64,000 nucleotides of DNA from the NCBI GenBank assembly GCA_903813345.2, contig CAIIXF020000012.1, positions 16,424,020-16,488,019 on the forward strand, written 5' to 3'. The notes under the pieces are model-generated. The model was not told where the DNA came from. It ran no database searches and saw only the letters and a program-made list of their open reading frames with translations. Origin of the DNA: Owenia fusiformis (Eukaryota > Annelida > Polychaeta > Sabellida > Oweniidae). A program made the position numbers and the translations under genes. Below are positions 1 to 64,000 of this stretch, piece by piece; the stretch's first letter is position 1, and each line of letters starts with the position of its first letter.

Positions 1-812
1 TATCCAATGATTCATATATACATGAAGCTTATACTATCTTCTTTATGAATATAAAGGCAATTTATCTCTAGGTTATTAAATCAAGAAAAATATTTAAAAT
101 AAATGGGATAAATTCTTACCAAGCAAGTTTTCCTCCATTATGATTTATGTGTTTTTCCAATGAACAATCTGATTGGTTGAATTAGAAATGGCGGGAAATT
201 ATAAGGAGCATGCACTTGAGCATTCGACACGGGAGCATGTATTATTCAGGCCGTCCAATAATGTCCCATAATTGGCGTATTTGTCACGCATTTGCTGGGA
301 AATTTGAAGTCACGCCAGTACGCATTTTACCTGATTATTACCAGAAGAACTGGAGAAAAACTTCAAAAAGTCTCGAAACCAAGTGGTGGGCGATAAAGCA
401 GCAAAAGACGAACGCTGAAAAAACGAGCGCATTTCGTTTGGACTTTTCACACGTATGTCACGCATTTTCCTCCAAATATTTCAAACCTAGTACCACCCCC
501 TCGTAATATTCGTTGAATATTCTCTTTCCTAGCAAACTATTTGAATATTTTAATTTTTATATGTCTTGCTGATGGTGACGCGTCTATAAAAAAATATTCT
601 CAAAACCGTATGATTTCTAGCCAAAATTATCAAAAAGCTCCCCCCAGCCCCTTGGCAAAAGCGTCCCCTTGGTAAAACCGCTCCCCTGGTAAAAGCTCAC
701 TAAGGGTCTTCTTTAGTGCACCTTTGTGAAAAATTGACAATGTTGGAAAGGAGATCACAGTTTAAGATAACATGCGACGATAAAGTGTTACATTTCTTGA
801 AAGGCAAGCAGA
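1..812. other. intergenic, no gene recognised
   Basis: AT-rich sequence with no splice-consistent exon or known domain. A 98-codon open frame at 210-506 has no recognisable motif. It contains two imperfect direct copies of a 'gtcacgcattt' motif near 274 and 457, which suggests repeat-derived rather than coding sequence. Confidence 0.4.
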
Positions 813-1172
813 TTAAGGTCAGGGTGCATGATGGGAAATTTTCTGCACTCCTCAATTGAGTCACATGTTATTTTTCAAACAAGAATCACTCCTTCCCCAC
901 ATTGTCTATATCTTCCAGTTTTGCACAAAAAGTGCTCTTATGTGCCTATAAAAGACTTGTGAGAAGGATGTTTTGATAAAGTATATAAAAAGCAAGAAAA
1001 TTCAGTGAAAAAATGCAGAAAATTCAGAAATTTCTAGGCACATACAAGTGCACTCTTTGTGCAAACCTGGAAGGTGTAGACAATGTGGAGAAGGAGTTAT
1101 TCTTGTTTGAAAAATAACATGTGACTCAATTGAGGAATGCAGAAAATTTCCCAACATGCACCCTGTCCTTAA
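813..1172. mobile_element. 360-bp foldback MITE with TTAA ends
   Basis: The left arm (about 813-955) and right arm (about 1030-1172) are near-perfect inverted repeats of roughly 140 bp separated by a short loop. Both ends are TTAA (813-816 and 1169-1172), followed inward by GG(T/A)CAGGGTGCATG. TTAA target sites are typical of piggyBac-type transposition, so this is probably a non-autonomous piggyBac-like MITE; that assignment is inferred from the ends only. It encodes nothing. Confidence 0.75.
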
Positions 1173-2105
1173 CTGACAAATAAGAAATCAAAAGACTATT
1201 GTGCAATATTAGAGAAAAATATATTCAGAGTGCACATGAAGGACATTTGTATATCTTGGATTGCTTGTAAATTGGCTCATAAAGGCTGTAACCTCTTATA
1301 TTTTGATGCTTTGCCTGGCCACGTTAATTTTTAAAAAAAATAACCTGGAGAATAGACCTGAAATTACAAGAAGGCACAGGCTTATCAAAAACTAAAAATC
1401 TGATTCATGTGCAATATGAATATATTTTTTCTGTATTATGGCACAAAAGTCTTTAGATTTCTTATTTTCCGGGTTCAACTGCTTGCCTTTGAAGCATTCT
1501 AACAGACTATAATATAAGGCATCACAATTCCAATCGTACATTAGGCTTCGACTTACCTCATACTTGTACTATGAACTCGTCTTTTCGGTTTTCGCTGTTC
1601 TTCCAGTCGTTGTTATCGTAACTGTCGGATAGGCACAAAATTTCTCGACATTTTGAAATTTCTTTACATGAGACATTACTCCTCAAAAATAAGTGTCCAG
1701 TTTTATTTTGTCACCAGGTAAAAGAAATGTTTCTTTTAAACTAAAAATAAAACAAACTTTGACCCACACTTGGCAAAGCTCAGAACGAATGTATGCTTAC
1801 GTGTCGCACAAGCAGCATGTATTTATGGGCCCGTGTACGCACGGCCAAACTCAAGTTGTTGCTACAATTAATTAGCTACATTATGATGAATTTTATCCAA
1901 TAAGAGGCATGATTACTCGGAGCCTGGTTGTACAATGACATGTACTTTTGCACACTTCGTTTATTCATCACTGGCCCATGGGGATCATTAAAAACGAAGA
2001 CACCATGTCTTAGTTTCAACATGGCCGGACTTCCAGAAAAAGAAGAATATAAAACGTCGTTGTGATGTTTCAAACGATATAAAACTATTTCTTACGCATG
2101 TATTC
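1173..2105. other. intergenic, no gene recognised
   Basis: No coding, RNA or clear repeat signal seen. Short open frames at 1693-1875 and 1876-2073 (minus) lack any recognisable domain. Confidence 0.35.
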
Positions 2106-3916
2106 ATCTTGATGTAAAAAACAAGCTATGATATTGGTTAACGCGCCAGATATGAACGTATTATTCGAAGCATACTTCGAAAATTTTGAGGCCACCATTT
2201 TGTTTGCCGATTTTGACCAATCAGAGACGTGGGTCATATCAGCTCAATACCGTACAGATTTACATTATAAGCGTAGGTCATCTTTGAACCCTGGGATTAT
2301 TCCCCTTATTGTTTTAACTAATTTGAAATCACATTCCGAAACTTGAAGCTACGCACGTAAATACGTGCCGATTATTTAGCCCGTACAAATTTTGAGGATT
2401 TAACTTAAAGCTGGGAATACTAAACCGTTTTATTTTATTCCAAGCTTTAGGTGATTAAATCATATCGTGAAAACAAAAAAATCTTATTAAATTCCAATTC
2501 CAGAAGTTCTGCCATGTTGCAACGAACACATTATCCCTTACTTTTCGGTTTCAGGAGTTCATGCGACAACAACAATTCAGCATCCACTCATATCGCCTGT
2601 TCCATTTACACGACGCCTAAGAAATCATTTGTGAGCGTATAAATATACGAGCAAACATTAAACGCACTTATGATCAAAATTAATTACCGGTCGATTGAGC
2701 ATTGAGTATCCTGTCCTAACTGACTACAATTGTGAACAGGATACTCAATCGGCCGGGCGCCGGCCGATGAATCGGGGCATATTTGTAAGTCATTACGCAT
2801 AATTAGATCACGTAATTCAATCTGGCGCTTCCAAGTTGTTTATAGCAGGGGGAAAAGGAGGTATGGATTCTGGATACCTGCTAAGGAGGATGCTGCACCC
2901 CAGAATCACTCACTAGGGTAGGCCTAGTGCTCCCACTGAAGGTCACTTAATCATCGTTAAAAACCGAACGTTTCAAACACTCACACATTCGTTGCGAAAC
3001 ATTCGGTAAATGATGCTTTTATCCACCTATCGGCAGCTAGGGGAACAAATGTGCCATTCGAACCATGAACAAGTGCTCTTTTCGAAAGTTTAGAACAAAA
3101 TTCGAAACGTTTTAGGTTAACACTCGTGTAAAACACAGAGAAGTTGACATAAAAAGAATGCTTCTTCCGGACAATTTCACCAGCAAAACACCCTGAAGAA
3201 ACCTGATTTGCACGAAAATTTTGTGTCCCCGCTGGAACGAAAGTGTTTTTTATGACACTTTCGTCCATATATGGACAATAGCTATAGCCCCACCTATCGG
3301 TAAAGGGATTAACTTTAAATGCTCCTTTTTGTGTTTTAGAGCAGATTTCGTCTTGTTTTGGGTGGACTAACGTGTCATTTACATCGAAGCTCACACAATA
3401 AAAACGTTTTTTCGAAACAGTCAGAAACAGTCAGAAAACTGACGTTTCTTAAAACGAAAGTGGTGCATATCTTTATCGTCCATATAAGGAAAACTTTCAC
3501 CTAGTGAGCAATATAGCGAAAGTGAAAGTACTCCATGCTATCCTAATGTAATTTTCTGACGCCATCTAGTGTGAGCAACCAATGAAGGCTAATTCGATAA
3601 ATTATTTGTTTCAAACAAGGGCGTTACAATACCCGGGAATTTATCGGTTCGTGCAGTACTTGTTTGTGATAGCGCCCTCTGTAGGTCACTGTGCTTATAG
3701 CCTACACAGAGGGGGAGAAACACCAGGGTTCAAAGATGACATACGCTTATAATGTAAATCTGTATTGAGATGACATCGTCGCTGATTGGTCAAAAGTCGA
3801 CAAACAAATGACGTCACCAATGGCGGTTTCAAAATTTTCGAAATACGCTTCGAATAATATTATGTTCATTTCTGGCGTGTTAACCAATATCATAGCTTCT
3901 CATTTCACATCAAGAT
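2106..3916. mobile_element. 1.8-kb foldback element with ~190-bp inverted arms
   Basis: Left arm 2106-2295 and right arm about 3722-3916 are inverted copies: both run from ATCTTGATGT through a shared GATATTGGTTAAC block to a shared GAACCCTGG block, with scattered mismatches. The interior holds a palindromic MITE fragment (2688-2790) and several short inverted motifs (for example around 2960-3010 and 3235-3280). A 137-codon minus-strand open frame (2981-3394) matches no family I know. No target duplication is obvious, so exact ends are uncertain. Confidence 0.6.
2688..2790. repeat. decayed palindromic MITE (CTCAATCGG family)
   Basis: Central palindrome: 2701-2716 pairs with 2733-2749 around a short spacer, followed by CGGCCGATGAATCGG and a degraded copy of the TIR seen at 62746-62852. 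The same palindrome opens each of the four 5' modules near 17277, 30317, 43325 and 57597. Confidence 0.55.
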
Positions 3917-4952
3917 AAAGAAAGGTGTACGGAATATGCCTATATCAATTAAAACATCCCATCGAAGTGTAGTATTTGATAACTAGCCGATGAATATTCG
4001 AACGAACGAAGGTGGTAAGCAAGAGAGGTGATTATGTCTGTCATCTTTAAACTCTGGGGCTTTCCCTCCTCTTTAGCCTACAGTAATACGGGGTAGGATA
4101 TCGGGAATTCGGTCAGTTTCTATCCGTCGATTTCGCTATGAATTGAAGCAAGTTAGTGTGACCACTTTATCCACTTAAACAATTTGATAATTGATTAAAT
4201 ATTTAAACAAAATCGATAAACACGTTATACACTTCCTATCTCCTTAGAAATTAGCATGTATTTATGGATTGTGTTTTCGAACAAGGCTCGACCCAAACCA
4301 ATAGGGAAATCCTTATGCTAATTAGTATGACGTCATATTTTCCTGGGGAATCCTAGATTTCAAAGCCTCAGTCTGTTATTGTGTCAAATGTAAACGCTCT
4401 TTTGCAGACAGAAAATTGACAGATTAGCTTTTAACTTTCAGCTTTGATGTTTAAATATTCTGTATTTCTACCGGACTTCTTGCTGAATATCATATAATGT
4501 TATAACTTGATTTGGATCATTGCCTGATTGCTCATTCTGAAATTTTGATTGTGATTCATGATTGATTGGCAAGAAAAATAATTCCTATTGATTTCCAGCG
4601 AAGTCAAAATGTTACAGCATGAGTTATAATGTCGAGTTTGCATCGTGTTAAATTCTGCTAGTGATTAGAAGTCCATGCACAAGCATACACATAAGAGACA
4701 AACACACCCAGGCTCCAGGCCGTGGATGGAAATATAAAACTATTTAAGGCACAAACTGGTATAATAGACCGATATGTAGTGTCTGCCATGTATTGAAGGT
4801 AAACCAATCTGCATTATTAATGTTTCTTCTATCAATACATGGATTGTGCAATGGAAAAGCAATGGCACAATCAAAAATGTGCATATCAATCGTGAATATC
4901 TCTCGGTTCAAAGCTTATTTCCAACAGAATCGTGTCAAAATATGTGTCTGAG
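3917..4952. other. intergenic, no gene recognised
   Basis: AT-rich DNA without coding, RNA or clear repeat structure that I can support. Confidence 0.35.
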
Positions 4953-5288
4953 CAGGGGCGGATCTGGGAACCAACAAGGGGGGGGCCAAAACTTAGGGTC
5001 TGAGAAAAAAACGTCCGCGCTTGCGCGGAAAAAAATTTTGGGCCCCTAAAACCCAAGAGTGGGCCCAAATTTTGAAATTTTGAGGCCCATTTTCTTCAAA
5101 ATTTGGCCGAAAATTAAAAAATAAGGCCTTAGAAGGCCAATTTATGACCAAAAAGGCCTACTTTTTGGGGCCTTAAGGCCTTTTATGGCTCAAAAATTTT
5201 TTTGGGCACAATTTTTTTTTTCTGGGCCCACCCAAGGGGGGGGGGGGGGCCCGGGCCCCTGGGCCCCCCCCCCCCAGATCCGCCAGTG
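4953..5288. mobile_element. 336-bp hAT-type MITE with G/C homopolymer core end
   Basis: The ends are imperfect inverted repeats: CAGGGGCGGATCTGGG on the left and the reverse complement CACTGGCGGATCTGGG on the right. Both flanks carry CTGAG (4948-4952 and 5289-5293). TIRs of the CAGGGGCGGATC type are common in hAT MITEs of invertebrates. Near the right end (about 5236-5276) is a run of G followed by a run of C, a near-perfect palindrome likely to form hairpin or quadruplex structure. The overlapping open frames on both strands are shadows of this palindrome. Confidence 0.7.
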
Positions 5289-5974
5289 CTGAGTAACAGT
5301 TATACATTATAAGATCGCAAACTCTTACCAATTATCAGCCGAATGGCTCATTTTCAACGAAATGTCCTTAAGACAACAGCCCTGGGTCGCGCCTGAGACC
5401 AAAAAATATTTCAAATAGCCCTCCCCTAATTATATTGGATAATCACATTTATGCGTGCGCGCGCAGCTCATCCACTGAACGAAACGCCACTTCCCGCTGA
5501 AATCACCGGGTATTGATCTTTCCCTTGTTTCAAAGTGAAATTTCAATGAAATCATGTAAATTGAAGTGAATTTTATACTTAATTTATGCAATATGTACAC
5601 ACACAGTCTTCAATAACTAGTTTTAGGTCAATTTTGGAAAACATTGTTCTCCAGTTTTCATCACTGAACACAGAAAGAGTGCCTTTTATAAGATTATTTC
5701 TCAATCTAGGAATATTAAATAAAGATAGCGTATGCTATCTCGATTAATAATCATTCTAGTCTTACATTGGCCATGGCATTCTCCCAGGTCTGCCAGTTCA
5801 CACACCCGATGCAGCTGTTCTACTCCAGCTAGGGTGGCAAACGGTTACCTCAACAATGATAATCGCCAAATTGATGTTTTTGTGGCAGTTACTGTTTCTA
5901 ATGACTGGTTCTGTGTACCGCAGTATTGCTATTAAGAGAATCACCATGTATAGGCATCATGCCAGCGATGCACC
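5289..5974. other. intergenic with dispersed repeat fragment
   Basis: No gene seen. The stretch 5706-5755 (AGGAATATTAAATAAAGA and following) recurs nearly identically at about 10602-10655, so part is dispersed repeat. Confidence 0.4.
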
Positions 5975-6477
5975 AGTGGTGCTAAACTTAACAGATTGTC
6001 GCCTTTGCGAGACATAATGGAGCTTTTGAATCGCTATGGAATAACAGACATGGTGTATCAAATCCTAGACCATGGTGCAAATCCATCGAAATTGACCTGG
6101 AAACGCTATATTCAGAACATAATACGGAATTGCGAATTGGATAGTTCGAGACGCGAGGTCAATACTTATAAAGAACTTATTCTCTATAAAGAAGTTATCC
6201 ACAATGTTGAACCACTGGATAACAGCCAGGAAAGATTTAGTATTCATAAAAAGAGATGTAACTTAATGATGCGACTACAATGGTAGGACAAGGCCGCTTT
6301 AGAGTTAACACAGGCGAATGGGAGGGAATACCGACGAGAGATAAATTGTTTGAAAGCTGCAATGAAGAGATTGAAACGCTTGAACACTTTGTTTTAAAAT
6401 GTCGGCTCCACAATAGGGTAACATTAAGTTCGATCTTAGATGAAATACCAAACATTAGTGCAATGTCAAATGCATGA
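5975..6477 (+). pseudogene. non-LTR retrotransposon tail (C-terminal RT-region remnant)
   Basis: Frame 2 from about 5975 reads as the region downstream of a LINE reverse transcriptase. After a frameshift near 6280-6290 it continues in frame 1 with a GRFRVNTGEW segment followed by a cysteine/histidine signature CNEEIETLEHFVLKC. This C-terminal arrangement, an arginine-rich strand then a C..HF...C knuckle, is typical of CR1/Jockey/I-group LINEs and resembles the end of the LINE at 47282-51282. No catalytic YxDD remains. It is a 5'-truncated, frameshifted fossil; the clade is not assignable. Confidence 0.6.
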
Positions 6478-7724
6478 AACTGCGAGCTCTCTTTGGGGGA
6501 GACCAGTTTATTAATGAAAGTGGACTTAAACGTATGAGCACTATAATACAGAACATGTATCTCGCCAGGATTAGAGTCAATATGTAGGAACAACATGGGA
6601 TTAGTATGGATTCATAGATATACAAACTTTCCCATGTTGGTTGTCCCCCTACTTGAGTGTGTGATTTAAAGTGTGCGTCCGACCTGGCTACGTATATAAC
6701 AGAGTTTATACTGGCGGATTAGACTAGTTCATTTTTTATATGTGTGTGAAAGCTTTCTCTTATTTGCGTTTTTTCGTTTAGTACGGTTTTGTTATAATTG
6801 CCGAGGTCATATAACCGGGATAAAATAATGATTATCGTTGACTGCGCACACACAAAACAGTTACGTCGAGTGAACAGTGTTATGAAAAACAGCAAGCTTT
6901 AGAATACAAAGCCCAGTAGTGTGATAAGCTGTACACTACCACTGCTGCATTTACATATTAGGCTCATAAAGAGTGGATAGGGAGGTTGTGTTTGTCACTT
7001 TTAAATTTTACATTTCAAAATTGCCATTTTACATGTCATAATTTCTTGGTTTCATTCGTTTAGCCGATCAAAACATTGTAAACATTGTAAAAGAATAAAT
7101 CGTCTGTTACGTATAATCAATTTTGTTCAGTTTTGATTAGTTGTCAGAATGAAGTTACGTTCATCCATGTTTCAAAACAAAAATCATATTTTCTTCACTT
7201 CAAAATACTTCAGTGAGATGAATGCTCGGAATTGTCGTTTGCAATAACTTATTGTCGTATTCGTTCTTTTATCTACTCGATAGAAGCATTTAGTCGTACA
7301 TTTGATGCCATGTCACCTTCTCGCGTACCTCTTGGGGAGCCCCACATTTGTGTCTGTACTCATGGAAGTAAATTCCCCGGTGTAGCCGAGAGCCACAAAC
7401 TTTCAACAGGTTCGAAATGGCCTATTTCTCTCATATATTTATACTCATATTTTATTAATTATCACCTACAAAGTATTGCTAATAACTATAATATGTAATT
7501 TCAATAAGGAAACTTATCTGGCTACATGTAAATTCAATATCAACCCTAGATGTTCGCTCAACACGTCCTGGCTTACCTTGTGATGACAAACTCTGGGTTT
7601 TCGCTATTTATAGTTTATCAACACATGGACGCATGCGCATTTTATAGTTTATCAGGCACTTTAACACAAGTGTGTTGTCAAAATGACAATTTTCTCTATG
7701 TCCAAAAATATACATATATCATAA
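6478..7724. other. intergenic, no gene recognised
   Basis: The first part (to about 6650) may be the 3' untranslated tail of the preceding LINE fossil. The remainder is AT-rich with no gene, RNA or repeat structure that I can support. The 88-codon open frame at 7232-7498 has no recognised motif. Confidence 0.3.
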
Positions 7725-8025
7725 GGTTTTTGCATAAAATATGTTTACCCTTAGCTGGAGTAAACGCTTGGACATGCAACATCAACCTTGGGGAAGATGT
7801 ATGTGGCTCCAAGTGTTTTCTTTATGCTATACGTGTTTTCCAGTGTAGTATATATGTCATTTCATCTTTTCCTTGTCAAAACATGTACATATTGTAAGTT
7901 TTTTTGCATAATCTTTTTCAAACAGGAGTTACCACCTGGACATGGAACATCAACCTTGGGGAAGATGTCTGCGGATCCAAGTGTTTTCTTCAGCTACGTG
8001 TTTCCCTGTGTACTATACATGTCAT
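7725..8025 (+). repeat. imperfect direct duplication (~173-bp offset)
   Basis: Two diverged copies: about 7725-7862 and 7895-8025. Both read from GTTTTTGCATAA through CATCAACCTTGGGGAAGATGT to a block ending ATATGTCAT or ATACATGTCAT. Each copy has a long open frame (WTxNINLGEDVCGSKCF), so it could derive from a duplicated exon. I recognise no family, and neither copy has clean splice sites on both sides. Confidence 0.55.
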
Positions 8026-10259
8026 AGCCGTAGGGACCGGGGGTTCAATGGGTTCGGACGAACCCCCGGTCGCGATTTCCCCCAAAAAATATTTGTGGAA
8101 AAATTGATTGCAAAAACCAGAAACTTATATTCAATTTATATGACCAGTAGATAAAAATAGTAAAGTAACACTTCTCTCCAAAAGTTTTGCAACCTTAGGC
8201 ACGGGTTGGGATTGTCTAATTTTGGGAAAACCCCGGAGCATTATGCAAAGAAGAAATATCGATAATTTCGCCCAACTTACAGGGTGTTAAAAAATGCAAC
8301 CCAAGGAAATCGCTATATCTTGAAAAATACTAGTTCAATTATATTCATATTTTCAAGAAAGAAAGGAGAGACTGTGTATGTATAGCTCCTGTAGATAGTT
8401 AGTTGTAAAACATGATGCCTCGGACACTCGCTCAAAAGACAGCTGTACTAGGAAAATACGAAAAACGCAGTTAGGGAGGACTGCAACCGCAGAAAAATAA
8501 AATAACTTCCTAACCATGGTCTATGGCTCTTCAAATTGGGCACAAATCATCTTCATTCACTGTATGGTAAATCTGTAGGGTGAAATCAAAATCACTTCAG
8601 GGACTTTACAGTCACGGAAATGCTTTCAAATCGCAGTCAAACGCCCTGGTTCAGGCAGGCTTAAGAAAGCATTTTGACCATGACTGTAAAGTCCCTGGAG
8701 TGATTTTGATAAAAGTCCACAAATTCACCACACATTGAATGAGGATAATTTGTGCCAAATCTGTAAAGTGCCAAAAAAGTGCAATCACCTATGACTGCGT
8801 TTTTCGTATTTTCCAAGTGCAATTGTCTTTTGAGCAGGTGTCAAAGGCATTGCTAACAACAAGAGCTATACACACAGACATCATGTTTTTCAACTAATTA
8901 ACAACAGGAACTATAGTCTCTCCATTGCGAAAAAATCAGTTTTCTATTCAAATGCCCGTTTATCTCGGAGATTATATTAAGTTTAGATTGTTGCTGTTTC
9001 GGTGTATTTAGTATACGCTCTATTTTCACGAATATCAAACTTTAGTCATTCTGATACTCATAGCATCTCTGTTGCATCGCAGATCCTCCAGAAGGATAGA
9101 GATGGAGAGGGCGTGGCTTACCACGATAAACTTTAGTGGATCGTGTTAATGTCATTAATTATAAATGTTTAGCAAATAAATGGATCAAGGGAGGGAATTA
9201 GGTAATGTCTCTGGTACTAAATACAAGTGTAAGCTAAAAAGGTACACACATTACACATTACGTGCAGTGGAAAGTTCTGTCAAATAAAAAAGAAAAATGC
9301 AGTCATCTTTTGCTGAGGAAAGCAAAGGCATAAGAAGGATTGTATCAAATAAGTCTAGATTTATTATTTCGAATGAGTATTTAATTGTCACAGTTAAAAA
9401 ATATAAAAGATCACGTGGTGTACCCATATGCATTGCTTCCTGATAATCACTTTTTATTTTCTAAAAATAACGGATCCACTGATAATCGTCAACGGATTAT
9501 CGAGATTTTTAAACTCCAAAGACCTAATTTCAGATGTCCTGCGGTTGAATCTAATCTACTAATTAAATATAAAGCTCATTGGTTCCCCTTGGTTTACATT
9601 AAAAAAAATGGGAAAATTTGTGGCATTATAAATGAAGTCAAGATACATTTCCATCAATATTATTATCCTCGCAGGTTATGTAAATAAAAATTCAAAATAA
9701 AGAGGAGGGAGCTAAGGTTGCCAAACTTATTTTCAATTCAAAGAAAGGACGAATAGGTTTTTCAGAAGTAGTTGTTCTTTGTTGCAAGGCATTAAAATTT
9801 AAAAGAAATGTTTAATGTTACAGAGCACAGTTGATCAATTGTTATTTTAATTTGGTCTTTTTGGAATTTCAGACTGTTTCATTCCATTCAATTTACTATT
9901 TTTCATCTGTCAATGTGCGCCATGATTAAATAAGTATTATTAATTCTCAAAAATATTTGCTATTGAATATACTAGTATTCAGTAAGTTACTGTAAGTTCA
10001 TGAGGTTATTAGGAACTCCTCTATAACAAAATGAAATAAACATCTTTTGATACGGAATCTTTTCAAAAATCAGCTAAAAGTGTGGGAATCGCATGTTTCA
10101 GAATTTGAAATATCTGTGATTGAACTCTAACTAAAGAATGAATTGTATGTATGACAAATACAGAAAATGCTTTTATGTGAGGTACACCGATGAAGGGGGA
10201 GGGTTGTGGATAACATAAAAAATCGAACCCCTGGTCACCAATTTCTGGCTACGCCACTG
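8025..10259. mobile_element. candidate 2.2-kb hAT-like element with 7-bp target duplication
   Basis: The left end TAGCCGTAGGG..CCGGGGGTTC and right end (reverse complement CAGTGGCGTAGCCAG..CAGGGGTTCGAT) are similar after a small indel. They are flanked by CATGTCA at 8018-8024 and 10260-10266. The CAGTGGCGTAGCCAG terminus is a common hAT MITE end. No transposase is visible inside. Alternatively these are ends of two separate insertions that share a flank by chance. The interior holds a foldback at 8362-8932. Confidence 0.4.
8362..8932. mobile_element. 570-bp foldback element
   Basis: The left arm (8362-8625) and right arm (8665-8932) are inverted copies at roughly 80 percent: both contain CTCAAAAGACA, AAATACGAAAAACGCAGT, and ACTTTACAGTCA blocks in mirror order. 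The left side is preceded at 8279 by TA and CAGGGTGTTAAAAAATGCAA, which resembles a Tc1/mariner terminus; no matching right terminus was found. Confidence 0.6.
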
Positions 10260-10429
10260 CATGTCAGCTCTAATAGCTTACCTATAATTATTATTTGAGT
10301 AAGAAGAGCTCTATTTTGTCTATTGTAACTTAAATTTTGATACGCGTTTAATATTTCTGTAATATATAATTATTATATTATTTCCAATCAATGGATGGAA
10401 AATAAATCTAATAATAATATACACTAAAG
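10260..10429. other. AT-rich intergenic
   Basis: No gene or repeat that I can support. Confidence 0.3.
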
Positions 10430-10800
10430 ACTTGGTCAATTATTTGGTTGTTATACATGTACCTTGTTTAAACATTGCATCCCGTTGCCAATGTTTGGAG
10501 AGAGAGCTCGAAAAGCGTTATTATTCGAGGTTTCTCACTGAGCACTATGGATAAATAATTGATGAGGGAATAAATGTTTATAAGGTTATCACTCGATAAC
10601 CCAGGAATATTAAATAAAGAAAGCGTAAGCTATCTAGATTATTAATGATTTTAGTAATTACACCGTCAAACGCATTTGCACGAATGATTTGGTCAATTAT
10701 TTGATTACAACTTGCTTAAATTTCCAGTAGCTAGTGTTTGGAGAGAAATTCGAGGTTTCTCACTAAGCACTACGGATAAATAATTAATAAGGGAAGATAA
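10430..10800 (+). repeat. two-copy tandem duplication
   Basis: Units at about 10430-10575 and 10683-10800 share TTGGTCAATTATTTG, GTTTGGAGAGA and a long GAGGTTTCTCACT(G/A)AGCACTA block in the same order. Between them, 10602-10655 repeats the segment seen at 5706-5755. Confidence 0.55.
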
Positions 10801-11339
10801 TTTATTTATTATCCCAAGAAATAAGTTCGAGGGGGATATAGAAAAGCCATCCGTCCATCCGCCCGTCCGTCCGTCCACCCATACAAGACCCATGTTTTCT
10901 CAGTACACTTTTCGAAAAAAACTTTTTTGCAATATTTCATTTTTTTTTTTTTGAAATGTAGTTTTAACAATCAGATACTATAGAATATATCCCCAAGCAC
11001 CTGTAAACGGGAATTTGAGCAGCAACAATGATTCAAGCGCAAGTTATTACACCAATAAAAAGTGTTTTTGAATCCCCATTTTATGGTACTGATCACACGT
11101 AAAAACAATGACGTATAGCATACGACTTTCTTCGTCCACCGAAAAAATGTAACCTACACTCCCCTCCATAAGTTTGGCAACCTTAGCTCTCCCATTGAAC
11201 GAACTACATGTAAAAACCTCTTTACGTTTGGATTTTTATTTACTTAACCTGCGATGAAATAACTATAATATTGATGGAAACGTTATGATTTGTGAAAACT
11301 GACAAAATCCTTCATTTTCTAGGTTCAAATTAAATTTGA
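10800..11339. repeat. dispersed repeat with CCGT/CCAT tetranucleotide
   Basis: Starts with a GTTCGAGGGGGATATAGAAA segment followed by a CCGTCCATCCGCCCGTCCGT-type tetranucleotide (about 10848-10882), an arrangement common in dispersed invertebrate repeats. No gene seen to 11339. Confidence 0.4.
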
Positions 11340-14330
11340 TATTGGGAAATATTTGTGCTTGTCAAGTACCTAAATGCACATTTGAAATGGAATATACTCG
11401 TATGTGCTTGGCCAGTACTTTAAAGCACATTTGATATGGGGTATATTTGCTTGTCCAGTACCTTAATGTACACTTGATATGGGGTATATTTGCTTATTCA
11501 GTACCTTAATGCACATTTGATATTGGGTATATTTGCTTGTCCGGTACCTTGATGCAAATTTGATATGGGGTATATTTGCTTGTCCAGTACCCGAATGTAC
11601 ATTTGATATTGGGTATATTTGCTTCTCCGGTATCTTAATGCACATTTGATATTGGGTATATGTGGTTGTCCAGTACCTTAAAGCACATTTGATATGGGGT
11701 ATATTTGCTTATTGGTTATATGTGCTTCTCCAGTATCTTAATGCACATTTGATATGGGGTATATTTGCTTCTCCAGTGCATTAATGTACATTTGATATGG
11801 CGTATATGTGCTTCTCCAGTGCATTAATGTACATTTAATATGGGGTATATGTGCTTGACTACCTTAATGTACATTTGATATGGTATATTTGCTTGTCCGG
11901 TACCTTAATGTACATTTCATATGGAGTATATGTGCTTAACCTGTACCTTAATGCACATTTGATATGGGGTATATTTGCTTGTCCAATACCTTAATGCACA
12001 TTTGATTTGGGGTATATTTGCTTGTCCAGTACCTTAATGTACATTTGATATGGGGTATATTTGCTTGTCCAGTACCTTAATGCACATTTGATATGGGGTA
12101 TATGTGCTTGACCAGTACCCGAATGTACATTTGATATTGGGTATATTTGCTTCTCCAGTATCTTAATGCACATTTGATATTGGGTATATGTGGTTGTCCA
12201 GTACCTTAAAGCACATTTGATATGGGGTATATTTGCTTGTCCAGTACCTTAATGTACACTTGATATGGGGTATATTTGCTTATTCAGTACCTTAATGCAC
12301 ATTTGATATTGGGTATATTTGCTTGTCCGGTACCTTGATGCAAATTTGATATGGGGTATATTTGCTTGTCCAGTACCCGAATGTACATTTGATATTGGGT
12401 ATATTTGCTTCTCCAGTATCTTAATGCACATTTGATATTGGGTATATGTGGTTGTCCAGTACCTTAAAGCACATTTGATATGGGGTATATTTGCTTGTCC
12501 AGTACCCTAAAGCACATTTGATATTGGTTATATGTGCTTCTCCAGTATCTTAATGCACATTTGATATGGGGTATATTTGCTTCTCCAGTGCATTAATGTA
12601 CATTTGATATGGCGTATATGTGCTTCTCCAGTGCATTAATGTACATTTAATATGGGGTATATGTGCTTGACTACCTTAATGTACATTTGATATGGGGTAT
12701 ATTTGCTTATTCAGTACCTTAATGCACATTTGATACGGGGTATATTTGCTTGTCCGGTACCTTAATGCACATTTGATATGGGGTATATGTTCTTGACCAG
12801 TACCTTAATGTACATTTGATATGGGGTATATTTACTTATTCAGTACCTTAATGCACATTTGATACGGGGTAAATTTGCTTGTCCGGTACCTTAATGTACA
12901 TTTCATATGGAGTATATGTGCTTAACCTGTACCTTAATGCACATTTGATATGGGGTATATTTGCTTGTCCAATACCTTAATGCACATTTGATATGGGGTA
13001 TATTTGCTTGTCCAGTACCTTAATGTACATTTGATATGGGGTATATTTGCTTGTCCAGTACCTAAATGCACATTTGATATGGGGTATATGTGCTTGACCA
13101 GTACCCGAATGTACATTTGATATTGGGTATATTTGCTTCTCCAGTATCTTAACGCACATTTGATATTGGGTATATGTGGTTGTCCAGTACCTTAAAGCAC
13201 ATTTGATATGGGGTATACTTGCTTGTCCAGTACCTTAAAGCACATTTGATATTGGTTATACGTGCTTCTCCAGTATCTTAATGCACATTTGATATGGGGT
13301 ATATTTGCTTCTCCAGTGCATTAATGTACATTTGATATGGCGTATATGTGCTTCTCCAGTGCATTAATGTACATTTAATATGGGGTATATGTGCTTGACT
13401 ACCTTAATGTACATTTGATATGGGGTATATTTGCTTATTCAGTACCTTAATGCACATTTGATACGGGGTATATTTGCTTGTCCGGTACCTTAATGCACAT
13501 TTGATATGGGGTATATGTTCTTGACCAGTACCTTAATGTACATTTGATATGGGGTATATTTACTTATTCAGTACCTTAATGCACATTTGATACGGGGTAT
13601 ATTTGCTTGTCCGGTACCTTAATGTACATTTGATATGGAGTATATGTGCTTAACCTGTACCTTAATGCACATTTGATATGGGGTATATTTGCTTGTCCAA
13701 TACCTTAATGCACATTTGATATGGGGTATATTTGCTTGTCCAGTACCTTAATGTACATTTGATATGGGGTATATTTGCTTGTCCAGTACCTTAATGCACA
13801 TTTGATATGGGGTATATGTGCTTGACCAGTACCTTAATGTACATTTGATATGGGGTATATTTGCTTGTCCAGTACCCGAATGTACATTTGATATTGGGTA
13901 TATTTGCTTCTCCAGTACCTTAAAGCACAATTGATATGGGGAATATATGTGCTTGACCAGTACCTTAATGTACATTTGATATGGGGTATATTTGCTTATT
14001 CAGTACCTTAATGCACATTTGATATGGGGTATATTTGCTTGTCCGGTACCTTAATGCACATTTGATATGGGGTATATGTGCTTGACCAGTACCTTAATGT
14101 ACATTTGATATGGGGTAAATGTGCTTGACCAGTACCTTAATGCACATTTTATATAGGATATATGTGCTTGTCCAGTACCTTAATGCACATTTGATATGGG
14201 GTATATGTGCTTGTCCAATACCTTAATGCACATTTGATATGGGATATATTTGCATGTCCAGTACCTTAATGCACAATTGATATGGGGTATATGTGCTTCT
14301 CCAGTTACTTAATGCACATTTGATGTCTCC
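11340..14330 (+). repeat. 43-bp satellite array, about 69 units
   Basis: Head-to-tail units of 43 bp built on CCTTAATGCACATTTGATAT followed by GGGGTATATTTGCTTGTCCAGTA. Variants (gca/gta, gtcc/ttct, ggg/ttgg) recur in blocks: the unit group at 11463 reappears at 12249 (786 bp), and a TTAACCTGTACC variant appears near 11937, 12929 and 13650. This shows higher-order amplification by unequal exchange. Long minus-strand open frames here are by-products of a 43-codon super-period (129 nt) lacking stops. The same array, in short form, precedes the second synthetase. Confidence 0.95.
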
Positions 14331-14431
14331 CATGAACTTACAGAAGGTACATGCTTTATCATTTGCATTGGCTACTCTCCCTAGACACCCGAGATTAGCA
14401 TACTATAAATAATTCTGCCGTAATTACTCAT
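14331..14431. other. conserved flank of 43-bp satellite
   Basis: Unique spacer beginning GTCTCCCATGAACTTACAG, repeated almost exactly after the short 43-bp array at 40250 onward. It marks homologous sequence of the duplicated unit. Confidence 0.7.
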
Positions 14432-14820
14432 ATGCGAGTAGGTAGTTACCAGTTTCGCCACCAGGTGACTGATTCGGGGAAATAACATGGCAGGGTATTA
14501 CAAAATTCCCTTTAACTTGAATATTTATCAGTTTTAGTGATTCACTTTTCTTATAACCCTAATGTATCTGATAGTTATACAAATTAAAATGTGTCTAGTA
14601 AAAGAAAATATAACATTATCTGCCCAACACAAGAAAAGATATTTAACTTTTTGTGATTTTACAACATGGGGCCTATGGGAATCTCCCCGACCTAGAAGTC
14701 ACATTTTCAAAGAAAATTAAATTTTCAAAGTTGACAAACTCTTTTCAAAACCAAATTTCTAGATTTAATTTTACACGTAGATTCGAAATATGACATTAGT
14801 TTGATTATTTCTACTCGCAT
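14432..14820 (-). mobile_element. ~400-bp MITE (ATGCGAGTAG family), minus copy
   Basis: Ends are the 10-bp inverted repeat ATGCGAGTAG/CTACTCGCAT. The interior is the reverse complement of the element at 23136-23534. Related copies: 40361-40750 (minus), 52415-52786 (plus) and a partial one at 62172-62394 (plus). Non-coding. Confidence 0.75.
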
Positions 14821-15206
14821 TTAGGATATTGCGCGGGCCTGTATTCAACAACATCGCTCCTTTTCAATTTACTGTTTGGCTATTTGATTTATTGTATTTG
14901 GGTTAATGTATAACTAGATGTTCAACTACATTTGTTATAAGTCTTTATCTAGAAGATTCAGGGCAAATATCTTACTTCTTTATGTTCAGCCGGCGTTGAG
15001 GTGACTCGAGTAATGTATTTCTATGACAGCAGATAAGTTATTTATACGGTGTGTCCTATTACAATACAAGCACTATATTCTCTTTTGGATATTTAACATT
15101 TTTCAATGCTATAAGCTCAGATTATTTTGCAAGGTGAACTTTTTGATAGACGCATAAATCGACATACATTTTAACATCTTAACTCGAAAATCAAAGCAAC
15201 TACAAA
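14821..15206 (+). promoter_or_regulatory. 5' flank of synthetase 1
   Basis: Highly conserved with 40751-41245 upstream of the second synthetase except for an extra block of about 100 bp in copy 2 (about 40820-40930). A TATTTATA motif lies about 170 bp before the ATG in copy 1 (near 15038) and is kept in copy 2. Promoter role is inferred from position and conservation only. Confidence 0.35.
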
Positions 15207-16529
15207 ATGAATGGTACCTTGGATATTAAGGACTTTGATTATGTCCGGTTTACATCAGCGGACTACTACGGTCTTCCTCGAGGAAAGGTTATCCCAAAGC
15301 CGCATTTAAATGATGCCCTTGAAAATGGAATTCAGATATATTGTGGTATACTCGGGATGGGATTATCGGGAGCTTTAAAAGCATTCGAACCAGAAGTGAT
15401 CGAAAGAAAATTTGGAAATTGCTATTTGAAACCTGATATTAGCACGTTGAGGCCGATTCCGTGGGCAAGTATGGCGCATAGAAGAGTCGGGGAGGTCATG
15501 TGTGATCTCTATTGGGATAGTGGGTTTAATTCACCGATAGATGCCGCTCCACGAGAGGTTGCTAGGCAACAACTGATTCGTTTAGATGATATGGGATATT
15601 CCTTAAAATCTGGATGGGAATTGGAATTTCATTTGTTTGATGCGGACAAAAAGACACCGATTTACCATGGCAAAACGGGTTATTTTAACCAGTCCATATT
15701 TACGGAGTTTGGTGAGATCTTGTTTCCATTGGAGGAAAATCTTAGAAAAATAGGGGTTGATATGGAGGCATTGATGACGGAGTTTGTTGACGGGCAATTT
15801 GAATTTACAACTGCACCCAAATACGGTCTAAGATCCGCAGATGATGCGTATGTGGCAAAATACGCAATTAAAGAAGTAACAAAGAAAATAGGTTACGTTG
15901 CATCTTTTATGACCAAAAACAGTCCCGATGCCGGATGTGGACTTCACTTCAACTTCTCTCTTTTAGATAAGGCAGGAAAGAACGCGTTTTATGACCCAGA
16001 AACGTCTAACAAACTGTCTAGTGTAGCTGAACACTGGATAGCTGGGTTGATGTCGCATGCCAGAGCGATATTTGTTCTTCATTCTCCAACAGTAAACTGT
16101 TTCAGACGAGTTGGCTTCCCCCTCGCCCCATGTAAAGCTAACTGGGGCATTGAAGATAGATTCGCATCATTAAGGGTTAAAGTTAATGGCGAGAAAAGTA
16201 CTTACATGGAAAACCGAATGGGAGGGGGTCTGGGTAATCCATATCTCATCGTTGCTGCTACACTGGCTGCTGGAATTGATGGACTCCAGCGGAAACTTAA
16301 ACTGCCGGCTGAAAACGATCCGAACGCTCTAGATATTCCACGTAATATTCAGGAGGGCATCGAGGCTCTTAGAGAAGATAAGATAATATGCGAAGCTTTG
16401 GGAGAACAGTTCGTTCGTTTTTTCACTGAAACTAAACTTGAAGCGGAGGCTTCCTTTTTGGACACAGGTATTCCAGAAACTGCCGAAGCATATGGAAAAG
16501 AACGCGACTTTTACATGGATCTACTATAA
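15207..16529 (+). CDS. glutamine synthetase/lengsin-like protein, copy 1
   Basis: Intronless 440-aa frame of the glutamine synthetase class I fold, closest in layout to the lengsin/bacterial gamma-glutamyl-ligase side of the family. The family ligates ammonia or an amine to glutamate with ATP; animal lengsin is reported as a non-enzymatic lens protein. N-terminal beta-grasp part: about residues 12-105. Catalytic core: metal ligands E138 and E140 (GWELEFHLFD), E192 and E199 (TEFVDGQFEF), H247 in GCGLHFNFSL, the R300-R301 and R318/R323 arginines, and E335-N-R337 before GNPYLIVAATLAAG. Because these residues are kept, an active enzyme is plausible; the substrate is unknown. The ATG follows CTACAAA and is shared by both copies. 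Its length matches a full-length protein. No intron and no poly-A tail is visible, so origin by retrocopy cannot be shown. Confidence 0.92.
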   Translation: MNGTLDIKDFDYVRFTSADYYGLPRGKVIPKPHLNDALENGIQIYCGILGMGLSGALKAFEPEVIERKFGNCYLKPDISTLRPIPWASMAHRRVGEVMCDLYWDSGFNSPIDAAPREVARQQLIRLDDMGYSLKSGWELEFHLFDADKKTPIYHGKTGYFNQSIFTEFGEILFPLEENLRKIGVDMEALMTEFVDGQFEFTTAPKYGLRSADDAYVAKYAIKEVTKKIGYVASFMTKNSPDAGCGLHFNFSLLDKAGKNAFYDPETSNKLSSVAEHWIAGLMSHARAIFVLHSPTVNCFRRVGFPLAPCKANWGIEDRFASLRVKVNGEKSTYMENRMGGGLGNPYLIVAATLAAGIDGLQRKLKLPAENDPNALDIPRNIQEGIEALREDKIICEALGEQFVRFFTETKLEAEASFLDTGIPETAEAYGKERDFYMDLL

Positions 16530-17102
16530 AGATCCACAGATGATGCTACGAAGAAAAAGATAAATCCATCGATCTGACAAACTATATGTTTTAAACGCAT
16601 GTTGTACATAGGTTCAACAAGTTGAATTCATTATTAAAGACAGAATCAGATCGATTGGGTTGGGAAAATTGCAAATTGTAAATTGGTGAAATTATTCAAA
16701 AGTACCAAAATGGAGGAATGTATGAATGTATTAATTAATGTAAAAATCTTTAGTTTCCCTCAGATACAGTACACAATTTGGGTATTTTTAGAAAAAGACA
16801 CGACGAGGAATGATACATGTGCCCAAAATTGACAATTTTTCGTCAAGATTATGATCATAAATCATGAAGTTTTTGCTAGATCTGATTCTGCCTTTAATCT
16901 AAATTTTCTTGGAGCCGTTATTGTGTTTAACTTATGTGCTATGCATTCATAAATCGCAAATTCTGGATCGCTTGAAATTATTTTCCTCGATTATATGCGA
17001 CATATAACTGAACTGCATTATATAACCAATCACCGCTCCCATTGTTTCATAAACTTTACATTCCCGCTTCGCGGGCATCCAAAGATTTGAAAAATTACCC
17101 CC
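16530..17102. other. 3' region of synthetase 1 with nested MITE
   Basis: Sequence after the stop is conserved with 42569-43145. No clear AATAAA is close to the stop; a TCAAATAAAATGG lies at about 17150. A MITE occupies 16633-16898. Confidence 0.5.
16633..16898. mobile_element. 266-bp MITE with TTAA-type ends
   Basis: Left end ATTAAAGACAGAATCAGATC is matched by its inverted copy at 16879-16898 with one mismatch. Each end contains TTAA, suggesting a piggyBac-like MITE. The second synthetase has the same insertion, so it predates the duplication and probably lies in the 3' untranslated region. Confidence 0.6.
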
Positions 17103-17276
17103 AGAGAAATGATTCAGTCAATAATGCACACAGTCCAGGGCTTAAATCCTCAAATAAAATGGCAGTAAGAATCTCTAATTAGCTTGAACTTAGCTACAAA
17201 GCTATAAGTGGTATTTGTCGCAACGCATTTAGCAAACGCAAAACAATAGAAGCGTAAAGTAGCGAACACACGTTAA

Positions 17277-17366
17277 TGCCTGGGTCACATTTGCTCCGAT
17301 CCATCGCCCGATTGAGTGTTTTGTTCAATACTGTATTCAATTTTGAACGAAATACTCAATCGGCCG
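17277..17366 (+). repeat. MITE-like palindrome in U1
   Basis: Begins with CCTGGGTCACATTTGCTCCG, the TIR of the complete element at 62746-62852, then a palindrome (GATTGAGT...ACTCAATCGG). The right TIR is missing; the hexanucleotide tract starts where it should be. U1 lacks a GCCGGCGCCCGC stretch present in the other three. Confidence 0.65.
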
Positions 17367-17690
17367 GACTTTGCCTTGATTTGGAACTGGACATCGGCCT
17401 TAACTGGGCTTGGACTGGAACTGGACTTGGACCAGGACTGGCCTTGGACATTGACTGAACTTGGGCCTTGGCTTGGACATTGACTTTTACCTAGACTGAA
17501 CTTGGACTACACTTGAACCTGGACTGACCTCGGACCTGGACTGGACTTGGACTTGTACTTGGACATGGATTTGGACTTTGACCTTATTCTGGACTTTGAC
17601 TGGACCGGACCTTACCTGGACTTGGACCTGGATCCATACTTGGACCTGGACCTTGAGTTGGACCTGGAACTGGACTGGTCTTTTTTCAAT
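17366..17690 (+). repeat. GGACYT hexanucleotide tract
   Basis: Imperfect (GGACTT/GGACCT)n of about 320 bp. The plus frame reads Asp-Leu dipeptides and the minus frame Gln-Val/Ser-Lys patterns, giving open frames on both strands. These are products of the repeat, not genes. Copies at 30413-30707, 43420-43735 and 57692-57985. Confidence 0.9.
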
Positions 17691-17744
17691 ATTTTCCTCA
17701 CTTTTCTTCGAGACTTTTTTGCAAAAGAAAATTTTGTTCCAGGC

Positions 17745-17970
17745 TTAATTGGCAAAAAGAGTTTTGCTTCGAGTTTTTTTGGGCAAATAATGTTGATGCA
17801 AAACGAAAACGTTTTTTGGGGTAAAAGCCTCGAAGAAAACCGTTTTTGCCAAAAAAGCCTTGAAGCAAAACGTTTTTTGCCAAAAAGCCTCGAACCAAAA
17901 ACTTGAAAAAGCTTGTTTTGTCAAAAAAAAACTCGAACCAAAACAATTTTTGAAAAAAGCCTCTTAAGAG
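17745..17970 (+). repeat. ~30-bp minisatellite (AAGCCTCGAA units)
   Basis: Tandem units of about 30 bp containing GCCTCGAA and AAAACGTTTTTTG with alternating purine/pyrimidine runs. Equivalent tracts at 30770-30990, 43800-44015 and 58060-58265. Confidence 0.8.
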
Positions 17971-18843
17971 AAATGTACAACAACCATTTTAAATTGTCTT
18001 TATTACTTTTTGTAAAGCTGCTTGACCTGATAAAAAAATGTATGCAAAAAAAGTTATTGTTATGTTATTCAATTCTTTTGGGAAAGGGTTAAACTTGAAC
18101 ATAAAGTTTAATGAATTTGCATATTGATTCAGTGATACTCCTTTTTAGGGCAAAGCTGTAGCATGGCTAAAGTAGGGGGCCTTGGAATGAGATCTTAGAC
18201 CGAAAAAATGGTTCCAATGTTCGGTCACATTGCAAGCCCTAGAGCAGAGTGAACCTCTTGACTTTCATCACGATATTGTATTTGCTTTTCTTATACCCTT
18301 CTGCCCTTGAGAGATTGACTGGGAATTTGCATTGTTATATATTAGGAAAAAATTAAATAAATATATCTTAAAATAAAAAGTAAAAAAACATTCAGGACAT
18401 CTTTCAGTTACCTAACATCAGTAATATTTATATGAGACTCCAAACTCTACTCGCGAAGTAAAATGCATTCACACGATGTACTTAATTATTCAACATGCAA
18501 AGCATTAAGTGTATAACAGTAGCATAAGGCAGGTCGTAGGGAGAAACCGATTTCGAGTTAAAACACACATTTCTTATGACAAGAATAGATTGATTTGAAA
18601 TAAAAACAAATAGAAAATTGTATAAAGGTCGTTTTAATAAGTTGAATGTTGTTTCGAAAATGGTTTAAGTGTGCATGTAAGAAAGTAAAAAACACTTAAC
18701 GTTTGACTTTTATAACTATACCTTTGGAGACACACGTATTGAATTTCTGCATTAACATTTACGTTAAGTGACAACGTAAAAAGGGTGAAATCCTAAAGAG
18801 GACAACACACACCGTAATCCTAACAGGTACCAAATTCAATAAA

Positions 18844-21800
18844 ATGCGAAACATGTGCAAATGGTTCATAGTTACCATATTGTTGTTTTACGTTAATGGA
18901 TTCCTTTCCAAAGAATGGAATTCAGAAGATACAGCAAACCTGGAGGAACGAATTGCAACCGTAATGGAGTGCAGACGTGTTCCGGGAATGTTTCTGTCTG
19001 TGGTGAAGGATGATACTGTTGTTTTAAGCAAGGGCTATGGATACAAAGATATTGAGAAGAATGAGCCATTTACAGCTCAGACGCCAATGTCGATACAAAG
19101 CACGTCAAAATTTATGTTTACAATCCTCACTGCCCGAATGCTGACGAAATATCCACAGTAAGTAGGGATGCATATTTCAAGCGGATGAATTTGGTCGAAA
19201 GAATTCAAAGATGGTGATATAGGCTGCGTTAATTTTTAGAGAGAAATATATGTCGCGTGGGTATCAACTAGAGAGTTAGAGTTGTCAAACTCCCTTAATC
19301 ATATGCATAATTACTACATGTACATTAGGTATGCATTTTCACTTGCTGTCCAGTCATAAGCATAACTACATGTACATTAGGTATGCATTTTCACTTGCTG
19401 TCCAGTCATATGCATAACTACATGTTCATTAGGTATGCATTTTCACTTGCTGTCCAGTCATATGCATAACTACATGTACATTAGGTATGCATTTTCACTT
19501 GCTGTCCAGTCATATACATAGCTACATGTTCATTGGGTATGCATTTTCACTTGCTGTCCAGTCATATGCATAACAACATGTTCATTAGGTATGCATTTCA
19601 CTTGCTGTCCAGTCATATGCATAACTACATGTTCATTAGGTATGCATTTTCACTTGCTGTCCAGTCATATGCATAACTACATGTTCATTAGGTATCCATT
19701 TCACTTGCAGTCCAGTCAAATGCATAACTACATGTTCATTAGGTATGCATTTTCACTTGCTGTCCAGTCATATGCATAACTACATGTTCATTAGGTATGC
19801 ATTTCACTTGCAGTCCAGTCAAATGCATAACTACATGTTCATTAGGTATGCATTTTCACTTGCTGTCCAGTCATATGCATAACTACATGTTCATTAGGTA
19901 TGCATTTTCACTCGCTGTCCAGTAATATGCAAAACTAAACATGTTCATTAGGTATGCATTTCACTTGCTGTATAGTCATATGCAAAACTAAACATGTTCA
20001 TTAGGTATGCAGTTTCACTTGCTGTCCAGTCATATATGCATAACTACATGTTCATTAGGTATGCATTTCACTTGCAGTCCAGTCAAATGCATAACTACAT
20101 GTTCATTAGGTTTGCAGTTTCACTTGCTGTCCAGTCATATATGCATAACTACATGTTCATTAGGTATGCATTTCACTTGCAGTCCAGTCATATGCATAAC
20201 TACATGTTCCTTAGGTATGCATTTTCACTTGCTGTATAGTCATATGCAAAACTAAACATGTTCATTAGGTATGCATTTCACTTGCAGTCCAGTCATATGC
20301 ATAACTACATGTTCATTAGGTATGCATTTTCACTTGCTGTATAGTCATATGCAAAACTAAACATGTTCATTAGGTATGCAGTTTCACTTACTGTCCAGTC
20401 ATATATGCATAACTACATGTTCATTAGGTATGCATTTTCACTCGCTGTCCAGTCATATGCATAACTACATGTACATTAGGTATGCATTTTCACTCGCTGT
20501 CCAGTCATATGCATAACTACAAGTTCATTAGGTATGCATTTTCACTTGCTGTCCAGTCATATGCATAACTACATGTACATTAGGTATGCATTTTCACTTG
20601 CTGTCCAGTCATATACATAACTACATGTTCATTAGGTATGCAGTTTCACTTGCTGTCCAGTCATATGCATAACTACATGTACATTAGGTATGCATTTTCA
20701 CTTGCTGTCCAGTCATATGCATAACTACATGTACATTAGGTATGCATTTTCACTCGCTGTCCAGTCATATGCATAACTACAAGTTCATTAGGTATGCATT
20801 TTCACTTGCTGTCCAGTCATATGCATAACTACATGTACATTAGGTATGCATTTTCACTTGCTGTCCAGTCATATACATAACTACATGTTCATTAGGTATG
20901 GATTTTCACTTGCTGTCCAGTCATATGCATAACTACATGCACATTAGGTATGCATTTTCACTTGCTGTTCAGTCATATGCATAACTACATGTACTTTAGG
21001 TATGCATTTTCACTTGCTGTCCAGTCATATGCATAACTACATGTCCATTAGGTATGCATTTTCACTTGCTGTCCAGTCATATGCATAACTACATGTACAT
21101 TAGGTATGTATTTTCACTTGCTGTCCAGTCATATGCATAACTACATGTACATTAGGTATGCATTTTCACTTGCTGTCCAGTCATATGCATACTACATGTA
21201 CTTTAGGTATGCATTTTCACTTGCTGTCCAGTCATATGCATAACTACATGTCCATTAGGTATGCATTTTCACTTGCTGTCCAGTCATATGCATAACTACA
21301 TGTACATTAGGTATGCATTTTCACTTGCTGTCCAGTCATATACATAACTACATGTTCATTAGGTATGGATTTTCACTTGCTGTCCAGTCATATGCATACT
21401 ACATGCACATTAGGTATGCATTTTCACTTGCTGTTCAGTCATATGCATAACTACATGTACATTAGGTATGCATTTTCACTTGCTGTCCAGTCATATGCAT
21501 AACTACATGTCCATTAGGTATGCACTTTCACTTGCTGTCCAGTCATATGCATAACTACATGTACATTAGGTATGCATTTTCACTTGCTGTCCAGTCATAT
21601 GCATAACTACATGTACATTAGGTATGCATTTTCACTTGCTGTCCAGTCATATGCATACTACATGTACATTAGGTATGCATTTTCACTTGCCGTCCAGTCA
21701 TATGCATAACTACATGTACATTATGTATGTATTTTCACTCGCTGTCAAGTCAGAAAATAGCATAACCGTGCTTTACCGGTGTAAACATTAAACTGATCAT

Positions 21801-24800
21801 TCACATTTGACAAGTAGGGTCTGTATATTTCTATTAAAGTATGCTTTGAGTTTAACTGTTTGTAAATACAAGTTCAGATTAAATTTCGTATGTGTAATTG
21901 AATTTGACGCGGAGCTCGATGAATTATGCATGATTTAGGGGCTCGTGTCTTGTATGCTCGCCTCAAACCCTGGGTTACCACCCTTGTTCTCAAGCAAAGA
22001 TCTCGTGCTTTAAACCAGCTATGAATCCAATTTAAACTAAAATGTTTGCTTTTTCTGGAGGATGAACCTCTGTAGAATACATTGCATGCATTCTTTTACT
22101 AAGGTTTTTATATTCCATAAACTTAATATGTTCTTTTTGAAACACAACATGTTTCAAAATATACATAATATATTTCTCTAACATTGAGATCTGAGCTATT
22201 GCGCAGTATAGTAATCTATTTTTAGACTAGCTTGTTGTTCACGAATTTGAGATCAACAAGGTGAGACCTCAATGATCTCTGACTTTTGATTCACCGGTTA
22301 GACCGATCTCTGACTTTGGGATCAACTGCTAGACCTATATATATGATCTCTGATTTTAATGACCTCTGATCTTGAGGTTAGGTATAAAAGCCAATGTTTC
22401 AAGAATTGCGCAGTTTTTAAAAGAAGTTTTTAAGAGAAGTTTTATATTGAGTCTTGAAACAGTAAGAGATATTGTGGAAATTGTAATTATTAAGAGATTG
22501 AAGAAATAAAATATATTTTAATACGCCTCTGAAGGAAAGTATTTTGTGTTTGAATCTAACATCCAAAAATACGTTACACCTCTTCAGTTATTATTTTGTT
22601 TTAGGTATTCATTTGACACAACCATCAAAGATCTTCTGGGAGACGAATTTGAATTGTCCGATAAAACTTCGGAAAAGGAGGTTACAATCAGAGTGAGTAT
22701 AAAAACTATATGACTTTATTTTGATTATATCATATAATATCTGTATAAAATCAAATCAGCGTATATTGTTATTCAGCACAATGAATTTACAAAATGGTCA
22801 ATTGATAACATGAATTGTACCCAAAGAACAACTAAAATAACAAAAAGCAAGATTTAAAGAGCTCTACTATTGTGCTATTTGTTTCTCTCTGTATTGTCAG
22901 GATATCCTATCAATGAGGCATGGAATAGGTGACGGAGAAGTATTCTATGATTTAGTACAGAACTTTTTTGCCTGGACGAAAGATGACTACATCAGGTAAT
23001 GTACTAAGAGGGTTATTCAGCGTAACATCAATATAAGGGGTATGTTTGTCATGTATATTATTTTTGGAAACACCGTGCATACGTTCGAGTGTCTGGTTTA
23101 GGGGTTTCAACATAATTTTACTGATGCAATTGCTAGATGCGAGTAGAAATAATCTTGATTTACATCATTAAAGATTCAAAAAGTCAAACTGATGTCATAT
23201 TTGAAACCTACATGTAAAAGAACATTAAGAAATATGGTTTCGAAAATTGTTCATCAACTTTGAAAATTGAATTTCTTTGGAAAATGACTTTAGTTCGGGG
23301 AATTTCCCCATAAGTGGAATATCTTTTCTTGTATTGGACAGATAACATTTTCTTTTACTGGATATATTTTCATTTGCATAACTATTAGATACATAAGGGT
23401 GATATAAAAATTGAACAACAAAAACAAATATAATTTAAGTTAAAGGGAACTTTTTATTATACCCGCCATGCTATAGCTACAGTACATGTATCTGACCCGA
23501 ACGATGGTGAAACTGGTAACTACCTACTCGCATCTGCTCATCATTTTGTCTCGCCTTGGACAATGTACCTTTTCATCGTTTGAGCCCTCTGCATATTTTA
23601 GAGGTCCATCTAGCATTGAACTCTGCATAGTGCATATCTCAAATAGCAACATATTTCATGGGGTGGAAATATTAAATATTGATATAACATCTAAAAGTAA
23701 AATAGGGAGGGGAAAAGCTTTAAGGTTTATTTCAATGACGGTCACGAAATTAAAGATGAAACAATCTGTTTTTACATTTTATATTACATGTAGTCCTTGT
23801 CACGTGTGTCTTTAACAAATAGAATACTATGACAATGAATATGTCAAACTCATATTTTCAGACAAATAAAGCATTATCCGGTAACTGATGAAGTTAGGCG
23901 AGCATACCACTACTCAAGTGCTGGATTTGCGTTTCTTGAAAAAGCGTTCGAGATACTTGAGAATAAAACAACCAAACAGATTTTACATGACGAATTGTTT
24001 GAGCCATTGGGTATGGTAAATTCAAATACAATAGATGAGGCTCGATTCGATGACAATTATGCCTTAGGGTACCAACCGGGTTCAAATGGGACACTCATCA
24101 AAGTAACTGGAAACTTTGTAAGGTACTGTACATTTAGTTTCAAATGGACGAACGGTGTAAATTTGCCATCCATGATTACATTTTAAGTATTTTTTATTAC
24201 TTAGTACTATAATCATAGAGTAGATACCATCCCACGTGAATGTTATAAAATTCACTGTTGATTATTCGATTATACCAAAAAGGATGAGTTGTTTGTAGAA
24301 TGAATCGGGGGAGTTTTTTCAAGCTTTGCGCCTTTATATCGCAACCCAAAAAGGTGTGTATTAAAGATTTACTTACCTGTTATCCCAAAATCTACTTGGT
24401 ACTACTTGGTACTGTACCATTGGATTTCAAAGAGAAAATTCTAGGGTTTGAGGAATGGGTACCATTTAAAGAAATTATTGGCATACACGAAACCTACTTA
24501 AAACAGCATTTACATTATTCAAGCGAATAGAATCAATGATTCCCAGTCCTCTGAAGTTGAAAAAAATCCTGGGTGTTAATCCATCATTCTACAAACAACT
24601 CTCCCTCCTTTGATGCAAAATTCAGGGTGATTTTTACCCGGGTTCTTTACATTGATAAAAGTCCGTCCATGAATTCTAGGACATCCCCTTCATATTTGCA
24701 TTTTGCAGTCGTAGTTCTGGGATGATTGGCGGTTATGGGATGGCTAGTACTGCAGACGACCTCGCCAAGTATCTAAGATTCGTCCTGAGAGGTGGAGTTT

Positions 24801-27800
24801 TAGAGGATGGAGAAACAGTTGTGAGTGTGATAACTCTTTCCAAACGATTTATGTTAGATTTGTGAGTGAATTATTCTCTGAACTCACTTTGCGCTCTTTA
24901 ACGACAAACTGTCTGAAAGATTGATTGATCAGTCATTGATTGAATCGATTTTCGGCGGTTGATACCATAATACCCTCATTTCATTTTCATTTTTTTGGAA
25001 TCTCAGATCTACACCGACTGAAGGGTACGCTTTGTCCGTTTCAGTACCTTGAACAATATTATTTCATATTCACTAGATGCCTAAGACTTTAAGCCGTCGT
25101 TCAAAATCTTGCTTCAAAACTTTCGTGACTAAAACCATCCACTCATGGTTTTAAATTATTTTTACACATTGCAAAAACATATTTTACAGTGTGACTTAAA
25201 GAGACTCTATTGAGACTTCTCTGTGGCATTTTTTCTTTATTCCTTTTTGTTTTGAATTTTTAACACCATAACATTAACTGACTACTCAATATGCAACTTT
25301 TCACCGCGTAGAATTTTAAAATATTAAGTTTGAAAATTCCATTTTTATAATGGAGCTCAATGGGAAAAACTACATAATTTGAATTATTTTCAAACGTAGC
25401 GGCGCAATTTTGATAAAATTGACAGACATAATAAATATTGGTAAGACAAAATGTTTGATTAAAAATGAAGAAAATTCACCGTCCTGGTTACGCAAACTAT
25501 AGAAAAATCTGAAATAATCATAAAAACCTGTAAAAATAGATTGAGGGGGTGATATTCATTTTTAATGTGCCTTTCACTACTACAGGGTAACCATAATTTT
25601 GGTACTGATTTGATTTTTCAATGAAAATCATTTCTATAGCGTATAGTCAGTTTAAATAATACAATTGGTATATTTCTTTACTGAACAGTGCAATCATTTA
25701 TTTATTTATCAACAGTAATGCAAACTACATATAATACAGTTAGTAAATATTAAAATAATTCTATTAAAATTAAAGCATTGCCAGAATGTGTTGACAGCTG
25801 GCAAAAAATTGAAGAAGACACTTACACCTGCTAATTGCCACTTTGCAAAGAGTTTATTCAAGCAAGAAAACTATTTGGAAAAACGTAATTTCGGGTTGAA
25901 CATGGTACCCACCACTCTGGTTACCTTAGCAACCATCTCTCAAGAAACAATCAAAATTGAGGTCCCAAAGGACCTTATACACCCTCCATTGGGATCTCCC
26001 CATGAGAAAAAAATAATTCATCTGATTTTTCAAAATGAGTATTCTGCTTTAATTATTACATTTATATGCACACTAGTGTCTTGTTGACCTATATTCAGCA
26101 CTGTATTGATGTATAGGCCACTTATTATGGTCATAATTCAATCATGAAGTGTAGAGGCATATGATTCCAAACCAGGAAGTATTTTTGTGTCTGTCAAAAT
26201 CCATTTGCATCCTACGCATCCCTACATCTTATCCAAATATGTTACTACATAATGAAATAAAATAGTATATTCTTTGGTTTTACAAAGTTGTATGATTTTT
26301 GATAAGTGTAAAAGTTGTTTTTGGAGCATTTTTCTATAGCAATTTTGTAGGGAAAAAATGATGAAAAAATGTACAATCTTTTAATTTTAAGTATGACCTG
26401 AATCGATTGCAAACTTCATATTTGCACATTTGATGAGATAAACCATTAGTGCCAAATTGTGAAATTATTAAGTTTGCAATCGATTCAGGTCATAGTGTAT
26501 TTTTGGTATTTGTGTGATAATCAATAGAAACCAATGGCCTCTATTGGGATCTGCTGATATCCTCATGTTACGTCAATGAAGCACAGCCCAGTGTAAGGCA
26601 ATACAACCTTACTAAACTAAATGGCCCCTATCTCAGCCTATGTGTGCCTGAGCATTTTAATATTTTCCAAAGAGTTATATGACATTCTATTCTTCATGTT
26701 ACACCTAACAATTATTCATTTTGACCATAGGGGTATTTGCCAATAATCGCACCTCTTCCGTTTAACATATAATGTATAAATGTATAACACATATTTGTAC
26801 CAAGTTTCATTGTAAAAGTCCTATTTTCCTTTAAGTAATGGCATCAACTGCAAAACTTTTTGAACCACCTAAGTATATACCTTATTAGATGCAGTGAAGG
26901 AGTCATTGGGATATGAATAAATCATGCAAAACATATTTTGTACATATTTCTCATCATTTAGGGTTACCCAGTAGTTTACAAGCTGACCTTTGCAAAATAT
27001 ATTTCATCTACTATCCTCATTCGCTATCACGCTATCTAGTTTCTTTCCAAATTGGCCTAGTTTGCCTGATTTATTGGTTTTAGCGAACCGTCCATTTCGT
27101 CGAACCATCATTTTGCTAAGGTTGTTTGTGATGAATATACAATATTCAGTTACATATAACTGTACAGCAACTTTATGCAAGGGAAGGTAATTGTGTGAGA
27201 GCACATAAAGTACATGAAGTATTGACCCACTTGTCTCAGTGAATCTTATAAACAGTGCATAAAGTTTTTTCTATGCAATGATTGGCTCACAGTTACTTAT
27301 AGTGTAAGTTATTTTATTTCTATACAGTGTGGAATAGAGTGTATAAACTTTTACAGTTTCAAGCATGTTTTAGTGTTTTCTGACCAATGATATATTCAGA
27401 CTTATTCATTTCACGATTATGTAATACTGACCTACATATCTGTATAGCATATCTTTAACTCACTGCTGGTCAATACTGTTTTAGGGTTTTCTGCTGGTGA
27501 CTGCATGTTTCATATTTAGCATAAAACGGACTGTATCAACACCCTATTTTTCGTGTTTATTGCATCAAACCTTGTTCTCCTAGTGACCCCTACAATATTT
27601 GGTAAGATTATTGGTACAAATTGTGTGACAATTATTGGACAGCATCCCGATATATCTCGGGGTTGGTCAGTCACAATTATGACTATTAGAAGATACAGAT
27701 TGGTGTTACTAAGGGAGGGAACTTCAAGAATCACGGGATTATACATATTCATAATGATAATGATTATATTCCAGCACGTAAACAGAGATCTTATAGAAGA

Positions 27801-29112
27801 CGCCCTATCACCGCAGATGTTTTACCCAAATCCATATGGTGGATACACCGTTGCCGATGGTTACTCTATGAGACCAGCTGCCCCATTTACAAGCCATACG
27901 TATGCCTACGGGTTGGCATCATGGCATCGTTATTACAGAGGTGAGTATCTTCCTTTAGAGTTGCTAGATTAATAAGTAGGGCAATTGACTGTCTCCTAAA
28001 ATAAAAAATAAGTTCACGCATAAATAAAATACAATAATTTTGCATGCGGCCATTTCTCACCACAATATTATGTAAATACGACATTTCTCATCAATAGGAT
28101 TTCCATCTAGTAAGATCCCCTGATAATGAATCCAAGAACATTGATTGGGACATTTTACGTCAACCCATTTTTCAAAACATCGCACTTACTGTATCTCCTC
28201 CAAAATGGATCTTTGTATTCTATTTTTATTGCATATGGACAATTTACAGATTTAACAAGGAAATCTGTGACTTGGGGGATGCGTCGAAAATCGAGTTTGA
28301 AAATATCAAATGTTGATGACCAAAATTAGGCTAAAAAGGATAACACGACCTTTGAGAAATCAATGTGGAATATGTTATTTTCAACTTAATCACTGAACTT
28401 TTTCAAAATTCCAAAAGTGTTAAAGGTTATTTCACTTAACTTGTAGGTTATAACTCTGCTATTTCAAATATGATTTATAGAATGAATAATTCCAGGATTT
28501 CAGTTGGTGCAGCATACCGGAAGTCACTTCTCAGACACATTGATGACTTACCACCCAGATTTAAAGATTGGTATCTACGCTGGTTTAAATGGCCCATATG
28601 AGCGAGTATCATGGACCGTTGAAACCATCGTTCATGAATACATTCTCGATATACTTCTTGATTTGCCGAATTACTTGAACCAAACAACGGTGTGTGCCTT
28701 TCCTGCCCCCTGGGGAGAGCCAGTGGATATTCCAACGTTTACTGCTATCCCAGAGGACGTAGCTTCAACGCTTCCGCTGGAAAAATATACTGGTGTATTT
28801 GGCCGTGCTGCATACGGATGCATGAATATGACTTTGAATCGAACCGATGATGATACCGAAGTTCTACAGTTTTCTATGAGTGAGGCCAGAATGTTCGCAT
28901 ATCCGAAAGAAGGACAGGCTCACGAGTTTTGGTTGAAAGGAGTAGATGATATGTACCACTTGTGGTATACTGGACCTTATTCAATTAAATTTACTGAATC
29001 CAATGGTCTTATAAACGAACTCATATATCAAGGATTAGAGTTTGAGCGAATGCTTGATGACAGTGAGCGATTGTGTTCGTTTTACCTCACTGGTCTGCAA
29101 GACGCGGATTAG
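18844..29112 (+). CDS. secreted beta-lactamase-like serine hydrolase, copy 1 (7 exons)
   Basis: Exons: 18844-19157, 22605-22692, 22901-22995, 23862-24122, 24709-24820, 27775-27940, 28496-29112; all junctions GT-AG and in phase, giving 550 aa. A hydrophobic N-terminus (residues about 6-20) suggests a signal peptide. The class C beta-lactamase/penicillin-binding fold is shown by S86-T-S-K89 (SxxK nucleophile and lysine), Y183-S-S185 at the YxN position, and H352-T-G354 in place of KTG. The end (about residue 400 onward) resembles the beta-barrel domain often following such hydrolases (DUF3471-like). The animal family acts on peptides or esters; the substrate here is unknown. The exon 4 donor (GTACTG) is weak but required by frame. 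The third YxN residue is Ser rather than Asn. 97 percent identical to copy 2 (16 differences, 10 of them in exon 7). Confidence 0.88.
19291..21750 (+). repeat. 52-bp satellite array in intron 1 of hydrolase 1
   Basis: About 47 head-to-tail units of 52 bp: TATGCATAACTACATGTACA, then TTAGGTATGCATTTTCACTT, then GCTGTCCAGTCA. Short-length variants (51 bp with a missing t; insertion of AAC) are clustered in the first half, and blocks repeat as higher-order groups. Lies 130 bp inside the intron after the exon 1 donor. Plus-strand open frames are artefacts of the repeat. Confidence 0.95.
22225..22580 (+). promoter_or_regulatory. TATA/poly-A bearing block before exon 2 (LTR-like)
   Basis: Contains four GATCTCTGA(C/T)TTT-type motifs (22273-22365), a good TATA box GGTATAAAAG at 22381, AATAAA at 22505 and ends near TACGTTACA, all within 360 bp immediately upstream of exon 2. 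The order fits a solo LTR (U3-R-U5), but I see no convincing target duplication. Alternatively it could be an internal promoter. The same block is at 51500-51850. Confidence 0.35.
23136..23534 (+). mobile_element. ~400-bp MITE (ATGCGAGTAG family), plus copy
   Basis: In intron 3 of hydrolase 1. Ends GATGCGAGTAG and CTACTCGCATC; interior matches the minus-oriented copies at 14432-14820 and 40361-40750. The 109-codon open frame overlapping its right end is not a gene. Confidence 0.75.
24821..27774 (+). other. intron 5 of hydrolase 1, with ~2.3 kb absent from copy 2
   Basis: The stretch about 25150-27430 has no counterpart in intron 5 of hydrolase 2 (54076-54750), whose flanks align on both sides. 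No terminal repeats or transposase were seen, so insertion in copy 1 and deletion in copy 2 are both possible. A hairpin MITE lies at 26392-26494. The open frames inside are short and unrecognised. Confidence 0.6.
26392..26494. mobile_element. 103-bp hairpin MITE
   Basis: A perfect inverted repeat of about 25 bp, starting TATGACCTGAATCGATTGCA, borders a 50-bp loop. TA at both ends fits a Tc1/mariner-type MITE. It is within the copy-1-specific part of intron 5. Confidence 0.6.
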
Positions 29113-29599
29113 GGTTACTCGGATAATACAATTATGGTACCATTTGATAATTGCACACTGGGACATTAGAGCCAACAAAAAGTTCTAAAAAAGCAAGCCC
29201 AGTGTCATGTTTACTATTCTTACTCCTATTGAAAATGGATTCTGCCAATGCTATCCCACAGAATCTACTTGTTGAGACTCGAGCAACTTGAGTTCTTGAT
29301 TTCTATAGGTGTGTTTGATGTCAAAAGATGTATTAAAACAAATATAAGAGAGATTTTGCAACTCACTTATATGTTTATCTTTTCCGTATGACATGTAAAA
29401 CTTATGAAGCGTTTGAATAAGTCAACATTTATTGTTCAGCTCTGCTACACGTCCATAAGTGTGACACCTTCTTGATGAATTATTCTTGGGCTTCATACCG
29501 TTCCTTGAATATTTTAACAAAGTATCATGCAAAATGCTAGATTTTCAGAAATTGATAACTTAAATTACTCATCATAAAATGAAATCAAACATTGCAGAA
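29113..29599. other. 3' flank of hydrolase 1
   Basis: Conserved with 56443-56890 downstream of hydrolase 2, apart from small indels. No convincing AATAAA close to the stop. No other gene seen. Confidence 0.45.
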
Positions 29600-29830
29600 A
29601 TGAAAAGGGGTTGAGTTTTAACGGGCTGGGTTGACTTGGGGTTGAGTTTTACTGGATAAACTTGACTTGGAGTTGAGTCTTACTGGGGTTGACTTGACTG
29701 GGGGTTGACTTTTACTGGGTTGACTTGACTTGGGGTTGAGTTTTTCTGGATTGACTTGACTTGGGGTTGAGTTTTACTAGATTGACTTGACTTGGAGTTG
29801 AGTTTTTCTGGATTTACTTGACTTGGGGTT
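29600..29830 (+). repeat. ~31-bp minisatellite (TTGACTTGACTTGGGGTTGA)
   Basis: About seven imperfect units built on TTGACTTGACTTGGGGTTGA followed by GTTTTACTGGA. The counterpart after hydrolase 2 is at 56895-57115 and differs in unit number and content. Confidence 0.85.
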
Positions 29831-30131
29831 GGGATGACGAGTCACCGAATACCATATCACTGAATTCGAAGATGTACTGTATTTTTCATATTTTTCAATT
29901 ATCAATTTAAGAGAAAAAATGTTGTATCAAGTTCACCAATACCCAGTCATATGATGAAACGTTTTAGAAGAAAAAAGATCATTTAAAATGTAAGGTGTCT
30001 ATGCCTTCTAAATATCTTCGATTTCGTACTTCATCACTGGACTGGCTTTCGACTAAATTCTTGGAGAGTAATTTATTTTGACATTGCAAATTCTTGATAT
30101 TTCTTTGAAGAAAAATAAGCACAAAGAGCAC

Positions 30132-31860
30132 AGAGAAATGATTCAGTCAATAATATACACAGTCCAGGGCTTAATCTGTTAATTCCTCAAATAAAATGGC
30201 AGTAAGAATCTCTAATTAGCTTGAACTTAGCTACAAAGCTATAAGTGATATTTATCGCAACGCATTTAGCAAACGCAAAACAATAGAAACGTAAAGTAGC
30301 GAACACAAGTTAATGCCTGGGTCACATATGCTCCGATCCATCGGCCGGCGCCCGCCCGATTGAGTGTTTTGTTCAATACTGTATTCAATTTTGAACGAAA
30401 TACTCAATTGGCCGGACTTTGCCTTGATTTGGAACTGGACATCGGCCTTAACTGGACTTGGACCTGGACTGGCCTTGGACATTGACTGAATTTGGGCCTT
30501 GACTTGGACATTGACTTTGACCTGGACTGGACTTGGACTACACTTGAACCTGGACTGACCTCGGACCTGGACTTGTACTTGGACATGGATTTGGACTTTG
30601 ACCTTATTCTGGACTTTGACTGGACCGGACCTTACCTGGACTTGGACCTGGATCCATACTTGGACCTTGACCTTGAGTTGGACCTGGACCTGTAACTGGA
30701 CTGGTATTTTTTCAATATTTTCTTCTCTTTTCTTCGAGATTTTTTGCAAAAGAAAAAATTTGTTCCAGGCCCAATTGGCAAAAAAAAGTTTTGCTTAGAG
30801 GCTTTTTGGGCAAATAATGTTTTTTTTAAAAAATGCCTTGAAGCAAAACGAAAACGTTTTTTGGATAAAAGCCTCGAAGAAAAACGTTTTTTGCCAAAAA
30901 GCCTCGAACCAAAAGTTTTTTTTGAAAAAAGCTTGTTTTGTCAAAAAACCTCGAACCAAAACGTTTTTTGAAAAAAACCTCTTAAGATAAATGTAGAACA
31001 ACCATTTTAAATTGTCTTCAGTACTTTTTGTAAAGCTGCTTGACCTGATAAAAGAAATGTATGCAAAAAAGTTATTGTTATGTTATTCAATTCTTTTGGG
31101 AAAGGGTTAAACTTGAACATAAAGTTTAATGAATTTGCATATTGATTCAGTGATACTCCTTTTTTAGGGCAAAGCTGTAGCATGGCTAAAGTAGGGGGCC
31201 TTGGAATGAGATCTTAGACTGAAAAAATGGTTCCAATGTTCGGTCACATTGCAAGCCCTAGAGCAGAGTGAACCTCTTGACTTTCATCACGATATTGTAT
31301 TTGCTTTTCTTATACCCTTCTGCCCTTGAGGGATTGACTGGGAATTTGCATTGTTATATATTAGGAAAAAATTAAATAAATATATCTGAAAATAAAAAGT
31401 AAAAATACATTCAGGACATCTTTCAGTAACCTAACATCAGTAATATTTATATGAGACTCCAAACTCTACTCGCGAAGTAAAATGCATTCACACGATGTAC
31501 TTATTCAACATGCAAAGCATTAAGTATATAACAGTAGCATAAGACAGGTCGTAGAGAGAAACCGATTTCGAGTTAAAACATACATTTCTTATTGACAAGA
31601 ATAGATTGATTTGAAATTAAAACAAATAGAAAATTGTATAAAGGTCGTTTTAATAAGTTGAATGTTGTTTCGAAAATGGTTTAAGTGTGCATGTTAGAAA
31701 GAAAAAAACACTTAACGTTTGACTTTTATAACTATTCATTTGGAGACACACGTATTGAATTTCTGCATTAACATTTACGTTAAGTGACAACGTAAAAAAG
31801 GGTGAAATCCTAAAGAGGACAACACACATCGTAATCCTAACAGGCACCAAATTCAATAAA
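30132..31860 (+). repeat. 5' module, copy U2 (upstream of orphan exon 1)
   Basis: Second copy of the 1.7-kb module: palindrome from about 30317, GGACYT tract 30413-30707, 30-bp minisatellite 30770-30990, then the promoter-proximal part reaching the orphan exon ATG at 31861. Shares diagnostic variants with U4 (for example the extra TGTTAATTCC near 30178). No gene encoded; the 165-codon minus frame at 30252-30749 is a shadow of the hexanucleotide tract. Confidence 0.8.
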
Positions 31861-32174
31861 ATGCGAAACATGTGCAAATGGTTCATAGTTACCATATTGT
31901 TGTTTTACGTTAATGGATTCCTTTCCAAAGAATGGAATTCAGAAGATACAGCAAACCTGGAGGAACGAATTGCAACCGTAATGGAGTGCAGACGTGTTCC
32001 GGGAATGTTTCTGTCTGTGGTGAAGGATGATACTGTTGTCTTAAGCAAGGGCTATGGTTACAAGGATATTGAGAAGAATGAGCCATTTACAGCTCAGACG
32101 CCAATGTCGATACAAAGCACGTCAAAATTTATGTTTACAATCCTCACTGCCCGAATGCTGACGAAATATCCACA
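31861..32174 (+). pseudogene. orphan exon 1 of the beta-lactamase-like hydrolase
   Basis: Encodes the same first 104 complete residues as hydrolase copy 1, including signal peptide and S86-x-x-K89; only silent changes are seen (three noted near 32040-32075). The GTAAGT donor at 32175 is intact and the 1.7-kb 5' module is present. Exons 2-7 do not follow: the intron runs through the 52-bp satellite, an L1-like LINE and into the next unit's 43-bp satellite. It is either a truncated duplicate or an alternative first exon that could splice to exon 2 of hydrolase 2 at 51874. Perfect protein conservation implies recent duplication or constraint. Confidence 0.8.
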
Positions 32175-32384
32175 GTAAGTAGGGATGCATATTTCAAGCG
32201 GATGAATTTGGTCGAAAGAATTCAAAGATGGCGATATAGGCTGCGTTAACTTTTAGAGAGAAATATATGTCGCGTGGGTATCAGCTAGAGAGTTAGATTT
32301 GTCCAACTCTCTTAAAATATCATGTTTATTTGGAGAATTGGGAATGTATGGTTTGAATATTTATGTTAAAGAAACGGCTCTTTG

Positions 32385-35300
32385 TATGCATAACTACATG
32401 TCCATTAGGTAAGCATTTTCACTTGCTGTCCAGTCATATGCATAACTACATGTACATTAGGTATGCATTTTCACTTGCTGCTCAGTCATATGCATAACTA
32501 CATGTATATTAGGTATGCATTTTCACTTGTTGTCCAGTCATATGCATAACTACATGTACATTAGGTATGCATTTTCACTTGCTGCTCAGTCATATGCATA
32601 ACTACATGTACATTAGGTATGCATTTTCACTTGCTGCTCAGTCATATGCATAACTACATGTACATTAGGTATGCATTTTCACTTGCTGTCCAGTCATATG
32701 CATAACTACATGTACATTAGGTATGCATTTTCACTTGCTGCTCAGTCATATGCATAACTACATGTATATTAGGTATGCATTTTCACTTGCTGTCCAGTCA
32801 TATGCATAACTACATGTACATTAGGTATGCATTTTCACTTGCTGCTCAGTCATATGCATAACTACATGTACATTAGGTATGCATTTTCACTCGCTGTCCA
32901 GTCATATGCATAACTACATGTACATTACTAGGTATGCATTTTCACTTGCTGCTCAGTCATATGCATAACTACATGTACATTAGGTATGCATTTTCACTTG
33001 CTGCTCAGTCATATGCATAACTACATGTATATTAGGTATGCATTTTCACTTGCTGTCCAGTCATATGCATAACTACATGTACATTAGGTATGCATTTTCA
33101 CTCGCTGTCCAGTCATATGCATAACTACATGTACATTAGGTATGCATTTTCACTCGCTGTCCAGTCATATGCATAACTACATATTCATTAGGTATGCATT
33201 TTCACTCGCTGTCCAGTCATATGCATAACTACATGTACATTAGGTATGCATTTTCACTTGCTGTCCAGTCATATGCATAACTACATGTACATTAGGTATG
33301 CATTTTCACTTGCTGCTCAGTCATATGCATAACTACATGTACATTAGGTATGCATTTTCACTCGCTGTCCAGTCATATGCATAACTACATGTACATTAGG
33401 TATGCATTTTCACTCGCTGTCCAGTCATATGCATAACTACATGTACATTAGGTATGCATTTTCACTCGCTGTCCAGTCATATGCATAACTACAAGTTCAT
33501 TAGGTATGCATTTTCACTTGCTGTCCAGTCATATGCATAACTACATGTACATTAGGTATGCATTTTCACTTGCTGCTCAGTCATATGCATAACTACATGT
33601 ACATTAGGTATGCATTTTCACTCGCTGTCCAGTCATATGCATAACTACATGTACATTACTAGGTATGCATTTTCACTTGCTGTCCAGTCATATGCATAAC
33701 TACAAGTTCATTAGGTATGCATTTTCACTCGCTGTCCAGTCATATGCATAACTACATGTACATTAGGTATGCATTTTCACTCGCTGTCCAGTCATATGCA
33801 TAACTACATGTACATTAGGTATGCATTTTCACTCGCTGTCCAGTCATATGCATAACTACAAGTTCATTAGGTATGCATTTTCACTTGCTGTCCAGTCATA
33901 TGCATAACTACATGTACATTAGGTATGCATTTTCACTTGCTGCTCAGTCATATGCATAACTACATGTACATTAGGTATGCATTTTCACTTGCTGCTCAGT
34001 CATATGCATAGTACCCCGGACAGGTTGTATGATGCAGTCGTTTTTTTACTCTATATTTGCAACAGAACAACCATTCTTATTAAAATTTTCATATTTTATT
34101 CTGGAGACAATTTCCAACATGGAAAAAAATATTTTAACGAAATTCCCAATTTTATGATTTTGACGGGCTTTTTCCCAAAACACTACACTGTCAATAAAAT
34201 ACAGGTTTTTGCTTGAACAATTGAACTTTTAACGTCATTTAAAATATTGTCTGGCTATTGAATTTTCGGCCGCCTAAAGTCTTTCCAGATATATCTGTTG
34301 CCATATTAATTATGGCTGATTAATGATATTCACTTGAGTAATATTCAATATTATTACAGTGCATTAGGCCAATAAAATGATAAAAACTTGTTGCTCTGGG
34401 TCTAGTTTTGTGAAGTGTTCCCTAGATTGAGCCCAGATAGAGGATGTCAATCTTCTTGTCCACGGACATGAGTTCAACCCGATCTAACTGTTCAATACTG
34501 TCCAAAATGAAGTAAACATTACGAATCTCGAATTTCAAGTATTCTTGGCATTAGATCCTTCAGAGATGTTAATATAGCTGTGTCAAATGTTATCATGAAA
34601 TTATCAGGGAGACCTGACATTTTAAAAGCATGGTACAATTTACGTGCCACAGGCTTGCATGCTGAGTGACGGTGGCGGAAAAACCCAGTGGAGAAAAAGG
34701 TGCGTTTTCAGAGGAAACGTGACCCAGAGTGACAAGTTTTTATTGGTCTAATGCACTGTAATAATGTTAGCCCTATTGAATATGACAAAAATGAATAACA
34801 ATAATCAGCCATAATTAATATGGCATCAAATACATTCGGAAAGACTTTAGGCGGCCAAAAATTCAATAACTAGACAATATTTGAAATGACGTTAAAAGTT
34901 TAATTGTTCAAGCAAAACCTGTATTTTATTGACAGTGCAGTGTTTTTGAAAAAAGCCCCAAAAAATCATAAAATTGGGAATTTCGTTAAAATATTTTTTT
35001 TCCATGTTGGAAATTGTCTCCGGAATAAAATATGAAAATTTTAATAAGAATGGTTGTTCTATTGCAAATATAGAATAAAAAAACGACTGCATCATACAAC
35101 CTGTCCGGGGTACTAACTACATGTACATTAGGTATGCATTTTCACTTGCTGCTCAGTCATATGCATAACTACATGTATATTAGGTATGCATTTTCACTTG
35201 CTGTCCAGTCATATGCATAACTACATGTACATTAGGTATGCATTTTCACTTGCTGCTCAGTCATATGCATAACTACATGTATATTAGGTATGCATTTTCA

Positions 35301-36170
35301 CTTGCTGTCCAGTCATATGCATAACTACATGTACATTACTAGGTATGCATTTTCACTTGCTGCTCAGTCATATGCATAACTACATGTACATTAGGTATGC
35401 ATTTTCACTTGCTGCTCAGTCATATGCATAACTACATGTATATTAGGTATGCATTTTCACTTGCTGTCCAGTCATATGCATAACTACATGTACATTAGGT
35501 ATGCATTTTCACTTGCTGCTCAGTCATATGCATAACTACATGTACATTAGGTATGCATTTTCACTCGCTGTCCAGTCATATGCATAACTACATGTACATT
35601 AGGTATGCATTTTCACTCGCTGTCCAGTCATATGCATAACTACATGTACATTAGGTATGCATTTTCACTCGCTGTCCAGTCATATGCATAACTACAAGTT
35701 CATTAGGTATGCATTTTCACTTGCTGTCCAGTCATATGCATAACTACATGTACATTAGGTATGCATTTTCACTTGCTGTCCAGTCATATACATAACTACA
35801 TGTTCATTAGGTATGGATTTTCACTTGCTGTCCAGTCATATGCATAACTACATGTACATTAGGTATGCATTTTCACTTGCTGTTAAGTCATATGCATAAC
35901 TACATGTACATTAGGTATGCATTTTCACTTGCTGTCCAGTCATATGCATAACTACATGTCCATTAGGTATGCATTTTCACTTGCTGTCCAGTCATATGCA
36001 TAACTACATGTACATTAGGTATGCATTTTCACTTGCTGTCCAGTCATATGCATAACTACATGTACATTAGGTATGCATTTTCACTTGCTGTCCAGTCATA
36101 TGCATACTACATGTACATTAGGTATGCATTTTCACTTGCCGTCCAGTCATGTGCATAACTACATATACAT
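32385..36170 (+). repeat. 52-bp satellite array after orphan exon 1 (split)
   Basis: Same 52-bp unit as in intron 1 of the two full genes, in two blocks (32385-34010 and 35114-36170) separated by a foldback element. This array is enriched in a GCTGCTCAGTCA variant and a CATTACTAGG length variant rarely or never seen in the other two arrays, so it has homogenised on its own. Confidence 0.93.
34011..35113. mobile_element. 1.1-kb foldback element with TA target duplication
   Basis: Arms of about 400 bp (34011-34410 and 34715-35113) are inverted copies, starting GTACCCCGGACAGGTTGTAT. It interrupts a satellite unit between GCATA and TAACTAC; the uninterrupted unit reads GCATAACTAC, so TA (34009-34010 and 35114-35115) was duplicated. 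TA duplication points to Tc1/mariner-type mobilisation; the very long arms are unusual. The two open frames are mirror-image shadows. No transposase visible. Confidence 0.85.
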
Positions 36171-36171
36171 T

Positions 36172-36582
36172 ATTCCATAGTTAGCATGATATTCATAGGA
36201 TAACATGTGAAAATAAAAACGGTATTTTTGTAATCAGTGGTAAAATATGATATTTTTGACAAATTTTCACTTAACCATAACATACGGTTTTTTAGCCATG
36301 ACATACGACGTCGTATGCGATGGTTTATGGATTTTTGCTACTTCAGACTCAAAACGAGGCTAAGTTTGGAAATTCGAATTAGATAACTTAATTTCCGACG
36401 ATTCTGATGATGACTTTAACTATGGAATAAAAAGAACATCCTATGATTTACTCGTGATATGATTTTAATCCACTCATGGATATTGATATCCGCACTCTCT
36501 CGCTACGCTCGCTCGTGCAGGATCATATCCATTCGTGGATAAAAATCATATCACTCATAAATCATAGGATATCCTCTATTTA
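36172..36582. mobile_element. composite palindromic insertion in satellite end
   Basis: Inserted relative to copy 1 (ATTAT|GTATGTATTTT near 21722). Two nested inverted-repeat parts: ends TTATTCCATAGTTA (36170) and its inverse near 36419-36432, then a hairpin (36441-36572) with arms TCCTATGAT...ATGGAT around a CTCTCTCGCTACGCTCGCTC core. TTAT or a similar short sequence flanks the whole. Also contains the palindrome ACGACGTCGT near 36307. Confidence 0.55.
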
Positions 36583-36909
36583 TGTATGTATTTTCACTCG
36601 CTGTCAAGTCAGAAAATAGCATAACCGTGCTTTACCGGTGTAAACATTAAACTGATCATTCACATTTGACAAGTAGGGTCTGTATATTTCTATTAAAGTA
36701 TGAGAAATTACAGTTATATAAAAGTCCCGTAAAAATCTTAAAGGTACGATTTTTAACTGTTTGTAAATACAAGTTCAGATTAAATTTCGTATGTGTAATT
36801 GAATTTGACGCGGAGCTCGATGAATTATGCATGATTTACGGGCTCGTGTCTTGTATGCTCGCCTCAAACCCTGGGTTACCACCCTCGTTCTCAAGCAAAG
36901 ATCTCGTGC
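36583..36909 (+). other. hydrolase intron 1 sequence upstream of the L1-like LINE
   Basis: Aligns with 21722-22010 of copy 1 and 47000-47281 of copy 2 apart from small indels. It ends exactly at ATCTCGTGC (36909), where copy 1 continues TTTAAACCAG and this copy enters the LINE. Confidence 0.7.
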
Positions 36910-37960
36910 GGAAGCGGAAACAAAAAACAAAACCCAACAGATTTGAACACGAATACAGACAATCAGGAAATATCAAATGTAATTTAGCAGCACTGGACCC
37001 TAAATTCGACGAATTATTCGAGCAATTGAGAAAAACTGATCGAAAAGTGGATGAAATCAACCAAAAGCTCGAGGCCCGAATTGAAAGCTCCGAAAAAACT
37101 GGACAAAATTGAAACACAACTCGAAAAACCGGAAGAACTACGTTTCGTAAGAGAGTTATTTATCAGAGACATAGAGCTCGATATTATCAACAAGAAAAGA
37201 AACCTAATAATGTTTGACCTACCGGAAAATCAAGAGAACACCGATCTAAAAGAAGCTGTCGAATCACGTCTTCAGCAGCTCAACGAGGGAGCTCACACCA
37301 CAGTTCAAAATTGCTATCGCATCGGGCGGCCTACCACTGCGTACAAGGAGGAAAATCACAGAGACCAAGACCCGTACTAATACAATTCGAATCGGAAAAG
37401 GAAGCGAATGCGATTAAAAGGCTATTCTGGTCCAAGAAAGCAAAAAGCAATGTGAGAATTGGAGAAGACCTACCTGAAGATGCCCGTGCAATTCAAAACC
37501 AAGGAGGATTGGCTCCCAGAATCGAAGTCGATATTTTCCAACAATGAAAACGCCGAGATGTCGTTATTTTCTGAAATTATAACCGATTATAAATTCAAAA
37601 TAAACAGTTCAAAAGATTCGAACCAATATCTCAATCATTTCCTGTGAGTTTTGGAATTTTTTGTTAGGAAATAAGACCAAAATTTACGATTCAAATGTTG
37701 AAGTGAACAAAATGGCGGCTGTTGGAATTCAAATTTTGTAGCACGACATGCCCATATATGGGACAGAATATCGATGTTGCACTCTGGGAGCCAATCCTCC
37801 TTGATTCAAAACCTAGCCTACAAATTATATACAAAAGAGGCCAAACAACAAAGAAAGAAGGTCAAGTGGGTAGGGGTTAGAGTATATATTGACGGCAATC
37901 CAGTAAATATGGACGATATATACAAAGAAATCATCACAAAGAGATTGAACAAAAAATAAT
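36910..37960 (+). pseudogene. LINE ORF1 (L1 transposase_22-type RNA-binding protein), broken
   Basis: Pieces in three frames: a coiled-coil-like segment to about 37110, then the RNA-recognition part (KRNLIMFDLPEN at about 37195) and the C-terminal part (RPVLIQFESEKEA, IGEDLPEDARAIQ) ending near 37490. Frameshifts lie near 37090-37115 and 37330-37370. A 304-bp MITE splits it after RAIQ, and the frame resumes at about 37814 (NLAYKLYTKEAKQ) to a stop at 37959. Pattern matches the L1-type ORF1 fold. Confidence 0.7.
37500..37803. mobile_element. 304-bp MITE with 9-bp target duplication (Mutator-like)
   Basis: Terminal inverted repeats CAAGGAGGATTGGCTCCCAG at both ends, flanked by the direct duplication ATTCAAAAC (37491-37499 and 37804-37812). 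A 9-bp duplication is the hallmark of Mutator-like elements. Inserted into LINE ORF1: removing it rejoins the two ORF1 halves. Non-coding inside; two short open frames are incidental. Confidence 0.85.
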
Positions 37961-38300
37961 TCTTTACCCTTATAGGTCAAAATAGACATTAGTTAAAACT
38001 GAACTTTTATTCAATTTACGCAACTATTTTTTTTTTAGCGTACAGTAAATCAAATTCTCAACAACTTTTGAGTTAGAATCAAAAAGTAAGAATTTATTTA
38101 AACCTGCCTCTTTAATGTAAGTTCAACGCACTCCTAAAGCTTTTATCTCGACCTCTTATTGAGATGGTAGAATTCCACTATCATCCCAATACGCTCTACG
38201 AGCAACATTCTTTATATAAGATTTCAGCAAAATTTATTTCAATTAAAATAATAATTAAATGTATAAACCGATGCAAGGGTAACATAACAAATCTGTATAA

Positions 38301-39770
38301 ATGTCAATTAGAATAGTATCAGTTAATGTAAAGGGTCTACAGGACAAGGTCAAACGTAAAAAAATATTTACATATATACAAGAAGATAATTTTGACATCG
38401 CATTCTTACAAGAAACGCACTGCGGAAAAGGGCAAGACAAGAACTGGAAGCAACAATGGGGAGGAGAAGCCTACTTCACAACTACAGCTACAAATTCAGT
38501 TGGAGTAGCAACATTAATAAACAAAAAATGTATTCCTAACCCTGAAATCATAAACTGTGATATCGACAAAGACGGGAGATTCATCATCATGGACTGCCTC
38601 TTAAAAGGCAAACTCATTACACTGGTAAATGTTTACGGCCACAACCATGATGACAGCAATCTATTTCAAAATATTAAAGAAAAACTAAGAGACAAAAATG
38701 AAAACTCAATCATTATTGGAGGAGATTTCAATGTCCCATTAGATATATCAAAGGACAAAGAAGGTGGAAGACAAGCTTCACATATCAAAACAAGGGCGCT
38801 TATTACAAATATGATAGAGGAACACGACCTATGCGATGTATGGCGACAAAAACATCCACATAGTAGAAAATACACCTGGAACAATCAGGACAACACAATT
38901 AAATGTAGACTAGACTATTTTCTAGTAACTAGAGACATCTACCAACAAACAAAGAATACAGAGATTCTAAGTGAAACGATGGTGAAAAGGAAAATTGCTG
39001 ACCATAGACCAGTAAAACTTGAACTCAAATTATTAAACCAGAGGAGGGGACCGGGCATCTGGAAACTTAACAACACATTACTCAAAGACAAAGAATATGT
39101 AGAAAGCATAAAAGTAATAATCAACAATGTTAAGCAGAACAATGAAAACCTCAACCCAAATAGTTTATGGGAATTAATCAAATTTAACATTAAAATGGAG
39201 ACAAGACGCTACGCAACAGAGAAAAAAGGAAGAAAAAACAAGAACTAGATATTAAAATTGGCCAAGTAATTATGATTGAACATCAGGAAAACAATAAATC
39301 ACTCGCCGATCCAGAAAGACAGAAGTTAACAGACAGAGCTGAAAAAATAAGGAACGAAATAGACTTAATGCAAGAAGAGAAGGCTAAAAGCGCTATCTTT
39401 AGAAGTAAATGTCAATGGGTAGATGAAGGAGAAAAGCAAACAAGATACTTCCTAAATCTTGAAAAACACAATTACATAAACAAAACCATGACAGCCATTG
39501 AAGATGAAGAAGGCGTCCTAATAACAGACCAAAAACAAATAAGTGAAGAACAAGCAAAGTTTTACAGTGAATTATATAAAACAAGAAATTGTAGAAACAA
39601 CTAAATTTGATAAAGACTTTTTCCCAAAAGGAGAAAACCTGGAACTAAACAAAGATGAAAAACAAAATTGTGAAGGGCATATAACAGCAGATGAGTGCAG
39701 AAAACAAATTTCAAACCTCAAGAACAACAAAACCCCAGGAAGCGATGGACTCTCCAGTGAATTTTATAAA
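38301..39770 (+). pseudogene. LINE ORF2: APE endonuclease and start of reverse transcriptase, broken
   Basis: The first 315 codons (38301-39248) are an apurinic-type endonuclease with N9, E38 (LQETH), Y112, D142/N144 (GGDFNVP), D205 (RLDYF) and D234-H235 (ADHRPV), all the residues expected for catalysis. Frameshifts near 39250 and 39590 follow. The frame then reads the linker (SKCQWVDEGEKQTRYF) and the RT entry motif NKTPGSDGLSSEFYK, typical of the L1/Tx1 group, before the satellite cuts in at about 39771. No YxDD is present. Confidence 0.85.
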
Positions 39771-40255
39771 ACATTTGATATGGGGTATGTTTGCTTGTCC
39801 AGTACCCGAATGTACATTTGATATAGGGTATATTTGCTTCTCCAGTGCCTTAATGCACATTTGATATGGGGTATATTTGCTTGACCATTACCTTAATGTA
39901 CATTTGATATGGAGTATATGTCCTTGACCAGTACCTTAATGCACATTTGATATGGGGTATATTTGCTTGTCCAGTACCTTAATGCACATTTGATATGGGG
40001 TATATTTGCTTGTCCAGAACCTTAATGTACATTTGATATGGGGTATATTTGCTTGTCCAGTACCTTAATGCACATTTGATATAGGGTATATGTGCTTGTC
40101 CAGTACCTTAATGCACATTTGATATGGGGTATATGTGCTTGTCCAGTACCTTAATGCACATTTGATATGGGATATATTTACTTGTCCAGTACCTTAATGC
40201 ACAATTGATATGGGGTATATGTGCTTTTCCAGTTACTTAATGCACAATTGATGTC
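39771..40255 (+). repeat. short 43-bp satellite array upstream of synthetase 2
   Basis: About 11 units of the same 43-bp satellite as 11340-14330, ending with the same last units (TTACTTAATGCACA) and followed by the same unique flank. It begins mid-unit at the break in the LINE. Confidence 0.92.
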
Positions 40256-40360
40256 TCCCATGAACTTACAGAAGGTACATGCTTTATCATTTGCATTGGC
40301 TACCCTCCCTAGACACCCGAGATTAGCATACTATAAATAATTCTGCCGTAATTACTCATA

Positions 40361-40750
40361 TGCGAGTAGGTAGTTACCGGTTTCGCCACCAGGTGACTGA
40401 TTCGGGGGAAATAACATGGCGGGGTATTACAAAATTCCCTTTAACTTGAATATGTATCAGTTTTAGTGATTCACTTTTCTTATAACCCTAATGTATCTGA
40501 TAGTTATACAAATTAAAATGTGTCAAGTAAAAGAAAATATAATATTATCTGCCCATCATACAAGAAAAGATATTTCACTTTTTGTGATTTTACAACATTG
40601 GGCCTATGGGAATCTCCCCGACCTAGAAGTCACATTTTCAAAGAAAATTAAATTTTCAAAGTTGACAAACTCTTTTCAAAACCAAATTTCTAGATTTAAT
40701 TTTACATGTAGATTCTAAATATGACATTAGTTTGATTATTTATACTCGCA
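40361..40750 (-). mobile_element. ~400-bp MITE (ATGCGAGTAG family), minus copy 2
   Basis: Duplicate of 14432-14820 carried with the segmental duplication; right terminus slightly altered (TATACTCGCAT). Confidence 0.7.
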
Positions 40751-41245
40751 TTTAGGATATTGCGCGGGCCTGTATTCAACAACATCGCTCCTTTTCAATT
40801 CACTGTTTGGCTATTTGATTTAAAATCGGTGCTCTAATATAGATAGCCAATAGACCACATGCAAGAAGAAATGACCTTATAAAATACTGAATAAAGCGTT
40901 CAAGTATCTAATAAATGATTGCCTTTCATAAAGTATGGTTAATGTATAACTAGATGTAAAACTACATTTGTTTTAAGTCTTTATCTAGAAGATTCAGGGC
41001 AAATATTTTACTTCTTTATGTTCAGCCGGCGTTGAGGTGACCCGAGTAATGTGTTTCTATGACAGCAGAGATACGTTATTTATACGGTTTGTCCTCATAC
41101 TATACAAGCACTATATTCTCTTTTTGGATATTTAACATTTTTCAATGCTATAAGCTTAGATTATTTTGCAAGGTGAACTTTTTGATAGACGCATAAATCG
41201 ACATACATTTTAACATCTTAACTCGAAAATCAAAGCAACTACAAA
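40751..41245 (+). promoter_or_regulatory. 5' flank of synthetase 2
   Basis: Matches 14821-15206 but with an extra block of about 100 bp at about 40820-40930. The last 200 bp before the ATG are almost unchanged, including a TATTTATA motif near 41076. Confidence 0.35.
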
Positions 41246-42568
41246 ATGAATGGTACCTTGGATATTAAGGACTTTGATTATGTCCGGTTTACATCAGCGG
41301 ACTACTACGGTCTTCCTCGAGGAAAGGTTATCCCAAAGCCGCATTTAAATGATGCCCTTGAAAATGGAATTCAGATATATTGTGGTATACTCGGGATGGG
41401 ATTATCGGGAGCTTTAAAAGCATTCGAACCAGAAGTGACCGAAAGAAAATTTGGAAATTGCTATTTGAAACCTGATATTAGCACGTTGAGGCCGATTCCG
41501 TGGGCAAGTATGGCGCATAGAAGAGTCGGGGAGGTCATGTGTGATCTCTATTGGGATAGTGGGTTTAATTCACCGATAGATGCCGCTCCACGAGAGGTTG
41601 CTAGGCAACAACTGATTCGTTTAGATGATATGGGATATTCCTTGAAATCTGGATGGGAATTGGAATTTCATTTGTTTGATGCGGACAAAAAGACACCGAT
41701 TTACCATGGCAAAACGGGCTATTTTAACCAGTCCATATTTACGGAGTTTGGTGAGATCTTGTTTCCATTGGAGGAAAATCTTAGAAAGATAGGGGTTGAT
41801 ATGGAGGCATTGATGACGGAATTTGTTGACGGGCAATTTGAATTTACAACTGCACCCAAATACGGTCTAAGATCCGCAGATGATGCGTATGTGGCAAAAT
41901 ACGCAATTAAAGAAGTAACAAAGAAAATAGGTTACGTTGCATCTTTTATGACCAAAAGCAGTCCCGATGCCGGATGTGGACTTCACTTTAACTTCTCTCT
42001 TGTAGATAAGACAGGAAAGAACGCGTTTTATGACCCAGAAACGTCTAACAAACTGTCTATTATAGCTGAACACTGGATAGCTGGGGTGATGTCGCATGCC
42101 AGAGCGATATTTGTTCTTCATTCTCCAACAGTGAACTGTTTCAGACGAGTTGGCTTCCCGCTCGGCCCATGTAAAGCTAACTGGGGCATTGAAGATAGAT
42201 TCGCATCATTAAGGGTTAAAGTTAATGGCGAGAAAAGTACTTACATGGAAAACCGAATGGGAGGGGGTCTGGGTAATCCATATCTCATCGTTGCTGCTAC
42301 ACTGGCTGCTGGAATTGATGGACTCCAGCGGAAACTTAAACTGCCGTCTGAAAACGATCCGAACGCTCTAGATATTCCACGTAATATTCAGGAGGGCATC
42401 GAGGCTCTTAGAGAAGATAAGATAATATGCGAAGCTTTGGGAGAACAGTTCGTTCGTTTTTTCACTGAAACTAAACTTGAAGCCGAGGCTTCCTTTTTGG
42501 ACACAGGTATTCCAGAAACTGCCGAAGCATATGGAAAAGAACGCGACTTTTACATGGATCTACTATAA
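41246..42568 (+). CDS. glutamine synthetase/lengsin-like protein, copy 2
   Basis: Second intronless 440-aa copy, 26,039 bp downstream of the first. It keeps every family residue listed for copy 1 (E138, E140, E192, E199, H247, R318, E335, R337). Nine substitutions from copy 1: I65T, N238S, L253V, A256T, S272I, V273I, L281V, A307G and A368S. Seven of the nine fall within residues 238-307, around the H247 loop, while about 170 residues on either side of that stretch carry one change each. This could reflect local gene conversion elsewhere or divergence of the substrate pocket. It appears functional. Confidence 0.92.
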   Translation: MNGTLDIKDFDYVRFTSADYYGLPRGKVIPKPHLNDALENGIQIYCGILGMGLSGALKAFEPEVTERKFGNCYLKPDISTLRPIPWASMAHRRVGEVMCDLYWDSGFNSPIDAAPREVARQQLIRLDDMGYSLKSGWELEFHLFDADKKTPIYHGKTGYFNQSIFTEFGEILFPLEENLRKIGVDMEALMTEFVDGQFEFTTAPKYGLRSADDAYVAKYAIKEVTKKIGYVASFMTKSSPDAGCGLHFNFSLVDKTGKNAFYDPETSNKLSIIAEHWIAGVMSHARAIFVLHSPTVNCFRRVGFPLGPCKANWGIEDRFASLRVKVNGEKSTYMENRMGGGLGNPYLIVAATLAAGIDGLQRKLKLPSENDPNALDIPRNIQEGIEALREDKIICEALGEQFVRFFTETKLEAEASFLDTGIPETAEAYGKERDFYMDLL

Positions 42569-43145
42569 AGATCCACAGATGATGCTACGAAGAAAAAGAT
42601 AAATCCATCGATCTGACAAACTATATGTTTTAAACGCATGTTGTACATAGGTTCAACAAGTTGAATTCATTATTAAAGACAGAATCAGATCGATTGGGTT
42701 GGGAAAATTGCAAATTGTAAATTGGTGAAATTATTCAAAAGTACCAAAATGGAGGAAATATATTATAAATGTATTAATTAATGTAAAAATCTTTAGTTTC
42801 CCTCAGATACAGTACACAATTTGGGTATTTTTAGAAAAAGACACGACGAGGAATGATACATGTGCCCAAAATTGACAATTTTTCGTCAAAATTATGATCA
42901 TAAATCATGAAGTTTTTGCTAGATCTGATTCTGCCTTTAATCTAAATTTCCTTGGAGCCGTTATTGTGTTTAACTTATGTGCTATGCATTCATAAATCGC
43001 AAATTCTGGATCGCTTGAAATAATTTTCCTCGATTATATGCGACATATAACTGAACTGCATTATATAACCAATCACCGCTCCCATTGTTTCATAAACTTT
43101 ACATTCCCGCTTCGCGGGCATCCAAAGATTTGAAAAATTACCCCC
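42569..43145. other. 3' region of synthetase 2 with nested MITE (42672-42941)
   Basis: Homologous to 16530-17102, including the TTAA-ended MITE. No other gene seen. Confidence 0.5.
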
Positions 43146-44877
43146 AGAGAAATGATTCAGTCAATAATGCACACAGTCCAGGGCTTAAATCCTCAAATAA
43201 AATGGCAGTAAGAATCTCTAATTAGCTTGAACTTAGCTACAAAGCTATAAGTGGTATTTGTCGCAACGCATTTAGCAAACGCAAAACAATAGAAGCGTAA
43301 AGTAGCGAACACACGTTAATGCCTGGGTCACATTTGCTCCGATCCATCGGCCGGCGCCCGCCCGATTGAGTGTTTTGTTCAATACTGTATTCAATTTTGA
43401 ACGAAATACTCAATCGGCCGGACTTTGCCTTGATTTGGAACTGGACATCGGCCTTAACTGGGCTTGGACTGGAACTGGACTTGGACCAGGACTGGCCTTG
43501 GGCATTGACTGAACTTGGGCCTTGGCTTGGACATTGACTTTTACCTAGACTGAACTTGGACTACACTTGAACCTGGACTGACATCGGACCTGGACTGGAC
43601 TTGGACTTGTACTTGGACATGGATTTGGACTTTGACCTTATTCTGGACTTTGACTGGACTGGACCTTACCTGGACTTGGACCTGGATCCATACTTGGACC
43701 TGGACCTTGAGTTGGACCTGGAACTGGACTGGTCTTTTTTCAATATTTTCCTCACTTTTCTTCGAGACTTTTTTGCAAAAGAAAATTTTGTTCCAGGCTT
43801 AATTGGCAAAAAAGAGTTTTGCTTAGAGGCTTTTTGGGCAAATAATGTTGATGCAAAACGAAAACGTTTTTTGGGGTAAAAGCCTCGAAGAAAAACGTTT
43901 TTGCCAAAAAAGCCTCGAAGCAAAACGTTTTTTGCCAAAAAGCCTCGAACCAAAAACTTGAAAAAGCTTATTTTGTCAAAAAAAACTCGAACCAAAACGT
44001 TTTTTGAAAAAAAGCCTCTTAAGAGAAATGTACAACAACCATTTTAAATTGTCTTTATTACTTTTTGTAAAGCTGCTCGACCTGATAAAAAATGTATGCA
44101 AAAAAAGTTATTGTTATGTTATTCAATTCTTTTGGGAAAGGGTTAAACTTGAACATTAAGTTTAATGAATTTGCATTTTGATTCAGTGATACTCCTTTTT
44201 AGGGCAAAGCTGTAGCATGGCTAAAGTAGGGGGCCTTGGAATGAGATCTTAGACTGAAAAATGGTTCCAATGTTCGGTCACATTGCAAGCCCTAGAGCAG
44301 AGTGAACCTCTTGACTTTCATCACGACATTGTATTTGCTTTTCTTATACCCTTCTGCCCTTGAGGGATTGACTGGGAATTTGCATTGTTATATATTAGGA
44401 AAAAATTAAATAAATATATCTTAAAATAAAAAGTAAAAAAACATTCAGGACATCTTTCAGTAACCTAACATCAGTAATATTTATTGAGACTCCAAACTCT
44501 ACTCGCAAAGTAAAATGCATTCACACGATGTACTTATTCAACATGCAAAGCATTAAGTGTATAACAGTAGCATAAGACAGGTCGTAGAGAGAAACCGATT
44601 TCGAGTTAAAACATACATTTCTTATGACAAGAATAGATTGATTTGAAATAAAAACAAATAGAAAATTGTATAAAGGTCGTTTTAATAAGTTGAATGTTGT
44701 TTCGAAATTGGTTTAAGTGTGCATGTAAGAAAGAAAAAACACTTAACGTTTGACTTTTATAACTATAACTATAACTATTTCTGCATTAACATTTACGTTA
44801 AGTGACAACGTAAAAAGGGTGAAATCCTAAAGAGGACAACACACATCGTAATCCTAACAGGTACCGAATTCAATAAA
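43146..44877 (+). repeat. 5' module, copy U3 (upstream of hydrolase 2)
   Basis: Third copy of the module: palindrome from about 43325, GGACYT tract 43420-43735, 30-bp minisatellite 43800-44015. Close to U1. Just upstream of exon 1, an ATAACT triplet expansion (about 44758-44777) replaces sequence present in U1 and U2. Likely promoter-containing. Confidence 0.8.
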
Positions 44878-47800
44878 ATGCGAAACATGTGCAAATGGTT
44901 CATACTTACCATATTGTTGTTCTACGTTAATGGATTTATTTCCAAAGAATGGAATTCAGAAGATACGGCAAACCTGGAGGAACGAATTGCAACCGTAATG
45001 GAGTGCAGACGTGTTCCGGGAATGTTTCTGTCTGTGGTGAAGGATGATACTGTTGTTTTAAGCAAGGGCTATGGATACAAAGATATTGAGAAGAATGAGC
45101 CATTTACAGCTCAGACGCCTATGTCGATACAAAGCACGTCAAAATTCATGTTTACGATCCTCACTGCCCGAATGCTGACGAAATACCCACAGTAAGTAGG
45201 GATGTATATTTCAAGCGGATGAATTTGGTCGAAATTAATCAAAGATGATGATAGAGACTGCGTTAATTTTTAGAGAGAAATATATGTCGCGTGGGTATCA
45301 ACTAGAGAGTTAGAGTTGTCAAACTCCCTTAAAATATCGCGTTCATTTGCAGAATTGGGGATGTATGGTTTAAATAATTGTGTTAAAGAAACGGTATGCT
45401 TTTTCACTTGCTGTCCAGTCATATGCATAATTACTACATGTACATTAGGTATGCATTTTCACTTGCTGTCCAGTCATAAGCATAACTACATGTACATTAG
45501 GTATGCATTTTCACTTGCTGTCCAGTCATATGCATAACTACATGTTCATTAGGTATGCATTTTCACTTGCTGTCCAGTCATATGCATAACTACATGTACA
45601 TTAGGTATGCATTTTCACTTGCTGTCCAGTCATATACATAGCTACATGTTCATTGGGTATGCATTTTCACTTGCTGTCCAGTCATATGCATAACTACATG
45701 TTCATTAGGTATGCATTTCACTTGCAGTCCAGTCAAATGCATAACTACATGTTCATTAGGTATGCATTTTCACTTGCTGTCCAGTCATATGCATAACTAC
45801 ATGTTCATTAGGTATGCATTTCACTTGCTGTCCAGTCATATGCAAAACTACATGTTCATTAGGTATGCATTTTCACTTGCTGTCCAGTCATATGCATAAC
45901 TACATGTTCATTAGGTATGCATTTCACTTGCTGTATAGTCATATGCAAAAATAAACATGTTCATTAGGTATGCAGTTTCACTTGCTGTCCAGTCATATAT
46001 GCATAACTACATGTTCATTAGGTATGCATTTCACTTGCTGTCCAGTCAAATGCATAACTACATGTTCATTAGGTTTGCAGTTTCACTTGCTGTCCAGTCA
46101 TATATGCATAACTACATGTTCATTAGGTATGCATTTCACTTGCAGTCCAGTCATATGCATAACTACATGTTCATTAGGTATGCATTTTCACTTGCTGTAT
46201 AGTCATATGCAAAACTAAACATGTTCATTAGGTATGCATTTCACTTGCAGTCCAGTCATATGCATAACTACATGTTCATTAGGTATGCATTTTCACTTGC
46301 TGTATAGTCATATGCAAAACTAAACATGTTCATTAGGTATGCAGTTTCACTTGCTGTCCAGTCATATATGCATAACTACATGTTCATTAGGTATGCATTT
46401 TTACTCGCTGTCCAGTCATATGCATAACTACATGTACATTAGGCATGCAGTTTCACTTGCTGTCCAGTCATATGCATAACTACATGTACATTAGGTATGC
46501 ATTTTCACTCGCTGTCCAGTCATATGCATAACTACATGTACATTAGGTATGCATTTTCACTCGCTGTCCAGTCATATGCATAACTACAAGTTCATTAGGT
46601 ATGCATTTTCACTTGCTCTCCAGTCATATGCATAACTACATGTACATTAGGTATGCATTTTCACTTGCTGTCCAGTCATATACATAACTACATGTTCATT
46701 AGGTATGGATTTTCACTTGCTGTCCAGTCATATGCATAACTACATGCACATTAGGTATGCATTTTCACTTGCTGTTCAGTCATATGCATAACTACATGTA
46801 CATTAGGTATGCATTTTCACTTGCTGTCCAGTCATATGCATAACTACATGTCCATTAGGTATGCATTTTCACTTGCTGTCCAGTCATATGCATAACTACA
46901 TGTACATTAGGTATGCATTTTCACTTGCTGTCCAGTCATATGCATAACTACATGTACATTAGGTATGCATTTTCACTTGCCGTCCAGTCATATGCATAAC
47001 TACATGTACATTTTGTATGTATTTTCACTCGCTGTCAAGTCAGAAAATAGCATAACCGTGCTTTACCGGTGTAAACATTAAACTGATCATTCACATTTGA
47101 CAAGTAGGGTCTGTATATTTCTATTAAGTGTGATAAATTACAGTTATATAAAAGTCCCGTAAAAATCTTAAAGGTACGATTCTTGCTTTAAGTTTAACTG
47201 TTTGTAAATACAAGTTCAGATTAAATTTCGTATGTGTAATTGAATTTGACGCGGAGCTCGATGAATTATGCATGATTTAGGCCCAGGCTTCACATGCAAA
47301 CCAAAAAATCATGCAATTCCGAGCACAATTGACCATATCATCATCCCTACGCAAAAGAAGGACTGGGTGGTTAACTGCAGTGTTATTCCAGACAACTACC
47401 ATTGTTCTGATCATCTGCCAATAACTGCTAAATTACAATTTAACTTCGAATCACAATTTCATCCTAATTATACCAGTCCTTCTCTGGCGTGGGACAAAGT
47501 GTCAATTGATCATATAGAAAATTCATATGCTTCCTCTCTTGCAGTTGAGTTTCAACAAGTAATCTTAGATGTTGAGCAGGGACGCACTCATAGCACTGAC
47601 GCTCTAAACGACCAGATAGTTAACGCACTAAACGCAAGCAGGAAGTCAATCCCAGTCCGAAAATTTCGTCACTATCTCAAACCATATTGGAAACTAGGAA
47701 GAGTAAAGGAACTTCACTGCAAACAAAAGGAAGCCCGCAAAGCTTGGTTACGAGATGGACAACCTCGCGGAACACAACACGCAACATATCTTAGGTATAA

Positions 47801-50800
47801 AAGTGCCAAACGGGAGTTCCGACACGCCCAGAAACTAGCCATCGAAGAATGGACAGCGTCTATTTACGCCGAGATTGATAACTCTGCAGAAACTGACCAG
47901 AAGCTAATGTGGTCGATCATGAAAAAGCAAAAAGGTAAAACAATCCCAACATGTGAAGAACTAAAAATTGGTGAGGAAGTAATTCGTAACCCCGTGTCAA
48001 TAACAAACGCATTTGCTGATCACTCTAAGAAGATCTTTGCCAAATTAGAATCACCGCATTTTGACTCGACTTTCCATGATGCAGTGGAACAACGAGTACA
48101 CAATATCTACGCAGACCCAGAACAGCTCACAGCCCCAGATCCTATCCTCAGCGACCCTTTCACGGCAGAGGAAGTGTCCAAATCAGTCAAATCCCTGAAG
48201 AGGCGCAAAGCCACCAGCTTTGATAACATCACTAATGAACATCTAATCTATGGAGGGGATGCACTCATCAAAGTACTAGTCATACTGTACAACATGATTA
48301 CAACAACAGCTCACCCTCCATTGGCCTTCTCTCAAGGACTGATCTCAAAACTTCATAAAGGAGGCAGCAAGTCAAGACTGGACCCGAATAACTACAGAGA
48401 CATTTCCTTACTCCCCGCAATAGAGAAACTCTGGGAGAAACTCATTAAACAAAGAATAACCAAACACGAGAAAACGTCGAAAACGAGGCTTACTAAAAGT
48501 AGACATCAATACGCTTATGAAAAGGGGCTATGTAGTACCTCATGTAATTTTAACATTCTGGAGACAATATACAGGGTGTCCAAAAAAAAACAGGACCGTA
48601 AGAAAGTTGAATAACTCGGTCAATTTTGCATATTTTGCCTTGAAATTTCAGAATTATTTAGTTCATTCAATGTGAATTTTGTTGTGAAAGTTTGATAATA
48701 ATCTACCATTTGAGTCAAAAACTACAGCTCCTTACAAAACATGCCCCAAATGTGCAAATCTCATCCCTATGCACAATTCAATCCGGCGAACAAGGCTGTT
48801 GATGATCCTCCTACACACATGTCTTTCTGAATGGACAAGTTTGTTCCAAGAACAATTGCTACTGGGGCTTACATCCTCCTGATGAAGTGTTACAGCATCC
48901 ATTGCATTCTGAACAATGCACTCCCTGGGTGGCAATGAGGAAACATGGAATCATCAGTCCCTTTTGTTTCGAAGGTGACTGGGGACTTGCTATCACCATG
49001 AACAAGGACCAGTAAGTTCTCACCAAGTTTTGGAGGTCACTAAGCACCAGAAGGGACATCTAAGGAGATAATTAAGCAGTGGTTTCAACAAGCCAATACC
49101 ACCCCAACACTGCAAATGATATGCTGAAATGGTTTAGGCAATGCTTTGGTGGTCAGCTCATCAGTTGCAGAACGCAAACCATATGGGCAGCTCATTCGCC
49201 TGATCTAAATCCCCCAAATTTTTAAGCCAATTTGTATACTGACAGGCCCCTAACAATCTTAAGAGGGCAATAACTACCCCAATATTTACCATCCACATTA
49301 ATGTGTGTAGGTAAGGGTCATTAACAACTTTGTTCACAGGATTCGTTTGTGCATAGAGAGGAGAAGTGCCCACTTTGAGCATGTTTTGTAAAGGACTGTA
49401 GTTTTTCACACAATGAATTCACATTGAATGAACTAAATAATTCTAAAATTTCAAGGCAAAATATGCAAAATTGACCGAGTTATTCAACTTTCTTACGGTC
49501 CTGTTTTTTTTTGGACACCCTGTATTATAACAAAGAACGCGGTCAAAAAACGTTTATTTCCTGTTTTGACAGCGCCAAAGCCTACGATACCGTGTATCAC
49601 TCTGGTCTGTTTCTAAAGCTGCATCACCTAGGAATCCGCGGGCGCTTCTGGAACATCCTTTATGAACAATATAAACACCTAACGGGTGCTATAGTATTTA
49701 AAGGGTATCAGTCAGAGTGGTTTCCCATTGAACAATCTGTGAGGCAGGGCGGAATTCTATCTGGCTGGCTGTATACCATTTACATTGACGAGCTCCTGAT
49801 TATGATAGAAAACTCAGGTTACGGAACAATGATGCACGACATCCCATGCTGCATTGCGACATATGCGGACGACATTGCTCTAATAGCCAACACCAAACAA
49901 GCATTAGATCGCATGATGTCAATAGTCATTGATTACTCCAAACAATGGCGTTTTAATTTCAACGTAGGAAAATCATCAATTATGACTTTTGGAGAATCAA
50001 AACAGACAAATGAAAAATTACGCCTAACTCGAAGATGGACAACAGAAATAGGGGAGATAAATGAAACGGAAAAAATGAAACATCTTGGAAACTTGTTCCA
50101 ATCAACACTAGAGCGCCAAAGCACTATCACCAATGCGTGTCAGAAGATGAGAGGCTCGTTTGCGTCCCTAGTTGGCATAGGGGTACATCCCAAGGGTCTT
50201 AATCCGCTAACTGGTCTCAAACTGATAAATTCAATTTGCATACCGTCTGCGCTTTATGGATGTGAACTCTGGCACAATCTAACTAACAGCAATATACTTG
50301 AACTAGAGAGAGCCCAAAGGCTAGTACTTAAAAATCTCCTAGAATTGAGTAAAACAACCAGAACAGATGATGTTTATGGCCTCACAGACACCATGCCCAT
50401 TGAAAGCACAATTGACAGTAGGAAACTTTCGTTCCTCGGAAGGCTATGCAACATGAACCAAACCTCAATAACTAAGGACGTTTTCTTATTCAGAGCACAT
50501 TCAAATCATCTAAAAACCAATAAAATTGTACAGAAAGGTTATATACCGGATATATGGAATGTGCTCGAAAAGCACAACCTTGAAGACTATTTGTTGAACT
50601 ACCTTGACAATGGATACTTTCCACCAAACAAGCTATGGAATAAAATCTGCAGATATCAGGTAAAACAGACACAAATATGCTCTGAAAATAGAGCAAACAG
50701 AACAGATGCACGGATACCAACAAACAGATTAAGAGAACACCAATTATGGAAAACTGCTCAAAAGGACCATACGATACTAAGAGAATCATTAACAATGGCG

Positions 50801-53800
50801 AAGGTGATATCAATGCCACTCGAAAATAGGGAATCTTTGTGTGAAAAATGTGGAATGCTTTACAATGACACTATTTCACATATTCTTCAAGAGTGCGCCA
50901 ACCACAACTCGCAAAGAGAGCAAGTTATCAGAGCCCTCAACTTAAACCAAGATGAAGAATTCAGTCGTTTACCGAACGTCAGTGCTACGATCTGCAGACC
51001 ATCAGACTCAAACACAGAGATCTCAACAACTGTTGTTACAGAGTATTTACACTATGTTGATCGATTGATAAGGGAAAATAATGTATCATTGGTACCTCCA
51101 TTTCCGAACACTGCACAAAATTAACCACATGATTGTATTGTTTTCTTATTTAACCTTGTACCTTTAAAATTGTGATGTTATTATTAATGACGCTAGCAGA
51201 ATACTAGTGTCAATGCACCTGTAATATAAGTTCATATGAAATCCACACATATGTGGGAAATAAAGATACATACATACATACATAAACCAGCTATGAATCC
51301 AATTTAAACTAAAATGTTTGCGTTTTCTGGAGGATGAACCTCTGTAGAATACATTGCATGCATTCTTTTACTAAGGTTTTTATATTTCATAAACTTAATA
51401 TGTTCTTTTTGAAACACAACATGTTTCAAAATATACAGAATATATTTCTCTAACATTGAGATCTGTCGGCTATTGCGCAGTATAGTAATCTATTTTTAGA
51501 CTAGCTTGTTGTTCACGAATTTGAGATCAACAAGGTGAGACCTCAATGATCTCTGACTTTTGATTCACCGGTTAGACTGATCTCTGACTTTGGGATCAAC
51601 TGCTAGACCTATATGATCTCTGATTTTAATGACCTCTGATCTTGAGGTTAGGTATAAAAGCCAATGTTTCAAGAATTGCGCAGTTTTTAAAAGAAGTTTT
51701 TAGAGAAGTTTTATATTGAGTCTTGAAACAGTAGGAGATATTGTGGAAATTGTAATTATTAAGAGATTGAAGAAATAAAATATATTTTAATACGCCTCTG
51801 AAGGAAAGTATTTTGTGTTTGAATCTAACATCCAAAAATACGTAACACCTCTTCAGTTATTATTTTGTTTTAGGTATTCATTTGACACAACCATCAAAGA
51901 TCTTCTGGGAGACGAATTCGAATTGTCCGATAAAACTTCGGAAAAGGAGGTTACAATCAGAGTGAGTATAAAAACTATATGACTTTATTTTGATTATATC
52001 ATAGTACTATATAGATATCTGTATAAAATCAAAACAGCGTATATGTTATTGAGCACAATGGATTTAGAAAATGGTCAATTGGTAACATGAATTGTACTCA
52101 AAGAACAACTAAAATAACAAAGAAAGCAAGATTTAAAGAGCTCTACTATTGTACTATTTGTTTCTCTCTGTATTGTCAGGATATCCTATCAATGAGGCAT
52201 GGAATAGGTGACGGAGAAGTATTCTATGATTTAGTACAGAACTTTTTTGCCTGGACGAAAGATGACTACATCAGGTAATGTACTAAGAGGGTTATTCAGC
52301 GTAACATCGATATAAGGGGTATGTTTGTCATATATATTATTTTTGGAAACACCGTGCGTACGTTCGAGTGTCCGGTTTAGGGGTTTCAACATAATTTTAC
52401 TGATGCAATTGCTAGATGCGAGTAGAAATAATCTTGATTTACATCATTAAAGATTCAAAAAGTCAAGCTGATGTCATATTTGAAACCTACATGTAAAAGA
52501 ACATTAAGAAATATGGTTTCGAAAATTGTTCATCAACTTTGAAAATTGAATTTCTCTGGAAAATGACTTTAGTTCGGGGAATTTCCCAGACAGATAACAT
52601 TTTCTTTTACTGGATATATTTTCATTTGCATAACTATTAGATACATAAGGGTGATATGAAAATTGAACAACAAAAACAAATATAATTTAAGTTAAAGGGA
52701 ACTTTTTATTATACCCGCCATGCTATAGCTACAGTACATGTATCTGACCCGATCGATGGTGAAACTGGTAACTACCTACTCGCATCTGCTCATCATTTTG
52801 TCTCGCCTTGGACAATGTACTTTTTCATCGTTTGAGCCCTCTGCATATTAAGAGGCCCATCTAGCATTGAACTCTGCATAGTGCATATCTCAAATAGCAA
52901 CATATTTCATGGGGTGGAAATATTAAATATTGATATAACATCTAAAAGTAAAATAGGGAGGGGAAAAGCTTTAAGGTTTATTTCAATGACGGTCACGAAA
53001 TTAAAGATGAAACAATCTGTTTTTACATTTTATATTACATGTAGTCCTCGTCACGTGTGTCTTTAACAAATAGAAGACTATGACAGTGAATATGTAAAAC
53101 TCATATTTTCAGACAAATAAAGCATTATCCGGTAACCGATGAAATTAGGCGAGCATACCACTACTCAAGTGCTGGATTTGCGTTTCTTGAAAAAGCGTTT
53201 GAGTTACTTGAGAATAAAACAACCAAACAGATTTTACACGACGAATTGTTTGAGCCATTGGGTATGGTAAATTCAAATACAATAGACGAGGCTCGATTCG
53301 ATGACAATTACGCCTTAGGGTACCAACCGGGTTCAAATGGGACACTTATCAAAGTAACTGGAAACTTTGTAAGGTACATTTAGTTTCAAATGGACGAATG
53401 GTGTAAATTTGCCATCTATGATTACATTTTACGTTTTTCATTATTACTTAGTACAATAACCATAAAGTAGATACCATTACTACATCTCACGTGAATATTA
53501 TAAAATGCACTGTTAATTATTCGATTATACCAAAAAAGGATGAATTGTTTGTAGAATGAATCGGGGGAGTTTTTTCAAGCTTTGCGCCTTTATATCGCAA
53601 CCCAAAAAGGTGTGTATTAAAGATTTACTTTCCTGTTACCCCAAAAATCTGCTTGGAACTATACCATTGGATTTCTATGGTAAATTCCTCAAAATGAAAT
53701 TCCAGGGTTTGAGGAACGGGTACCATTTAAAAAAGTTATTGGCTTACATGAAACCTACTTAAAGCAGCATTTACATTATTCAAGCGAATAGAATCAATGA

Positions 53801-56442
53801 TTCCCAGTCCTCTGAAGTTGAAAAAAATCCTGGGTGTTAATCCATCATTCTACAAACAACTCTCCCTCCTTTGAGGCAAAATTCAGGGTGATTTTTACCC
53901 GGGGGTCTTTACATTGATAAAAATCCGTCCGTGAATTCTAGGATATCCCCTTCATATTTTCAGTCGTAGTTCTGGGATGATTGGCGGTTATGGGATGGCT
54001 AGTACTGCAGACGACCTTGCCAAGTATCTAAGATTCGTCCTGAGAGGTGGAGTTTTAGAGGATGGAGAAACAGTTGTGAGTGTGATAACTTTCCAAACGA
54101 TATATGTTAGAATTGTGAGTGGACCATTCTCTGAACTCACTTTAACGACAAACTATAGCGTCTGAAAGATTGATTGATCAGTCATTGATTGAATCGATTT
54201 TCGGCGGTTGATACCATAATACCCTCATTTCATTTTCATTTTTTTGGAATCTCAGATCTACACCGACTGAAGGGTACCCTTTGTCCGTTTCAGTACTTTG
54301 AACAATATTATTTTATATTCACTAGAAGCCTAAGACTTTAAGCCGTCGTTCAAAATCTTGCTTTTAAACTTTCGTGACTAAAACGATCCATTCATTGGTT
54401 CATGGTGTGAATTAAAAGAATGAAATTCTACCAGAAGCTTAACTCACTGCTGGTCAATGCTATTTTAGGATTTTCTGCTGGTGACTGGTCATTTTGATGA
54501 ACAATTTGTCAAATTGCATGTTTTCAGATTTAGCATAAAATGGACTGTATCAACAATCAACACCCTATTTTTCGTGTTTATTGACCCCTACACTATTTGG
54601 TAAGATTATTGGTACAAATTGTGTGACAATTATTGGACAGCACCCCGAGATATCGGGGTTGGTCAGTCACAGATTGGTGTTACTAAGGGAGGGAACTTGA
54701 AGAATTATATGGGATTATAAATATTCATAATGATAATAATTATATTCCAGCACGTAAACAGAGATCTTATAGAAGACGCCCTATCACCACAAATGTTTTA
54801 CCCAAATCCATATGGTGGATTCACTGTTGTCGATGGTTACTCTATGAGACCAGCTGCCCCATTTACAAGCCATACGTATGCCTACGGGTTGGCATCATGG
54901 CATCGTTATTACAGAGGTGAGTATCTTCCTTTAGAGTTGCTAGAGTAATAAGTAGGGCAATTGACTGTCTCCTAAAATAATTGTAAAATAACTGCACGCA
55001 TAAATATTTCTCATCAATGTGTTTTCCATCCAGTAAGATCCCTTGATATAGAATCCAAGAACATTGATTGGGACATTTTACGAACATCGCACTTATCTCC
55101 TCCAAAATGGATCTAATTGTATCTTATTTTTTATTGCATATGGACAATTTACAGATTTAAAGAGGCCCTATGCAATAGGATAGCACAATCAAGACCCCTC
55201 TGGACTTTTTCAGTGTTAATTTTGCGATTGTGCTGACCGATCTAATTATTTTCGAAGAAATTAATTCAATCTGAAGTTTGATTATACCGGGAAAGTCCTC
55301 CTGTTATCTGATTGGTCGTTGCATTTGTTTATCATGAACCTGATTGGCTGCCCTGTTCAAGGCGCTTGTGTGACTCAATGGGTATTCCCCTCGTTAGCCG
55401 AGGAATGTTTAATTCTGGAGTTTGGTTGTTCTGTTGATTATATTTCAATTTCGGCAATAATATACCCAAAAGTTATTCTTAGGATATATCCATGGTATGT
55501 GACATATTATATGAGCAATAACAATAGGACACCATTAATTGTCTGGGGGAGAAACCTATGGTATAATGCATCTTTAAAAAGGAAATCTGTGACCTATTAA
55601 AAGGGGATGCGTCGAAAATCTGGTTTGAAAAATATCATAATTTTGATGACCAAAATTAGGCTAAAAAGGATAGCATGACCTTTGAGAAATCAATGTGGAA
55701 TATGTTATTTTCAACTTAATCACTGAACTTTTTCAAAATTCCAAAATTGTTAAAGGTTATTTCACATAACTTGTTGGTTAATACTCTGCTATTTCGAATA
55801 TGATTTATAGAATGAATAATTCCAGGATTTCAGTTGGTGCAGCATACCGGAAGTCACTTCTCAGACACATTGATGACTTACCACCCAGATTTAAAGATTG
55901 GTATCTACGCTGGTTTAAATGGCCCATATGAGCGAGTATCATGGGCCGTTGAAACCATCGTTCATGAATACATTCTCGATATACTTCTTGATTTGCCGAA
56001 CTACTTGAACCAAACAACGGTGTGTAGCTTTCCCGCCCCCTGGGGAGAGCCAGTGGATATTCCAACGTTTACTGCTATCCTAGAGGACGTAGCTTCGACG
56101 CTTCCGCTGGAGGAATATACCAGTGTATTTGGGCGTGCTGCATTCGGATGCATGCATATGACTTTGAATCGAACCGATGATGACACCGAAGTCTTACAGT
56201 TTTCTATGAGTGAGGCCAGAATGTTCGCATATCCGAAAGAAGGACAGGCTCACGAGTTTTGGTTGAAAGGAGTAGATGATATGTACCACTTGTGGTATAC
56301 TGGACCTTATTCAATTAGATTTACTGAATCCAATGGTCTTATAAATGAACTCATATATCAAGGATTAGAGTTTGAGCGAATGCCTGATGACAGTGAGCGA
56401 TTGTGTTCGTTTTACCTTACAGGTCAGCAAGACGCGGATTAG
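44878..56442 (+). CDS. secreted beta-lactamase-like serine hydrolase, copy 2 (7 exons)
   Basis: Exons: 44878-45191, 51874-51961, 52180-52274, 53113-53373, 53964-54075, 54751-54916, 55826-56442, with the same lengths and phases as copy 1 and a 550-aa product. It keeps S86-x-x-K89, Y183-S-S185 and H352-T-G354, the hydrophobic N-terminus and the C-terminal barrel domain. Sixteen substitutions from copy 1: two in exon 1, two each in exons 4 and 6, ten in exon 7; exons 2, 3 and 5 are identical in protein. Intron 1 is 6.7 kb because of a 52-bp satellite plus a LINE with a nested mariner element. The exon 4 donor is GTACAT, weak as in copy 1. The frame is intact, so the gene is probably functional. 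Confidence 0.87.
45396..47020 (+). repeat. 52-bp satellite array in intron 1 of hydrolase 2
   Basis: About 31 units, shorter than in copy 1 but with the same order of variants (AAGC-type unit first, then missing-t and CAAAACTAAACATG units). This indicates duplication of the array with later loss of units. Confidence 0.95.
47282..51124 (+). pseudogene. LINE endonuclease-RT reading frame, interrupted by a mariner-type insertion
   Basis: Two open blocks, about 47282-48571 and 49525-51124, are in different frames only because of the 951-bp transposon plus its 2-bp TA duplication (953 nt). Subtracting that length puts both blocks in one frame with no other stop or shift, about 960 codons. The LINE was therefore coding-competent from its truncation point when the transposon landed, and must be young. 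Confidence 0.8.
48572..49522. mobile_element. mariner/Tc1-type DNA transposon, decayed
   Basis: Terminal inverted repeats of about 100 bp begin CAGGGTGTCC and are flanked by TA on both sides (48570-48571 and 49523-49524). Inside, the plus strand keeps shredded transposase pieces: a VAMRKHGIISPFCFEGD stretch near 48925 and HSPDLNPPNF near 49190, the familiar DDE-domain end of mariner/Tc1 enzymes. Many frameshifts; not active. Minus-strand open frames here are shadows. Confidence 0.85.
51283..51873 (+). other. 3' part of intron 1 with LTR-like block
   Basis: Aligns with 22012-22604 of copy 1. Includes GGTATAAAAG at 51651 and AATAAA at 51774. Confidence 0.5.
52415..52786 (+). mobile_element. 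~370-bp MITE (ATGCGAGTAG family) in intron 3 of hydrolase 2
   Basis: Duplicate of 23136-23534 with a deletion of about 27 bp in the middle. Confidence 0.72.
55161..55577. mobile_element. ~417-bp insertion in intron 6, copy 2 only
   Basis: Copy 1 reads ACAGATTTAACAAGGAAATC at the corresponding place. Copy 2 has this block between two TTTAA sequences (55156-55160 and 55573-55577). The ends are weakly inverted (TTTAAAGAGGCCC and GCATCTTTAA). Non-coding; the 93-codon open frame inside is incidental. A recent MITE-like insertion after the segmental duplication. Confidence 0.65.
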
Positions 56443-56894
56443 GGCTACTCGGATGATACACAATAATGGTACCATTTGATACTTGCGCACTGGTACATTA
56501 GAGCCAACAAAAAGTTCTAAAAAAGCAAGCCCAGTGTCATCAGTTTACTTACCTATTCTTACTAATGAAAATGGATTCTACCAATGCTATCCCACAGAAT
56601 CTACTTGTTGAGACTCGAGCAACTTGAGTTCTTGATTTAAGAGAGATTTCGCAACTCACTTATATGTTTATCATTCCCGTATGACATGTATAACTTATGA
56701 AGCGTTTGAATAAGTCAACATTTATTGTTCAGCTCTGCTATACGTCCATAAGTGTGACACCTTCTTGATGAATTATTCTTGGGCTTCATACCGTTCCTTG
56801 AATATTTTAACAAAGTATCATGCAAAATGCTAGATTTTCAGAAATTGATAACTTAAATTACTCATCATGAAATGAGATCAAACATTGCAGAAAT
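56443..56894. other. 3' flank of hydrolase 2
   Basis: Homologous to 29113-29599 with a deletion of about 50 bp near 56636. No gene seen. Confidence 0.45.
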
Positions 56895-57115
56895 TAAAAG
56901 GGGCTGAGTTGACTTGGGGTTGAGTTTTACTGGATAAACTTGACTTGGGGTTGAGTCTTACTGGGGTTGACTTGACTGGGGGTTGACTTTTACTGGGTTG
57001 ACTTGACTTGGGCCGGTTGAGAGTTACTGGGGTTGACTTGAGTTGTGGTTGAGTTTTACTGGGTTGACTTGACTTTGGGTTTAGTTTTTCTGGATTTACT
57101 TGACTTGAGGTTGGG
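56895..57115 (+). repeat. ~31-bp minisatellite, second copy
   Basis: Same TTGACTTGACTTGGGGTTGA-type units as 29600-29830, with unit turnover. Confidence 0.85.
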
Positions 57116-57410
57116 ATGACGAGTCACCGATGACCATATCACTGAAGATGTACTGTATTTTTTCATATTTTTCAATTATCAATTTAAGAGAAAAAATGTT
57201 GTAACAAGTTCACCAATACCCAGTCATATGATAAAACGTTTTAGAAGAAAAAAAGATCATTTAAAATGTAAGGTGTCTGTGCCTTCTAAATATCTTCGAT
57301 TTCGTACTTCATCAGGACTGGCTTTCGACTAAATTCTTGCTGGAGAGTAATTTATTTTGACATTGCAAATTCTTGATATTTCTTTGAATAAAAATAAGCA
57401 CAAAGAGCAC

Positions 57411-58722
57411 AGAGAAATGATTCAGTCAATAATATACACAGTCCAGGGCTTAATCTGTTAATTCCTCAAATAAAATGGCAGTAAGAATCTCTAATTAGCT
57501 TGAACTTAGCTACAAAGCTATAAGTGATATTTATCGCAACGCATTTAGCAAACGCAAAACAATAGAAACGTAAAGTAGCGAACACAAGTTAATGCCTGGG
57601 TCACATATGCTCCGATCCATCGGCCGGCGCCCGCCCAATTGAGTGTTTTGTTCAATACTGTATTCAATTTTGAACGAAATACTCAATTGGCCGGACTTTG
57701 CCTTGATTTGGAACTGGACATCGGCCTTAACTGGACTTGGACCTGGACTGGCCTTGGACATTGACTGAACTTGGGCCTTGACTTGGACATTGACTTTGAC
57801 CTGGACTGGACTTGGACTACACTTGAACCTGGACTGACCTCGGACCTGGACTTGTACTTGGACATGGATTTGGACTTTGACCTTATTCTGGACTTTGACT
57901 GGACCGGACCTTACCTGGACTTGGACCTGGATCCATACTTGGACCTTGACCTTGAGTTGGACCTGGACCTGTAACTGGACTGGTATTTTTTCAATATTTT
58001 CTTCTCTTTTCTTCGAGATTTTTTGCAAAAGAAAAAATTTGTTCCAGGCCCAATTGGCAAAAAAAAGTTTTGCTTAGAGGCTTTTTGGGCAAATAATGTT
58101 TTTTTTAAATAATGCCTTGAAGCAAAACGAAAACGTTTTTTGGGTAAAAGCCTCGAAGAAAAACGTTTTTTGCCAAAAAGCCTCGAACCAAAAGTTTTTT
58201 TTGAAAAAAGCTTGTTTTGTCAAAAAAAAACTCGAACCAAAACGTTTTTTGAAAAAAACCTCTTAAGATAAATGTAGAACAACCATTTTAAATTGTCTTC
58301 AGTACTTTTTGTAAAGCTGCTTGACCTGATAAAAGAAATGTATGCAAAAAGGTTATTGTTATGTTATTCAATTCTTTTGGGAAAGGGTTAAACTTGAACA
58401 TAAAGTTTAATGAATTTGCATTTTGATTCAGTGATACTCCTTTTTAGGGCAAAGCTGTAGCATGGCTAAAGCAGGGGGCCTTGGAATGAGATCTTAGACT
58501 TAAAAAATGGTTCCAATGTTCGGTCACATTGCAAGCCCTAGAGCAGTAGAGCAAAGTGAACCTCTTGACTTTCATCACGATATTGTATTTGCTTTATTTT
58601 CTTGTACCCTTCTGCCCTTGAGGGATTGAATGGGAATTTGCATTGTTATTGTTACGGTATTAAATAAATATACGTATCTTAAAATAAAAAGTAAAAATAC
58701 ATTCAGTACCTCTTTCAGTAAC
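57411..58722 (+). repeat. 5' module, copy U4, truncated
   Basis: Palindrome from about 57597, GGACYT tract 57692-57985, 30-bp minisatellite 58060-58265. Homology to U2 ends at CTTTCAGTAAC (58722), about 400 bp before exon 1 would be expected. No hydrolase exon follows. This is the right boundary of the duplicated region within the window. Confidence 0.8.
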
Positions 58723-58771
58723 AACAGGATCTTAAGAGGTTCTGGACAAATCATTTGATTCTGGACTTGTC

Positions 58772-59250
58772 ATATTTTTTTTTCAACGAAATCACATCCA
58801 AGGGTTGAATTTTTATTAGCTATTTAGAGAGTGAGTCCTGCCTAGTATTAATTTCAATAAAAAAGTTAAAATAGAACCCTATTTGAGAGTCAATCTTATA
58901 CTTACATTACATTGATAAATTAAGGCAAATCCTGAAATATTTTTAAAGTGCATTTTTTATGAAATATTATCCAGCAAGTATTTAAATGAAACGGTCTTAT
59001 TTAAATACAAATCATAACATGATATTTTTCATGAAACATTTTTCAATGAAATTCAATTGAAGGGTCAAGATAAAACGAGCTAATTTAGGTGAAAACCCTT
59101 ACATGATGATGTGTTTTCATAACTTCTTTCATAAAATTCCATCAAGGGGTGAAGATAAAATGATCGAATTTAAGTGATTTAAGGATCACGAGAATATGTT
59201 TTCTTTGATATTTTCTATGAAATCCCATCCAATGGTCAAGGTAAAATTTT
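58772..59250 (+). repeat. degenerate tandem repeat
   Basis: Four diverged copies of a TTTCAATGAAATTCAATT..AAGGGTCAAGATAAAA-type motif, near 58772, 59040, 59128 and 59213. No gene seen. Confidence 0.5.
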
Positions 59251-59459
59251 GATTTTGATTTTGATTTGGTCACGTGTTCGAAAGATCCATATAAGGCCCA
59301 TAGAACCATATAGGAACGTCATTTGAAGGTCACGTGATAGATCCATATAAGGCTTTTAGAACCATTTATGGAAAGATGAGGGAAGCCCCTGACACCTGTT
59401 TCACGATTTTTATGCACTTCATTATTGTACCGAAGTTTGCCGATTCGATTCGTCGTATT

Positions 59460-59651
59460 TCGGAATCCTGGTGACAATTTTATACTCCATTGGAGTATTT
59501 TTGACCTACTTCTTATGACGGAAATTCCCGAACCTTGTTCGGATTAATCCGGATTTTCTGACCTACCTTATCTACCGAGATTTCACGAGTTAACATTCGT
59601 CTCATTCCGGAATCCTGGTGACAATTTTATACTCCATTGGAGTATTTTTGA
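59460..59651 (+). repeat. 44-bp direct repeat pair, 148 bp apart
   Basis: CGGAATCCTGGTGACAATTT and the following 24 bp, including the palindrome ATACTCCATTGGAGTAT, occur identically at about 59460-59503 and 59608-59651. Just upstream, a GATCCATATAAGGC block is also duplicated (near 59285 and 59340). Confidence 0.7.
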
Positions 59652-59715
59652 TCTACTTTTTCTGGATTTTGCCCTACTTATTATATCTTGACAACAAGCA
59701 AATCAAAAAGTTCGA

Positions 59716-59792
59716 CATGAACGGGTCTCGATCAACTAACCTAGACTATGGAAGCCAGGCACGCTAACCATTAGGCCAACGAGCTACCGATA
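59716..59792 (-). ncRNA. degenerate tRNA-like sequence (SINE head or tRNA pseudogene)
   Basis: On the minus strand: TAGCTCGTTGG, then CCTAATGGTTAGC and CTTCCA, then GATCGAGACCCG. The first parts resemble an A box and D-arm of a tRNA-Gly(TCC)-like gene and the last a B box with an insertion. The acceptor stem does not pair well, so it is unlikely to be a working tRNA. Confidence 0.35.
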
Positions 59793-59888
59793 TGAAAGAA
59801 CAAAAGTATTATATATTTATACCGAGCGTCAATTCAAAATGATCCTCACTTTTGTCTCCACTTAAATACGACTCGTCAGTTGTATCCA

Positions 59889-59970
59889 GAATAGTAGAAC
59901 GCCTATGGCGCTAGTGAATAACCAAGTCCCAGGTGAGTGGTTCGTATCCCTCCGTGATATACTATTTTTG
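59889..59970 (+). ncRNA. second tRNA-like sequence with Pol III terminator
   Basis: Plus strand: TATGGCGCTAGTGAATAAC (A-box-like), GTGGTTCGTATCCC (B-box-like, GTTCGNNNC), then TTTTT. It lies head-to-head with the minus-strand tRNA-like sequence 100 bp upstream. A 26-bp block just before it (GACTCGTCAGTTGTATCCAG) recurs inverted at 63228-63253, so it is probably SINE-related. Confidence 0.35.
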
Positions 59971-60912
59971 TTTTATTAAATACGACAGAAAGGAGCAAGG
60001 TGTAGGTTGAAAACAAGACGTTAGTTTGTTTCAAAACAGTTTGGAAACATTAATCTCTGGAACATTATTTTTTCAACACTGATACAAATTTCCCTGACAT
60101 TTCCCTGACATGTCTACCGTTTCAAAATTCCCGGTCATCTTTGGCCCTTTTGACCTAATTTTAAAATTACCTGACATTTCCAGCACTTGGAAAATCAAGT
60201 CAATTTCCCTGACATTTCCAGCTGTGAATGAACCCTGGAAATATCCCACTGGCTCGCCCTATGAATCGCTAGCACAGATTGGATTGATTAGTGTTTCAAA
60301 ATGGTGGACGAAGTGTTTGATTAGATAATTTACATATTAAGCTTCTTAAAGGGGCAACAAGGCCTGTACATAGAAAATTCGAAATTTTTCACATTTTCTG
60401 AATTTTTAGGGCAACATTTGGCTTTAACATCTTTTTTTATACATTTTTTCTTAAAATGTATGGATAAAGAATAAAATTTCAGCATTAAGCAGTGCAAATT
60501 CAGTTCAAAGCTTCTATAAAGGGAGTCCAACTTATAGATTTTGAAAATCCGACTCGTTTAAAGAAGAATATCAGCAGCTTAAATCACGCCTTGTGATCAT
60601 ACAAAATGGATGGAGGGGGGGGGGGGGTAGGCGATTTCTGCAAGAAAACTCAACAAATTTGGAAGATTTATTTTTTTCAAGATAAAATTTACAACTGAAT
60701 TGCCAAATGAATAGGCGCAGTGCATGGCAAAATATGTAAGGTCTTCTAGTATTTTTTGAACTGATACGCTTCTAAGATATGAGATCTATTATAAAAGGCG
60801 CATCATCATCATCATCATCATCATCATCAACATGCAAAAGTCAATGTTTTTGCTATAAATCAGGCAACAATGGTCTACACGACCTGTAATAAATAGGTAT
60901 GAGGGGCGTTAT
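59971..60912. other. intergenic with simple repeats
   Basis: No gene seen. Holds a triple CCCTGACATTTCC motif (about 60090-60220), a G run near 60615 and an (ATC)n microsatellite at 60801-60829. Confidence 0.5.
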
Positions 60913-61708
60913 TAGAGAATTTTCGTTATAAGTTTTTTAAAAACTTATACGTATACTTATACTTATAAACCGAATAAACAAGGTGTTTCATAATTTCCTA
61001 ATTCGTCGGGAAATATCTCCTAGGACGGTAATAAAAAGGGCCAATGGCATACCATCCGTACCCCCTTGATGTAAAGCATGTTTAGTTGTGTCATATGTGT
61101 TTTCTAGAATCAAATAGGCTGATATAGCACACGGGTTTTACAGATTTATCTACTCTCAAATATATTTTTTGTAGATGATCGTTTTGAATCACCTTGTAGA
61201 AATAACGAAGGGAGAATTAGTTCAGCTAATGAATGAGTCGAGCTATTTGATTGGATACTATGCCTATTCAGCCAATTAATTTTAATAAGCCATTCTGGTC
61301 AGTTGGTCCACACATATACTATGCGGAGATCCAACTCTGTAAGTTTATAATCTGCGTATAAAGGCCCTTTTATACGTAAAAACTTAAAAATTGACCTTAT
61401 AATTTCATGAGAACTTTGAAATGATCGACTCGTTCGTGTAGTGATTCACTTAAAAGGGTCTTGTTTATCGTACACTACAAGGACCCGTCAACTAGAATTT
61501 AGTTTATCGTGTTCATAATTGACACTAGCAAAGGACATTGTATTCGCAGTCCCTAGTTGATGATGAAGCTTGACTATATCGGGAATAGTTATGCCCCACT
61601 TGGTACAGATTATGAAAATCAATTTGAATTGATTTTAGTTCGACAAGACCCTTTAAACTATAAGTATACGTATAAGTTTTTGAAACAACTTATAACGAAA
61701 ATTCTCTA
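60913..61708. mobile_element. 796-bp non-autonomous DNA transposon with TTAT target duplication
   Basis: Terminal inverted repeats of about 50 bp begin TAGAGAATTTTCGTTATAAG and continue to a shared ACTTATACGTATAC block. Both ends are flanked by TTAT (60909-60912 and 61709-61712). The interior has shorter mirror pieces (AAGGGTCTTG at 61456 against CAAGACCC at 61644). No transposase. The 87-codon open frame at its right end is not a gene. Confidence 0.8.
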
Positions 61709-61712
61709 TTAT

Positions 61713-62745
61713 CACAACACTGACATTGCTCACTTTTTAAAGTTGTTTCAAAGCGTTATATGTAAATGGGCGTGTGGAAGGCCCGTGGGTGGCAATAAAA
61801 TAACTCGAACTTCAAATTAAAATATATATAAAATAGTATATTTCAAACTTCAATGTTTAAAATACAATGCTCTGTAATGTACAACATGAACTCTTACAGC
61901 AACTACTGACAAGCCAACACCCAATGCAAACTCAGCTACATGTGAGTGAGAAAGACCATATAGGGGAACAATAGATATATAAAACTGACACAGTTTGCAT
62001 AGTTGAATAACTCAAGGTGAAAAGTGAACATGGTATTAAAAGAGTAAAACTGCAAACAACCTACTTAGGGACCTGTTATATTGAGATGAATAGGGATTGA
62101 TTAATATGAACAGTAATAATATAAAATGTGAAAATGACCATGTTACATATACAAAAAAATAACACAATTGTTACAAAATCACAAAAAGTGAAATATCTAT
62201 TCTTGTATTGCATTTTCGTTCACTGGACATATTTTAATTGCATTGCTATTAGGTACATTTTAAGGGTGATATGAAAATTGAACCACGAAAACAGATGTAC
62301 TTTAAGTTAAAGGGAACTTTCTACCATACCCGCCATGCTATCTGACCCGAACGAGCCACCTTGTGGTGAGATTGGTAACTACCTGCTCGCATCTGCGTTA
62401 TAACGCAGAGACATAAACGTATACACAAGGAAACGATAGGAGATAACCTATTTTATCTCTGTATACATTTTAACTTTAATACATCGTTGAATCGAATTTG
62501 TCCAAAGGTCTTGAAACGTAAAATACCTAAATATTTATCTTAGACCTTGGGATGACCTTGTACAAGAAACATTAATGTTGACCTCGGTTCATCTAATCAT
62601 AATTCGCCAAGGGCCATAGTATCATCAAACGCCAAATACCTAGACATTGATCGTTTACTTGGATTTAAATAAGGAGTATGATTTTAAAATTGTCTAGGTC
62701 GTGGTTAAGCAACAATAGTATGTTCGAAATACCGCTGTGTAATGC
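61713..62745. other. intergenic with partial ATGCGAGTAG-family MITE (62172-62394)
   Basis: The MITE fragment keeps GGGTGATATGAAAATTGAAC, AGTTAAAGGGAACTTT and the right end CTGCTCGCATCTGC. The remainder is AT-rich and featureless. Confidence 0.5.
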
Positions 62746-62852
62746 CTGGATCACATTTGCTGCGAGTATTTTGTTCAAAATTGAATACATTTCTGAACAC
62801 AATACTCAATCGGCTGGGCGCCGTAGTGAAAATCGGAGCAAATGTGACCAAG
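62746..62852. mobile_element. 107-bp palindromic MITE, complete copy
   Basis: Ends CTGGATCACATTTGCT and AGCAAATGTGACCAAG are inverted; the interior is a second palindrome (GAGTATTTTGTTCA...TGAACACAATACTC). It defines the full form of the element whose left half opens each 5' module. The 88-codon frame across it is incidental. Confidence 0.75.
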
Positions 62853-63280
62853 ACATAAAACAATTGAATAATACTGTATCAGTTTCACATTTACAGCGGT
62901 CAAAAGCATTTACAAAAAAACCGCCAGAGTTGGCAATCATATAAAATGAAACCAATCCCGCTGTGATTCATAGAAATAACTAATTTACTGCATTGATTTC
63001 AATGTTATAACCATGTCGATTTACATGAGTGTCCGATTCATTGTACCAAATTTAAACCTTGACTGTTTTCCAGAAAGCAATAAGCTGACATATATCATAT
63101 TTTACATTTTAATACAACTGAAAAGATAATAAATGTTTTAATATAAAGTTGACGTAGTTATAAATGTTTTCAGCGTAAAATCAAAGCACAACCATATAAT
63201 TAAAAACATTACGCTGGGATTCCAACTGGATACAACTGACGAGTTGTATTTAGGTGGCCTAAAGTGCTGCTTATTTTTTC
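62853..63280. other. intergenic, no gene recognised
   Basis: Only the 26-bp SINE-like block at 63228-63253, which matches 59865-59890 in reverse, stands out. Confidence 0.4.
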
Positions 63281-63284
63281 GTGA

Positions 63285-63545
63285 AGCCACTCAGTAAAAT
63301 TACGATTTCTCTCAACCCTGATGTTCAATCAACATCATTCGAGTATCTATATGTTCCTGACACGTTCGGGCATCCGGTTATGACAACGTCTACCCAATGT
63401 TTGCACGAGAAATTGACGTAATTCATGACTGAAATCGGGAAGACTAAAATAAGTGATATTCTTTCAGAATTGTTTATAATAACTATTTACAAAAACGTTC
63501 CCGAGACACAATCCATTTAGGTAGGGTTTGTTTTAAAGTCGAAAA
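63285..63545 (+). pseudogene. coding-like fragment, plus copy of an inverted pair
   Basis: Conceptual frame includes LSKITISLNPDVQSTSF and YVPDTFGHP, then, after a gap and shift, IYKNVPETQSI. These match the minus-strand frame at 63753-63953 with many third-position differences, the pattern of sequence once under protein constraint. A stop and frame changes break this copy. I do not recognise the protein. Confidence 0.4.
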
Positions 63546-63752
63546 GCCCCAATAAGACAATACAAACCCAGATTAAACCCAGAAGAATGCAGATTTCATG
63601 TAATGATTTACGTTCATGTAAACAAGGAAAGTACATATAATCCCCATATAAAACACTGGTCTACGTGACATGTAAACACAGGTTCAAATTGAAATATAGA
63701 AAATTTTCAACATAGCATTAATGCTTCTGTGTTCTGTATGCCCCTCTACCTG

Positions 63753-63953
63753 CTAATAAGGCAATGTATCTTCAAATAAAACCTTAGCCAAGTAGATAAG
63801 GGTCTCTGGAACACTTTTGTAAATAGTTTTCACAAGCAATTTTATTCCCGGACGCCCAAACGTGTCAGGAACACATATATATTTGAATGATCTTGATTGG
63901 ACATCAGGTTGCAGAGAAATCGTATTTTTACTGAGTGGATCATTGAATTTCAT
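63753..63953 (-). pseudogene. coding-like fragment, minus copy of an inverted pair
   Basis: 66-codon open frame with PLSKNTISLQPDVQSRSF, VPDTFGRPG and TIYKSVPETLIYL. It pairs with the broken plus-strand copy. It could be a terminal exon of a gene extending off the window, or a fragment of a transposon protein. No known domain recognised. Confidence 0.35.
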
Positions 63954-64000
63954 AGATCTAGAGGCCCTTCAGGAGTGGAAAACCTTAAATTATCAGAGAT

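Follow-up and report, generated by a model that had tools for sequence, protein, structure and literature searches.

We identified two intact gene pairs, each consisting of a synthetase-like gene and a hydrolase gene, in a 64,000-nt window of the Owenia fusiformis genome (the whole stretch of DNA analysed; assembly GCA_903813345.2, CAIIXF020000012.1:16,424,020-16,488,019, forward strand). The repeat at this locus is genuine but more complex than a plain 26-kb tandem duplication. What is present is a small array of hydrolase and synthetase genes, whose copies probably arose by ordinary unequal recombination. Our joint reading, to which we assign a probability of about 0.54, is that the array grew by exchange between repeats, that the synthetase is a gamma-glutamyl-amine ligase, that the hydrolase is secreted and that co-amplification of the two genes is a by-product.

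Synthetase gene A (15207-16529, + strand) is a single coding exon for a 440-aa protein of the class I glutamine synthetase (GS) family. Gene C (41246-42568, + strand) also encodes 440 aa and differs from A at 9 residues (98.0% identity). Hydrolase gene A (18844-29112, + strand; PF00144) has seven coding exons (18844-19157, 22605-22692, 22901-22995, 23862-24122, 24709-24820, 27775-27940 and 28496-29112) and encodes 550 aa, with a 52-bp satellite array in intron 1 (19299-21752). Hydrolase gene C (44878-56442, + strand) likewise has seven exons (44878-45191, 51874-51961, 52180-52274, 53113-53373, 53964-54075, 54751-54916 and 55826-56442) and encodes 550 aa. Introns of both hydrolases are GT-AG, and the two proteins differ at 16 residues (97.1% identity). 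Much of what the earlier note described is borne out by these coordinates. Synthetase ATGs (15207 and 41246) lie 26,039 bp apart and hydrolase exon-1 ATGs (18844 and 44878) 26,034 bp apart; satellites, MITE-like repeats, modules and exon phases follow the same order in both units; protein identity is 97-98%; and two neighbouring genes have been co-duplicated and remain intact, as both 440-aa frames are open and both hydrolases splice to 550 aa.

The offset between units A and C varies along the unit (25,928, 26,036, 29,272, 26,984 and 27,322 bp), because copy C contains a roughly 4-kb LINE and the satellites differ in length. The 43-bp array upstream of synthetase A (11328-14324, about 69 units) measures 2,991 bp, versus 482 bp for that of unit C (39771-40252, about 11 units). 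Along the unit, A and C diverge by 0 to 6.6%, with an overall figure of about 2.4% (256 of 10,642 sites, excluding the poorly aligned stretch 27455-28255 and the window tails). Divergence climbs toward the 3' half of the hydrolase, a trend that could reflect module conversion or segments of different ages. No tRNA, tmRNA or Rfam family was found at gathering score. A Pfam search of the flanks (for 1-11300, two of the three plus frames; for 1-9990, the three minus frames; for 59010-64000, all six) returned a sole, sub-threshold match to a 28-position leader peptide, which we took as chance.

The claim of a single 26-kb tandem duplication fails on what lies between the two units, where a truncated third hydrolase and a module of mixed parentage are found and where the units are bounded by a LINE-satellite junction. 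The third hydrolase, copy B (31861-32174, + strand), had been missed in the earlier count of two. It consists of exon 1 alone, 99.0% identical to that of A; exons 2-7 are present in A and C only. The exon-1 ATG of B (31861) lies exactly 13,017 bp from those of both A and C; no common sequence behind these equal spacings was found, and we take them as coincidence. Copy B includes a 52-bp satellite (32385-36172), into which an inverted-repeat element is inserted at 34011-35113, and ends at a LINE (36910-39770, + strand). An endonuclease domain was detected in this LINE and no reverse-transcriptase domain was found there. The LINE abuts the 43-bp satellite of unit C at 39771, in a junction that is gap-free and without N. 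A second LINE (47282-51282, + strand; RVT_1) lies inside intron 1 of hydrolase C, at a site where about 71 bp of A are absent from C.

Direct 1.3-kb modules, M and M', lie on either side of the hydrolase. This upstream module occurs in four copies, starting at 17102 (A), 30131 (B), 43145 (C) and 57410 (D). A direct repeat, module M of unit A (17102-18411) stops about 430 bp short of hydrolase exon 1, and its counterpart in unit C spans 43145-44464. Module M' (copy D, 57410-58722) lies downstream of hydrolase C, and repeat homology stops at its end, 58722. Module B (30131-31430) resembles D (M') on its left and A and C (M) on its right, with the switch near 31136-31278. Its left part (17102-18260 in A coordinates) is 98.6-99.7% identical to D and 83.8-98.3% to A, while its right part (18260-18412) is 97.4% identical to A, 98.0% to C and 88.8% to D. 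The share of sites at which A and C agree against B drops from 58 of 72 in the left part to 17 of 49 in the right part (Fisher p 4.5e-7); excluding a divergent patch, the counts are 20 of 26 versus 17 of 49 (p 0.0006). A repeat copy with switched parentage, as expected for exchange between direct repeats, is therefore present. Such a pattern would result from unequal crossover between direct repeats or from conversion between them, and the two are indistinguishable for module B because D is not comparable right of 31430.

From the order of parts, the module B switch, the truncated hydrolase B, the gap-free LINE/satellite junction and the intact A and C frames, we infer a mechanism and sequence of events for growth of the array. 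Exchange between misaligned M and M' copies, by unequal crossover or conversion, would have produced the mixed module B and the third hydrolase. A LINE-to-satellite join would afterwards have set a second synthetase-hydrolase unit beside copy B. Alternatively, A-B and C-D could be two alleles of one locus that were assembled in tandem, an artefact that we consider unlikely but that deserves weight. The join of the units falls in repeats, and the A-C divergence, together with the insertion differences, could plausibly separate haplotypes of a very heterozygous invertebrate. However, the window contains no N, and the join has no long overlap (at most 6 bases in common, by eye). Flanks of two alleles should resemble each other, barring a join placed precisely at the edges or within the extra copy B. 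Yet 36910-39770, which precedes unit C, matches nothing in 1-11327, and neither 31431-32384 nor 36910-39770 matches anything in 58723-64000. The LINE-satellite junction argues against the artefact concern that the earlier note had raised, and the mixed module B demands a genuine exchange either way.

The synthetase matches PF00120 (E 4.8e-73) and aligns by Foldseek with class I GS entries at TM of about 0.75-0.83 (among 50 rows listed). Between copies A and C, dN/dS is 0.31 (9 nonsynonymous and 8 synonymous, 17 changes only). The synthetase keeps E129, E131, E212, E220, H269, R321, R339, R344, E357 and R359, which we take to form the glutamate, ATP, metal and phosphate sites. It has lost D50, S53, H210 and E327, both copies having Y, I and L in place of D50, S53 and E327. 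All four lost residues are kept in 20 of 20 GlnA rows of our comparison, and a wider set keeps D50 in 62 of 65 rows and E327 in 63 of 65. Neither D50 nor E327 is kept in any of the 14 non-GlnA rows, which were grouped by the same residues under test and among which only E. coli PuuA is named as an amine ligase. The label ‘glutamine synthetase-like’ stands for fold and family (PF00120, Foldseek), with D50, S53 and E327 absent from the ammonium site.

Other positions are mixed. Tyr179 is kept in the synthetase, a feature of all 20 GlnA rows and of 4 of the 14 others. At position 271 the synthetase has Asn (Asn in 10 of 20 GlnA rows, His in 14 of 14 other rows), and position 355 is Tyr (R355 in 20 of 20 GlnA and 12 of 14 other rows). 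N264 is also lost; as it is kept in just 14 of 20 GlnA rows, its loss carries little weight. The N-terminal loop has 36 residues, equal to that of E. coli PuuA. Of the 20 GlnA rows, 18 have a 24-residue loop (in the other two, whose starts are cut, it measures 22 and 23 residues); in 12 of 14 non-GlnA rows its length is 33-43.

Taken from its sequence, the synthetase is probably a gamma-glutamyl-amine ligase and not a glutamine synthetase: lacking key ammonia-handling parts, it more likely couples glutamate to other amines. With ATP it would convert glutamate to gamma-glutamyl phosphate, which would react with an organic amine in place of ammonium, as in PuuA and NpaA1/GoaS. Amine ligases are described as having lost the catalytic Asp50' and the Glu flap (PMC11335346), and this trait of the GoaS group is also found in the synthetase. 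Like GoaS enzymes (PuuA of E. coli; NpaA1 of Pseudomonas, 8wwu), the synthetase belongs to the class I GS family, keeps the glutamate, ATP and metal residues, lacks Asp50 and the flap Glu327 and has an N-terminal loop as long as that of PuuA. This length fits the extra loop of GoaS (‘15th motif’), a comparison of length, not of motif sequence. Unlike GoaS, it is distant in sequence (best listed plasmid relatives about 30-36% identical), has Asn271 and Tyr355, both differing from most rows, as well as a GlnA-type Tyr179, and resides in a eukaryotic host. No PuuD-like partner was seen near the synthetase in the frames searched within the window. According to PMC8998196, Tyr179 is an ammonium-site residue, and Streptomyces GlnA2 glutamylates polyamines while keeping D50 and a Glu at 327; losses of D50 and E327 are therefore not required for amine use.

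Phylogenetic support for this placement is moderate. The synthetase groups with 12 of 14 non-GlnA rows, including PuuA (support 99/98), in a tree whose groups were named after the residues had been seen. An AU test rejected grouping with GlnA (p 0.031) and did not reject grouping with GlnA plus type III (p 0.09). The synthetase scores 195 bits against curated cut-offs of 429 for TIGR00653 and 650 for NF045547 (PuuA), and 0 of 14 control genomes, including E. coli, pass the latter.

We think it very unlikely that the gene encodes a conventional glutamine synthetase that uses ammonium through an atypical active site. It shares with GlnA its fold, Tyr179 and an Asn271 found in many GlnA, and its top sequence and fold scores are both to GlnA: 169 bits among solved structures, ahead of NpaA1 (8wwu, 153) and GmaS (9qur, 130), and first place by Foldseek, where GmaS ranks 33 and NpaA1 44. 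Yet it has no H210 and a longer loop, and it is without the D50, S53 and E327 kept throughout the 20 GlnA rows and, for D50 and E327, nearly throughout the wider set. A more serious, though still rather unlikely, possibility is a lengsin-like class I GS relative without ligase activity, in a structural or regulatory role. The synthetase has no D50, S53 or E327 and a substitution at R355, and PDB 2j9i, which we take to be a lengsin, matches it at 64 bits. All ten glutamate, metal and phosphate-site residues checked are kept, however, so a dead enzyme would be unexpected, and the loop and flap match the PuuA pattern. Lengsins are portrayed as an old class I GS family that has expanded in tubeworms, whose gene counts were suggested to reflect ammonia handling (PMC8789280); compared by this description, lengsins and animal class I GS relatives share with our case a multicopy class I GS-like gene. 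A known eukaryotic system of similar kind is the C-terminal region of fungal FluG, which is GSI-like, proposed to gamma-glutamylate unknown compounds and replaceable by PA5508 (PMC6478659). FluG, compared here by description, differs in being one polypeptide with an additional part.

The hydrolase is, by sequence, a serine hydrolase of the penicillin-binding-protein/beta-lactamase fold (PF00144, E 1.7e-36), predicted to act as a peptidase or esterase. Its closest solved structure is 2qmi, and it carries SxxK (STSK) at 86, a Tyr motif (YSS) at 183 and HTG at 352. Its strongly hydrophobic N-terminus, which on inspection the synthetase lacks, suggests that it probably has a signal peptide and is secreted. 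Between hydrolases A and C, dN/dS is 0.147 (17 nonsynonymous, 30 synonymous). The C-terminal region is weakly DUF3471-like (E 0.0037, below cut-off); a structure model of the last exon was discarded as meaningless (pLDDT 32). The hydrolase may be linked to the oyster shell protein gigasin-6, for which the one paper found offers a name in a table. The SxxK, Tyr and HTG motifs are shared with 2qmi-type hydrolases and metazoan LACTB, from which it differs in the second motif (YSS, aligned with YLN of 2qmi), the probable signal peptide and the only weakly DUF3471-like C-terminus. Of the motifs that define metazoan LACTB in PMC2266909, the hydrolase has SXXK and [KH][ST]G, and YSS in place of [SY]X[NT].

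Both families occur in bacteria, and the description of the enzymes as ‘bacterial-type’ holds to that extent, but not in the sense of a recent bacterial source. The best synthetase identity among 69 loci is 33% over the length and 38% over a part, and the best plasmid relative is 35.6% identical (among 60 of 772 records listed). For the hydrolase, compared with plasmids and viral contigs, the best plasmid relative is 26.2% identical (among 15 of 116 records listed), and the gene has six introns. A search of viral contigs with six peptide patterns per protein found no relative of either. The nearest synthetases found in bacteria share about 33-36% identity with ours, which makes recent transfer unlikely, and recent transfer of both genes strikes us as extremely improbable.

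We found no evidence tying both enzymes to one pathway, and their joint action is unsupported. Both genes are intact in both units and show some constraint, as would be expected of one functional module co-amplified by selection on the dosage of both. This possibility is nonetheless highly doubtful: the extra hydrolase B has no synthetase of its own alongside, and the hydrophobic start of the hydrolase, absent from the synthetase, suggests that the two proteins probably work in different compartments. Moreover, seven of nine annotated non-GlnA bacterial relatives adjoin a gene for an amidotransferase or for a protein like gamma-glutamyl-GABA hydrolase, and the short flanks shown contain no product name of beta-lactamase type. 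A Rhizobium gene adjoining the nearest tree relative, examined for a beta-lactamase domain, proved to be an amidase. There is similarly only a slim chance that an animal amine-glutamylating ‘GS’ and a secreted hydrolase were multiplied together for one route, in which, for example, foreign or bacterial amides would be cleaved and the freed amines captured. Co-amplification is most likely a by-product, as the two genes share one repeat unit.

The locus keeps a repeat copy of readable mixed parentage, which is useful for studying how arrays grow between repeats. Genes of this family are easily labelled glutamine synthetase; if the synthetase does glutamylate amines, that label would misstate its role in nitrogen metabolism. 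In that case, gene counts taken as ammonia handling, such as those of tubeworm lengsins in PMC8789280, would need rechecking.

Self-comparison of the window reveals a long repeated structure, whose first part on the plus strand is a 43-bp satellite 5' of synthetase A (15207-16529, plus strand). This gene is followed by module M of unit A (17102-18411), a copy of a direct repeat of about 1.3 kb, and by hydrolase A (18844-29112, plus strand), which contains a 52-bp satellite within intron 1. Module B (from 30131) precedes a further copy of hydrolase exon 1 (31861-32174, plus strand), another 52-bp satellite and a LINE (36910-39770) that lies between this satellite and unit C. Unit C comprises a 43-bp satellite between the LINE and synthetase C (41246-42568, plus strand), a module M between synthetase and hydrolase, and hydrolase C (44878-56442, plus strand). 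Beyond module M' (copy D, 57410-58722), the sequence has no match to the unit. The GT-AG introns, LINEs, satellites and MITE-like repeats are eukaryotic in character.

An earlier note described this locus as a 26-kb tandem duplication of a glutamine synthetase-like gene and a beta-lactamase-like hydrolase gene. Its numbers are correct: the ATGs are 26,039 bp apart for the synthetases and 26,034 bp for the hydrolases, and protein identity is 98.0% (9 of 440 residues differ) and 97.1% (16 of 550), respectively. The picture is incomplete, as a third exon 1 lies midway and the offset between units is not constant. The exon-1 starts (18844, 31861 and 44878) place copy B exactly 13,017 bp from each neighbor. 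These gaps are equal, yet the homology seen between the intervening stretches was confined to the module, the satellite and the beginning of intron 1. A search for exons 2-7 found them in A and C and none in copy B. The offset between units A and C varies from about 25.9 to 29.3 kb because intron 1 of copy C holds a LINE of about 4 kb and the satellite arrays are unequal in length.

We compared the four module copies, using A coordinates as reference. Across 17102-18260 (B 30131 to about 31278), module B is 98.6-99.7% identical to D and 83.8-98.3% identical to A. In the 152 bases that follow, at whose end homology to D stops, B is 97.4% identical to A, 98.0% to C and 88.8% to D. At the sites scored for parentage (those at which one of the three copies A, B and C departs from the other two), A matches C at 58 of 72 in the left part of the alignment; in the right part, A matches C at 17 of 49 and B more often (26). 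This switch (Fisher p = 4.5e-7; 0.0006 without a strongly diverged patch) implies that module B is of mixed parentage. Such a module could have arisen by unequal exchange, through crossover or gene conversion, between the two repeats that flank the hydrolase. Copy B stops within intron 1 at the start of the LINE, in which we found an endonuclease domain and no reverse-transcriptase domain. At the junction of this LINE with the unit C satellite there is no N, and inspection by eye shows six shared bases at most; a non-homologous join here appears to have brought in the second whole unit. The order of exchange and join is one that we infer.

Several smaller repeats accompany the array. The 52-bp satellite of copy B holds an element of about 1.1 kb (34011-35113) whose inverted arms, each some 400 bases long, are 88% alike; TA stands at each edge, as in mariner/Tc1-type insertions (class assigned by eye). 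Two different LINEs, in copies B and C, each have one edge within about 3 bases of a shared intron-1 site (22008-22011, 36909 and 47281-51283), as if it were a preferred target. Short MITE-like repeats are dispersed in both orientations (14429-14810, 23178-23536, 40357-40741, 52457-52788 and 62169-62409), about 72-79% alike between non-allelic places. Long frames of simple peptide repeats within modules (17517-17906, 30252-30794 and 57531-58073) are probably not genes.

The two units might instead be alleles of one locus set in tandem by assembly, which we consider unlikely. The window lacks any N, and the LINE-satellite junction has no long overlap. The sequence before unit C does not match that before unit A, the stretches after 31430 and after 58722 do not match each other, and the mixed module B requires real exchange under either placement of the units. 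The locus is probably a real gene array of an ordinary kind. Comparing unit A with unit C in 36 windows, each roughly 300 bases long, gave 256 differences among 10,642 aligned sites; divergence ranges from 0% (at 17025) to 6.6% (at 24111) and is far from even (chi-square 120, p about 3e-11). It is 0-2% in the noncoding modules and 4-5% in the largely coding hydrolase 3' end; synonymous divergence is 0.028 for the synthetase and 0.090 for the hydrolase. This unevenness is most simply explained by repeated exchange or conversion. Separately, 36580-36909 in copy B is 98.7-100% identical to 21721-22008 in A over 281 aligned bases, above most of B, hinting at recent exchange.

Hydrolases A and C each have seven exons that encode 550 residues with a PF00144 domain (E = 1.7e-36). 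Among solved structures, 2qmi is the top relative, other enzymes with this fold come next, and LACTB (7v21) also matched. Such a protein would be filed among S12/CubicO-type enzymes. Its motifs are STSK (86), YSS (183) and HTG (352), the second of which does not fit the [SY]X[NT] rule given for the metazoan LACTB family in PMC2266909. The C-terminal region has weak likeness to DUF3471. The N-terminus is strongly hydrophobic and there are five N-glycosylation-type sites; the hydrolase is thus likely a secreted or lumenal protein.

The synthetase belongs to PF00120 (E = 4.8e-73), and its predicted structure is that of a class I GS (pTM 0.81, mean pLDDT 72.5), with the longest low-confidence internal stretches at residues 48-68 (loop) and 302-320 (flap). 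The family assignment in the earlier note therefore stands, while a true glutamine synthetase is improbable, as D50, S53 and E327 are missing. In E. coli GlnA numbering, the synthetase retains E129, E131, E212, E220, H269, R321, R339, R344, E357 and R359. It lacks D50, S53, H210 and E327, each present in all 20 aligned GlnA rows, and N264, present in just 14 of them. A separate alignment shows the Asp in 62 of 65 bacterial relatives and the flap Glu in 63 of them. With 36 residues, the N-terminal loop equals that of PuuA in length; it has 33-43 in 12 of the 14 non-GlnA rows and 24 in 18 of the 20 GlnA rows (22 and 23 in two rows with cut starts). In a 34-row tree, whose groups were named after active-site residues had been inspected, the synthetase groups with 12 of the 14 non-GlnA rows (support 99/98), among which PuuA alone bears an amine-ligase name. 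Forced grouping with GlnA is rejected (p = 0.031); grouping with GlnA plus type III is not (p = 0.09).

From its sequence, the synthetase is probably a gamma-glutamyl-amine ligase rather than a glutamine synthetase. This reading is favored by PMC11335346, which states that enzymes glutamylating organic amines have lost the catalytic Asp50' and Glu flap, and by PMC6478659, which proposes FluG as a eukaryotic GSI-like gamma-glutamyl ligase. PMC8998196 likewise uses ammonium-site changes as an argument for GlnA2 and GlnA3; D50 and Glu at 327 are nevertheless kept in GlnA2. Against it, the synthetase shares Tyr179 with GlnA, a residue that 4 of the 14 non-GlnA rows have, and at position 271 it carries Asn, like 10 of the 20 GlnA rows, where all 14 others have His. 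Arg355 is substituted, GlnA structures top both sequence and fold scores, and the scores of both curated models are not reached. Among the literature matches listed, we found no statement of an amine-glutamylating role for such an enzyme in animals.

In E. coli, puuA adjoins puuD. An amidotransferase or gamma-glutamyl-GABA hydrolase-like gene adjoins or lies near the synthetase relative in 7 of 9 annotated non-GlnA plasmid relatives, 2 of these 7 also having a ring-hydroxylating dioxygenase gene nearby; no beta-lactamase-type product name occurs in the short flanks covered. We found no evidence that synthetase and hydrolase act together: no synthetase of its own accompanies hydrolase copy B, the predicted locations of the two proteins differ, and the synthetase's partners in the bacterial systems seen are other genes. 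A common repeat unit alone suffices to explain their co-duplication.
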